Assembly: GCA_963402885.1 (NCBI GenBank)
Contig: OY727098.1
Location: 23,350,417-23,414,416, forward strand
Direction of reading: 5' to 3'
Source: Antedon bifida
Taxonomy: Eukaryota > Echinodermata > Crinoidea > Comatulida > Antedonidae
DNA: 64,000 nucleotides
Shown: piece after piece, positions 1 to 64,000 of the stretch
Numbering within the stretch: the stretch's first letter is position 1
Layout of the letters: each line of letters starts with the position of its first letter
The notes under the pieces: generated by a model
Databases searched by the model: none
Told to the model about the DNA's origin: nothing
What the model saw: the letters and a program-made list of their open reading frames with translations, nothing else
Position numbers and translations under genes: made by a program

Positions 1-906
1 GTTTACTTAACAGTTTATTTTAAAAACTGCGAATTGGTCTATTCAAGGTCTTTTAAAATATTAATCGTCATTGTTCATGTTTTTGTAACACACATTCCGT
101 GTAACGCACATTCCTGTCGTCGATAAAGTTTTGGCGGATCTTCTATCAAGGGGGAAATTTCACGTGCCCGAAAACTTTGTCAAAACATAAATACACTTCC
201 GTTCATCGTCCCACCATGTCAGATTTATATTTAGCTTTCACTAACCGACGCACACATTATTTTGTTCGATCTGTGGCTCACAACGCATGTCTTTTCATTA
301 CAACATCCGTGGTTGTTCGGGCAGACCTATTGAGCAAATCTCTGGGCCTATTACCTAAACCGATACAAACCTATGCATTTAGATATACTTTTCTGGGCGG
401 AACCCTCTCTGCGAGTCGGGTTTTTGGCGTGTGTGCCCATAATAATTATATCGCAATATGTTTATGTATATTAATTCTACGATATCGGGGGCAGCCTTCA
501 CGTAATGTAAGGTATTAGATATAATATCAATACCATAATCTACTTACTGTATATAAGGTGGCTGCCCCCTTTAATATTATTGCATTAGTTATTATTTAGT
601 TATTTCGTAATTTAATAATAAATTACATTTTCCATCCAGTTCGGTGTTTTGTTTCCTTTGTTTTGTCCTGGACTCTGTTGACACAAAAATAATTTATTAT
701 CTATAAATTTTGTATTACACTAACTTTTCACCATCCATCCATTCATACAAAGTAGTAGTTAGGTATACCATTACCGGAAGAATTTATTGTTTTACCAATT
801 AATATAAAGTTGCGGTACACCACGTATATCAACATTTGATTTCGCCATGCAAACCTTCAAACAATATTTACTAATTAAGTTTATAATATGTATGTTTTTC
901 TCTCAG
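1..906. other. upstream flank of locus 1; no gene recognised, possible solo LTR
   Basis: No exon of the receptor family is visible here. The 113-codon open frame at 177-518 matches nothing I recognise. Roughly 85-680 has LTR-like traits: a TATA-like tatataagg near 550, AATAAA-like A/T runs near 620, and a start and end resembling TG...CA. I could not define a target-site duplication, so the LTR reading is weak. In the sister loci the signal-peptide exon lies 0.25-0.96 kb before Ig1. An insertion here could have pushed the locus 1 signal exon off the left edge of the window. Confidence 0.3.
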
Positions 907-3900
907 GAAATGATGGATATATAACAGTTTTAAATTTGTCTCCACAAAGCAACGCTAACACAGGGTACCAATGTTACATTCCTACTACATTCACTGGTTA
1001 TAGTTTGAGTTACGGTAGATCATTTGCAGTAGCGAATGGTGAACAAGGAAATGAAATATCATGGAATGTGCCAGGTTCTGGGCGGTATGGAAGGTATGTC
1101 GCAGATCGAGTTGACATGGGAGTATACTATTGCAAGATAGTGAAAGATGGCGTCACTTCAATCATTCAAACTACAAAAATAAGAGATGATGGTAAGGCAA
1201 ATCTTGATCATTTGGTCTTTGATGCTATACAATACGATTAATGACGATTAATGAAAAAGAATATGGCCAAGTAACTAAATACACCAGCCCTAAATACATC
1301 ACTTTTGGCTTTTACGTTTTATTTACATTTTGGCTTATTTTTACCATGGATATGTTTTATTTGTTTTCATGGTTTTAATATTACTATTTTGGAAAATGTC
1401 AAATATTACGCGAGTTATGTTTATTAGATTTACTAGAGGAGTTTTGAAGTGAGGTGGTGTCGGTTGTGGTTTTTAAATGCCCTAAATATTGCATTTTAAA
1501 TGCTATGCATCTCACTACAACCTTTCTTGTTTTCAAAACAGCCTTAATAACGCCAGCAAATTATAAAAACACAGTAACTGTAAATGTTGGAGTTGATGTC
1601 ACAATTACATTCAACACATACCTGAACAGTGATTTAGTGTGGAGGAAAGATGGATCTACTGCCTTAAAGAATGGAACAGAAACGAGCATGACTTTTGACC
1701 CAGTAGAGACCAGTGATGCTGGGGTTTACGAGATGCATGAGTATGGTTACCGGGAAGATCGTAGGCATGCATTTGTCAAGTTGATTGTCCGAGGTAAACA
1801 ACTGAAGACGTAAAAAAGTATAAAATGAGTAAACCTATTATTTTTTTTTATTGTAAAAACAATCAATTAGTTGTCTAACAAACACGTAATTTATCTCATA
1901 CTGTAATGACAAAAAACGACCAATGACACAACATAAATCAGCAATAAATACATAAATTCCAATATTAACAAAGGTGTTTTTTTAGTTCTCTATTCCTATT
2001 GTTTATACCTACCAATCTTAATTGTTGTATACTCTTACTCTCTCTCTCTTACCCTATATTCACCTTTATTTCATTTATTCCAGTCCATGCAGACAGCGCT
2101 TGCCTTATAGGCTAATATTATTCTTAACATTGTATGAGTTCTCTAACTTTCCCGAAAATTCTGAAATTTGTTCTAGCTGTTTTACTTTATCGTTTTTATT
2201 TTAATTTTATTTGTATTTTCATTGAAATCCACCCACTGATACCCACAGCATTGTCTTTTTCAGTAATTTGCCTTTGGATTAATAAATATAGATATATATA
2301 GGCCTACATTGAACAACCCTTGGCAGACAACTTTCCCAACGTCATCCGTAACGTACACCTTTTAATCAGTTACGCACGGATTTTTTGACATTTGAGTTTA
2401 GATTTTGTATGTTTTTTTATAATAATTTACGTTCACGTATCAACGAATACAATTTCTAAACAAAGTTGGTCTACACTGAAAACATAAACAGAAATATTTT
2501 AAACAAAAAAAATCGATCAAATTTACATTACATTGTCAGATAATTGAAAGACTTTCTGAATTCAGAAAATAGTTCTATCAAAGTTCTATCAAAGATTTAA
2601 TATTACTTTACAGAATATTATGTACCATGTTTTTTTCTCAGCCTGTCCACGTTACAAGTGGAATCCACCTGACTGCACTGGTGACTGTGAATACTGCTAT
2701 AATGGAGGCATATGCGATGACAAAACAGGATTATGTATCTGTGCACCTGGATTTAAGGGATCCACGTGTGAAACTGGTGAGGAGAATGATAACAATACAT
2801 AAATTACATTATTTTTTAATACACGAAGAAGCTTTAAGGCTGATATATTTATGTTTCTATTGAAATATATTGATATCAAACGGTATTTAAAATAGAACAA
2901 AAACGCTCATTTCAATATCTAATTTTAAATATTTTTAGATTCGCATGAACGAAAACATTTACTCTATTATTTTGCTTTGGTTTCCTAGAATGCAATGGTA
3001 ATAGACACGGTTGGAATTGTGAATATCCTTGTGCCAGTGGAGGTGGTCTTACTTCGTGTAGAAACTTTCAGTTTTGCTTACCTGATCCATATGGATGTAG
3101 CTGTGTTACCGGTTACAAAGGATTAAAATGCGATACAGGTAAGACAATTAATATTATAAAATAATGTATAAAATACACAAATTCATTTTTTTTATAGGCC
3201 TAGTTGCGATTTAAAAAAATAATATTGGCCTATATCGATGTTACATTACGTTTCCATTACACTGCAGTTTAACATTCAACAAAGTTTTTTTTATCTTTTT
3301 TTAAATTGATTCATTGATCTTAAATTATTTTGCAGCATGTTCAACTGGTACATTTGGTGCAGACTGTGCTCAAACTTGTCATTGTAAACAAGGTGGTTGT
3401 GATAGATATACAGGAAGATGCTATGACACTCAAGATTCGTCTTGTGCGTACCCATGGACGGGATCTAACTGTCAAAGTAAGATTACGACACATTTAGTAA
3501 AATATTTTAATTGAGATGGTAAAACAATATTAATTTGAAAAAAACAATACGTTTATTTTAATAGAAGACGGGTTAAATTAATTAAAAATTCTTACCCGCT
3601 TTTTATCTATGACTTTTCTCGAAGCATAACGCTGAGGCATATTTCAAGGATACCCGATTCTCAGTGTTGTATCTTTACATAATATAGTTTCCCAGTATCA
3701 TAGGAATATGTTATAATACAGCATGTCGTGACAGGAAACAAACTTGGTTACATTTGTTTTTTGTAGAATGTCAACCTAACTTATATGGAGAAAACTGTGA
3801 TATCGAATGTAGGCCCAATAAACCATGCGATTGTCACAGGACTGGTAGATGCATAGCAGGCACATGTGATCCTAATTGGCTTGAACCTGATTGTAGAAAT

Positions 3901-6900
3901 GGTAAGTCAATATTAAATGATTGGTTTGGTTAAATTAGCCAAATAAAGTAAGTAATTTGTATTTAACCTTTTATTAGTTAGAATGATGTACAAAATCGAA
4001 TAATGAGTAAATTATACTATTGAGTTCTATAACATTTATGTTTGTTCGGGTGATATGGTGGCATGTTGTTGAGTAATTGGTTGGAAGCTTACTCTTCCCT
4101 GGTTGCAATGTATTTATAATGGACCTTATGTATATTACAGTACGGTGACTTAACTGTTTTGTATTGTAAAGCGAGCCCTTTTAATGGCTCGCTTTACAAA
4201 TACAAAACAGTAAAATATTTCGTAATAAATAAGTAACCAAGCAGTGAGCTAAGAATATAACAATTTGAGTAATTCATGAAAAGTTCATTTGTGTATGAAT
4301 ACAATATATTAAGAACTGATGTTCTCCGGACGATTGTTGAAGTGTATCATTCGAGTTATAATACCAACAATTCTAATTTTATAGTAAATTAATTTGAATA
4401 ATGATTGCATGTTTCCACAGGAATCCTTAGTACCACATTTGCATCTGCAAATAATGGACAACGTACAACTACATCCTGTTCGGTTTATCAGAATGATACA
4501 TACGATGTTCAAACAATAATTATAGTGACAAATAATGACGTAACTGAGAACATTACAACAGTGGTAGAGACAAATAGAGATGGTCAGAATATAACACGTA
4601 CATTTGCTGTGATAGCTGATGTTGATTCGACATACACATGTGTAATTTCACGAAAAGGTTACTTTGTTGAAAGTAACATCACCACAGAAATATTTCGTAA
4701 GTATATGATTTATAACATTCTTTATTATGTATAATTAAAATCGTTTATATCTTGGTAATATATATTTTTTATATTAAGGATTACCTTTATATAATGGACG
4801 TTTGACCATACTAAGCATTTTAAGCTCATCTATCACCATTGAATGGACGGCATGGAACAGCAATGCTGACGATGGAGATGGTCCAGTTGTTGGATACTTT
4901 TTATACCACAGATTAAACAATACTGACGATTGGAATAAAGGGCTATACCAGGCCTTTTTATTAAGAAATGTTAATGGGTTGATGTGGGATACAGAATACA
5001 CATTCGGTGTTTCTGCTGTGAGACCTGGTGAAGGAGGAGAAGGACCAATTGGAGTAGAAACCGTAACTGTAAAAACACTTTGCGGAAGTAGGTTATATGG
5101 TGATTACTTACCGTTATCTAAATACCTTCAATTAGATCTAATCCAGCAGCAGCAATTATTGATTACACTATACACTTCGACCTTTTTCTAAAATACATTA
5201 TGTAATAAATTGTATTCGAACGTGTTAATATTAATAGTCACATCTTATCTGTAAATATAAACACCTATATAATTAAGTTATGTATAATCTATATATTGTT
5301 AAAAGTGCTATATATGGCATTGTTATTAATATACTAGGCCAACATATTAACCTTATATTGTGTTCTCACGTTTTAGCGCCTGCTTCAGTTCAACAAGCCA
5401 ACCATGATGTTTCCGACTGTAACCCAAAAAGTGCATTGGTCAGGTGGACAGTAAGACAATTTTAATTGTTAATTTTTATATTTCATTAACGACGATATGC
5501 CTAACTAACATTTTTACAATAGGGCCTAATTTAACAAATAATTAATTATTTTTACAGTACAAACAATACCTGATTTTTGCCTCTTTTTATATTGAAAATT
5601 AAACTGTAAAATTGATTTGTATATTGAAAAAACAAACGATGATTGAATGTTTTTTAACTCAAGGTGATCGATGAGAAAATGTATCTATATATAAATTATG
5701 GTTAATTCTGACATAGGCGAGAACAATGGTCGAACAAACATCGTGAAATGTAAATTTGATAACATTAGTTTTCACTATTACGATATTGTTCCATATTTCT
5801 ATCTTAGGAAGATATTATAAAGGGTTTTATAATAAATTTCTTCGGTAGATTTTCAACTCAATTTCAATTGTACGCGGGTCGAAGTAATTTCTGGGTTCAC
5901 GATGAGTTCACCGTACCTTGCAACAACCTGGTTTCAACTAAGTTGGCCGTTATAGCCATTTTAGTTTTTTGTTTATTTTCGGAACGGACCGCGCGTGTGA
6001 AGGTACAGTAGTTCAAAAATAAAAATTATACTGCAAATTAATAAAGATCAAATTAAATATACGCCATAAAGCATCGGAATATATTGAGGGGAATAGTATT
6101 ATAAAATTACATAGGGAGATCTGATGATAAGAAATTTTTTTTAAAATCGAGTGAAATCCCGATAGCCGAGTTTTTATTGAGTAATCTGGCAGGAATAACT
6201 GTAGGCTATCTGTTCTGTGTCCAGTTAGGACCGGGATATCTGCCCATGTTGCAAGCCGTCTAAAACGTCTTTTTATGTTAAAAGAAATTTTGTTTAAAAT
6301 CGAGTGAAATCCCGATAGCCGAGTTTTATTGAGTAAGCTGGCAGGAATAACTGTAGGCTATCTGTTCTGTGTCCAGTTAGGACCGGGATGTCTGCCCATG
6401 TTGCAAGCCGTCTAAAACGTCTTCTTTCTTGGGCTGAAACGGCCCACTCTGTCGCGGAAGTTAGTTTCAAAAGATGTTTAAATTAAATAATGTATTCATT
6501 ATTAGGATGGTATCTATTTGAATAAACGCCTCCCCAATAAAACATCATTTTGAATAATAATCCTCACCCCAAAACTGAAAATTTAAACATATCCCTCGAA
6601 TAACCACCTCCCTCAAATGAACTCCGCCTCCCCACCTCCGCCCTTTAAGGGCCCTACCAAACAATAAACACTATACTTTAAAATGTTATTAATCATCTAA
6701 GACACTGTGAAACAGAGTAGGTTTAGTTTTACGAATGTCAAGCATTTTCAATAATGGTAACCGACAGAAAACGTACAAGGATAACGTCCTTCTAAAACCT
6801 TTTTACCCGAGTCATTATCATTCCCAGAACCATCGTCTACACTTCCTAGAGAGTCAATTGGACCATTGAGAAGTCTGTAATCAATACTCAAACGTCGATG

Positions 6901-8549
6901 TTGGCAATTAATAGTTATTGTTCCATAAATGGATCGATCTTAATTAATTACTAAAATGATAGATAATTGTATTTATTTCATAATCAGAAAATTAAATCAG
7001 ATGCAGAGACACTGAAATGCTATGACACGTCTTACATGTACAAAGTGTATCTAGGATTGAATGAAGATGATGGAATAGGTGAGGTAGTTTACAGTGGAAC
7101 TGACTCGAACGTGACTATAAATAACTTAAGCTCGTCAGCTTACAGCATTGTTGTTACTGTCTCTAACAAAGACAATGAAAGTGATTATGTTAAAAGCATC
7201 GATACTACAGATACAAGTGAAGGTGGGTATCTCTTAATAATGTAATATTGTTTTCTTATAATTTAAAATCATAACGAAACATATTACGAACTACCAGGAA
7301 ATAGCGAGATACCTCTTTCTCATTACTACATAACTTTTAAAGTTTATTTAATTTCAAGTTTTTTCTTTTGTAAAGGGGGAAAACTAGACTATATCTTATT
7401 GCCAAAAAACAATAAGATATAGTCTAGTTTTCCCCTTTTACAAAAGAAAAAATACATATAGTCCATAAACACAAACATTATTTTACTTCTTAAAATGCTA
7501 ATTCGTTTCAGACGGAAAAACATGCAATTGTGGAAGCATATTTAAATGTTATGTTTTACTTCTTTATTTCGGAACTTATTTAAACTAAAGTTATCTTGCA
7601 CACATGTAAGGTTTATGATATTTTGCTAAGATTATTCATGAATATACCAATCAGTCAGTTTAATATGTTTTTGCTTCTTTTTCTTTTAATAATTCTGAGT
7701 TTCTTTTTTCATTTTAAATCAGAATTAATGTATGTATCTCTACTGCTTTAATTGCGATTGACAGAGTCTTGTAATTAGTGGTTGGCATACTTATTGAAGG
7801 ATTGTTGTTTTATTCTTCTTTTTTTGGGTATTGTCGAAGGGCTGTTACGTTCTTCACTACAATGTCATTAAAATAATATGATTTAACTGTATTACTTTGT
7901 GCTTGTTTTAAAGCAAACAAAGATGGCGGAATAATATGAGTAGGCCTAAGTCTAACGATGATTCCTCGAATGCTCAACATGTTTACACGAATTATGCAAG
8001 TAACGGTTCTTCATCAAGGTAGTAAACATTCCTATCTACGATTACAAAATCCAAATCAATGTATTGAATTCGTTTTTGTGTTTGCATCGTGATTGTTTTG
8101 TCATTGGTTATGCAGTTTAGAAATATTCCAAAGATCTAATTTTCTCATTTCTTATGTTTATTTTATTTAATTTAAAAATCAAAGCAAACCATCAGGTAAG
8201 ATTGTGAGTAAATCTGAAAAGAACGAGACAAATGAGCTACACGTTTACCAAGATTATGCAAATGAGGGTAACAATGCAGAATATTCAACCTGGTAAGTAT
8301 AATATACTAATCCATTTTATTACATCAAATTAATCTCTTATGTATATTGCTAGATTGTGAGAAATATTTTAAATAGACAATGAAATTTCACATTAAGTTA
8401 GCTTCTAATTAATATTCTAGTATTATTCTATAATATTTTGTATCAAATTTGCATATTTTACTTATAAGCTTTTATTAATTTTCAGCGATTACCACCCAAA
8501 TCAAGAAAGTGTTTATGCATTACCTGAGGAATCTGCTTATGTAAATTAG
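907..8549 (+). CDS. locus 1: Tie-like receptor (Ig-Ig-EGF4-Ig-FN3x2), signal exon and TM exon not found
   Basis: Exons read from GT/AG sites and paralogue comparison: Ig1 907-1191; Ig2 1542-1793; EGF-A 2642-2776; EGF-B 2989-3138 (FCLPDPYGCSC); EGF-C 3336-3476; EGF-D 3767-3901; Ig3 4421-4696; FN3-1 4779-5087; FN3-2 5377-5450 and 6988-7222. Phases agree throughout. Tail exons: 7914-8018 (HVYTNYAS), 8185-8292 (HVYQDYANEG) and 8486-8549 (ESVYALP, ending AYVN-stop). At the expected TM position an exon starts at 7512 like its sisters (CNCGS) but then diverges and reaches a stop at 7586-7588. I see no other hydrophobic exon before the tail. The locus may therefore give a secreted or weakly anchored product with stranded tail exons, or it may be decaying. 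Predicted role: extracellular ligand binding with Grb2-type docking tyrosines. The family call is strong; product integrity is uncertain. Confidence 0.75.
2150..2290 (+). repeat. Penelope-like/repeat fragment shared with 42201-42392
   Basis: Near-identical to the element at about 42227-42365 within the segment from tttactttatcg through ccactgatacccacagcatt to cagtaatttgcctttgga. It lies in the locus 1 intron between Ig2 and EGF-A. The 5' part with the hammerhead-like core is degenerate or absent here. Confidence 0.55.
4153..4211. repeat. short hairpin inverted repeat (MITE-like)
   Basis: The arm at 4153-4177 (actgttttgtattgtaaagc...) is followed by an 8-nt loop. Its near-perfect reverse complement is at 4186-4211. 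It sits in the intron between EGF-D and Ig3 of locus 1. Confidence 0.7.
6131..6422. repeat. tandem duplication of about 140 bp in an intron
   Basis: Two nearly identical copies, 6131-6272 and 6284-6422, start with gaaatttt...aaaatcgagtg and end with gccgtctaaaacgtct. They lie in the long 5451-6987 intron that splits FN3-2 of locus 1. The segment right after (6515-6650) carries gaataaacgcctcc motifs, also seen in the element at 38505-39011. Confidence 0.8.
7359..7452. repeat. 94-bp near-perfect hairpin at the missing-TM site of locus 1
   Basis: Arms at 7359-7401 and 7410-7452 are reverse complements apart from about one mismatch in the G/C run, with an 8-nt loop. The hairpin is in the intron just before the degenerate TM exon start at 7512. 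It looks like a small fold-back (MITE-type) insertion. Confidence 0.8.
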
Positions 8550-10686
8550 TTCATTTTTAAGATATCCCGAAAACCGATAATAAACAAAAAAGCATACGGC
8601 CAAATGTAAAAATTAAAATCACAAATTTCTGTATCTGCAGATTCGGCTTTGTTCGGAAGCACTTAATAAATTGCCAAAATGCATTACGTCACTATAAGAT
8701 CTTTTTCATTTTTAATAAATTATAGTTAATATTCAGCTTTGGAATTTCTAGGCTTCGATAAACATATATATTCTTTAGTATTGTGATTATTTCAAATTTG
8801 TGTATAAACAATTTTGTATTCATTTTTAACGTTTTACTAACATCGGAAATTCAAGTTAAATATAACACCTAAATATATTCCTGTCATTTTTTAATGTATA
8901 TTATTACTAATTGTTGATGGGAAATTAATTCAGATTTATTTGAATCTAATCTAGATTTACGATAAATGTAAATTATTTATATATTTACATTAGATTTGCA
9001 ATTATACGAATTTACATTTATATTGCTTACAAACACTGAAAACATAGTATATGGCATTGTTATTAAGATCTTAGTCTTAAGAGAGATATTAATTGATATG
9101 AATTATATTAAAAGATGAAAAATAATGATAATTAAATCAAACTTTGAATAGGTCATTAGGTAGTTTTAAGTTACAAAGAAAAACAAACTGGACATGGTTG
9201 TTCTCCTTTAATTTACGATTTTGTTTCCCGATCACATTTTTGGTCAATGGTAAATAACAATTACGTGAAATTGCATATTTAACAAAATAATTGTTAAATT
9301 ATGTTCTCAGAGCTACAGTGTATATATTTTATATCATAATGTATAGTACGGTATATAATTAGAATATTTCGCTACTATACTCGTTTTTATTGCAATTGGA
9401 CTACTTTTAGTAACATACATCATATGCTATATAGTTCATGCAAGGATAGTCTTGGTTAATGAATACTAATCCAATGTAGAGTCAATGGTATATTGTGTTT
9501 ATGTCCTCTCAGCCCGTACGCTAGATGTACATTTTATTTTAATGCTCTATATTACTCTATATCATTACTTACAATATATATATATTTATATTTTGGAAAG
9601 AAAGTTAATCAATCAATAAAGAGTTGGAAGCATTGTAAGTGATTCATTGTGTTATTGAAGTTCTTATAATTGTTAAGAATGGAGTAATAGTAATGGCCGA
9701 CTAAATAAGTCAAAGAAAACCACATGGGACACGATTTGAAAATGTTAACAACCTGATCTGGTTACTATACATAATTGAGATTATCAAAAAACACATTAAA
9801 AATATACCCCATGGGTACATGGGAACCTACTAAGAATAAATAGAAAGGTTTACAGTGGGATGGATTGAAACTAGCTATAGAAGAGCATTGTTTCAACAAT
9901 ATGTCAACTACTCTAAACATTTACAACAAGAATGATACGTCAAATGATCAGAACGTTCGGTACGAAATGATCAACCAGTCTACCAGGAGTATGCATCAAC
10001 ACTTATCAGGTTTGAAAACATCATCCTGATGCGCCTCTCTTCGGTAGTCAAAACATGACTGAACCCTCAATAGTTCATTCCCTTATCAGAATTTAGCAGG
10101 GGAAGCATTCTATATTATATACTGTTTATTATATTGCATCATCATTGAAAGCATGTATTATATTTAGACACAATTGAAATGAAAGATGAATTACTGTTAT
10201 GCCATTGTTTGAAAGTCTGTTCATTTGCTCTATACGCACTAGGTATTATTCTGAATTATTTCATTGTTCTTTGCCAAACCCATTACGTATTAGCTTGGTT
10301 GAGCCCCCTTAAAATATAATAAGCGCTACTTCCTTATCAGGAAAGGACGGTCAATAATAAGTTATGAAAAATGAACTATGTGAGTAATAGTTTAGGTTAT
10401 TTTATTTTATATTAATTTTATTTAATTTTTTCCCTTTTAATGGCCTGTAAGGAGTTCGTTTTAGGGATTTATGAAGCTTAGCCCTAGAGAAAACAGCCCC
10501 CACTCCCTAGCTACAGTGGTGAACTTTCTTTCTATCTTTCTCTAGACCGAACGAAAATGTAGAAATGGCAAAGAAGAATAATTTTCTTTTCAAATTTGTT
10601 TTAATTTGTTACAATAAGGAATGCAAACATATTGTTAAGAAGAAATATTAAAATGTATAAGCACTTTCATTTTACTTTTATTTTAG
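8550..10686. other. intergenic, locus 1 to locus 2
   Basis: AT-rich DNA with aataaa hexamers shortly after the locus 1 stop (near 8577 and 8664), which may serve as polyadenylation signals. No gene is recognised except the decayed tail exon at 9913-10009. The upstream non-coding first exon and promoter of locus 2 should lie here but cannot be pinpointed. Confidence 0.5.
9913..10009 (+). pseudogene. orphan, frameshifted cytoplasmic-tail exon relic
   Basis: One frame from 9931 reads NDTSNDQNVRYE. A second frame from 9966 reads NDQPVYQEYASTLI and ends at an AG|gt junction at 10009. The two are offset by one base. Both resemble the first tail exon of the family (compare NVYKNYAT in locus 4 and HVYTNYAS in locus 1), including the VYxxYA core. 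No ectodomain exons surround it, so it is probably the last trace of a deleted gene copy or of a duplicated tail exon. Confidence 0.6.
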
Positions 10687-10692
10687 AAAAGT

Positions 10693-13600
10693 ATGCTTGT
10701 TACTGTTACAATCTTGCTTCAATGTATTTGTTCCTGTCTGGGTAAGTTAGATCATAGAGATAGATCCAAACGCCTAGAAGGAGGATGCAGATTAAACAAA
10801 TTACAAATACGATAATCTGGTTTTTTTTCTCAATAAATATTAATAAATATTTGTTTACTTCAATACACTAGAATTTAAATTTTTCTAAACATGATTATTC
10901 AATTAAAACAATTCCATTTTAATGATGTTATAATGTATACCGTTGCATTTTCAAATCACACACGGAAACACGTTAGCGTAGAAATAACACTACGCCACCC
11001 TTTTTACTCACTATCATATCCCAAGGAAATACATTTAATAATAATTATTTATACCAATATTATTTTGTATCTTTTAGGAAAAGAAGGATATATAACAGTC
11101 TTGAATCTATATCCACAAAGCAACAATGACCAAATGTATCAATGTTACGTTCCTGATGTGTTCACTGGTTACACTTTGAGTTACGGTAGATCATTTGCAG
11201 TAGAGAATGGTGAAAGTGTAAATGAAATATCGTGGAATGTGCCAGGCGATAAAGTGAACAAAAGATATGTCGCAGGAGCAGTAGGTACGGGTGTATACTA
11301 TTGCAAAATAGTGACAGCAGATGGCTTCACCACAGTCGTTCAAACTACTAAAATAAGAGATGATGGTAAGGCAATGAGTATGTATAATTTATATTTCCCC
11401 TTGTATGCTTTATATGTATCTTTTTATTTAACTTGTGGACCAAGTTATTATTATGTTTATCTTAATCCAGATCAGCATGCTGTTAAAGTTATGATTACTC
11501 ACCCATCCATTTGCGCTAATCATGTTAAACTATTTTGTTTATTTTATGTTTTATTTTATTATATAAACGATTCAATTTAGGAAAAACTCTTTGAATTTAA
11601 ATTGATTCTAAGCTTAATTAGTCATATTATCATGTAATTATACAATTTCTTTTTTCAAAACAGCCTTAATAACGCCAGCAAATTCTAAAAACACAGTAAC
11701 TGTAAACGTTGGTGATGATATCACAATAGGATTCAACACGGATATAAACAACAATTTAGTGTGGAGAAAAGATGGATCTAATGCAATAAACAATGGAACG
11801 GAAAAAAGTATGTCATTTAATCCAGTAGAGAAAAGTGATGCTGGAGTTTACGAGATGCATCAAAGTGGTATCCGAGAAGATCGTATGCATTCATTTATCA
11901 AGTTGATTGTACGAGGTAAATTCAATTTATTAAATATTTGAATCGTTTAAAACGACGACAAACGATATTGTGACCAGGACATTTCCCTGATATAAACATA
12001 TTTGTTAATATTTAATTAATGTATTGTTAATACGTGGACATGAAAATAAATATACAAGAAAAGTATACAAGCAATACTTAATATAGATGCTATCAAAATA
12101 AGTTAGTTAGAAGTTAAGCTTGTTTTTAAAAGATGATGATGTACTTTTTCAGAGTGTGCTGTTCACAAATGGGGACCACCTGATTGCATTGGGGACTGTG
12201 AATACTGCTATAATGGAGGCGTATGTGATGACAAAACAGGATTTTGTATCTGTGCACCTGGATTTAAAGGATCCACCTGTGAAATTGGTAAAGCATATTA
12301 AGTAAACATATTATTCTTCTAAATGTATTTCTGTAACGTATAGTATATTCTGTAGAGTGTCTTTCAAAGCTTCTGTAGGACTAATACATGGTAGCCTATA
12401 ATGTAATATTTTATTGTTCAATACCACTGTCTGGAGTCTATAGACAGGCAGTAGTTGATTGTCTATAGACACTGTCTGAGAGAAACATTACGAGTAAAGT
12501 GAAATAAGCATCGCAATTATTCTAAAAAGATCCTATGGGGGCCTCTTTAGTCGAAGACTGTTCTTCCAGAGGGCCCAGTATACAGACCAACAAACAGTTA
12601 CAAATTTAAAAAAAGACAAAGACAAAACACAAGATGAATACAACCAACCAGAAACACCTAACCTAACTACAAAAAATGGCAGCAAAAATGCTGAATTGCG
12701 TTTCAATTTATAAAATATGTATACAAATGTTTAAAATTACTTTAAAAAAAATTTAAAATGCCTGCTATTAGTCATAAATAACATATTTAACATCAAAGTA
12801 CATGTATGAAGAAACAGTAAACTACATCAAAAGGCAAAATCACAGATTATTATATAAAAATTGTTATTTGCCAGATTCAGTTCTAGCCTTAGAAGGAAAC
12901 AGATTACGATTATAATTGAATCTGGTAGGATAACTATTAGCAAATTACCTATATAATGTACATTATTGACAAATTAAAGAAAGGGTATTACATGAACAAT
13001 TTGGACAAAACTACAATATAAACATTGCATTTCTTTTCTATGCAATTATCCATTGTAAAGGGTGTACTTAGATAATATATTGGTCAATCATAAAATATGT
13101 TGGAAATTCATTTTCCAAACAACGTACATACACAAATACAAATAAAAACATATACTAAAAATAAGGTAATTAGATTGTCATACAATTATTCATTATAATG
13201 TTATCTTATTGTACGCTGATTTTATACGGCCTAATCTTATTGAATTCATTACAAAAGAAAAAATGTTGTCTGTCAAACATGTTATGTGTTGATATGCAGC
13301 TCGTAATCTAACATGATCTTCATACAGTTTAGTAGTATCGTATTATGATTTAATTTAGGCAATTTGGCATCTTCACGATAAACTACACAGAGTCATTAAT
13401 TCTTTTATTTGATCAAAATTAATTTCAATAAAAATATTAAAAGAAAGTGGTATAAAAATAAAATAATTATAAAAACAATATTTAAAGATGTATTGTCCCT
13501 TGAAACACAAAAAAATGAAGGTCAAAATATTCTAAATTTAAATTGGCCATATCAAAGTAATATTAAAGTTATTCACTTTAAGTTGAAAATTCGAGCCAAA

Positions 13601-16600
13601 AGCAACAAGATTACGTAATTAACAGGTAAACTAGTTTGATTACATTTCATCTGGAAAATCGTCACGAGCGAAAGTAAACAAAGATTTCAAACCACGAGTA
13701 CGCATTAGGCATATGCTAATTATGATTGTTTACAACTCGTCACGGTTGAGAAAGTATTTTCACACAGATTGTGAGGAACTTTTATGATTATGCATACAGA
13801 GTAGCCAAACAAGCGCGTTTCATTATGGGATATGTTTTGATTGAAAACTTTGACTGGAAGTCAAAGTTATTTTTTTAACAAAAAAACATCTGTATTTCAG
13901 TTAAATGATTTTTTTTTCGACAAATTTTTGGTGAAAGTTAATAACTATTATGATACTTCAAAATGACCCACCTTTTTTCGAAATCTGTTATTTTTTATTT
14001 TTTTGGAATTAGTCAAAGGGACAATACATCTTTAACATAAAAACAAATAAGCAATGACATTGATATAGTAACATGTTTTTTTAAGTTGATGGTTTAAGTA
14101 AACTGGTTTTAAAAGACAAAGTGTATAAATATACAGTACACAGTAAAAAGTTTTTTAAACACAATTAATTATATTTCAGCAAATGATTGTAGAATTTTTT
14201 TTTAAATGACGCAAAACCTTTGTTTATTTTTACTTTTCTTATTTAGAATGTGGTGGAAATCAACATGGTTGGAATTGTGATAATACATGTTCAAGGTACG
14301 GTGACTCTACTTCATGTAAAAACTTTCAGTTCTGTTTACCTGATCCATATGGATGTAGCTGTGTTACTGGTTACAAAGGATTGAAATGTGATACAGGTAG
14401 GCCTAGAGACAATTATAAACTGAGCAGAATGTAAACGAAAATTATTTTATTTATAAATCCAAGGCAAATTACTGAAAAATAAAAATTCTGTGGGTATTTT
14501 TGCTATTCCAGTGTTATTTGTTATTATCATTATTATTACAATATTTTAAATCTATAGTTTGATTTATTATTAAAGTTTTATTATATTAACTTTATTTTTC
14601 ATGGACATATCATTTCAAGCGTTACATGTTTTTTTGTCGAGTACATTTTAAGGCTAATTCATTAAATTACATAAACAGAATGTCCGTCGGATACATTTGG
14701 TGCAGACTGTTCTCAAACTTGTCATTGTACACAAGGTGGTTGTGATCGATATACAGGAAGATGCACCGACAATCAGGACTCATCTTGTGAATTTCCATGG
14801 ATGGGATCTAACTGCCAAAGTAAGACTGTAACATTCACTCCATCTAGACAATAAAACAACGATTTTGAATTTTTGAATTTTGTTTTGTTATTACCGGAAA
14901 TATGTTTAATGATTCTCCAGTCTAAGATATAACATGCTACAGTTTTCAATATTTCACTACTTTGTTTTACTGTGTTCCATAAACACATTTGATGAGCAAG
15001 GGAAACAATTGTACGTGTTGATAAAATGTCTATTTTAGAATATTTATCGCAGATTTACGATTAAGATCAGTAGGCCTATGGAAAACTGTGCATTTATTTG
15101 AATTTTCAATGAAAAGACTCCTTGAAAGATAAAGAATATTTGTGTTATAAAATTAGGCCATTAGTACGATCAAAGTGAGGACGATGAAATCATATTGATC
15201 GAAGCGTCGAGAAACTCAACAGTTCTTTTTCAGAACTAATATACGTGATGTACCGCAAACTTTATATCAACATTTTATTTTGCCATGCAAACCTTTAAAC
15301 AACAATATAATTGTATCTTTAATTCTACAGGAATTCTCAATAGCACATTTACACCAGCAAATAACGGCCAGATTACAACTGCATCCTGTTCAGTTTATCC
15401 TTCCGTTGGGTACGAAATTGAAGCAATTATTATGGTGATAAATGATGATATCACAGAAAATATCACAACCCCGTTGGAAACAAAACGGGATGATCAGTAT
15501 TCAATGACGTATACATTTACTGTGATAGCTGATTATGACTCAGTATACATATGTGTGACTTCACAGAGTGGTATATTATCTCAGAGTGTTATCTTCTCAG
15601 AAATATTTCGTAAGTTGACCACAATTGTTTGAAAGGCTTAACTGTTTGAAATGATACTAAAGAATTAAAAGAATAATCCATTTTTTCTTAAAAGGTTTAC
15701 CTGTATATAACGGAAGTTTGACGGCACTTAACGTGTTGAGTTCCTCTATCACGATTGGATGGACGGCATGGAGCAGCAATACTGACGATGGAGATGGTCC
15801 AGTTGTCGGATACTTTTTATACCACAAACTGAGCAATACAAATGATTGGAAGAGGACATTATACGAGAATTCTTTATCAGCCAATGTCACTGGGTTAATG
15901 TGGGATACAGAATACACTTTTAGTGTTTCAGCTACAAGACCTGGTAAAGGCGGTGAAGGACCAAATGGAAACAAGGAACTCACAGCTAAAACTCAATGCG
16001 GAAGTACTATTAATCTATTACTCTTACGATAATAATAACTTAAAAAAAAAACAGATGGGTCTTTGATTTAACAATAAATTACAAGCACAATAGGATTATC
16101 GCAATATTGCCGACCATTTGTTGTAACGCTATTATATAATTTTCAAACAATAAATTAAACAATTATGAGAATACCTAGTCGTGAAAACGAAAAATTATTA
16201 TATTCAACAATGCAAATATATTCAATGCGAATATTGTAAGTAAAGAGTAATAATTTTTACAGGTTTGTATTACTTTATGACTAATTTCAATATTATTATT
16301 TCTACTTTTTTAAAATGCTAATCACATCATTCATGTATATTGGTAATTTGTTTTCAGGGCCTTCTTCAGTTCAGAACGTGAAACACAGAGTTATAACAGC
16401 TGAATCCAAAAGTGTAGAAGTTACATGGATAGTAAGTATCATGATAAAAATGAATGTCCTGTACCATCATGAATCTACAATTTACACAATTTACATTTGC
16501 TCTTCGGCATCATCACGTCAGCTGTCATCAACACCATCATTTACAGTACTTACTTTCATTCATTTGTTCCACTTTCTTTTATAGTATTCAGTTGAAAATG

Positions 16601-18742
16601 ACGATACTTTGCAAAATCTTTGTAATTCTTTGTAATTGCGTACCGGTTTTAACGTTTGAATAAAAACAGTATTGCATTAACACATACATTTTTAATTCAC
16701 GTTTCAAGGGAATAGTTGACGTCCAATCATTAAAATGTTTCAGTAAAACATTTGTCTACAACGTTTACCTAAAAGTGGCCAACAATAAAGGGCGTCGTGA
16801 GGAGGTTTACCAGACTCATAGTAATCTACTTACTATCGATAATATTGCATTTTCTGACAGCTATGATATTTTAGTAACTGTGTCGAATGAGGACAGTGAG
16901 AGTATATCTGTTAAGAGTTTACCAGAATTAACAAATGGTAGGTAAAAATAAAAACTTAAAAGCTTAGTTTGTTTGGCCTTTTTGTAATTGATTGTTTGTT
17001 ATATAACGAGTTCAGTATACTAAAATGTATTCGTTTCAGAATGTGAAAATACATGTAATTCTGGTGGCATAGTTGGTGGTACTTTAGTGGCAGGTTTGTG
17101 TATCGGTGTATTAAGTACTATAATGATAATGCAGGGGTAAGCTACTAGAATTTTCCGTTGGTTATTTATCCTAATACATTATAAAATGAAATTACTTTTT
17201 GTATAATAAAACTAATATACGTTTGCTTCTGCTTCCAACATGTCTTTCATTTCGTTATACATTTTAATTATCTGTGGACGAGATTTTTTTGATAACTGTT
17301 TTATGCAGTAGAAAAAATGCGAGTGAAATGACTTCGGTTTCCGTTACAAATATATACATAACTGACATAAAATATAAAATTAAAAGGTCTGTATCTATTA
17401 TAGTAGTGAATGTTTTATTTTTGTTTTGAAGCAAACAACGTCTACGTACAAATATGTGTAGCTCTGACTCTAGTGATGCTCCACATGCTCAACACCAATC
17501 TGGTAATATTAATAATGATTCTTCTTCAAGGTATCTATCAATAAATATTGTTTTTTGAAAAGTTAGTTTACTCTACTTTTGCTTAGTGGTACTTTTATAA
17601 TATTTAATTAATTGATGTCCTTACTTACTTAATTGTCTCGTATGCTAATAAATTCAATTAAGTTTATTAACCAAAGTACAATACAGAAACTCTGATAAGG
17701 CAAAGCAAAGAAAGTACAATAAAATTATCCTCAGTAATTGCAGAGTCAGTTATTTAGCTATGAGTTTAGTATTACGGTACATGAAAAAACCCAAAACAAA
17801 ACAAAAAACATACAAATCTAATTTTCTATGATTATTATTTTTTTTCCAAAGCGTTATAAATCAAGAAAGACCAAATTTAAGTAAATCTGAAGAGAAAACG
17901 TCAAATGAGCTACATGTTTATTACGATTATGAAAATGAGGGTAACGATATAGAATATTCAACATGGTAAGTATGTGCATTGATCTAATTTATTTCACTAG
18001 CACACTAACCCAGTAAACATTCAACACGTTTTGTTAAAACGAAATACAATTATATTGGTTTCAATATATTATTCTACAGTAATAGTATTATAATGTACTG
18101 CTATATATAATAATAATAACAGCACAGCAATATAACTGTAACTGCAGATGTAGTCACTAGTAAATGTTTATAGTTTATAGTGAATTTGTATTTAGTTAAA
18201 GTTTCTTTTGTTTAATTGCCTAATTTGCATATTATTTTATCCAGCAGTTGTTTACTGCATTGGGCAGTCAGTTTCTTTTGTTCTTAGTTCTACTAGTTAG
18301 TTGTAGCTGTGCACCCAGTAAGGGCAGATCATTTGTTGTTACCATCACACCATTTTATTTACCTGGAGTTTACTTACATTCAGTGAATGGATTTATATTT
18401 ATGTTGCTTTGGATTTATACTTATGTTGCTTTGGATTTATACTTATGTTGCTTTGGATTTATACTTATGTTGCTTTGGATTTATATTTATGTTGCTTTTG
18501 GTTTGCCAGTATTCATAAAGAAGATTCGATTACAATCATTCTGTGTATCCTTTATGTATGTTCTGCGTAAACAAACTGCTCGCCAGCCAGCTACACTCAC
18601 CTAATTGTTGTCGCAATTAAAATAACAATAATAATGGGACTTTTAATGTTTATATTATTTCATTTTCAGCGATAACCCAACTGAAGAAAGTGTTTATGCA
18701 TTACCTGATGATGATCCTGACGAATCATTTTATGTAAATTAA
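10693..18742 (+). CDS. locus 2: complete Tie-like receptor with short tyrosine tail, no EGF-D
   Basis: Predicted 762 aa. Exons: signal 10693-10741 (MLVTVTILLQCICSCLG; acceptor ttttag six bases before ATG); Ig1 11078-11365; Ig2 11664-11915; EGF-A 12153-12287; EGF-B 14247-14396 (FCLPDPYGCSC); EGF-C 14679-14819; Ig3 15331-15609; FN3-1 15695-16003; FN3-2 16358-16431 and 16709-16937; TM 17040-17136 (IVGGTLVAGLCIGVLSTIMI); tail 17432-17530, 17852-17965 and 18670-18742. The coding sum is 2289 nt, an exact multiple of three. Compared with loci 1, 3, 4 and 6 the EGF-D exon is missing between EGF-C and Ig3; all these exons are phase 1, so the frame survives. The tail has HVYYDYENEG and ESVYALP and ends SFYVN-stop; the VYTNY motif of the first tail exon in locus 1 is lost here. 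Type I membrane receptor; ligand unknown. Confidence 0.85.
13482..14034. mobile_element. MITE-like element with ~20-bp terminal inverted repeats
   Basis: The left end ttaaagatgtattgtccctt (from 13482) reappears inverted at 14014-14034 (caaagggacaatacatcttt). The interior has no recognisable coding region. It lies in the EGF-A/EGF-B intron of locus 2 and explains most of that intron's length. Probably a non-autonomous DNA transposon. Confidence 0.7.
18389..18498 (+). repeat. 22-bp minisatellite, five units
   Basis: Five consecutive units of ggatttatacttatgttgctt(t), the first and last with minor changes, lie in the intron before the last exon of locus 2. The open frame across it (18248-18604) merely repeats WIYTYVAL-like peptides and is not supported as a gene. 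Confidence 0.85.
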
Positions 18743-19529
18743 TCGACAGCTGTATAAGATGGTATTTACAAAACTGAGAAAAACACAATACGGTTAAATG
18801 TGTATGCTGTAATTAATGGAAGTGGAAGTCATTGTTTGCAATTACAAGTGTGATTGCAGACATTGTTTATTTATGTTCGGGAAATCAAACTTTACTAAAA
18901 TGACGATAATACGTATATTATATAATGAGTAAGAAAAGATGGCGAACACGTTTATAATATAGATTGGTATATAATGGTTTAGTTAAAATATTAAAAACAT
19001 TTAAATTAATAATTACTATAATATATAATACTAATGTTTTTCTTTCTGTTTTTTTTTATTTAGGGATGTTATGTGAACAGTTCCATATTTTAGTTTTAAT
19101 GTGATTCCCTAAAAAGTCGTCTACTGTATATAATTTACCTATTCGATAAAATTCACATTTTTGCATTAGTTTCTGTTTTTTAATGACTTTCTTTCTGAAT
19201 AAAATTTAAATTATTTGAAACATGTTATTATTAAAAATGTGTTTTATTTATAACATATTGTGTAAATATATATTGTGCTACATTATGGTGCAACTATAAT
19301 CGGGGTACCTTGCGATCTCTCCAGGTATGCTACAATAATGGTTTAAGAATGTTGCTACAAAGGCCTCGACATTGCAGTACCAGGCTTATGTTTACAGAAT
19401 GTTGAATTGTTGTTAAAAAACAACACAAAGCAACGAAGAAAAGTCTTTGTTTTCCGTTCATTTTTTTAAAATAATAATGGTATTGTACTAAATTAATTAA
19501 ATTAAATTAAATTTTATTTTCATTTCTAG
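18743..19529. other. 3' flank of locus 2 and 5' flank of locus 3
   Basis: AT-rich, no gene seen. An aataaa near 19199 is a plausible polyadenylation signal for locus 2. The non-coding first exon of locus 3 must lie upstream of the acceptor at 19528-19529 but is not identifiable. Confidence 0.45.
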
Positions 19530-19535
19530 AAAAAC

Positions 19536-22500
19536 ATGATTGTTATAGGCCTACTTGTTATCTTGCTTCAATGTTATTTAAGTTTGGGTAAGTTATGAAT
19601 TTACTTTTAAAGGATTGATCATTTTGCAAATGCATTTATATAGGCCTAATATCTTTCAATAGATGTGTGTTTAGTGAAGCTATTTATTAAATGATCTCCA
19701 CTAATTGAAACAATGCGTCAGGAAGAATTTGAATTAAGCCAAAATGTTACACAATTAGGTTGTGTGTGGAATATTGGTATATTTGTGATGATAATGTAAT
19801 TATAGTGTTATTTAGAAAATAGTACAAGGGCACATGCAAGATCCATCCATGTTCAGGTTCATTTATTAATTTCGTCTCAAAATCTGTAGCTGTCTATTGT
19901 ATTATATCACTGTTGTATTTTCCTATGTGTTTTGAGGCGGAATAAATATGTTTACATTTCGTGTAAAAAACTTAATTTTAAATTATTTGTATTTATATTC
20001 TCCTAAACGCCACGGCCCATTTGATGAATTTGAAAGTTTAAATGCAAGTTTATTAAAAAAAATATCCGTATTTATATGTGTGTATTATACTATAATATTT
20101 AACTGTTTATTTTGTGATTCAGGAAATGATGGATATATAACAGTTTTGAATATAAATCCACAAACCAACAGTTACCAACTATACCAATGTTACACTCCTA
20201 CAACATTTACTAATTATAGTTTGAGTCACGGTAGATCATTTAAAGTCAAGAGTTGGGAAAGTCTAAATGAAATTCCGTGGACCGACGTGCCGCGAGGTGA
20301 TCGTAAGTATGTCGTTCATGAAGCAGTAGGCATGGGAGTATACTATTGTAAGATAGTAAAAGATGACGTCACTACAATTGTTCAAACTATAAGAATACAT
20401 GCAACTGGTAAGGAAATGAAATGAATAGCAATAAGTTAGTCACATGATGTTTGTTACGTTTATTCTACCACCGTACATTTTAGCACCTGGATTAATAGGC
20501 TCTATATATCTGCTGACAAATGTCTGGATATCTTTATTTGTATAACATTGAATTAGTTTAAAAATACTGAACATGTTAACCGACCGACATATTGTTAATA
20601 AAATACTTTGTTAGATTCTTTCAACACTTATACGATTTAAACTTTAAGCAGACCTACGGTAGCCTACGGTAAGTTTAGTTAAGATTTAATACAAAATAAT
20701 ATTTGGATTTGACTATTTATTTTTATAAAGTTTAATAGATGAAAGTAATGTTTTAAGCAATTCATAACACTTTTAGATTTTTTGAAATAAAGTCTTTGTT
20801 TTAAAATGTAACATATCTTATTGAACAGCCTTAATAACGCCCGAAGATTCTAAAAGCACAGTAACTGTAAATGTTGGTGATGATATCACAATAGGATTCA
20901 ACACCGATATAAACAACACTTTATTGTGGAGAAAAGATGGATCTAATGCAATTAAAATTGGAACTGAAACGAGCATGACATTTAACAGGGTAAACACCAG
21001 CGACGCCGGGGTTTATGAGATGCATGAAAATATCAAGTTGATTGTACGAGGTATAGCTATATACAGTTAATGAAAATACTAGCGTGAATTGTAGGCCTAC
21101 TACCAACGGCAAAATACTGATAATACCCTGATAAATAGTATATACAAATAGTCTTCGTATGTTCATTGATACCTCTGACAGTGAGTATTTGTCTACTGTT
21201 TTTAAATGATAATGAAATCATAAAATTGTGTGCGATTTCTTTTTTAGCCTGTCCACGTCACAAATGGGGTCCACCTGACTGCACTGGCGATTGTGAATAC
21301 TGCTATAATGGAGGCGTATGTGATGATAAAACAGGAATATGTATCTGTGCACCTGGATTTAAGGGACCCACGTGTGAAACTGGTAAGAAAAACTGCACTT
21401 ATTACAACACAATAATCAAAAGGACACCTTTTTGTACCATTGTAAAACCAATAAAAAAATCAACTATAAATGTTTTGTTTGTTTATTTTTCTTTCTGTCT
21501 TTTTTTTAACATTTATTACGTAGAATGTGGTGCCAATACACATGGTTGGAATTGTGAAAATCGCTGTATAGATTATGCGTGTAGAAACTATTAGTTTTGC
21601 TTACCTGATCCATATGGTTGTAGCTGTGTAAGCGGGTTTAAAGGCATATCATGTGAAGCAGGTGCACAGACGGTTTTTAAATATTTGTTTAAAGAAATAC
21701 CTTTTATTTTAAAGAAGTTAGGTCTAAAGTGTTATTAATGTTCGTTGTCATTTATTGTACACGTCCATTTACATTCTGTATCTAATTATCATGCACTACT
21801 TTCATATATTTTCAATAACAATATTTTTAAACCTACTAATATACCTTTTACCTTACCATTACCTCTTAGTTTCTTTATGTATCTTTTTTTCAGAATGTCC
21901 ACCAGGTACATTTGGTGCAGATTGTACTCAAACTTGTCATTGTAAACGAGGGTGTTGTGATCGATATACAGGACGATGCACTAGCATTGAAGATTCTTCT
22001 TGTAAATTTCCATGGACCGGATCTAACTGCCAGAGTAAGGTTAACTTTTTAAAAGCATCAGTAATGTGTTAAATGCCGATTGCAGACTACATATATTAAC
22101 ATTGATTATATTCTTATTGTAGATATCGCTAACAGTTTCTATATTAATTCGTAAGGTTTTAACAAACATTCTACAAATTTATAATAATAATAAATAAATA
22201 ACAGTAATAACAATAATATAATAATTACAATCATTTAAAATGATTTAATTAGAATGTCAACCCAAATTCTACGGAGAAAACTGTGATATGGAATGTAACG
22301 TATGCTACGAATGTAACAGATTGACTGGAAATTGCATCACGTGTTCATCAAGTTTTCTTGAACCCGATTGTAAAATTGGTAAGTATCTTGTTAGTACTTT
22401 GGTGAACTATTTATTCGGACAATAAAGTAGTTTGATATACAATGTTTAAACACATGTAAGCTAACATTGACATTTACTTAAAACTAGATGTTTATAACTT

Positions 22501-24454
22501 AACATACTGTAAAATACACTCTATTTTTTATAATGAAAAGGAATCCTGAATACCAAATTTATAACAGCAAATAACGGCCAGAATACATCGGTATCCTGTT
22601 CAGTCCATCACACTGATGCATACAAAGTTCAAACTATGATTATAGTGATGAATAATGGCGTCACTGAAAACATTACAACAGCGATGGAAGCAAAGCAAGA
22701 TGGTCAGAATATAATGATATATACATTTTCTGTGATAGCTGATGTGGATTCGACGTACAATTGTGTAATCTCGCATGAAGGTGTTCTCGCTCAGAGTGTA
22801 ATCATACCAGAAATATTTCGTAAGTAGAATTTAGAAGACTTGTTGAAAACCATGATAATGATTGCAGACAATGATAACTCATTTTAGTTGATACTATTTA
22901 ATCATGCATAACATGTTATATATATTCTATAGATACAAAATTTACGAAATAATTGAATTCCTCAAAAGGTGTACCTGTCTATATTGGAAATTTGATGGTA
23001 CTTAATATTTCAAGCTCCTTTATCACCATTGAATGGACGGCATGGAACAACAATACTGACGATGGAGATGGTCCAGTTGTTGGATACTTTTTATACCACA
23101 AACTGAGCAATACGACCAATTGGAAGAAAGGTTTATATCAAAATAATACATCGGGCACTGTTACTGGGTTAGTGTGGGATACAGAATACACTTTTGCTGT
23201 TTCTGCTGTGAAACCTGGTGAAGGAGGAAGAAGGACCAATTGGGGAAAAGGAACTCCGAACAAAAACGCAATGCGGAAGTAATGTTTGTTACTTATTTAC
23301 AATGATTAAAACAAAAATGTATTCTTTAATTGAAACATTTCATAATTCTTAAAAATATCTAAAAATATGGATACACTTTAATCGTGAACTATTTGTTTTC
23401 AACGATTGTATTTTTACAGGACCTTTTCCAGTTCAGAAGGTAGAACATTGGGTTTTAACAAATGTAGTTTTTAAAAATATCTAAAAATATAGATTAACTT
23501 TAATCGTGAACTATTTTTTCCACAATTTTATTTTTACAGGACCTTTTCCGGTTCAGAAGGTAGAACACTGGGTTTTAACAAATGGAAGTTTTGAAGTGTC
23601 ATGGATAGTAAGTGTAATGAGAATTAATGTTTCACTACATGAACTCGATATTAAACTTCAAACCGAAAATCCTTACAATTAAAAACATTAAAATCAAATT
23701 TACATTTAAAGAACGTGAAGAAGTTTCTCAAAGTAAACATAACGGTAAATTACTGGAACTATTTGATAACTAAACCACAAGGACGTGTAACTTCATAAAA
23801 CAAAACATTAAAATAATGTTCATGTGAGACATGTTTCGGATAACTATTCGTCTGTATACTACCGTTCTTAAACTAAGATACACATTGATGAAAACAATGT
23901 AGTTTGATTATATTTTAAAAGAAACTATAGACTTTTAAAACTTTATTTTACTGTTTTACTTTAGAGAAACTTGGAATTCCAGCCACTGAAATGTCCCAGT
24001 AAGACATTAATGTACAACGTTTACCTAAAAGTGATCAGCAATGAAGAATATGATGAGAAGGTTTACCACACTAATAATACCCAACTGACTATTGATGATA
24101 TTGACGTTGCAGACAGCTATGTAATTTTGGTTACTGTTTCTAATAAAGACAGTGAGAGTATGTCTGTTGGAAGTCCAAATAAACACGAAAATGGTAATGA
24201 AAAGTTAAACTTAAAGTTACATTTTACAAAATGGCACTGTGGTTTGTACCAAGACAACTTAAACAAGTAGTAAATCTATCTATTATTTTAATACTTTTCT
24301 CTTTATCAAACTTTAATAAGTAAACTTAAATTTGCATTACTGTAGTTTCAGAAAATGTCAATACATCTGTTTTTAAAAGTCCTAGTTTAATTGGCGGCGC
24401 TGTTGCAGCTGGTGTGTGCATTGGTACCTTATATACTATTATGATAACCCAATG
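19536..24454 (+). pseudogene. locus 3: decaying Tie-like receptor (nonsense codon, frameshift, no tail)
   Basis: Exons: signal 19536-19587; Ig1 20123-20407; Ig2 20829-21050; EGF-A 21248-21382; EGF-B 21524-21661; EGF-C 21894-22034; EGF-D 22253-22378; Ig3 22541-22819; FN3-1 22969-23278; FN3-2 23540-23607 and 23965-24193; TM 24352-24454 (LIGGAVAAGVCIGTLYTIMI). Lesions: Ig2 lacks 30 nt (in frame) before its last strand. EGF-B has an in-frame TAG at 21592-21594 where sisters have CAG/CAA. FN3-1 is 310 nt rather than 309, with an extra A near 23230 that shifts the C-terminal part of the domain. The first FN3-2 exon is partly duplicated. No cytoplasmic exon is found before locus 4. Both damaged exons are phase 1-1, so skipping them would restore the frame; transcription as a truncated form cannot be excluded. 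Confidence 0.8.
23349..23584 (+). repeat. 122-bp tandem duplication including part of an FN3-2 exon
   Basis: Copy one (about 23349-23464) and copy two (about 23471-23584) both contain intron end, acceptor tttttacag and the exon start GGACCTTTTCC. Only the second copy continues to a donor (ATGGATA|gtaagt). The first is a truncated duplicate exon with a usable-looking acceptor but no matching donor. It is internal to pseudogene locus 3. Confidence 0.8.
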
Positions 24455-26936
24455 GTAAGATGATTAATGTTATATTGTTTTTTTTTTAAATAAATTATAA
24501 TTTCTAATAATTATGTTGCCCCATGATTATATAATTATTTACAGATAAAATGAAAATACATTTCCGTACGTTTCAGTTAATGGACCATTTTGTTCCCATA
24601 TTATAATATTGGCCTATATTTGCTTAAGAATTGTAAATATTTAAATTTATAGAAGGGTAAAGATTAATACATTTATACCACATTTTAATTTCATAGAAAT
24701 AGTAATTATATATTTTATTTTATATTATATAATACTATTTGGAATGTAATACTTGGAAGACACTGTCAAGAAAATAAACTCATGAGTAATAGTTATACAT
24801 ACGCTAAAAATACAAATACTTGACACAGATGCGCTTAAAATCTAAAAATGAAACGATACAAATACAATGTGAATTTATAAATAAAAGAAACAGTAATAGT
24901 AAAGGCGTATTCACTTATAAAGAGTGACATTGTAATTAGTTTACATGAAGGCAGTGATGCCTCAATTGGAGAAGAACTCCAAACAAAACAAAAACGCAAT
25001 GCGGATATAACAGCTTTTGTAACTGAAAGCCTCATTATAATTCTGACTTTTGAAATGTTTTAAGGTTAAGATTTAGGGTAAGATTTGATAGTATTCTGAG
25101 ACAGCGGTGCTCCTGAATAATATGATAAAGAAAAATAAATAAATACAATTTGTATTTAATCGGAAAAATTAATTTATAGTTTAAGACTTGTATTAAAATA
25201 AATATATGTATATTCAAACTCTTTGAATTCTTTGGATTGTTTTGTGAGCTTTTTCTTATTGTCACTAGAGTTCAAAGAAACTCGAATGAATGAAGCATCA
25301 TAGGATTGTTGTGAAGGTTAATACTGACAATTTTAGTCTTGGCTAAGTAAATTAGAAGTGCTGAAATGATAGTTGATGTTGTCATTTCTATTGTATTGTA
25401 AATAAAAATAGTAATTTTATTGGGGAAATGCTGTGTCGTACGAATGTCGTTTAGTGTTTAATAAGAATTAATTTAAAAGTTTCACTGTTGAATCATTTTC
25501 CAGCACCACAAGTTTCAAATGTGTGCGACAATGAACGTGTTCCATTTTCTTCGATTTTTCTTTTTTCGACAACGAAATAAATTGTAAAGTTATGATTTTT
25601 ATTTCCGACTAAAAATGCGCATGTCAGCCGATATGGTCTTCCGGGATCAATGGGTGAATTTAGAACAAATATGTTTGTTATTATAGTGTTTTCCAATTCA
25701 GCAGTGGTTACAATAACATGAACAATTAAACAACTGTGTATTTATTTAAAAAATAACCACACATGGTTGATTTGTTCCATCTTCATAATAATAATAATAA
25801 CAACATAAGTACTTCCTTATTTCATTTACTAGATGTAAGCCATTGATGTTGGATTATTGGTAAATTTCTACTGGAAGCTAATATTGTAAGTATTGGGTGC
25901 TTAATGTGTTTTTTTTAGAAATTCAAACATGGAACATAAATTGATTAATCTGTGGTTTGAAAAAGTAATCTCGACAAGAAGCCCATCTCGAAATCAAGTC
26001 AAATGGGCTTCTTTTCAAGATAGTGATTGGCTTCTTTTCGAAATAAACTGTATTTAAATGTCAAAGAAATAGAAATGTATGATCGTGTTATTTATATCAA
26101 TATATATTAATGACATCCTTAATTATCTCAACAACCAAGCCTAGGGTACGTGCTAGTATTGTACAGTATAATAATTTAAAACACCATTTAAAGAAATAAG
26201 TGGTTTGACAAAGTAATCTCGACAAGAAGCCAATCTCGAAATCATTAGTCTAATGGGCTTATTTTCAAGATGATTGACCTTTTTTCGAAATAAACTGTAT
26301 TTGAATTTCCAAGGAATAAAAATGTATGATCGTGTTATTTATATCAATATATTAATGACCTTACATCCTTAATTATTAACAAAAAAGCCTAGAGTACGTG
26401 GTAGTATTGTATAATAATTTAAAACACCATTTATTACAAATAAGCACCACCAGACATCAATGGCTTACATCTAGTAAATGAAATAAGGAAGCAATTTGAA
26501 TCATGTGATAATAATTATAATTATGATTGTAAATCTGGTGGTGTGGCGCGCATGTGGTTGGTAATGTAAGAGACAGAAACTTTGTTGGACGACCACGATA
26601 CACTGGTGATGCCAAAAGTGTCAGTGTGTTGTTGTTAGGACTACAATACTAATTTAAGTTACAGCAAAATGCATTGTTTTCTTTATTCTCAATCAAACGC
26701 GGATGGAATATGTACAGTGGTTTTTTATAAATAGTAATTCATTTACTTAGTTTAATCTCATCGTTGTATAAATTTATTCTCACAGATGATATAATGAAAT
26801 TGTAGTTTATGAAAAAAATTCATATTTTATTAAAGCTGTCGTACTAAATGCACGCGTTACCCTACCTGGTGCTACTTGAATACTCCTTTTCTATGAGTAA
26901 CTCATACCAAATGCTTTTGGATATCTTATATCTTAG
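24455..26936. other. 3' flank of locus 3 to locus 4; tail exons absent
   Basis: No cytoplasmic exon of the family is visible, unlike downstream of the TM exons in loci 2, 4 and 5. At about 24959-25010 is a stray fragment resembling the 3' end of FN3-1 (caattggagaagaactcc ... acgcaatgcgga). At 25811-26491 lies an inverted-repeat element. The rest is AT-rich with no gene seen. Confidence 0.5.
25811..26491. mobile_element. ~680-bp element with 38-bp inverted termini and internal tandem duplication
   Basis: The termini 25811-25849 (acttccttatttcatttact...) and 26454-26491 are perfect reverse complements over about 38 nt. Inside are two direct copies of about 240 bp (25952-26190 and 26200-26433). 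Each copy contains a small hairpin built on gaagccca...tgggcttc. No open reading frame. Likely a non-autonomous fold-back DNA transposon. Confidence 0.75.
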
Positions 26937-26942
26937 AAAAGT

Positions 26943-29900
26943 ATGATTGTTACAGCTCTAATCTTCATCCAAGTTGTTGTTTTCTGTCTGGGTAAGTTAT
27001 TTCACAAGAAGGCAGGTTAGACAAATTAAATTATTATTTTAATTAAAAATTCAACATGACACTGACAAAACCCAGAATATCCCACGTTAAGAAACTTCAT
27101 GTCAAAATTAGCAAAACTAAACTACGTCGATTATACAAAAATATACTAGCAAACCACTGGATTTCCTTGGGGCTACATATTATATTATTTATATTTTCAA
27201 AAAATTTAAATTATGATTTTGTACTTTTTTCCACTATACAGGAAATGATGGATATATAACAGTTTTGAATTTGTCTCCTCAAAACAGCGGTAACACACGG
27301 TACCAGTGTTACATTCCTAGTACATTCACTAGTTATAATTTGAGTTACGGTAGATCATTTGGAGTAGCGAATGGTGAAAGTTTTGAAGAAACATCGTGGG
27401 ACGTGCCAAATGATATTCAGCATGGAAGGTATGTCGCAGGTAATGGCGTAGGCATGGGAATATATTATTGCAAGATAGTGAAAGATGGGGCCACCACAGT
27501 CGTTCAAACTTCAAAAATCAGAGAAAATGGTAAGGCAATAGTAATGCTTATACTATCTATTTGTTATTCTTCGCTACGTTATGATATTGGATTATGTTGT
27601 TAGCGGCTGAATATAAAAACATTTGTTATTCTACAGTATTTGTAAAATGTGACCCTCTGTTGCAATAATCTTTCGCAACACCTCCCTTCCTTACCGACAG
27701 TATTAAAATACGATGTTTCATTTTTGTTTTGTTCCTTGGGATTGGCTAAAAGTGTAAGATGTTTCATTTTTTATATAGATAGACACAACTTTAAATCAAT
27801 CTCTCAATCATTATTATTGGCAAAATAGAATTTCGCAAAATAATACTTGCTTTGTTTGTATGTTAGCATGATAGCCCCTACAATTTTGAAGTTATCGTTC
27901 TGAATTTTTTGGTGTAAATAGGTACTGTATATACTTTATATATAAATTGGTTTATTAACTTTACAAATAGACAAAAAAGGAAAATCCGTATTCTTTTAAC
28001 ATAACCCATATCTTTCATGTGATATATCAAATAGCACGCCCTCTGTATTCATGGACCAAAAATAATATCAAGTAGTGAGCCCTCTCTCCGAATACTTTTT
28101 CCTGATATTTTGCCAAGCACTTCACTCAGTTTCTGAGAGTGTTTTTCACCTTAATTAGTCATTTCCATAACCTATATAAGATTATTATTATTATGGAAAG
28201 TTTGATCTTAACAATGGTGGTTGTAAAAAGTAACATTTCATGCATTTAACTGTATTCTGGTGGTATCTAATTGTTTATAAAAACAGCCGTAATAACGCCA
28301 GCAGATTCTAAAAACACAGTGACTGTAAATGTTGGAGATGACGTCACAATTAGATTCAACACATACTTGAACAGTGATTTAGTGTGGAGGAAAAATGGCT
28401 CTACTGAACTAAAGAATGGGACGGAAAAAAGCATGACCTTTAACCCAGTAGAGACCAGTGATGCTGGCGTTTACGAGATGTATCAAGATGATAACCGGAA
28501 CGACCGCAGGCATGCGTTTATCAAGTTGATTGTCCGAGGTAAAATGTAGTTAAATTAAAAAAACAAACATCATTATCTGATACATAAATGTTATTTATAG
28601 GCCTACATTGAAAATTCTACGTAGTAAATATTTTTAAAAACCAAATAAATGAAAATAGGCTAGACCTGAAGGATTTTTATTTGTTAAATATAATATAAAA
28701 TTAATTTATTATATCCTATTTCGACCATATAAAAACTATCTGGGCCCTATGAATAACAAAAAAAGTAGAAATTACTAAGCAGTAAGGGTGACACCATTAT
28801 GACGAAAGTTACTGTTTGTCGTATCAGTCTATTTTGCCTCCCCAATAGGAATAACATTAGTCAACTTTGCTAAGACTTTCTAGTACAGTGATTTGACTTT
28901 GATTTGTCATTGTTTTGTTTTTCATCACAAAGTTGTAATTTAGTGTGTAATTTTCTTTAAGAGTGCCCACGTCACAAATGGGGTCCACTTGATTGTACTG
29001 GTGACTGTGAATACTGCTATAATGGAGGCGTATGTGATGACAAAACAGGATTCTGTATCTGTCCACCTGGATTTAAAGGAGCCACGTGTGAAACTGGTAA
29101 GACCTTCAAATTTGAGGTTTTTATGATAAATAATAGACATAAACAATAAAACATTACTCTAATATCCATTTTATTAAATGTATTAAATACTCTATAACAT
29201 ATACTTTATATTTATTTATTATTTATTATTTATATTTATACTAATAATAAATACATTTGTCAATAATTAACATAAAGACATTTACAAAAAGTATGTGAAT
29301 AATAACAATAACAAACATAATACACTATAGCCCATTATCTCTACAATAATCATGTATCAACAAAGCCTATAACCTAATAGTTAACTAGAGGATAAGCTAA
29401 CTTTATACACAATAGCTGCTTATTAAATAGATATCCGGTAGCTAATTAGTTTATCATTTAAGCAAAGCGCAATTTTGGATAATTAGAATAGACAATGATA
29501 TTATACTTAGTTATGTTTTGTCAATTCCTTACAGCAGAACGAAATACGTTATGTACATTATGATATGATTTCATAAAATTTATTAAGTCCACGTATTATA
29601 ATCAGCTTACCAAATCCTATTTCCTCCATCTATTGTTTATAAACTGTAAATACCAAATAAATCACAATATTGAAAACATCAATACAATTTTGTTGTATAC
29701 TTAGAATGTGGTGCCAATAGACATGGTTGGAATTGTGAAAATCGTTGTGTTACTTTTAATAACCCGGCACATGCATGTAGTAACAAACAATTTTGCCTAC
29801 CTGATCCATATGGTTGTACATGTGTTAGCGGCTTTAAAGGCATACCATGTCAAACGGGTAAAAACTGCCATTTCTATATTTTTCGTTTAAGGAATATCAA

Positions 29901-32900
29901 ATTTAATTATAGTTAGTTATAGGTTGGCATTTAATGAGATACCATGATCAGTTAACATGTATCGTTCTTGTTTGTCTACTTTTACGTATTTTCTTGTACA
30001 AACTTACATTACAATATTTTAATTTTCTACATCAATATTTATTTAAAGTTAATCTACTAATCTATTTCTCTATTAACATTAGGCCTACCACTCAACAATA
30101 ATAATTCAAAATACTTAAAATTAATAATATAGTGATTTTTTAAATTCTTCTACTACAGAATGTTCACCGGGTACATTTGGTGCAGATTGTGCTCAAACTT
30201 GTCATTGTAAACGGGAGTGTTGTGATAGATATACAGGAAGATGCACTAGTATTGAAGATTCTTCTTGTGCATTCCCATGGGCGGGATCTAACTGTCAAAG
30301 TAAGATTGTCAATAATATCTCTGTGTAGATATCACATAATTATGATTACATGATTTCTGTTTTTTTTAATAAAATGATGTTTCTCTCTAGGCTCCACACG
30401 TATGTGTTAGATTCAGATAACATAAAGCAGTAATTGAAAGTCATTATCATGGATCCCTTCTAGAAGTTAAAACATGTCTCGCAGGTTTTAGAAATCATTC
30501 TAAGATTTTGGTATTATCTCAAACATGAAGTACAGCGCCCAAATAATTTAAATAATCATTGTACATTACTTACAATATTTTGAAATTATTTCATTAGAAT
30601 GCCAGCCTCAACTTTACGGAGAAAATTGTGATATGGAATGCAAAGCCTGCAACGAATGTCACAGACTGACTGGAAGATGCATCACATGTGCAACGAATTA
30701 TCTTGAACCCGACTGTGAAATTGGTAAGATTTTGCCAGTAGACATTATTTATTGTGAACTTTAGTCAGAGAGTGAAATAAACAGTAATGTTTAATTGATT
30801 TATAACCCTGCAATGCATTTTTATGCATTTTTAATTCTAAGGAATCATCAATACCACATTTACACCAGCAAATAACGGCCAGAATACAACTGCAACCTGT
30901 AAAGTCTACCAAACCGGTGCTTATGAAGTTCAGACAATGGTTATCATGATGAATAATGACGTCACTGGAAACATTACAACAGCGTTGGAAGCAAAGCAAG
31001 ATGGTCAGAATATAATGATATATACATTTTCTGTGATAGCTGATGTGGATTCGACATACAAGTGTGTTATCTCGCATGAAGATGTTTTAGCTCAGAGTGT
31101 GATCATACCAGAAATATTTCGTAAGTGAAAAAAAAACCAATTTGGTAAGATCCATGAAGATAAACCTAGGCACAGCTTCTAATAATGAGTGTGTCACAGA
31201 TTTATTCTGTCTTTATTCATAGTGCCGAATAAAAGCAAAGCAATTGTTTTACATTCTTATTATTTTAATTATTTTTTACTAATTTTACTGATATCTGACT
31301 CTATTTGCTTTAACAGTGTATGACCATACTACATATTTTAAGATATAATTTTTAGTTTTAGGAAATTAGAATAATTGTAATTGTCTAAATCAGTAAAATT
31401 AAACTAGATATCATCTTATTCATTTTTTTTTTCTACTACAGAAATAAAATTTATAATATGTACTGATTATGTTTTAATAACAGTTATAAACAAACTCAAA
31501 CTGATGATAAGGAAGTCTTCTTCTTTGTTTGATCATAGTTATGATGACCTCATAAATATCGAAATGTCGAATCATTACTTCCCTCTCATTTTAGTTTTTT
31601 AAATAATCTATTATTATTATTATTATTATTATACTATACAAACTTCTAAAGTAACTGTTTATACTTTTTGAAATTAATATAGATTTAACTAATTCTCGAA
31701 TTGTTTGTAAAAGATTCAACCTACACTTAATTTCTTTGAAAACATCTTAAATACTGTTCATTTTCATTTTTACATTTCTGTATTTTTACAAGAGCATTAA
31801 TACGAATCGTTTGATAATTAGCTTAATCATTATACATTTTAAAGTTAGCCACATTCTATACATTTAAGTAATAATGGTTTTCTCAAAAGGTTTACCTTTC
31901 TACACCGGAAGTCTGGCTATACTTAATATCACAAGTTCCTCCATTGCAATTGAGTGGACGGCATGGAAAATCATTGACGACGGAGATGGTCCAGTTGTTG
32001 GATACTTTTTATACCACAAACTGAGCAATACTGATGATTGGAAGAAAATTCTATATCTAAATGATACATCAGGCACTGTTACTGGGTTGATATGGGATAC
32101 AGAGTATTCGTTTGCTGTTTCAGCTGTGAGACCTGGTGAAGGCGGTAAAGGACCAATTGGGGAAAAAGAACTCCGAACAAAAACTCTATGCGGAAGTAAA
32201 TTATTATGTTGTTACTTAATATATACAGTAATGATAACAGTACAAATTTGGTCTTTGATCAAAATAGTTCGTAGTTTGTCCAATGGCTGAATTTATTTAA
32301 CTATTAAATGTATGATCATTTATATAATAATTTAGGGTTGTAATAGCATATTCAAAATCTGGTATACGTATCTGAAAAAAAGTTGTGTTACTTACTACGT
32401 CATTTTGTTGCCAATACTTTTTTCCATGATTGTATTTTCACAGTTCCTTTACCAATTCAGACCGTAGAACATCAGCTTTTAACTAACGGAAATGTCAAAG
32501 TTTCATGGAGAGTATGTGTAAACAGTAGCTTTATTTTACGACACTCAGTCAATGTTGTCATTTAGAATAACATTTAAATTCAATAAAATAATACATTTCA
32601 AAATAAATGTTTAAACTTGAAGTTCATTTTTCTGTTTAATTTTAGAGAAACCCGGATGTCGTGTCACTGAAATGTTTCAGTAATACATTAATGTATAACA
32701 TTTACCTAAAGGTGATCAACAATGAAGGATATCGAGAAGATGTTTACCACACTAATACGAATCAACTTACTATAAATAATATTGGAGTTGCAGACAGTTA
32801 CGTCATTTATGTCACGATCTCTAATACAGACAGTGAGAGTATATCTGTTGGGAGTTCAATTGAACAGGAGAATGGTAGGTGGATTTAGGTTAAGTTCCAC

Positions 32901-34289
32901 AAAGTGTTACTTTATTTTATAAGCAGATGCCTCAGGCAGGTAGAAATTCTAATATCAACAATTGCAATAATTGTCTCTATATAAAACTTCAATCGATTTT
33001 ATTTCAGAAAGTCCTAATTCATCCATTTCCGTTGCGATTATTGGTGGCGCTGTTGCAGCTGGTGTGTTTATTGGTATTGTATTTACTATTATGATAATAC
33101 AATGGTAAGTTCAAGTTCAAATTATGTTTTAAACTATTATGTTAGGTTGTTATGTTTATACCGATTACAGGTAGACCTAAATAAATGTAAAGTAGTCCAA
33201 TGATATTTGTTGTTAATATTCATTCGTCAGTGGAAAATTACTTCCATTTATTGTCATTTGCATAAAAGATATACTTGCATACAATTAAATTAACTAAACG
33301 ATAGGTATACGACATTGAGATAAAACACAAATTTAATTTGCGTTTCTCACACAAATATCACACAGTTTTGTCTTGTTTTAAACATTTTGTCTAAATCTAA
33401 GTCAAGTTTACATATTGTTATCTACCATTTTAAAAGACAATATGATCTATAAAATATAGTAGCTTAAGTTCCCATTATACGTTCATTTTCAAGTTTATGA
33501 TGAGCGTTATTTTTTATTTTTTGTTTCAAAGTAAACAAAGACTACGTAAGAATGTAAGCAAGCATGATAACCATGAGTCGAATGGTCAAAATGTTTACAA
33601 GAACTATGCAACCAGTGATGAACACGTTTACCAAGATTTTGAATCAAATGAGAAGGTTTACCAGAATTCTGCAACAACTAACGAATCCGTATCACGGTAA
33701 ATAATAAATGCGCTTTGTTCTTTTGTCAAATGCATTATTTAACATGTAGTTAGTCGGAGTTAATTCATAATTATAATAGCATCATTTTTTATTTTTTATT
33801 TTTCTTAATCATATGTTTGAATAATGGTTGATTTTCCCCTCATTAAATATTTGTTGTACATGCTAATGAATTTTACATTGATGTAGATCATTTCTTTCTT
33901 TTATCATTTCAATTATCTCGTAATAATGATATTATAATTGCTGAATTGCTTAAGCAGAGCAAAACTACACAAAAATGCGGATAAATCTGCCGATGAAATG
34001 TCAGTCGAGCTGCACGTTTATCAAAATTATGAAATTAAGGATAACGATTCAGGAAATCCTTCATGGTAAGAAATTAATTTTACATAATAGTAATAAAATA
34101 AAAAACAACAGCTTCTAGAGACGATAATAATTTAAACTGCTGAATTAATCCAAATGATATATTAAAAATTACTGTTTACATTAAAGTAATATTTGTTATT
34201 AAATGTCTTTTATTTTCAACAGTTTTGAAAACGATGAAAATGTTGACGACCCACGTAATCATTCTTACGAATCTATTGTTTTGAATTGA
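26943..34289 (+). CDS. locus 4: complete Tie-like receptor with multi-tyrosine tail
   Basis: Predicted 820 aa. Exons: signal 26943-26991 (MIVTALIFIQVVVFCLG); Ig1 27242-27529; Ig2 28287-28538; EGF-A 28962-29096; EGF-B 29705-29857 (FCLPDPYGCTC); EGF-C 30159-30299; EGF-D 30598-30723; Ig3 30842-31120; FN3-1 31890-32195; FN3-2 32444-32511 and 32646-32874; TM 33008-33104 (AIIGGAVAAGVFIGIVFTIM); tail 33532-33696, 33958-34065 and 34223-34289. Total 2463 nt, an exact multiple of three. The first tail exon has three VY modules (NVYKNYAT, HVYQDFES, KVYQNSAT), the second has HVYQNYEI, and the last ends HSYESIVLN-stop. YKN and YQN fit the pYxN consensus for Grb2-type SH2 domains. This is the fullest small-tail member of the array. 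Type I receptor; ligand and pathway are inferred only. Confidence 0.87.
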
Positions 34290-36791
34290 ATTAGTTCAAA
34301 GTGACAATTGAGAGTGTAATTTTACGGTAGACGTATTATTATGAATTAGAAATATTAATTTACTGAAACTAGCCTACTTATTTACGTCGGTGGCTAATTA
34401 GTGGTGTATTAATAGAAAATAAACAAACATACATTATATTTATAATTAAACAAATACCCAGAATACAATTGTTCTATGGAATACACAGAAATAATAAAGT
34501 TAATACATACATTATTTAGAATATTACATTTATTAGACAAACCAGCAAATGGAGAGTCAACCTCTATTTTGAGGTAGGAAAGAAAACCTGCCCAATTGGT
34601 ATGTCCAAAATAAGTAAGTAAATGTATATAAGAATAAGTTTAGAAAAAGTATATAATCTGTTTATGTTTGAGTTTATAAGTTAATGAGATTGATATTCTC
34701 ATTATTTCAAGAATAATTGAGAATCAGAATTTTTGGTTTGGAATCATCGGTTTTTCTTTATAGTCATTACTGTGTTTGTAGATGCTGTTGTTGTTTTTAT
34801 TCATTTTCTTACTTTATGTGTATGTATAACAAGTCACTCTGAGGCTTAGGCGATTGTATTATCTTCCTTCTAGATCTTTACTAGATCCACTCTGTGTGAA
34901 AAATGTTCATTCAATAATAAGATGATAATACATAATATGTTCGTTTAAGTTTATAGTTCCTGTTTTGTTTTTTAGCCAAAAACAGAACCAATTTACTACT
35001 AAAAAATAAAGCCAACCTAGTGTCGCCAACTTATATTCAATTGCGTTTTTTTAAATGTTGACGTTAAGATTCGGTTAGCTATGTAACACCCGGTTGACAA
35101 TACGAACAAGCATCTACCATGATAAAGAACATCACTATATACGGGGTCGTTCACGTGTGCTATGCATTGAACTTCTAGTATTTCCACTACAAATTACAAA
35201 CTAACTTTATCGTGGATCCATTTTTTGTGACTTCATGAAGTACTTATGGGGCCCAATTCTAAGGTGTTCTATCCAAAGTTAGTTACCACATTTTGAGTCG
35301 AAATACAAGGTGGTTACGAAACAACTGTTAAAATATATGACCTCACTCACATGGTATTTCGAAGGGTAGTTTACTTTTGAAAGAATAAAAAGACATTTCA
35401 TACATTTTGTTACACAAATATTCAAAATATTGATTTTAGTTGATACAAACCAGGAAATTGTACCTTTCCTCCTACCTGCATCAAGTAATTATTTTATTTT
35501 ATTCATTTCAGAATAGTAGGCCTAATTTATTTCTTAAATTTTTGTCTTCAATTAATTCTGACAGACCAGATGTCTTCTCTTGCCAAATAAAATATATATA
35601 CTGTATATATATATTATGCTATGTTCGAACCTTTCCGTAAAGAATCAGATTACTCTTCGAGGTAAATGTCATGTTAAATGTATCATTTTTCTAAATAATT
35701 AATAACATTTGTTATTTTACCAAATCAACAGTGATGATAATAAACAAAATTAGACATTAAATATATAATATTGAAAAAAAATGAATAACACATACATTGG
35801 TTTCAAATTGTTTGTTATTATATTATTTCAACGTTCACATGGACGTAATGTTTACTTACAATATTTATTTCATTTCAGGAAAAACCCAAATCAAGAAAGT
35901 ATTTACGAATTACCTGATGAAAATGCTTTAGTTATAGTTATGCAAATTAGTTGAAAGTAAAAATCATAGGATATCGCGAGTGTATATATAATCTAGGACA
36001 TTGAGCTTCAAATAGCAAACGTTTTAATTATCTAACTTACAGTTGGCTGAATTTCGACCGCTCAATTGGCTCGCTTTAAAGTAAACATTTAGCGAGAAGG
36101 GAACTGATAGAAAGCCTGGAAAAAAATACACTTTTCAAAATCAGATGCAAACCTTTCAAAGTATACTCGAATTAAATTAAGTAGAATAAACACTAAAAAC
36201 GTGCACATAGCTTATAGTTTCTGGTAAATTAACGGCTGTAAAAGAAAGTTTGTTTGTTTCCTACCTTACACTGATACGAATACATTTTAAGTCCCATTCC
36301 CTACGTTTTTATATCTAATTTAAGGTTACAAACTACATTTAATGTAAAAATATATACCATATGGTCCTATTTTCGTCTTTAAATGGTTACAAATTTGAAA
36401 AATAAGGCGATTCTAATAATTTTAGCGGCCCGCTATAAATCCCAACATGCATTGCACGCGGATTGATATGTTTGTTTTTCTTCTGCAATTCACTCACTTT
36501 TCGATCGATAGGGCCAATACAAATGGAAGACTCCTTAGCGAAAATATTGGTTTCTGCCAATTTGTATCAACGGAGTCTGGCAAAAACAGAAAGATAATTA
36601 ATGCAGCAACTATATACAACGTCAGGCTAGGCATTATGCTAGCGTACGATGTTCGTACGTTACCGATGATTACCAGCTAGGCCTACAAAACTAAGCGTAG
36701 CTAGCTAGGCTAGGCCTAAAGACTGCCAACGCCGAGAGGTCATTCACCGTGACCTACTTAGGTAGTGCATTGTTTCTCTCTTCTTTATTAG
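34290..36791. other. intergenic, downstream of locus 4
   Basis: An aataaa near 34418 may be the polyadenylation signal of locus 4. An isolated tail-exon relic lies at 35879-35952. The short open frames here (for example 35440-35640 and 36447-36680) show no family resemblance. A cluster of taggccta motifs occurs at 36670-36720. Confidence 0.45.
35879..35952 (+). pseudogene. orphan terminal tail exon downstream of locus 4
   Basis: After a good acceptor (catttcag) the frame reads KNPNQESIYELPDENALVI and stops at TGA (35952). It is clearly related to the last exon of locus 1 (NQESVYALP) and locus 2 (EESVYALP). To stay in this frame it needs one preceding base, while the tail exons of locus 4 supply two, because of one extra A. 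It is therefore either out of phase and dead, or used from an unseen exon. No other exons surround it. Confidence 0.6.
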
Positions 36792-37290
36792 AGAGGTTTC
36801 GCAATCTTACGAATACGAAAACGGATACGTCACGCACACGTATTCGTTTTCGTAAGCCAGTAAAAATCTGTTTCGCACGGCAACGAAATATTGAGGGCGT
36901 CGTCCAAAATATGACTGCGGTAAATTTGAGCGAAGCGCAGGTACGTGTTGCTTTGTGCTTGACTGCCTAGGCCTAGCGTAACATCAAAGCGAGTGAGGAC
37001 TTTAAAAACTGCTATTTATAAAAATTGACCTGGCATTTTAGTAAATTACTTTAGTAAATTACTTTCAATAAATCTATAATTATATTATAATCATGAATCA
37101 TTCCTGATTCAAACGCAAAATGTGCAAAATAGATCAAAAACTATACTATAATAGTTACGAATATGACTGGTGATTTTTGTCAACAGGAATACGCTTTACG
37201 AATATGAAGTGGGGATCAGCTCAAAAGTTTCACAAATGTGTGACGTATCCGTTTTCGTTATCGTATTCGTAAGGTTGCGAAACCTCATAT
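36792..37290. mobile_element. ~500-bp MITE-like element with long inverted termini
   Basis: The left end gaggtttcgcaatcttacga (from about 36793), with the following aatacg...aaaacggatacgtcac, is mirrored at about 37231-37287 (gtgacgtatccgttttcgtt ... ggttgcgaaacctc). The interior has no gene-like structure; the 73-codon frame over its left arm is not supported. Confidence 0.7.
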
Positions 37291-38504
37291 CATAATTTAC
37301 CATAAAACGTACATTTATACTGTTTTTGTATTTTGTTTGAGCTATTTTACTTTATCCTCTTTTTTTTAAAATGTTATTTTTATATAATAGGCCTATAGAT
37401 GCCATATTGAATATATAATCAAACATATTATTGTAACAAAACTGTATTGGAAGTAATAATAATACTAAAAATATATATGCCTAACTGAATATGAATCCTT
37501 TGAGTATTAATACCCAATGTACAAGGGAAATATCCGTTAAACTTCCCTTAAAAAGAGGCCGACATGCAAGACAGTGTAAACAACTTCTTTTATTGTGATG
37601 TTTTCCTGCTGAAAAGTAACCACGGCACAATAAACACGATATGCTGTATTGTATACATTTCAATTGAATGATTCAACCCCCAAAAAATAGGTGCTACTCA
37701 TTCCATGTTTTAGACGTAAGTCGGAATAAGGTTTTGATTTCGAGCTGACGCTAAACTCGGTAAGTAAGCTTAACTGACATTTCTAAACATAATATACCGT
37801 ATCTTCACATATTTTAATTAGTATCAACCTTATATTAATATAATTTATAAGGTTGTAAATAATTGCGTGTACTAATTTAATTCTGATTTTCTTATTATTT
37901 TACGTTATATGTCGTATATTGTTTGATGTTCTATTAATTATTTTACACTTATTTATATAATTTAACATGTATAAATAAGTTAATAACTGTTTTGTATATG
38001 TAATTAAAATAGCAATATACATTGTTAGACCGTTTACAGGCATGGAACAGAACATAATGACTTTTATACAATACAATATATATTGCTGAATAAATGTGAA
38101 TGAATGAATAAATTAATAATAAAAAACCAGCTGACGAGATTCGACGCGATTAAGATTATATAAGACAACTAAGATAATATAAATTTATGTTTTAAGTTAT
38201 GGGTTATAAACATTTATCTTCTTATAACCCATTCATTTAAATCCTTTAAAATTAACACTATTTTGACAGGAAGGAAAACAATTAGGTAAATAAGTTTATA
38301 TTGTTGAACATTGGTTGTGATAAATAGATGTTCACATTTTCTGACTTGTAATTCCACCATTTTTAGATTGTATATTTCCTGAAGTACACACAGAAATCGT
38401 GTTTTATTGTAGTTCCCTTTTTGTTGATAATAAACTATTATATTGCGCAGTATATATTTCGTCTGAACCCCTAATTTGATCAACCATGCGTAGAATAGAA
38501 AACC

Positions 38505-39011
38505 TACTGTATTTATTTAAATAAACGCCTCAGGGGTTTTTTATGGGGCGTTTATTCGAAGGAGGCGTTTATTCAGGGGAGGGATTTTTTTGGTGTAATA
38601 TGATAACATGTAAATCAAATAAATACCCCCTAGTTTAAAAAAACACAATTAATATCAGGAAGTGCTAACATTCCAATAAAAGTATCAACATGTTTGGTAA
38701 ATAATGTAGAACTTGCCATCAATCAATGAATTCTACTCTATAAAATGTGTTTATACTATATTATGTATATATGCATGTGACATTTGCGTGTATTCGAGGA
38801 ATAAATACGCACCCCTGGGCGTTTATTCCAAAATGTAAATAATGTAGAACTTGCCATCAATCAATGAATTCTACTCTAAAAAATGTGTTTATACTATATT
38901 ATGTATATATGCATGTGACATGGGCGTTTATTCCAAAACTATGTTCTATGGGGAGTTTATTCAAGGGAGGCGTTTATTCAAAGCGGGGTCTTTATTCGAA
39001 TAAATACGGTA
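38505..39011. mobile_element. repeat element built on (g)gcgtttattc motifs, inverted ends, internal duplication
   Basis: The left end tactgtatttatttaaataa and the right end (reverse complement taccgtatttattcgaataa) form imperfect inverted termini. Inside, a block of about 90 bp (gtaaataatgtagaacttgc ... gcatgtgaca) occurs twice, near 38697 and 38831. The motif cgtttattc recurs several times; the same motif family occurs at 6515-6650. Confidence 0.65.
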
Positions 39012-39240
39012 CTTCCTTATTACATGTTTAGAAACGAAATAGGCCTATTGTATCGGTATAATTTCTATTATTAGCTTAAAGATAATAACCTTAACGTAAT
39101 ATGTTTATTAAAGGTACATGTATGGTATCTGTTCAGAATATTTGCATTTCTTGTATCATATAATGCGTACTGACGTCATGACAGATAATTATATTACCAA
39201 TTAAAATAACATTCATCAATGCTAGAACATATTAAACTGT

Positions 39241-39290
39241 ACCTTTTAGCAAAGCTTTTGGGCAACACTAGCCCTTCATCAGTGCAAGTC
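39241..39290 (-). repeat. fragment of the hammerhead-like repeat, minus strand
   Basis: Read on the minus strand: gcactgatgaagggctagtg followed by ttgcccaaaagctttgcta. It matches 42201-42240 but has AAAA instead of GAAA at the core position. It lies just upstream of locus 5. Confidence 0.55.
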
Positions 39291-39455
39291 ATTTACATAT
39301 TATACTGTATTTGGTTTAAAAGGAATAACAATTCAACAAGTAAAACACGCTTTATAATGCTGACAAGTTATTCAATACAAATCAATAATAATTAATACTA
39401 ATTTCAATTAGCAATTATAAGTTATTATATTTACTTTTTTTTGTAATAGAAAACC

Positions 39456-40736
39456 ATGATTGTTACAACTCTAATCGTTATTGAAGCTATTGTTTCATGC
39501 CTAGGTAAGTGCGAATCGTTATTATAAGGAGGAGGCAGTTTAGGCTGATATTTAGAGTAAGAAGATATACAATAATGTATTTCTTATAGTTTCATGGAGA
39601 AGGTGATACGTATACAGAAAGTTACATCCACAAAATGTATTCAAAGTTGAATGTTCATTCATGCAATACCTTTAGTTTGATGCTATCCCCTTTTTACGTG
39701 TAATTCAACATTACTAAATGGTTATTTAAAACAATTAATAGCTTACTTAGAGAATGTACATAACCAAATCTAATTGATATTATTTGAAGTTTTAGTTTAT
39801 ATTTGGAAAGTATAAGACTGACTATTTTCCCAATAGTATGAACCTTCACTCAGTCTAACTAAAAACAAACATAAAATGTAATGATGTATTTATTACAAAT
39901 TTATTTAATATTATATTGTTTGTTTTTCTTATTTAGGGAATGATGAATATATAACAGTTTTGAATATTAATCCACAAAGCAACAGTGACAAACCGTACCA
40001 ATGTTACACTCCTAACTCATTCACTAATTTTAGTTTGAGTTACGGTAGATCATTTGCAACACTACTCACTGAAAGTTTAACTGAAACATCGTGGGACTTG
40101 ATGGATGATCATAGATATGTAACACCTGAAGTTGGCATGGGGGTGTACTATTGCAAGATAGTGAAAGATGGTGTCACTACAATCATTCAAACTACTAAAA
40201 TACGAAACGATGGTAAGCTAGATTTTCTATAATCATAGAGGAAATAAATGCTTATGTATACTGTGGCATGTGCTTTCTATATATCACATAAATTATTTAA
40301 AAATAATGTTAATTAGAGGATCTTTCTTCGCCAGTAAAATTACTGTAATTACATAATCCTGTTACGGGTCTGAACGTTCCGGGTAGCTAAAAAGAAACAG
40401 GATAGGTTTATTTACACCATTAACACCGTTTTATTATTAACAGCCATTGTTACACCAGCAAACTATAAAAACACAGTGACTACTAATATTGGCGATACTG
40501 TCACAATTGGATTTGATACAGAATTGTCATCGCTTTACTGGAGAAAAGATGGTGTTCTAATAACAGGAATGTTGACGTCTGAAAAGAGCATGACCATTAA
40601 CGCCGTAACCACCCTTAATGCTGGAGTTTACGAGATGTATGTAGCTGGCGATCGGTCAAATCGTAGACATTCATTTGTAAAATTGATTGTACGAGGTAAA
40701 CATTATACATACAGTAATCATAAAGAAAGTAATATA

Positions 40737-40770
<34 letters not shown>

Positions 40771-42011
40771 AAATCAGGCAAAGAACATTAATTCTAAACC
40801 GCCCGGTGTTACATACTGAAATTTAATTAATTAATTTGAAACGATAAAGATGAGGAAATCTGTGAGAATGAGAAAAAGTCGCCCCAACCGAGACTCGAAC
40901 TCGGACCGCCTGCTTGATATGCAGATTTCACAAATCAAATTCCACCCTCATCATCATTTTGTGCATGCACAAATCATTTTCACAACAATGTACAGACATT
41001 TGGATCATACATTGCTTCATATTTCTTTAAGGAATGTGACTGCTTGATGACAATACACCATGTTTGTATTTATTTTTTCGCAGCATGTCCACGTCACAAA
41101 TGGGGTCCACCTGACTGCACTGGTGACTGTGAATACTGCTATAATGGAGGCGTATGTGATGACAAAACAGGATTCTGTATCTGTGCACCAGGATTTATGG
41201 AGTCTTCATGTGCAATTGGTAAGGTATATATGGTCATTATATAACACAAACCTACACCACCGCCGCGGGAAACATTACATTTTCTTCTTTTATCGTTTTG
41301 TGATCAAACTATTTATTTGATATACACCAGCACAGATAAGTCTGCATGATGTTAAAGCACAAACATGTATTTATAAACTTATTTATTTTGTCTCACATCA
41401 AAGCCGATTCGGTCTGATTAAAAAAAATGCCTTGGTAGAATTGTTCTTTTCGGAAGGGGGCGGACGACTAAATAATTCAGTTTACTAATAAGGCCGATTT
41501 ACACAAGCGGTAACGGTAAGCGGAAACCGCGTGCTTGTCCATGTATAATCTGTATATATCCTGAGTGTGTTTCCGCTCAACTCCGCGTTTTGTGTAAATG
41601 GTCATAAGAAAAATCATGATTCTATATTATATCTACGTTACCGGATAAGAGATGTTGAATTTCGAGTAGGCCTATGTATATTAGGAAAACCACAATTCGA
41701 AATATAAATCAAAGATGGCAGCTTACCGAAATATATTTCCATCAAAATGAGAATAAAATAATGTTGAAATCCGCTTGGTACAAATAAAACGATTGATGCA
41801 AAATGTTCAAGACACGGTAGCTTTTTTATTGGACGATTAATGATGCCATATTATAGGCATTGTCAGTATATCAAATGCATTGGTCAGATATATATATATA
41901 CAGGTTGTAGAATTCTCAGAAATTGAGAAATAGATCTGCTTAGTTGAAAACCTAGCTACGCAAGCAGGACAGGCGTCGTATATTTCCAACAGCAAAAGTC
42001 GACGGAATAGG

Positions 42012-42053
<42 letters not shown>

Positions 42054-42159
42054 ACAAGAGGCAAAGAACATTAATTCTAAACCGCCCGGTGATATACTGA
42101 AATTTAATTAATTAATTTGAAACGATAAAGATGAGGAAATCTGTGAGAATGAGAAAAAG

Positions 42160-42204
<45 letters not shown>

Positions 42205-45200
42205 TGATGAAGGGCTAGTGTTGCCCGAAAGCTCTGCTAACTTTTCTGGCTGTTTACTTTATCGTTTTGATTTAGCTTTTCGCTTTTTTTATTTGTATCT
42301 CCATTGAGATCCAGCCACTGATACCCACAGCATTGTCATTTTTTTCAGTAATTTGCCTTTGGATTTATATATATATATATATATATATATAGAGACTTTT
42401 CATTGCAACTGCAACCATTACTAACATTTTGTTTCATTGTTCAGAGTCTGCATGTAATTTATGTTTCATTATTTAGAATGCGGTGGCAATAAGCATAGTT
42501 GGAATTGTGAAAGAGTTTGTTCCAGTAAGCATACTGATGATGAAAGTTCATGTAAAAACTTTCAGTTCTGCTTACCTGATCCATATGGATGTAGCTGTGT
42601 TACCGGTTACAAAGGATTGAAATGCGACACAGGTAGATAGATATACAATTCTCAAAACATTCTAGGATATTTTAGAAAAGTTCTATAAAACGATTTTAAT
42701 TCCAAAGGGTTGCTTTTGAAATATGTTTATATCTTCTAATCTTTTTTCAATGCAAACTATGCAATTTTATAGCAACATTGAACTTTAGTTTGTAACTGAT
42801 TCGTATCGATCTTTTGTTTTCACAACGTTCCACCAAAAGACTATGCAGCTATCTAACAAGGCCATATACATGGCTGCAGTCGCGTGCTCAAGTTAGTGTT
42901 TACCGACCGACCGACCGACCGACAGAGTGAGCTGTAGAGTCGCGCTGCACACGATCTAAAATATATGAGCATGCGTAGCGTTGGTTGCTGCGTAGTGGAC
43001 TGTAGTGAAAACAAAATTTCCGTTATCAAGCGTTATAGATGTTAACTTAACCAGCTATATGCCCTTTTTCCTTTAATAGACTTAGTGTTGGCGTTTAAAA
43101 AAGTGGCATTGCAATTGAAATACAAATTAACATTCAATATTATAATCAACATTTATATCGACGAAACACACATTTTTTCTATATTTTTACAGAATGTCCA
43201 TCAGGTACATTTGGTGCAGACTGTGCTCAAACTTGTCACTGTAAACAAGGTGGTTGTAATCGGTATACAGGAATATGCACTAACTCATCTTGTGCATTTC
43301 CATGGATGGGATCTAACTGTCAAAGTATGCACATTTTTGCTTTACTTTTAGCACAGAAATCTTGGTGAGGTTCTGTAAAGCAAACTTAATTGATTTATTG
43401 TTACCTGTAAGGGACTAGGCCTAGAATTCCACCACATAAGAAATAATGTACGTACAGTTTTTGCATAATAGCAATCTTCAAATATGCTACACAGTATCGG
43501 AGGCATATATATTATAGGTTCCTGATCAGTATACTAAGAATTAAGAATGTCGTGACAAAATTACATATACTTAATAAAGATAAAGCCACATTTATCCTTT
43601 TAGGCTACATATTCTGTACTGATAAATACTTTTGTTGTAGTGTGCCAGCCTAATCTGTTTGGAGAAAACTGTGAAACTGAGTGTAAACAGCCATGTGAAT
43701 GTCACCGACTAACTGGAAAGTGCATCCAAGGAACATGTTTTTCCAATTTTCTTGAACCAAATTGTGTACCAATATATGGTGGAAGTCTAAAGGCCAATAT
43801 TTCAAGTTCCTCTGTCGATATTGAATGGACGCCAGGCTATACAAATGGTCAGGTTGTTGGATACTTTTTAAACCACAGACTAAGCAACACAAATGATTGG
43901 AAGAAGGAATTCTATAATACATTGATTCTATCAGGCACCGTTACCGACTTGATGATGGACACAGAATACACTTTCGGTGTTTCAGCAGTGAGAGCCGGCG
44001 AAGAAGGTGAAGGACCAATTGGAGGGATAATCGCAGTAACAACACGATGTGGGAGTATGTATCTTGTTAGTTCAAAGTTACATTAGAACATAACTTTAAA
44101 ATGAATCCAATACTTATTATGATCTAGTGTGTTACTTTAGAATGCGCTTCCTTAATACACCTGAGCCTGCTACTAAGACGACTGTAGTATACCAACCGCA
44201 ATCTTTAGATATTCTCACAACTTCGTTTTAATTTCTCTCCTATTAATACGACAAAACTCCTCTTTTGTCACATTAAGTCTCATTAAGTCACAATCTACTT
44301 TTTAACAGAGCCGTCTTCTGTTGAGAACGTAAAACTCAAAGTTTCAGACAATGCTGACACATCAAGTATCACGGTTACATGGATAGTGAGTACAAGTCCG
44401 TTCGTATAGCACAATTGATGCGAATAACTGTTATGGCCAATTAGAATCAACACAAATAATATATACAAAAAATTGTCTTCCTATCTAAAAAAGTGTTTTT
44501 ATAAAGATTATTAGTATTCAGCATTCCAATAAGCAGGAAACGGAATTCTGTTTGCATGCTTTAATAACTGTACTAAATCAAAAGCTTAATATCATGTATT
44601 TGTACTGAGTACTGTGTCAGCCAGTCGATCGATGGAAGAGAGTTAGGCCCTATAGTAATATATTCATTTCCAGTCCATGATATGCTACGACATTTTCTTT
44701 ATGTAGCGTATATTTTACCGCTATAAAATCTTTCCAAACACACAACAGCCCTCCTTCATCTTTTTGTGTATTGGATTAAGTTATGTTATTATCCTCATTT
44801 TTGTTGTTGTCATAGGGAAACCCTGACGCAGAGACACTGAAATGCTCGAATACAACATTTGTCTACAGAGTGTATCTAAGAAAGATCATCAATAAGGGGT
44901 GTCAGGAGGAGGTTTACCAGACACAAACCAATGAGCTAACAATCGAAAATGTTGAGGTGGAATACCCTTACGCTATCTTGGTCACAGTGGCTAATAAAGA
45001 CAGCGAAAGTGAACCTACTCTTGGTAAAGAAGAAACAGGTAATGTAAATACTTCTAACGAACTACAATGTTCATATTTTATATTCAATTTTTTAATAATA
45101 ATAATTTGTTATTGTCGTTAGTATTGTTGTTTTGATAGTTGGGCTGGTACTCGAACATTCACAAAAAATGGATTTCGAAAATTCGATTCTCATATGATAA

Positions 45201-46296
45201 AACATGTAACACATAATATTAATTTGAGGCAATATTCAAATTAGTTTAGTTCTTGCAAGCATTGTGATAACTTTATGTATAGTAAGCGTGTATATGAATT
45301 TGAATGTTAATTAGTAGAAACAGTAGAGGACGATGGAGAAAAAGAAGGAAATGCTAACAGCATCGGAGCAATTGGGGGCGCTGCGGCAGCAGGGTTGTTC
45401 TTTGGCGTTGTCATCACTATTGCGGTTACAATTTTGTAAGTAGGTCTGCATACAATTTCATTGTTATTTAAAACCCTTTATATCATGTTTTACAAAACAA
45501 GTCTTTAGTATTTATAATGTTTGTATTGTTCTGTAATGTATAATATTCTCCAATTAAATTTCAATAAACAGTTATTATCCTGAGCAAAACATTTCAATGG
45601 ACTTTTAATTCAGTTTACAAATGAGTATAGGCCTTTTTAGTCTAAATGGTGAATATTTTTTTTTTCTTAATGTAAACAAAGATTTTGTAAGAAAGCAAGG
45701 AAATCTGACGATAATGCATCAAATGATCCACAAGTTCATTATAACTACGCAAGTAATAGTTACAATACTTCATTACCAGGGTAAATGTAATCTTTATTAC
45801 AAATTTCTAACAATAGCCTATTATTTCTTTACTTCACAATTTTTCAAAGCTAGTTTTTTAAAAACATTATTTACATTATAACGTCAGGGGAACATCAGTA
45901 GCCCTACTTACTACCTTGTATTTGTGGAAGTTTATTTCAGAAAACAGATAATTATTCTACTACAGCTAAATAACATGTTTATATTAATTGATATTGTTGC
46001 CATTCATGGTAAGGCAGGCGATGACCTGGACATTCGATTTTAAAACTGTTGATAAGATTTGATGACGCGTATTGTGTCATTCTAGAAGTATTAATTAGTA
46101 TAATTACAATAATATACAGTATTTATTTTCACTAGTAACGATTTATTTGTCTTACACCTTTCTTAATTTAAGGAAAAACCAAGATACAACATATGAATTA
46201 ACTGGTGATGATTATGCAACAGTTACTGGTCCATGTTACAGTAACACACCACAGGTGCCCATTAATAGAGAGGATGATCCAGTATCTACTCATTAG
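39456..46296 (+). CDS. locus 5: complete Tie-like receptor, Ig3 deleted, EGF-D/FN3-1 fused
   Basis: Predicted 685 aa. Exons: signal 39456-39504 (MIVTTLIVIEAIVSCLG); Ig1 39937-40212; Ig2 40444-40695; EGF-A 41084-41218; EGF-B 42477-42632 (FCLPDPYGCSC); EGF-C 43193-43324; EGF-D plus FN3-1 in one exon 43641-44054; FN3-2 44309-44385 and 44816-45038; TM 45315-45435 (SIGAIGGAAAAGLFFGVVIT); tail 45682-45780 and 46173-46296. The sum is 2058 nt, a multiple of three. In the fused exon the EGF-D end (LEPNC) runs straight into the FN3-1 start (VPIYGGSL), so Ig3 and two introns are gone. The acceptor of the first tail exon has changed from AG to TG; the nearest in-frame acceptor, nine bases downstream, is used in this model. 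Tail motifs: VHYNYASNSYN, then YELTGDDYATV, ending DDPVSTH. Possible polyA signal at 46662. Confidence 0.85.
40739..40990 (-). mobile_element. tRNA-derived SINE-like element with (TA)n tail, minus strand
   Basis: On the minus strand, gagttcgagtctcg (near 40893) matches an RNA polymerase III B-box core, with an anticodon-arm-like ctgcatatcaagcag just upstream. A body of about 100 bp follows, ending in (ta)n at 40739-40766. The body is duplicated at about 42051-42160. It is not called a functional tRNA because the acceptor stem does not close and no clear A-box/D-arm is seen. Confidence 0.5.
42010..42200 (-). repeat. second copy of the SINE body, flanked by (TA)n and (CT)n
   Basis: Positions 42051-42160 repeat 40771-40875 almost exactly (ggcaaagaacattaattcta ... 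gagaatgagaaaaagtc). The tRNA-like head is missing and replaced by ctctctctct and (ta)n. It lies in the EGF-A/EGF-B intron of locus 5. Confidence 0.65.
42201..42392 (+). mobile_element. Penelope-like repeat fragment with hammerhead-like core
   Basis: Starts with gcactgatgaagggctagtg. A CTGATGA box at 42204-42210 is followed by a GGGC/GCCC stem, GAAA at 42227-42230 and a GC-TCT-GC mini-stem before TA. Downstream sequence (tttactttatcg ... cagtaatttgcctttgga) matches 2178-2290, and the fragment ends in (ta)n. Hammerhead-like cores in Penelope-like retroelements are known; this assignment is by motif only. Confidence 0.45.
42901..42924. repeat. (CGAC)n microsatellite
   Basis: About five cgac units in the EGF-B/EGF-C intron of locus 5. 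Confidence 0.9.
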
Positions 46297-49057
46297 TTTA
46301 CGACGACAGAGTATATTAACAATTATCTAAATCTTAAATAGTGTTAAATTTTGTATGCGATATACATTTTTTAATTGAAAGCATTATAAACACAGTTGAG
46401 CCTTATATTTTTACCACTAATTTAATGATATTAGCTAATTTGTGACAAAAAAAACCCATTTCAATATAATATAGTATATCTTCCAATAATAGAAGTGTAC
46501 CTTAAATAATTCATCTAAACATTTTATAATTGTCTTAAAAATGTTGCGTTACCATTCATTTAAATAATATTTTATTATATTTCTTATACTCACTGTATTG
46601 TAAGGTAAAATGTCTACGTTTTTGTTACTTTATATCGTTTTGTTTCTAGCTACTTTACCCTAATAAATATTTTTAAATGGTTAGCATCAAAATCGTTTTC
46701 TTCAATGGCCTGTAATTATTCATTTATAATTTTTGGGGAACATTTTGTGTTATTTTTCAAAATATTTAAAGTGATATCCGTTTGATTTTACAACAACAAT
46801 TGTTGGAATAGTCTTTCAATGCATTGATAGAGCCTCAACTATCTCAACTCAACAATTCTTGTTAAACATACCTTCAATACCATGCTCAATTTACATTATC
46901 TGACGGTATGTCAGAAAAATATTACCACTTTGAAACTTTAGTTTAGATTTACTTTATGATTGAACTCAAGCCATAATAACGCCTTTGTTAGTTTTAACCT
47001 TGTATTCTGTACTTTCGTGGCTTTGTGTATAGTATTCTTTTATTTATTTTATTGTTGTTTTTACAACAGCGTTTCATGATAGTGGATGATCAATGCATAT
47101 ACTGTAATAGTGATGCATTTACTTCCTTCTTCCATTTTATTAGACGACATCCATGTTTGATTTGGTTTTAAAGCTAAAATACGTAAGTATTCTTAATTAA
47201 TGATTACGTATTTATACAGGAATGATCTACCGCTAGTTTGTCAAACCAGGGAGTTTATTAACAAGGAGAATAATTGAAAATATTATATTATAATTAATGA
47301 ATACATTTCTGCTGTAAGGGCACTGTTGTTACAACTATAAACGACGATAGAACATGAAGACTAAGGATCATCGACCAGAAATATTGTGTGAAATTGGTCA
47401 TTCGCCATTTGTGAAATATGAATTTAATATTTATCAAGGTTTGAAATTAAATCACAATACACATAATGATAAATATAGGCCACCTGAACAGTTTAATATT
47501 AGTATATGTGGTTCTTCCTTTTTCCATTTAATAGGGATTTTTATTTTTACCAATGAATAAGCTAGAGATCATGAGAAATACGATTTTAAATCAAAGATAC
47601 ATATTTTCTAAATATGTTTTACAATATGATTATCATATTTATCTTATAAAACGAAGATCTAGATCCGTCCTGCAGCTCATACAAACACACACACACACAC
47701 ACACACTGGATATGCTTTTATGTAATAGGCCTGTCACAAGCGTTTCTCCGAAATTATCTTAGTGGTGAATTCATGTGTTCCATATTATGTAGCCATCAGG
47801 GAAAGTAAGGGGTGAATAGCCTGTGTTACTAATGGGGTTTGGTCCCACCATGTTACAACTGTATACATGCAAATGTTAATACGTTAATTACAGTTTCAAC
47901 TAAAGTCTTGGTGATCTATAAACATATAAATTGAAAATAAAACGAGTCAATCACTGGACTCTTTATAATTAGCTCATTAACAATGGTATTAATCTTTGTA
48001 TTGTTAAATTGCTCAAATGTTGGTATGAGAAACAGAGTTTTTTGATACGTTGGGGAAACTCTGTTTCAAATCCATTTACAGTATCCAATGGAGTTAGACA
48101 GGGTGGGGTTATGTCCCCTCTCCTTTATAACATATATATTAGTACTCTAAATTGTAGACTAAGTGGTTTGTGTCAGGGTTGCCAATGTAGAAACATTATC
48201 TTGAATCATCTTAGTTATGCGGATGATCTTGTTCTACTTGCCCCTTCAGTTGCTGGTCTCCAGCTATTGGTACATGTTTGTGAAGAGTTTTCGCAAGAGA
48301 ATGATGTTTTATTTAATGATAAGAAATCTTTTTGTATGCGTTTCTGTCCTCGTACTTGCACACTTGAAGGTAATTCTATTACTAAACTTTTTGGTAAAAA
48401 ACTTGCTTATGTTGAGAAAGGTACCTATCTTGGTCATATTCTTATGTGTGATTGCAGTGATGAGGCCGACATTCAAAGTCAGTACAGGTCTTTGTGTATT
48501 AGAAGCAACTCACTCAATCGTAAATTTATGAAATGCTCTACCAATGTTAAATGTTGTCCCTTCTTTTAATAAGTACATGCGAAAATCTACCTATGGTTTC
48601 ATGCAACGTATGTTGAATAGTGGTAACATTCTTGTTGCTTGTGTTGCAAACATATGCTCCATAACTCCTAAATGTATTGTAGATGGATAAGCATTCTATA
48701 TACTTAAGTTTGGATTTTTCTTTTTCTGTTTATAAGTTTATTAATATGGATGATATTTCCGAAATAAAAAGAAATTGAATTGAAAACAAAACTAGATAAT
48801 TTGATGAATAATTGTCAATAAAAAAAAGATTACAATATGTTATGAATTAGTATAAAGTGTGTGCATGGTATAGATGTATGCTATATTGATACATAAATAT
48901 TTCTACATTCTTGTACTGCAAATAGTTTGGAGGCTTTGTGGCATGTAGCAAACCAAATAATTTAATTATTATTCACCAGAATAAAGACAAATTACAATTC
49001 ATTTACAATATCATCTTTCGTCACAAAGTGAGAATTATATACGGGTTTTTTTTACAG
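46297..49057. other. intergenic, locus 5 to locus 6
   Basis: AT-rich. Contains a likely polyA signal for locus 5 at 46662, a (CA)n tract at about 47686-47706 and a truncated LINE at about 47973-48790. The small frames at 47354-47762 match nothing recognised. No receptor-family relics were seen. Confidence 0.45.
47973..48790 (+). mobile_element. 5'-truncated non-LTR retrotransposon (reverse transcriptase fragment)
   Basis: The open frame from about 47973 to 48569 encodes the C-terminal half of a reverse transcriptase: GVRQGGVMSPLLYNIYI is the palm motif, SYADDLVLL carries the catalytic YADD, and GTYLGHILMC is the thumb-proximal motif. Upstream catalytic motifs and the endonuclease are missing, so the copy is dead by 5' truncation, as is usual for LINEs. 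The 3' end runs into aaataaaaagaaattgaatt. The clade looks Jockey/CR1-like, but I cannot fix it. It is unrelated to the receptor genes. Confidence 0.8.
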
Positions 49058-49063
49058 AAAAAT

Positions 49064-52000
49064 ATGATTGTTACAGTTCTAATCTTCATTCAAGTTATCT
49101 TATCCTGCCTTGGTAAGTTATATTTTTAAATACTTCCCGAAAAAAGGGCAACAATAATAGTTCAGGCTACTACTGACGGTAATCACTGTATGTTATAGGC
49201 CTATCTAAACCAACCAACCAACCAACCATAATTGATATAATTTGTATGCCTATCTAATTTTTGTTAAATTGCAAATATTGTCATTTCATTGAATAGTAAA
49301 TAGCATACTGTTTTTTTTCACAGTCTTATAGTAGAATTCAGAGCTTTTAAATTGTTTATTTATTTTGGGCTCTAGGCCTATTCTACGGAAGCCCTTTCGG
49401 ACCATTAGTGAATTATAATTTAAGAGCCGTTATGCCGCACTATTCACTATTGGACCGAGCTTCTGTACTGTTTTCTTTCTATTGAGACAACATGTCTAAA
49501 TATAATACAAATAAAATAATTACGCCGCAATGATGTAAGTTTACAATCTGTGTGTGGTTTATTCATACAAATTAATTTTTCAATAGTTTACACTAATTTA
49601 TGAAATTTAAATAATAAAATAGATTTATCATTTCTCATCCATGTCTTGTAACGGTCATGATGTACAGTATTGGGTCCATTATGATTTATTCAACCGAATG
49701 ATTCAATGTCAGTTACGTACACAAAGGAAAAGCACGGTTACACTCACTATGATTAAAATAGAATCATAAATAAAAGTGCGTCAATTTTCAATCAAAAGAA
49801 CTGTCCATTTATAATAGACATTACACACGTTGGCATTTTGTCCAATTATTTTCTAACATTTCGATTCTGGCAAAGCCCAACAGGCTACGAAATCGTTATC
49901 AAGTATAACCTCTACAGTACTGTATAACTGTACAAAACACCATGACAATGACAAATCCGCGTTAACTGCTGTAGAAATTATTAAATTTTTCATCAAATAA
50001 ATAATACCATTATGTAATGTATTCATTTTAAAATTGTTAACAAGTATGTGATAATTGTTTTCTCCAGGAAATGATAAATATATAACGGTTTTGAGTTTAT
50101 ATCCAAAACATAACAATGCTTACCAATACCAATGTTATCCTCCTACTGGCTATACTGGTTATAGTCTGAGTTACGGTAGATCATTTGCAGTAGCGAGTGA
50201 TGAAAGTTTAGATGAAACATCTTGGACTGTGGGCAGTGGTCGCAAGTATACAACGCCTAATGTTGGCATGGGAGTGTATTATTGCAAGATAGTCAACAAT
50301 GGTGTCACAACAGTCGTTCAAACTACTAAAATAAGAAATGATGGTAAGCAGCAATGATAATAACATGATTCTACAATCAATATTCATTTTCGTAAATTAG
50401 CGCCTAAATAATAGTTATTTTTTCTTTAGACGTCTACTGGTGTAATTTTTACCGTTTAACTTAGCTTTTGACTTTCGACCTACTAATTTTGTTTAGTCTT
50501 AATGATTTTGTATTGCTGTGTTAATTGATTTTGAAATGCAAATATTATGTCGTTATATTTTCAAATGTAAATGTATTATATTGTACACATTCTGTGTGAG
50601 CGAGAGCAACAGATCTGCAGGCACATTAATCGTGGGACTTACTGATACTGAACACTCACTTACTCTGAATAATAATAGTTAGCCTATATCCTTCTTCAAT
50701 AATACATAATAAAATATATGAAATAAATAAACATTTAAAATAACATTTAAAAAAACTACTTTATTTTAAATCTAATCATATCCAATTGATTTTTGTGATT
50801 ATTTTGTCATATGATTTCAAAACAGCCTTAATAACGCCGAAAAATTCTAAAAACACAATCACAGTGAATGTTGGTGATAACGTCACAATTCGATTTGATA
50901 CGGAATTGACCAGTGATTTAGTGTGGAGGAAAGATGGCTCTACTCCATTAAAGATTGGAACGGAAAAAAACATGACCTTCGACCCAGTAGAGACCATCGA
51001 TGCTGGGGTTTACGAGATGTATCAGGATGGTAACCGGGAAGATCGTAGACATGCGTTTATCAAGTTGATTGTAAGAGGTAAAACAATAATAAAGACCACA
51101 ATCAGTATATTGTGATGAATCAATTTAAGTTATAAATAACGACATACTCATCAAAGTGGAAGCTTTTAATGTTTGAAATGGTCTATAAAATAATTATTTC
51201 AATTAATTATTGTTCCGAATGCATTATACAGTATCTGCATTGTACATTATGTTCGAAGGTTGATATCAATAAATTAGGCATACTATTTCTTAACACCAAA
51301 AAAAAAAATCAGAAAAACCTTTCGCCCGCACATACACTGAAAAACTGTATTTTAATATATTTCTTTGTTTATAAACTAAAAATAGTATAGTGATATTTTA
51401 AATATATAATTGGTCTAATTTCCACCATTCAAACTACAGTATTAATACTATTAATGCAAAATGACATTGATGACCTATCTTATAAAGCAGATGATATGAA
51501 ATGTTGTTTTCTTAGCGTGTCCTAATCACAAATGGGGTCTACCTGATTGTACTGGTGACTGTGAGTACTGCTATAATGGAGGTGTATGTGATGACAAAAC
51601 AGGATTTTGTATCTGTGCACCTGGATTTAAGGGAGCGACATGTGAAAATGGTAAGAACTTAAATAAATAATGAATAAGAAACGTAAAATTACTCATAATT
51701 ATTAACGGGTCTGGGCCCTTTGTCACCTGACCTTTTGCCACCCGGCCCTTTGTTGCCACCTAGGCCCGTTCCATCCGCATTTTCCACCTTAGGTCATTAT
51801 GTAATTTTAAGAAATAATTATGAGGGGCAACTGGAGTGATTGAGTCTCTGACGTTGGCATGCTCATAACCTATTTTTTCCCCGCTCTCAATTATTTGGGA
51901 TTTTTAACCTTAGGCCATTATATCATTTTAGAGAACAATTGTATATCATTATAAAAACATTTTTAAAAACACCAATTATACACATTATGAGGGGGAACTG

Positions 52001-55000
52001 GAAAACTGGCGTGGAAGACGTGTAACTTTCCTAGAGGACCCAGATATCAATACATATATCTACTTTCAGTACAATTATTTGAGACTGGGGAATCAATTCC
52101 CTAAACCCCACACATGGGATCCGTCTGTCTATGATCATGCTTTATAATTAAATAGAGCATTCCAGACTATATTTTAAGTTACACTAAATGTTTGCTAGGC
52201 CTACAGAACATCAATAAAAACAAACATCATTTAAAGAAGAAAGAACAATAATTTAAACTGTTACGTCAAAAAGACGATCGAGTGTCGTGTTTTGTAAGAA
52301 TCATTTCTTGTTTATTTAATTATATAATATCATTATTTATTGAATTGTACAATGTTGATATACAAAATATATTACTAAAAACCATAATTGTATATCGTCA
52401 CGAACTCCTATTACGTATGTTTCCGAGCGGTTGAAAATACTTTAGGAACTCCGTCGTGACATAACAGTAGGCCCTATACATACAAAATCCACAAAGTTGT
52501 AAAATAACTCAAAACAAAGCTTTAATTTCAATCTTCTTTTAACAATCCAGTATAGGCCTACACTTTAAACAACAGCTTCACAATAACTTTTACAATCCGA
52601 AATCGAACTATGTTCATATCCTTCTAGATCATTCCTTATACTTATTATTCTATTGGATTACAGTTTCTATTAATAGTATACTTCTGGAATGTTCCTGATT
52701 GTTTTTATATTAATTATACATTGTTTCTTAATACTAAACGTACCCTTATATTCTAGAATGTTCAGATAGATAGATACTATGTTACTGTTTATGTTAAAGA
52801 ATGGTAATTTATTACATATGTATTTATTTTATCGAAATAATGTCTCATTATCTTAAATACAAATAAAAATAAATATCCGACTGTCTGAGGGCACAATTTG
52901 TTTACTTCATTCGTGGCTAAACGATTATTTTCGGCAATGTTTTAGACCCTATATTTCGAAAACTACAAGTCAAATTTCATAATTCTTTCTTTATTATAAT
53001 ATTGATACAATTACAACAATTTATACAGGCAATGTATAATTTGTTTGAAAAATATTTTTTTGAAGAAATATTTCTTTTAGGCCCTATTTATAACACTGTA
53101 TGCATTATTTGTTAACATTAATAAATTCGTATTTATTCGTAATAGTACACTCATTATAACATTTGGTAGGTTCTCATGAATAGAAAACGTGTTATTTTTA
53201 CTTTACGTTTAGAATGCGATGGCAATAGACATGGTTGGAATTGTGAAAATCGCTGTACCTCACGGAACCGTAACTATGCATGTAGATACTATCAGTTCTG
53301 TTTACCTGATCCATATGGATGTAGCTGTGTTACCGGTTACAAAGGATTAAAATGCGATACAGGTGAATACAACATATATTAAATTACAGCATAGTGTTTA
53401 CCACATGCATTTTTAAATGTTATTGTCATTGTTAAGAAAATCTGTTATTCTATTCAAAATCGTCATTATTGTTATTTCTATTTTTATTTTTTATTATAAT
53501 TGTTATTTATTTTTTATTATAATTGTTATTTATTTTTACTATGGTATTATGTATATCATTATCGTAATTAGCAGGCGACCCCAAATCTACCACCTGAGTA
53601 AAATCTGACTGATTTGGCTTTAAAATAATTTATTCAAGATATTTATTGTATTATCGTTTTCCTTAAATCAATTCATGGGTTTTCAATCCACCATGTTAAA
53701 GACTATTTATCGTAAATTGGATATGATGATAATATTCAATTAATAATCGTCATTATACAGAATGTCCACAGGGTACATTTGGGGCGGACTGTGCTCAAAC
53801 TTGTCATTGTAATCCAGATGTTAATTGTGATCGATATACAGGAAAATGCACTGACTTGACCTGTGCATCTCCATGGATGGGATCTAACTGCCAACGTAAG
53901 TCTGAATTTATCAAATGTTTTAATATAGACTGTGAGACAGTAACACAATAATTTCAACAACTTCATACTCTACGGGCTCTCTTCTCTCTTTATTTTTTGT
54001 TAAAATCACATTCTTTTATCATGTTTGCATTTAAAATTAATTTGAGCCTTACAATGATGTCTAAAAGAATAGGAGGAAATGAAATTACAGTTATCTACAG
54101 TTGTAGAACAACTGTCTTTTTATTCCTCTCGAAAGTAAACTATTCTGTGCGTTTTAAAAATGTCTGTCATTGTTAGAAACCTCAGGTGATATACAAGTGT
54201 TGTAATTATGTTACACACCATCATCATTTTATTTCTTAGAATGTCAACCTAACCTTTATGGAGAAAACTGTGATATTGAATGTAATAAGCCATGTGATTG
54301 TCACAGGACTGGTAGATGCATAGCAAGCACGTGTGATCCTATCTGGCTGGAACCTGACTGTGAAAATAGTAAGTTTGTCGTCATAACAATGTTTTGTTAG
54401 ATTCACCAAATCAATTTAACCTTTTATTATTTGAAGTACTAGAGGGTTCACTCGCTTCGCTCGCGCACCCTCTAGTGGGTGTACTCGAATGGTCCTCGAA
54501 AACATGACCAACGCCTCTGGAAATTGATGCCCGGGTGACACCTATGCATATGACTGATGAGTAATGTATGTTTATTTTGTGATGTTTCATGGTGGTCCAT
54601 AAATTAGGTACGCCAAACATATCGCTTCCAGGGTAATATAGCAAATTAGAGTTTAAAAAATGTACGAATAGAGAACAATATAGGCTAATTATTATTATTC
54701 GGTCTTCCGCCGAATGTGTGTGTGAGATTTGAACCTGTACTGAAAATAAGTTTGGTAAGATGCGCAATGTATACCAATTATGATTGATTACGTCCCCTGC
54801 CCGATTAATGATGTATGGACACTTGACAGCAATCGGTGGTTAAGAACGTAAGGGGAAAAGTTACTCAATAGATTTATTTATTTGTAAACAAAATGTACAT
54901 TAATTCTCTCTGTGATGATGTAAAAACTTTCAACAATTGGTATTACAACAATTGGTATTAATGCAAATAATATAATTGTAAAGAACAGTATACGTATAAT

Positions 55001-58000
55001 AGACATAGTATATTATTATATATATTATCTGAACTTTACACACAGGAGGAAACCGTTAATAGGGGTCATCAATCACTGAAACAGTCTCTGTAACGTGACC
55101 GTACCAAGAGACCAAAAGCATATATCAAAGTGGGTGACAGTGAGCGGGGCTTTAACATTTGTATCACAATATATCATGACAACAGCATCTAATAACAACT
55201 TTCGTAGCCTACTTATATTTCGGTCGTAGTAGACACTTTATAAATATAAATAGAGAAAGCAACAGAAATAATCGATAAACAGTAAAGGTGTTTCCCTGGT
55301 AGGCCTCCTATGCTATTATGCTATTTATTAACCATTTTATCAAATTTAGGTGCGATTCAATGTTACTATAATAGTAGCATTGAATCGCACCTAAATTTGA
55401 TAAAATGATTAATAAATAGCATAAATAATTAGTTAAATTACTAAACAAATTGTATTTCACGTAAAGTAAAGGCCTTTATAATTGATATTTGAATATCTAA
55501 AAATCTAAAACAAATAAATTGTAGTTCACGATTCAGTTGAATCACTAAAATCACATTGTAGTTCACGTAAAAGTAATAAAGGCCTTCAATAATAGTGAAA
55601 TTACTAAAACAAATTGTAGTTCTCAATCACTAAAATCACATTGTAGTTCACATAAAAGTAAAGGCCTTCAATAAAAGTTAAATTACTAAAACAAATTGTA
55701 GTTCACGTAAAGTAAATGCCTTTAATCAAAATAATTGATTAGTTGAATATCTAAAACAAATTAATTTCAGTAGTTCACGATACGTTGAACCACTAAAATA
55801 TTTTTTTATTTAATATTGAATGGCGCCACCAACGGCCATTTTGCCGAAAGTGACGGACCCGGAAGCCAGTTGAACAACAGCGCGAGTGTGTGAAAATAAC
55901 CCTGTGATATCCACAAATTTCGATAGGTAACGCTAAATTTTGTCGTTGTAAAAGACAAAAATGGAACAATAGCGTCGATGTGAAAACTAATGTTATCAAA
56001 TCTACGTTTCGCGGTACATCTGAGATAGATAAGGTAGGTATCCAAGGCGGAGATTTGTACCGAAGTTTTTGCATTGTGCTCGCCTATGTCAGAATTAACC
56101 ATAATTTATATATAGATGCAAAATCCAATGACTAATTGGAGTTTTATAAGATTCATTTTTTGTAATTTTAAAGAGTTCCAAGGGGTTTGGGCATTATCAA
56201 CTAGTCATAATTTAACTTCATATGTAATTTTGCGACGTTGACGCTTTCGCACTGTTGCTTCACAATTGTTAAGTAAGTATTACAATACCATAAAAATAAC
56301 CAGACTGCCTTGACACAAATACATTTTAATGATTACATGATTTTTAAGTAGAAATCTAAAATGACTATAATAGGTTGAATTCATTTTGTTTTTTCATTCT
56401 ACAGGAATCCTTACTACCAAATTTACACCAGCAAATAACGGGCAGATTACAACTGTGTCATGTTCAGTTAATCAGACTGGTACATACGATGTTCAAACAA
56501 TGATTATGATGACTAATAATGACGTCACTGAGAACATCACAACAGCAGAAACAAATAGAGATGGTCAGAATATAACACATACATTTTCTGTGATAGCTGA
56601 TGCTGATTCGACATACACATGTGTAATTTCACGACAAGGTTACTTTGTTGAAAGTGATATCATCACAGAAATATTTCGTAAGTAATTTATAAATAACCTA
56701 AATTAATACATAATTTAAAGCGCTTACAGTATATCTTAGAAACTTCACGAATGTTTCTAAATAAAACCTAACAATTTTTTAAAAGGATTACCTTCATACA
56801 ACGGACGTTTGACGATACTTAGTATTTCAAGCTCCGTTATCACCATTGAATGGACGGCATGGAACAGCAATACTGACGATGGAGCTGATGGTCCAGTTGA
56901 CCAATACGTTTTATACCACAAACTGAACAATACTGATGATTGGAATATTGGGCTATTGCAGAATTTGTTATCAGCCACTGTTACTGGGTTGATGTGGGAT
57001 ACAAAATACGATTTCGGTGTTTCAGCTGTGAGACCTGGTGAAAGGGGTGAAGGACCAATTGGAGAAGAAACCGTCACAGCAAAAACGATTTGCGGAAGTA
57101 AGTTATTATTACCTTGAATCTCTTAATTTAACGAAGCTGGCCATTGTATACATCGACAACGTTTATATACGTAATTAAGAAATGCTAACCGAAAAAGATA
57201 CTATCATATCCATCTGTCTCTAAATATAAATAAATAAACACACTGTTGAATAACTGATAACCGTTTCGTAGCGCTTGAAACGATAAAACAGTGAATCAGA
57301 CAACAACTCATGTCGAGTGCTGCCACCAAACGGCGCTAATTCATCTGTTCACCACGGATATGTACCAGTAAACCTAACCGGGGTGATCCCTACTCTTCCG
57401 AAAAATACACAGGGTTATTTAAAGTACGATCGAGCCATTTGACGCCACCCTGTACCTCCAGTTTTGTTAAGTCTTTATCGAGTATCGAGAATACTTGCTC
57501 CACCACCAAAACTTGACCGAACTTGAATTTGTGTTCTTAGAACATAAATCTATTAGATTATGAAGAGTTGTATGAGTTTTTATATGAACTTATTTAAATA
57601 CATTACTTTGTGATCTCTCTTGATAGCGCCAGCTTCAGTGAACGACGTGAATCATAAGGTTTCCGAAACAAATTTACAAAATATATTGGTGACCTGGACA
57701 GTAAGTAAATATGAATTTGTATTCCGTGCTCATTTCTTTTCGAAATTACGTTGACACATATAGATATAGGCCTTGTTGACTTTTGTTTGAGGTTGTGTTT
57801 GGTTTAGTTTAGCGCACGAAAGAACAAGAGAATATGATTGAATAACTTAGTTTTTTTTTTTTTTTGTCTTTATCACGTTTTATGCAAAAGTAAAATGAAA
57901 AAAATATAGACCATTTATAGTATACAATTAGAAGCAAACGACTCTTTCAAGTACATCGTCACTTAGTTCTTTGTTCCATATTTTAAAAAAATAAGAAAAA

Positions 58001-61000
58001 GTGTTGATTAGGTCTATTGTGATTTATTAAATTCTATTTTTATTTCAATAATATCATATTTAGCAAATTAACGCAGATGCAGAGACACTGAAATGTTATG
58101 ACACGTCTTATATATACAAAGTGTATCGAAAATCGATTGATGATAATGGAATAGGTGAGGTGGTTTACAGTGGAACTGACTCAAACGTGACCATAGATAG
58201 CTTGAGCTCGTCGGCTTACAGCTTGTTTGTTACTGTATCTAACAAAGACAATGAAAGTGATTATGTTGAAAGCGTCTATATAAGTGAAGGTGGGTGTTTT
58301 TCATTATTTAAGGAATGAATAAGTAATCGTTTCTAATAAATTATATATTTTTTTAGAATATCTCATGGAGTCATTTAATATTTATTTACGTACTGTGTAT
58401 ATATTTTAATCTAAATGTATCAGAAACCGAAAGCTAGTGGGGCTGCTTGGTGGTTTAGATGCTCAACTACCAACCCCATGGTCTTTGGTTCAAATCCTGT
58501 CATATGATGATTTTCTTATGACAACTCCTCTCCCAATACTTTGTTTTTAGAGCATCGTGTATAATATGTTTGTCTTCGTGATTATTTAACTTTACACTTC
58601 ATTACCCATGTGGCTATCCGGCCTTACCGGTAGACTTGTCTCCAATCCGTTATATAAAAAATAAATCATGCTGATTACGATTAATCCCTTTAGCACAAAA
58701 TCACGAAAAGCTGTGTTTGTATTAATTTATTTATTGATAGTAGGCCTACAATTCGTAACTAACACTACCATATTATACTGAAACAAAAAACAATATTCCG
58801 TATTTTCTGATCCAGATGGTAACAGCTCAAGTAGTGCTAGTGGTGGTATTATTGGTGGTATCGTTGGATCCCTCGTTTGTATACTTGTGTTGGTTGCGAT
58901 TGTTATAATAGTTATGTATGTATAAATATTGATTTATTATATTAGCCATTTAGAATAAACATTTTTACATGTAGAATAAGCAAATTTGAAAACGTTCAAC
59001 ATGTATTAAATACCATCATCATAGCGGTCCATTATCGTCGACTATGATTGATTTAATATGGATCAGTTTCCTCCACTTGACTATGTTTTGAGCCAGTCTG
59101 TCGTTGGTATTAATCGGCTTCGTTTTATGGTGTCCTTGTACCTGAGTTCGGGTCTGCCTCTATGTCCAACACTTAGTTTTGGGAATCGAGTATTTTCAAG
59201 CCTACCAACATGAGTACATTTTAAGCCTGCTTTCTGTATTTCATCACATAATGTCAGAGCTTGATTTTTAATAATTTGACGTGTTCCATTAAGAAGGCGT
59301 GGATCTTCTTCAATTGGGAGGATTAATGGTAACTAACATTAATATTAAATATAATTAAAACTAAAACTGGACAATCTGATTTATTTAATTTTACTGAACT
59401 TTATTTTATTTTGCGATCATAAGGAAAAGAAAAAAAGACAAACGCACTGCACATCGGGCGAGACAAGATAGCATAACATTTGAAGGTATATTGATTTTAT
59501 TTCACTGTCTTCAATAGTGATTATATCCTCATATGTTTTTGTCGGTACTTGTATTGTTAACAATGTTAATTTGGAACGATGTTATATAGTATTTTAAAAT
59601 AACACTACAGAACGCGTACTTATTTCATCATTTTAATATGGATTCTTTCTAATGAATATAAGAATATTGTAATTGATTTTATACATTTTTAGACGTTACA
59701 TCACGCTCAGTTGATTCAACAGCGCCATCAAACGTTGATTTTCCAGAAGATGGATCTTTTTTATACGAGAACGTCCATGCGGTTCCATCAACAAGTACAT
59801 CAACATTTTCTCGAAGAATTCAAATTTCTGATTTGGTTGCATATTTTGCTCATACGCTTTCAACAGACTTACACAATGAATTTGACGTTAGTAAAACTTG
59901 GATTAATTTACTTTATTACGTTTAATCAAATATATATATTTCCTGTTACTTATGTAAAAGAAATGCAAAATTCATTAAAAAAAACAGCGGCTGGAAATCA
60001 CAATACGCTTTAACCATTATTTTTATACCTTCCTGCTTTAAAATAGCTTTATGCCTATTACTATTCGTTTTTGTTTTGTTTTTTTATTTTTAGCTTCTAC
60101 CTGTCGATCAGGCTCACCCATGGGAAGTAGCAGCCAAAGAATGTCACAAAACTAAGAACAGATTCAAGAATATCGTCCCATGTAAGTAACAAATGTCTTA
60201 AGTGGCTGCGTAAAATTGACGTGAGAATAAATACACATTAATTATTTGTTGTTTTAAATTGGGAAATAGTTCAACCAGCACAATTGTATTTGTTTATATA
60301 AACATGTATTCTCCTTAGATGATCATGCAAGAGTCGTGTTGGAGAAGATGAACGGTGATCCTGATTCGGATTACTACAATGCAAGCTATATCGATGTAAT
60401 TATCATGTGAAACACTTTCTCTATACTGCAAACATATTTTGTTTCTTGACTGGGAAAACATTAGAAAAGAAAGAAAGTACAACTTACCTCAGAATAATCT
60501 GATAAATTACTCAACACACCCACCACCCTCATTACAAAGGAGAAATAAAGACACTTTGTGTGCAATACTGTTCCGTATCGGTCTATTCCTCATAAAAGGT
60601 TTTGTAACATAACTCCTGTATGTTTAATTTATGCGTCGATTTGATAGAGTGTTTGTGAAACCCTTAATGCACATGTCCGGTAGTCTATATCAACCCAACA
60701 CTTGGAGCAATTTCTTACTCTGTTTTTATGCTGATTATTTTAATTTGTCTTAGGGTTACAGTAAAACGGAGCACTACATAGCGTGCCAAGGTAAGAATAC
60801 ACAAATTATATAAAAACCAGGCTCAAGAGAAAATAAACTTTGATCTAATATTTTGAATAATATCTTTATGACAACAGTACTGAAGAAATTAATTTATAAA
60901 TGTCAGTATAAGTTTAAATCTAATAGTCAACAACACCTAAGCCCGTTTTTTACTAGGTATATATTCGCGCGAATCGGACAAACCTAGGTTTTGATTGAAT

Positions 61001-63867
61001 GCACAATCTTCACATCACGTCAAAAAAGTAGTTGAAAATATACGCATGCGCACTAGTCAACGTTTTATATTCGGGCAAATAAATTGATTTGATTTGATTT
61101 GAATTAGGAAAATCATCATAAAAAATACATATACAAAGTGATAACATAAATTACGGACATTACAATTATACGGATAATACATTTATAAAAGATTTTCCAG
61201 GATAGCCCCAAAAGCTTATTAGCTTATTTCCATTTGGATACTTTAGGCTAAATTCGCTTAGTGGAAAACATGTTTATATGTTTTGACGAATATTTCAGCG
61301 ACACTTACCACAATCATCATGAGCGTTCTAATTCTAGATGACCATTAATCATTTTTTAACAGGTCCTAACAAAAACTCTCTTGGTGATTTTTGGCGAATG
61401 ATCTGGCAGAAAGATATTAAAGTAATCGTTATGCTTACAAACATTCTTGAAGGAAATAAGGTGAATAAACCGTCAATATTATATTTAATGTTACGATAAA
61501 CATAGATGGATTACAATTACGATTTGAATAAAAAGATATAGTTTCTTTACGACCAGTATTTTTGGGTCCGTTTTAAGAAAACAGTCAAATATAACAATTT
61601 GTATTTAGCTTGACGTATTATATTTCTTTTTACAATCATTTACATGGATATACTAATTAAAATGTTTATCTAAATCTACAACAAGGAAAAATGTAAGAAA
61701 TACTGGCCCGATGAACAAGAGAATTTTGTTTTCGATGACATCACTGTAACGGTTACTAATGAAGAAACAACCGAGGACTACACAACAAGAACGGTGCGAA
61801 TCGTAAGTATTTAAGCTTGATAAATTGATATAGATAAATATTGGTAATAGCTTCATTGAATTTTGGCTTATTTTACAAGCAATTAAATTTCATATTGATC
61901 ATCTGTATTACTATTATTCTGGTTATACTTAGACCAACACGGTCAAAAAAACAATGCAGACGTAGAGCAAGGAGCTTGTGGGTAATGAATTTCCTTTAAA
62001 TGATTCTTTTTATATTATTTTATAAAAAAAAACGGATCATGAATATTATATATATATTATATTCAAGGTTTATTCAATAAAAACAAAAATTTACATTGTA
62101 GCCGAAGGCTAAATTGTGTAAAACTTCTTTGACCCCGGTATTAGTACACTGCAGGCAATATTACCCAATGAAACGTTATTATTAACGACACGTTAAAAGT
62201 GTAATGCATTTTGGCCTATTTAATTGAATTATTAATATTAAAACACGAATCATTATCATGAATCAGAATGATTTATACTTTTTTAATATGATATTTCGTT
62301 CAAAACTATGGTTGTATTTTTTGTATTGATATCAGTGTGGATTCTACTACTTATGTTTTAGGAAGAAAATGAACAACGTACCATTAAGCAGTTTCATTTC
62401 ACTCAATGGCCTGATAAGGGAGTACCAAAGTCTGCTTCAGAATTACTGCGTCTTATTCAGAAAGTGAAAAGTGTACGAGGAACTTCTTTGACCCCGGTAT
62501 TAGTACACTGCAGGTAAAGTGCAATATTACCAAATGCTTATACAAGGTATGATTAGGAATACATTCTGTATTAAAAAAAAAACTTTTCTTTTTTTAAAAG
62601 TTCAAAGTGTACGTAGTTTACTGGTATTGAAAAAAAACCCGGTAGAGTATAGCTAGGATAGTGTCATCGTTAGGTCTACTTCGTTAAGTAAAATTAATAA
62701 CATCCAATATAAAAGATGTTAAATCAATTTATTTACGGTCTATGTAAGAAACTATCCACACAATAAGCCTATTATATCATCAGATTGCTGGAATTACTAA
62801 TACCATTGCTTATAAATACTAGAAATTGTGAATTATGACAGTGCTAATTATCATTAAAACCTCAAATTAACGATTGTTGTTTTGTTTATTACAGTGCTGG
62901 TGTTGGCAGAACCGGGACCTATATTGTCATTGACGCCATGTTGGATATGATAATGACTGAAGAAGCTGTTGATATTCTTCAATACATAAAAGATATTCGA
63001 GAAGCTCGCATTAGTATGGTTCAGACTCCGGTAAGTTAAATACAAAAAAACGCCTCTTACTTTTAAAGGCCTACTTATGATAAAGTGTATACACTCTTTA
63101 TTATTTAAATTTATTTTTTGTTGGTAATACTTGACTTCTAGCATAGTTAATAATATAGATGTCTAATGTTTACTTTACTGTACACAGTACAAATTAAAGT
63201 ATCAGTAAATGACCTTTAAGGCAGAAATTGGATGCTACAGGAAATGGTTTTTTAAATGGGTCTAAGATGATAAAACCCTAATCTGTTGTGCATTATATGA
63301 TGTTAACGAATGACAGTCATCCTTCCTATCATTTGTAGGAGCAGTATGTGTTCATTTACAGCGCCTTGTGTGAGTTTTATCTAAATGGTGTTGTACAATT
63401 TCCAGTCTCCGAATTTACAAGTCGAATGAAAAAGTTGAAGCGTACAAATCCTAAAACAAAGAAAACGTTCATTGAAGAAGAATTTGACGTAAATATTATA
63501 TTTTTAATATATCTATTTTTATAGGTATTGCTCATTTATAACAATTGATTAGCATATATAATTGGTATTAACATTAACGCAATGACAAACCATTCTGTCA
63601 TAAACTGAAAAATGGAAGCAAGTCGTAATGTCTGATTAACTGACTAACTAACTAACTAACACATTTGGAGGTAAAAATTATCTTACTGTAATATCTATCA
63701 TCCCATTCTTCTTCATAATGTAAGTCAATAAAATTAACAGCTATCTTTACGTGTTTGTCAATGACAGATGTTGGTTTCTGTAACTCCATCGCCACCTCTA
63801 GAAGAAATGTTGAGTGGACGTCAGGAACATAGTATCAAGAAAAACCGATTTGGAAATGTGTTGCCAG
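49064..63867 (+). CDS. locus 6: Tie-like ectodomain fused to receptor tyrosine phosphatase (3' incomplete)
   Basis: Ectodomain exons: signal 49064-49112; Ig1 50068-50343; Ig2 50826-51077; EGF-A 51516-51650; EGF-B 53213-53362 (FCLPDPYGCSC); EGF-C 53761-53895; EGF-D 54240-54368; Ig3 56405-56677; FN3-1 56786-57097; FN3-2 57627-57700 and 58064-58289; TM 58816-58915 (GGIIGGIVGSLVCILVLVAI). Cytoplasmic exons: 59424-59485, 59693-59886, 60094-60181, 60319-60395, 60754-60790, 61363-61460, 61686-61802, 62362-62513, 62895-63030, 63339-63488, 63768-63867. All phases fit (3322 nt, at least 1107 aa). D1 carries KNRF (60094 exon), YYNASYID, the WPD loop QWPDKGVP, the P-loop HCSAGVGRTG across the 62513/62895 junction, and Q-loop QTPEQYVF. 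All catalytic residues are present, so D1 should dephosphorylate phosphotyrosine. The last exon begins D2 (KKNRFGNVLP) and the gene continues beyond the window. A juxtamembrane LYENV tyrosine is notable. Confidence 0.88.
54435..54770. repeat. GC-richer repeat with short hairpin
   Basis: ctagagggttcactcgcttc with gcgcaccctctag forms a short stem at about 54439-54476. The following roughly 300 bp is richer in GC than its surroundings. It lies in the EGF-D/Ig3 intron of locus 6. The minus-strand frame over it is not supported as a gene. Probably a repeat of unknown class. Confidence 0.4.
55318..55425. repeat. ~108-bp near-perfect palindrome
   Basis: The arms tgctatttattaaccatttt... and ...aaaatgattaataaatagca run into a centre of ttactataatagtag and contain gtgcgattcaatg / cattgaatcgcac. 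Almost no unpaired loop remains. In the long EGF-D/Ig3 intron of locus 6. Confidence 0.8.
55439..55800. repeat. irregular tandem array of a ttgtagttcacgtaaa unit
   Basis: The core aattgtagttcacgtaaa(a)gt is followed by aaaggcctt and (t)actaaaa(c)aaa. It recurs about six times with variable spacing (55448, 55520, 55557, 55613, 55641, 55696, 55770 regions). It follows the palindrome directly. No coding function seen. Confidence 0.65.
58436..58680 (+). mobile_element. tRNA-derived SINE-like element
   Basis: A tRNA-like head: A-box-like ttggtggtttagatgc at 58447-58462 and the canonical B box ggttcaaatcc at 58487-58497, about 30 nt apart. A non-tRNA body of about 170 bp follows, ending near tataaaaaataaa. 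It lies in the intron before the TM exon of locus 6. The cloverleaf is not complete, so a SINE is preferred over a tRNA gene. Confidence 0.55.
59030..59335 (-). mobile_element. possible retroelement coding remnant, minus strand
   Basis: The minus strand contains an open stretch reading RLLNGTRQIIKNQALTLCDE and, further on, RGRPELRYKDTIKRSRLIP, in the same region and interrupted by stops downstream. The second part resembles the C-terminal tail of LINE ORF2 proteins (R..LRYKD..K). It lies in the locus 6 intron after the TM exon. Low confidence on class. Confidence 0.35.
62122..62165 (+). pseudogene. duplicated 3' end of the phosphatase catalytic exon
   Basis: aacttctttgaccccggtat through ttagtacactgcag repeats the end of the exon at 62481-62513 (which encodes TSLTPVLVHC), followed by gcaatattacc as in the true intron at 62521. 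The seven bases gtaaagt, which form the real donor, are absent from the copy. It lies 0.35 kb upstream in the preceding intron. Confidence 0.75.
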
Positions 63868-64000
63868 GTATAAAGGTTGATCATTGTTTAAAAATTGATA
63901 CATCAGTGTGTATTGGTTGTTTGCTGTCCGTCTTACATTCAACCAGTGGATAGGCCTATAGATTTGTTCAAGAAGTACTATCTATTCATAACTTATCTAT

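Follow-up and report, generated by a model that had tools for sequence, protein, structure and literature searches.

In vertebrates, Tie is the kinase receptor of the vessels, and controls blood vessels through its built-in kinase. What are genes with the outer part of a Tie receptor and no kinase doing in the genome of a crinoid, and through what could they signal? In this work, we have analysed a stretch of 64,000 nucleotides from Antedon bifida (C11:23350417-23414416, contig OY727098.1; the window), in which six tandem loci on the plus strand are built of homologous exons and carry a Tie-type ectodomain with no kinase. The original prediction had read them as an expanded, kinase-less, Tie-like family; our results support that interpretation, and the observations beneath it were confirmed in part. 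We propose, with a little more confidence than doubt, that the window is part of an array of tandem genes for type I receptors that derive from Tie but lack the kinase, and that these would work as paired receptors with opposing phosphotyrosine outputs.

The exon models of the six loci are collected in Table 1. It had been predicted that all six share every exon, and most of the order is indeed common to them; the exceptions are locus 5, which lacks Ig3 and has EGF-D and FN1 in one exon, locus 2, which lacks EGF-D, and locus 1, for which no candidate signal exon lies inside the window and whose signal exon is probably the one at C11:23341477, 8.9 kb upstream of the window start. The models of loci 2, 4 and 5 are complete and open, as are the ectodomain and TM exon of locus 6 and the ectodomain of locus 1. 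In these five models (for loci 1 and 6, their ectodomains) all 58 introns run from GT to AG, and the ectodomain introns are mostly of phase 1. Two loci are damaged. Locus 3 is a pseudogene, with the stop codon in EGF-B that had already been noticed, a frameshifted FN1 exon, and tail exons that were looked for and not found. In locus 1 the homology of the TM exon to its paralogues breaks off after about 30 bases, so that a membrane-bound product is doubtful. In locus 5 (window positions 45640-45690), the acceptor that the paralogues use for the first tail exon is altered, and the next AG, at 45682, is in frame and makes the exon a few codons shorter. The interval between loci 5 and 6 contains an open frame of 198 aa (47973-48566, plus strand) in which Pfam recognises a reverse transcriptase domain (RVT_1, 6.5e-14); it is probably a LINE.

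Table 1. Exons and other features of the six loci, in positions of the window
Feature	Positions	Strand	Remarks
Locus 1, ectodomain	Ig1 907-1191, Ig2 1542-1793, EGF-A 2642-2776, EGF-B 2989-3138, EGF-C 3336-3476, EGF-D 3767-3901	+	Open, no stops
Locus 1, 3΄ part	Ig3 4421-4696, FN1 4779-5087, FN2 5377-5450 and 6988-7222	+	Locus 907..8549
Locus 1, TM exon remnant	7512..7541	+	Compared at DNA level with its paralogues, C11:23425377 and 23446496
Locus 1, tail exons	near 7914-8017, 8186-8292, 8487-8549	+	End AYVN-stop
Locus 2, 5΄ part	signal 10693-10741, Ig1 11078-11365, Ig2 11664-11915, EGF-A 12153-12287, EGF-B 14247-14396, EGF-C 14679-14819	+	Locus 10693..18742; open model, 762 aa
Locus 2, 3΄ part	Ig3 15331-15609, FN1 15695-16003, FN2 16358-16431 and 16709-16937, TM 17040-17136	+	
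Locus 2, tyrosine tail	17432-17530, 17852-17965, 18670-18742	+	
Locus 3, pseudogene	19536..24454	+	Same exon order as far as the TM exon ending at 24454
Locus 3, in-frame TAG in EGF-B	21592..21594	+	Immediately 5΄ of FCLPDPYGCSC
Locus 4, 5΄ part	signal 26943-26991, Ig1 27242-27529, Ig2 28287-28538, EGF-A 28962-29096, EGF-B 29705-29857, EGF-C 30159-30299, EGF-D 30598-30723	+	Locus 26943..35952; open model, 824 aa
Locus 4, 3΄ part	Ig3 30842-31120, FN1 31890-32195, FN2 32444-32511 and 32646-32874, TM 33008-33104	+	
Locus 4, tyrosine tail	33532-33696, 33955-34065, 35879-35952	+	
Locus 5, 5΄ part	signal 39456-39504, Ig1 39937-40212, Ig2 40444-40695, EGF-A 41084-41218, EGF-B 42477-42632, EGF-C 43193-43324	+	Locus 39456..46296; open model, 685 aa
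Locus 5, 3΄ part	EGF-D fused with FN1 43641-44054, FN2 44309-44385 and 44816-45038, TM 45315-45435	+	
Locus 5, second tail type	45682-45780, 46173-46296	+	DDYATV
Locus 6, ectodomain	signal 49064-49112, Ig1 50068-50343, Ig2 50826-51077, EGF-A 51516-51650, EGF-B 53213-53362, EGF-C 53761-53895, EGF-D 54240-54368	+	49064..58919
Locus 6, 3΄ ectodomain and TM	Ig3 56405-56677, FN1 56786-57097, FN2 57627-57700 and 58064-58289, TM from 58816	+	
Locus 6, phosphatase D1 (several exons)	59693..63030	+	WPD loop in 62362-62513; signature HC/SAGVGRTG spans the 62513-62893 junction
Locus 6, end of D1, linker, start of D2	63339..64000	+	D2 with WPV instead of WPD

By sequence comparison, our results show that the ectodomain of the array is homologous to that of the Tie kinases. 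The spliced ectodomain of locus 6 matches TIE2 at 8.1e-51 (phmmer, PDB) and the next family, a receptor phosphatase ectodomain, at 1.6e-5, so that TIE2 leads the PDB matches by 45 orders of magnitude. The alignment is one collinear run of 250 residues that takes in the end of Ig1, the cysteine-less Ig2 and three EGF repeats. The EGF-B signature was found as predicted, as FCLPDPYGCSC in loci 1, 2, 3, 5 and 6 and as FCLPDPYGCTC in locus 4, and the EGF-B exon by itself matches TIE2 at 2.6e-9 with FCLPDPYGCSC identical. Ig2 was rightly described as free of cysteines (none in any of the six exons); of the Ig2 end that had been reported directly before EGF-A, LIVR is present in all six loci and DAGVY in five, locus 5 having NAGVY. 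The order Ig, Ig, three EGF, Ig and FN3 is that of a Tie-type ectodomain, except for the missing Ig3 of locus 5 and for the two FN3 domains of the array, where TIE2 has three. Could the genes belong to another Ig-EGF-FN3 family, their likeness to Tie being convergent? Pfam gives only generic FN3 and EGF matches on the ectodomain, the Ig1 profile alone found no relative in the PDB, TIE2 included, and the Ig2 profile finds generic Ig chains there, so that the Tie assignment of Ig1 and Ig2 depends on the alignment of the whole ectodomain. That collinear alignment with its identical signature nevertheless argues against convergence, as does the same EGF-B (FCLHDPYGCSC) in the kinase-bearing Tie gene of this genome; no better non-Tie family appears among the PDB and Pfam matches. 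Convergence is thus already disfavoured, and we consider it very improbable.

A kinase was searched for with a TIE2 kinase query in 272 kb that include the window, and none was found (best E 0.17), while the same search reaches 8e-32 on a Tie gene; this local search is a stronger test than the Pfam kinase scan, which scored 131 of 779 candidates and in which absence means little. Splicing of these exons into a downstream kinase would have contradicted the prediction; no kinase exon was found downstream, and the tail exons of loci 1, 2, 4 and 5 reach their own stop codons. The flanks had been named as a place to check for a kinase-bearing member; a Tie kinase gene lies 10 Mb away on the same chromosome, where the query finds exons 46-81% identical (C11:13.2501-13.2547 Mb). 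This gene was read from EGF-B through the kinase, Ig1, Ig2 and EGF-A being upstream of the sequence read; C11 13.2335-13.2549 Mb holds, in order, EGF-B, EGF-C, an Ig exon, FN3 exons, a segment judged by eye to be TM, and eight matches to the kinase. Five of its exons were submitted to Pfam, which gave one Ig (1.2e-4) and two FN3 (1.7e-11 and 2.7e-9); the remaining two are FN3-like by eye, with no Pfam match. In a second gene, at C11:4.04 Mb, of which the kinase part was read, the joined kinase exons match TIE2 at 1.6e-96 and FGFR1 at 1e-53, and further partial sets of kinase exons lie at C11:13.207, C11:24.34 and C1:14.56 Mb. These genes rule out that the Tie kinase was lost from the genome; since Tie kinases are retained, the array is an added, kinase-less branch. 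Tie is also known beyond vertebrates, sea urchin SpTie1/2 having been described as an orthologue (PMC12113024, and a reference in PMC13409769).

How large is this branch? The six loci of the window, which stand as predicted, are one third of an array of 18 Ig1-led loci over about 270 kb, a family bigger than first stated. Tyrosine-tail exons are present in 11 of the 18 loci, tandem phosphatase exons in five and neither in two; the map of the array covers 264 kb, and the phosphatase exons of 23517410, which lie outside it, were taken from separate searches. Across the genome searched (315.6 Mb, 27 contigs), an EGF-B query finds 104 places at E<=1, the weaker of which need not all be Tie-type, and 55 at E<=0.001; 18 places are at least 67% identical, 17 of them in C11:23.266-23.520 Mb and one on C15. 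An Ig1 query finds 20 places, namely the 18 of the array, one on C15 and a weak one at C11:7.05 Mb. The copy on C15 (C15:7173067-7175274) belongs to the array subfamily and is a lone, dispersed copy on another chromosome (Ig1 72%, EGF-B 78%). A more distant Tie-type ectodomain lies on the minus strand of C13:11108000-11116999, with Ig2, EGF-A, EGF-B (YCLPDPYGCSC), EGF-C and weak FN3; a C-type lectin exon (Pfam 1.2e-13) comes after it, perhaps another partner of Tie ectodomains. Dozens of FN3 exons within 45 kb at C1:12147000-12192000 are perhaps a titin-like gene. Inside the array, stray FN2b-TM-x3 cassettes with no ectodomain follow genes 23420004 and 23438589 (C11:23428854-23429850 and C11:23449968-23450958). 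They were considered as alternative tails of these two genes; as no terminal DYATV exon could be found behind either, we read them as relics, a reading short of proof.

Contig C27 of the same assembly is a mitochondrial genome of 15,844 bp. In its nad1, read against residues which we take to be conserved, AAA encodes Asn (AETNRTPFDL) and AGR encodes Ser (WVRASFPRFRYDQ), which is the echinoderm reading of both; a tunicate origin was considered and rejected on these codons. The gene nad4L, placed by eye, stands between nad4 and nad5; a unique rearrangement of nad4L in crinoids was reportedly described by Scouras and Smith in 2006. The cox1-sense strand has 46.7% T, 26.4% A, 15.4% G and 11.4% C, to be compared with 44.9, 26.9, 16.1 and 12 in the crinoid Florometra, the one echinoderm set beside it here, whose composition has been called crinoid-specific (PMC7748595). 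Code and composition together speak for a crinoid.

Which outputs replace the kinase? The predicted joining of the ectodomain to a tyrosine tail or to a phosphatase agrees with the order of the exons on one strand, through which splicing would unite them, and falls short at locus 3, where the search for tail exons found none. In locus 6 the ectodomain, TM and phosphatase exons follow one another on the same strand and would form one transcript. Its roughly joined phosphatase exon translations match Pfam Y_phosphatase at 7.3e-73, D1 has PTPRA/PTPRE as its closest PDB match and carries both the WPD loop and the HCx5R signature of receptor phosphatases, and D2 runs about 2.6 kb beyond the window, to about C11:23417.03 kb. 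The WPD and GVGRTG motifs of D1 are intact in all five phosphatase genes of the array, in each of which D2 has WPV. With the TM query, no TM exon was found in three other phosphatase genes, which counts against paired receptors. Over the whole genome, at least 30 of the 104 EGF-B places have a phosphatase exon of the same strand no more than 40 kb downstream, with no other EGF-B in between (from a list of 150 scored among 299 candidates, and nearness is not splicing), which suggests, without proving it, that the joining of Tie ectodomains to phosphatases is widespread. The tails of loci 2, 4 and 5 carry YxN and YxxP motifs and one DDYATV. No canonical ITIM or ITAM was present in these three tails, which again counts against the favoured explanation. 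One tail exon, x4, was searched genome-wide and gave nine matches, seven of them in the array and the other two weak (E 0.17 and 4.4); we infer that the phosphatase form is the older one and that the tail form arose within the array.

Our comparisons also uncovered a possible route between the two outputs. Gene 23438589, which has a tyrosine tail, is 98.6% identical to the phosphatase gene 23461844 over 7.8 kb, up to the FN1 exon, and from FN1 onward it is 96-98% identical to the tail gene 23420004. The interval between the FN1 exons of 23420004 and 23438589 is repeated between those of 23438589 and 23461844, with 96.3-98.7% identity outside gaps of up to about 2.3 kb; the duplication unit is thus about 21 kb long, 96-99% identical, and has both ends in FN1 exons. 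Genes 23438589 and 23461844 are 0.92-1.00 identical in seven ectodomain exons, so that near-identical ectodomains stand on different outputs. Gene 23438589 therefore looks like a recent hybrid, in which the ectodomain of a phosphatase gene was joined at FN1 to a tyrosine tail, and since its two parts match different genes and the repeat unit is bounded by FN1, one unequal crossover at FN1 accounts for it; an assembly error may be an alternative source. Similarly, 23263849 and 23283956 are 97-100% alike in FN2b and tail, and their Ig1 exons have other nearest relatives, at 70 and 73%. In a tree of the ectodomains the phosphatase label needs five changes for five genes; against this scatter it counts that good support is limited to one of the 14 inner branches and that no more than two changes are forced by the supported branches. 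In a tree of FN1-FN2b the label needs four changes, and the three genes of DDYATV type fall together in one group with support. It is possible, although less likely than not, that crinoids evolved from Tie a whole recombining recognition system, in which dozens of ectodomains would swap phosphatase and tail outputs at the FN3 exon seam, for use in immunity or allorecognition.

Alternatively, the proteins could be labels for adhesion or self-recognition, whose ectodomains would bind in trans, either to each other or to variable partners, and whose tails would signal the contact, as in the fester co-receptors of Botryllus. The large tandem family, the hybrids, the tyrosine motifs and the diversity of Ig1 and Ig3 (mean pairwise identity 0.64 and 0.57) would fit this, and the fester co-receptors are likewise Ig-type receptors with tyrosine motifs (PMC12065747). 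Against it, dN/dS, a crude measure here taken over non-independent pairs and pooled rather than site-wise, is 0.17-0.58 in the nine exon classes, below 0.6 in each, and gives no sign of an excess of amino acid change; we consider such labels unlikely. The same low values, together with the complete open models of loci 2, 4 and 5 and the five intact sets of phosphatase motifs, speak against an array made mostly of relics, that is, of recombining and decaying copies with little function. Such decay would explain pseudogene 3, the broken TM exon of locus 1, the rearranged locus 23303584, which lacks EGF exons, and the stray FN2-TM cassettes; as an account of the whole array we find it quite improbable.

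We therefore return to paired receptors. In favour of these we count the TIE2 match, the map of the array, the search of 272 kb that found no kinase, the phosphatase motifs, the hybrid gene, the scattered tail types, the dN/dS values, x4 and the YxN and YxxP motifs; the dead locus 3 and the doubtful locus 1 count against them. The ectodomain is followed in order on the same strand either by tandem phosphatase exons (locus 6 and four further array genes) or by short tail exons rich in YxN and YxxP (11 loci), to which splicing would join it, and unequal crossover at the FN1 exon, for which one gene provides the case at sequence level, would reshuffle outer parts and tails. The outer part would bind ligands carried by other cells or by particles. 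On engagement of a tail receptor, its YxN tyrosines might be phosphorylated by Src-type kinases and could then recruit Grb2-type SH2 adaptors, and a phosphatase receptor of similar specificity could, through its active D1, strip the phosphate from the same or neighbouring tails. The balance between the two would set the response of the cell, the cell type being perhaps the coelomocyte. Expression of SpTie1/2 in sea urchin coelomocytes was reportedly described by Stevens in 2010. SpTie1/2 is expressed in coelomocytes of the sea urchin (PMC12113024) and starfish coelomocytes carry a Tie-2-like protein plus a receptor phosphatase (PMC13409769); coelomocytes are for this reason a sensible first place to look, and no more.

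Would the array instead tune the ordinary Tie kinase? Its members could share angiopoietin-like ligands or form heteromers with the kinase, the phosphatase members dephosphorylating it and the tail members acting as decoys or scaffolds. Kinase-bearing Tie genes coexist with the array in this genome, and the ectodomain homology spans the EGF block and Ig2, which in Tie2 is the ligand-binding domain; regulation of Tie2 by VE-PTP is established in vertebrates. Five phosphatase loci and 11 tail loci make a large number for a modulator, however, and Ig1 is private to the array and to one copy on C15, save one weak match, so that sharing of ligands with the Tie kinase is not implied. We regard this tuning as rather doubtful.

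The array does not coincide with any of the known systems to which we compared it. With the Tie receptor kinases (vertebrate TIE1/TIE2 and sea urchin SpTie1/2) it shares the succession of Ig, cysteine-less Ig, three EGF, Ig and FN3 and the EGF-B signature; it differs from them in having no kinase, usually a fourth EGF, phosphatase or tyrosine-tail exons, and a tandem arrangement. Locus 6 and the four other phosphatase genes resemble the tandem receptor phosphatases (PTPRA/PTPRE, LAR type, CD45) in their paired domains, with an active-looking D1 and a D2 without the catalytic Asp, whereas their ectodomain is of Tie type and the array offers a second kind of tail beside the phosphatase; we know of no named vertebrate receptor phosphatase with such an ectodomain. 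The paired immune receptors that evolve by birth and death and domain shuffling (Xenopus XFL, FcR/KIR type) also have clustered copies, common ectodomain types and differing signalling outputs, and in XFL, Ig subtypes and TM subtypes are joined combinatorially (PMC2413239). In contrast to these, the array, known here from its genes, descends from Tie and would oppose YxN/YxxP tails to a built-in phosphatase instead of relying on FcR-gamma association. The fester co-receptors too are a family of Ig-type receptors with tyrosine motifs in an invertebrate deuterostome; unlike the array, they combine V-type Ig, sushi and C2-type Ig domains with motifs of ITIM/hemITAM type, and the description consulted names no EGF block or phosphatase domain in them (PMC12065747). 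In the open-licence literature that we searched, we found no report of a kinase-less Tie or Tie-phosphatase family.

What does this mean for the Tie family? In this genome, Tie-type ectodomains are far commoner without a kinase than with one, and stand beside two opposite phosphotyrosine outputs with a visible route of recombination between them. Consequently, an ectodomain match to Tie in an echinoderm does not by itself identify a kinase. If a recombining recognition system did evolve here, one and the same outer part could, in the course of evolution, be moved from one signal to its opposite. As a natural experiment, such a genome bears on the origin of paired receptors and on the first targets of Tie ectodomains.
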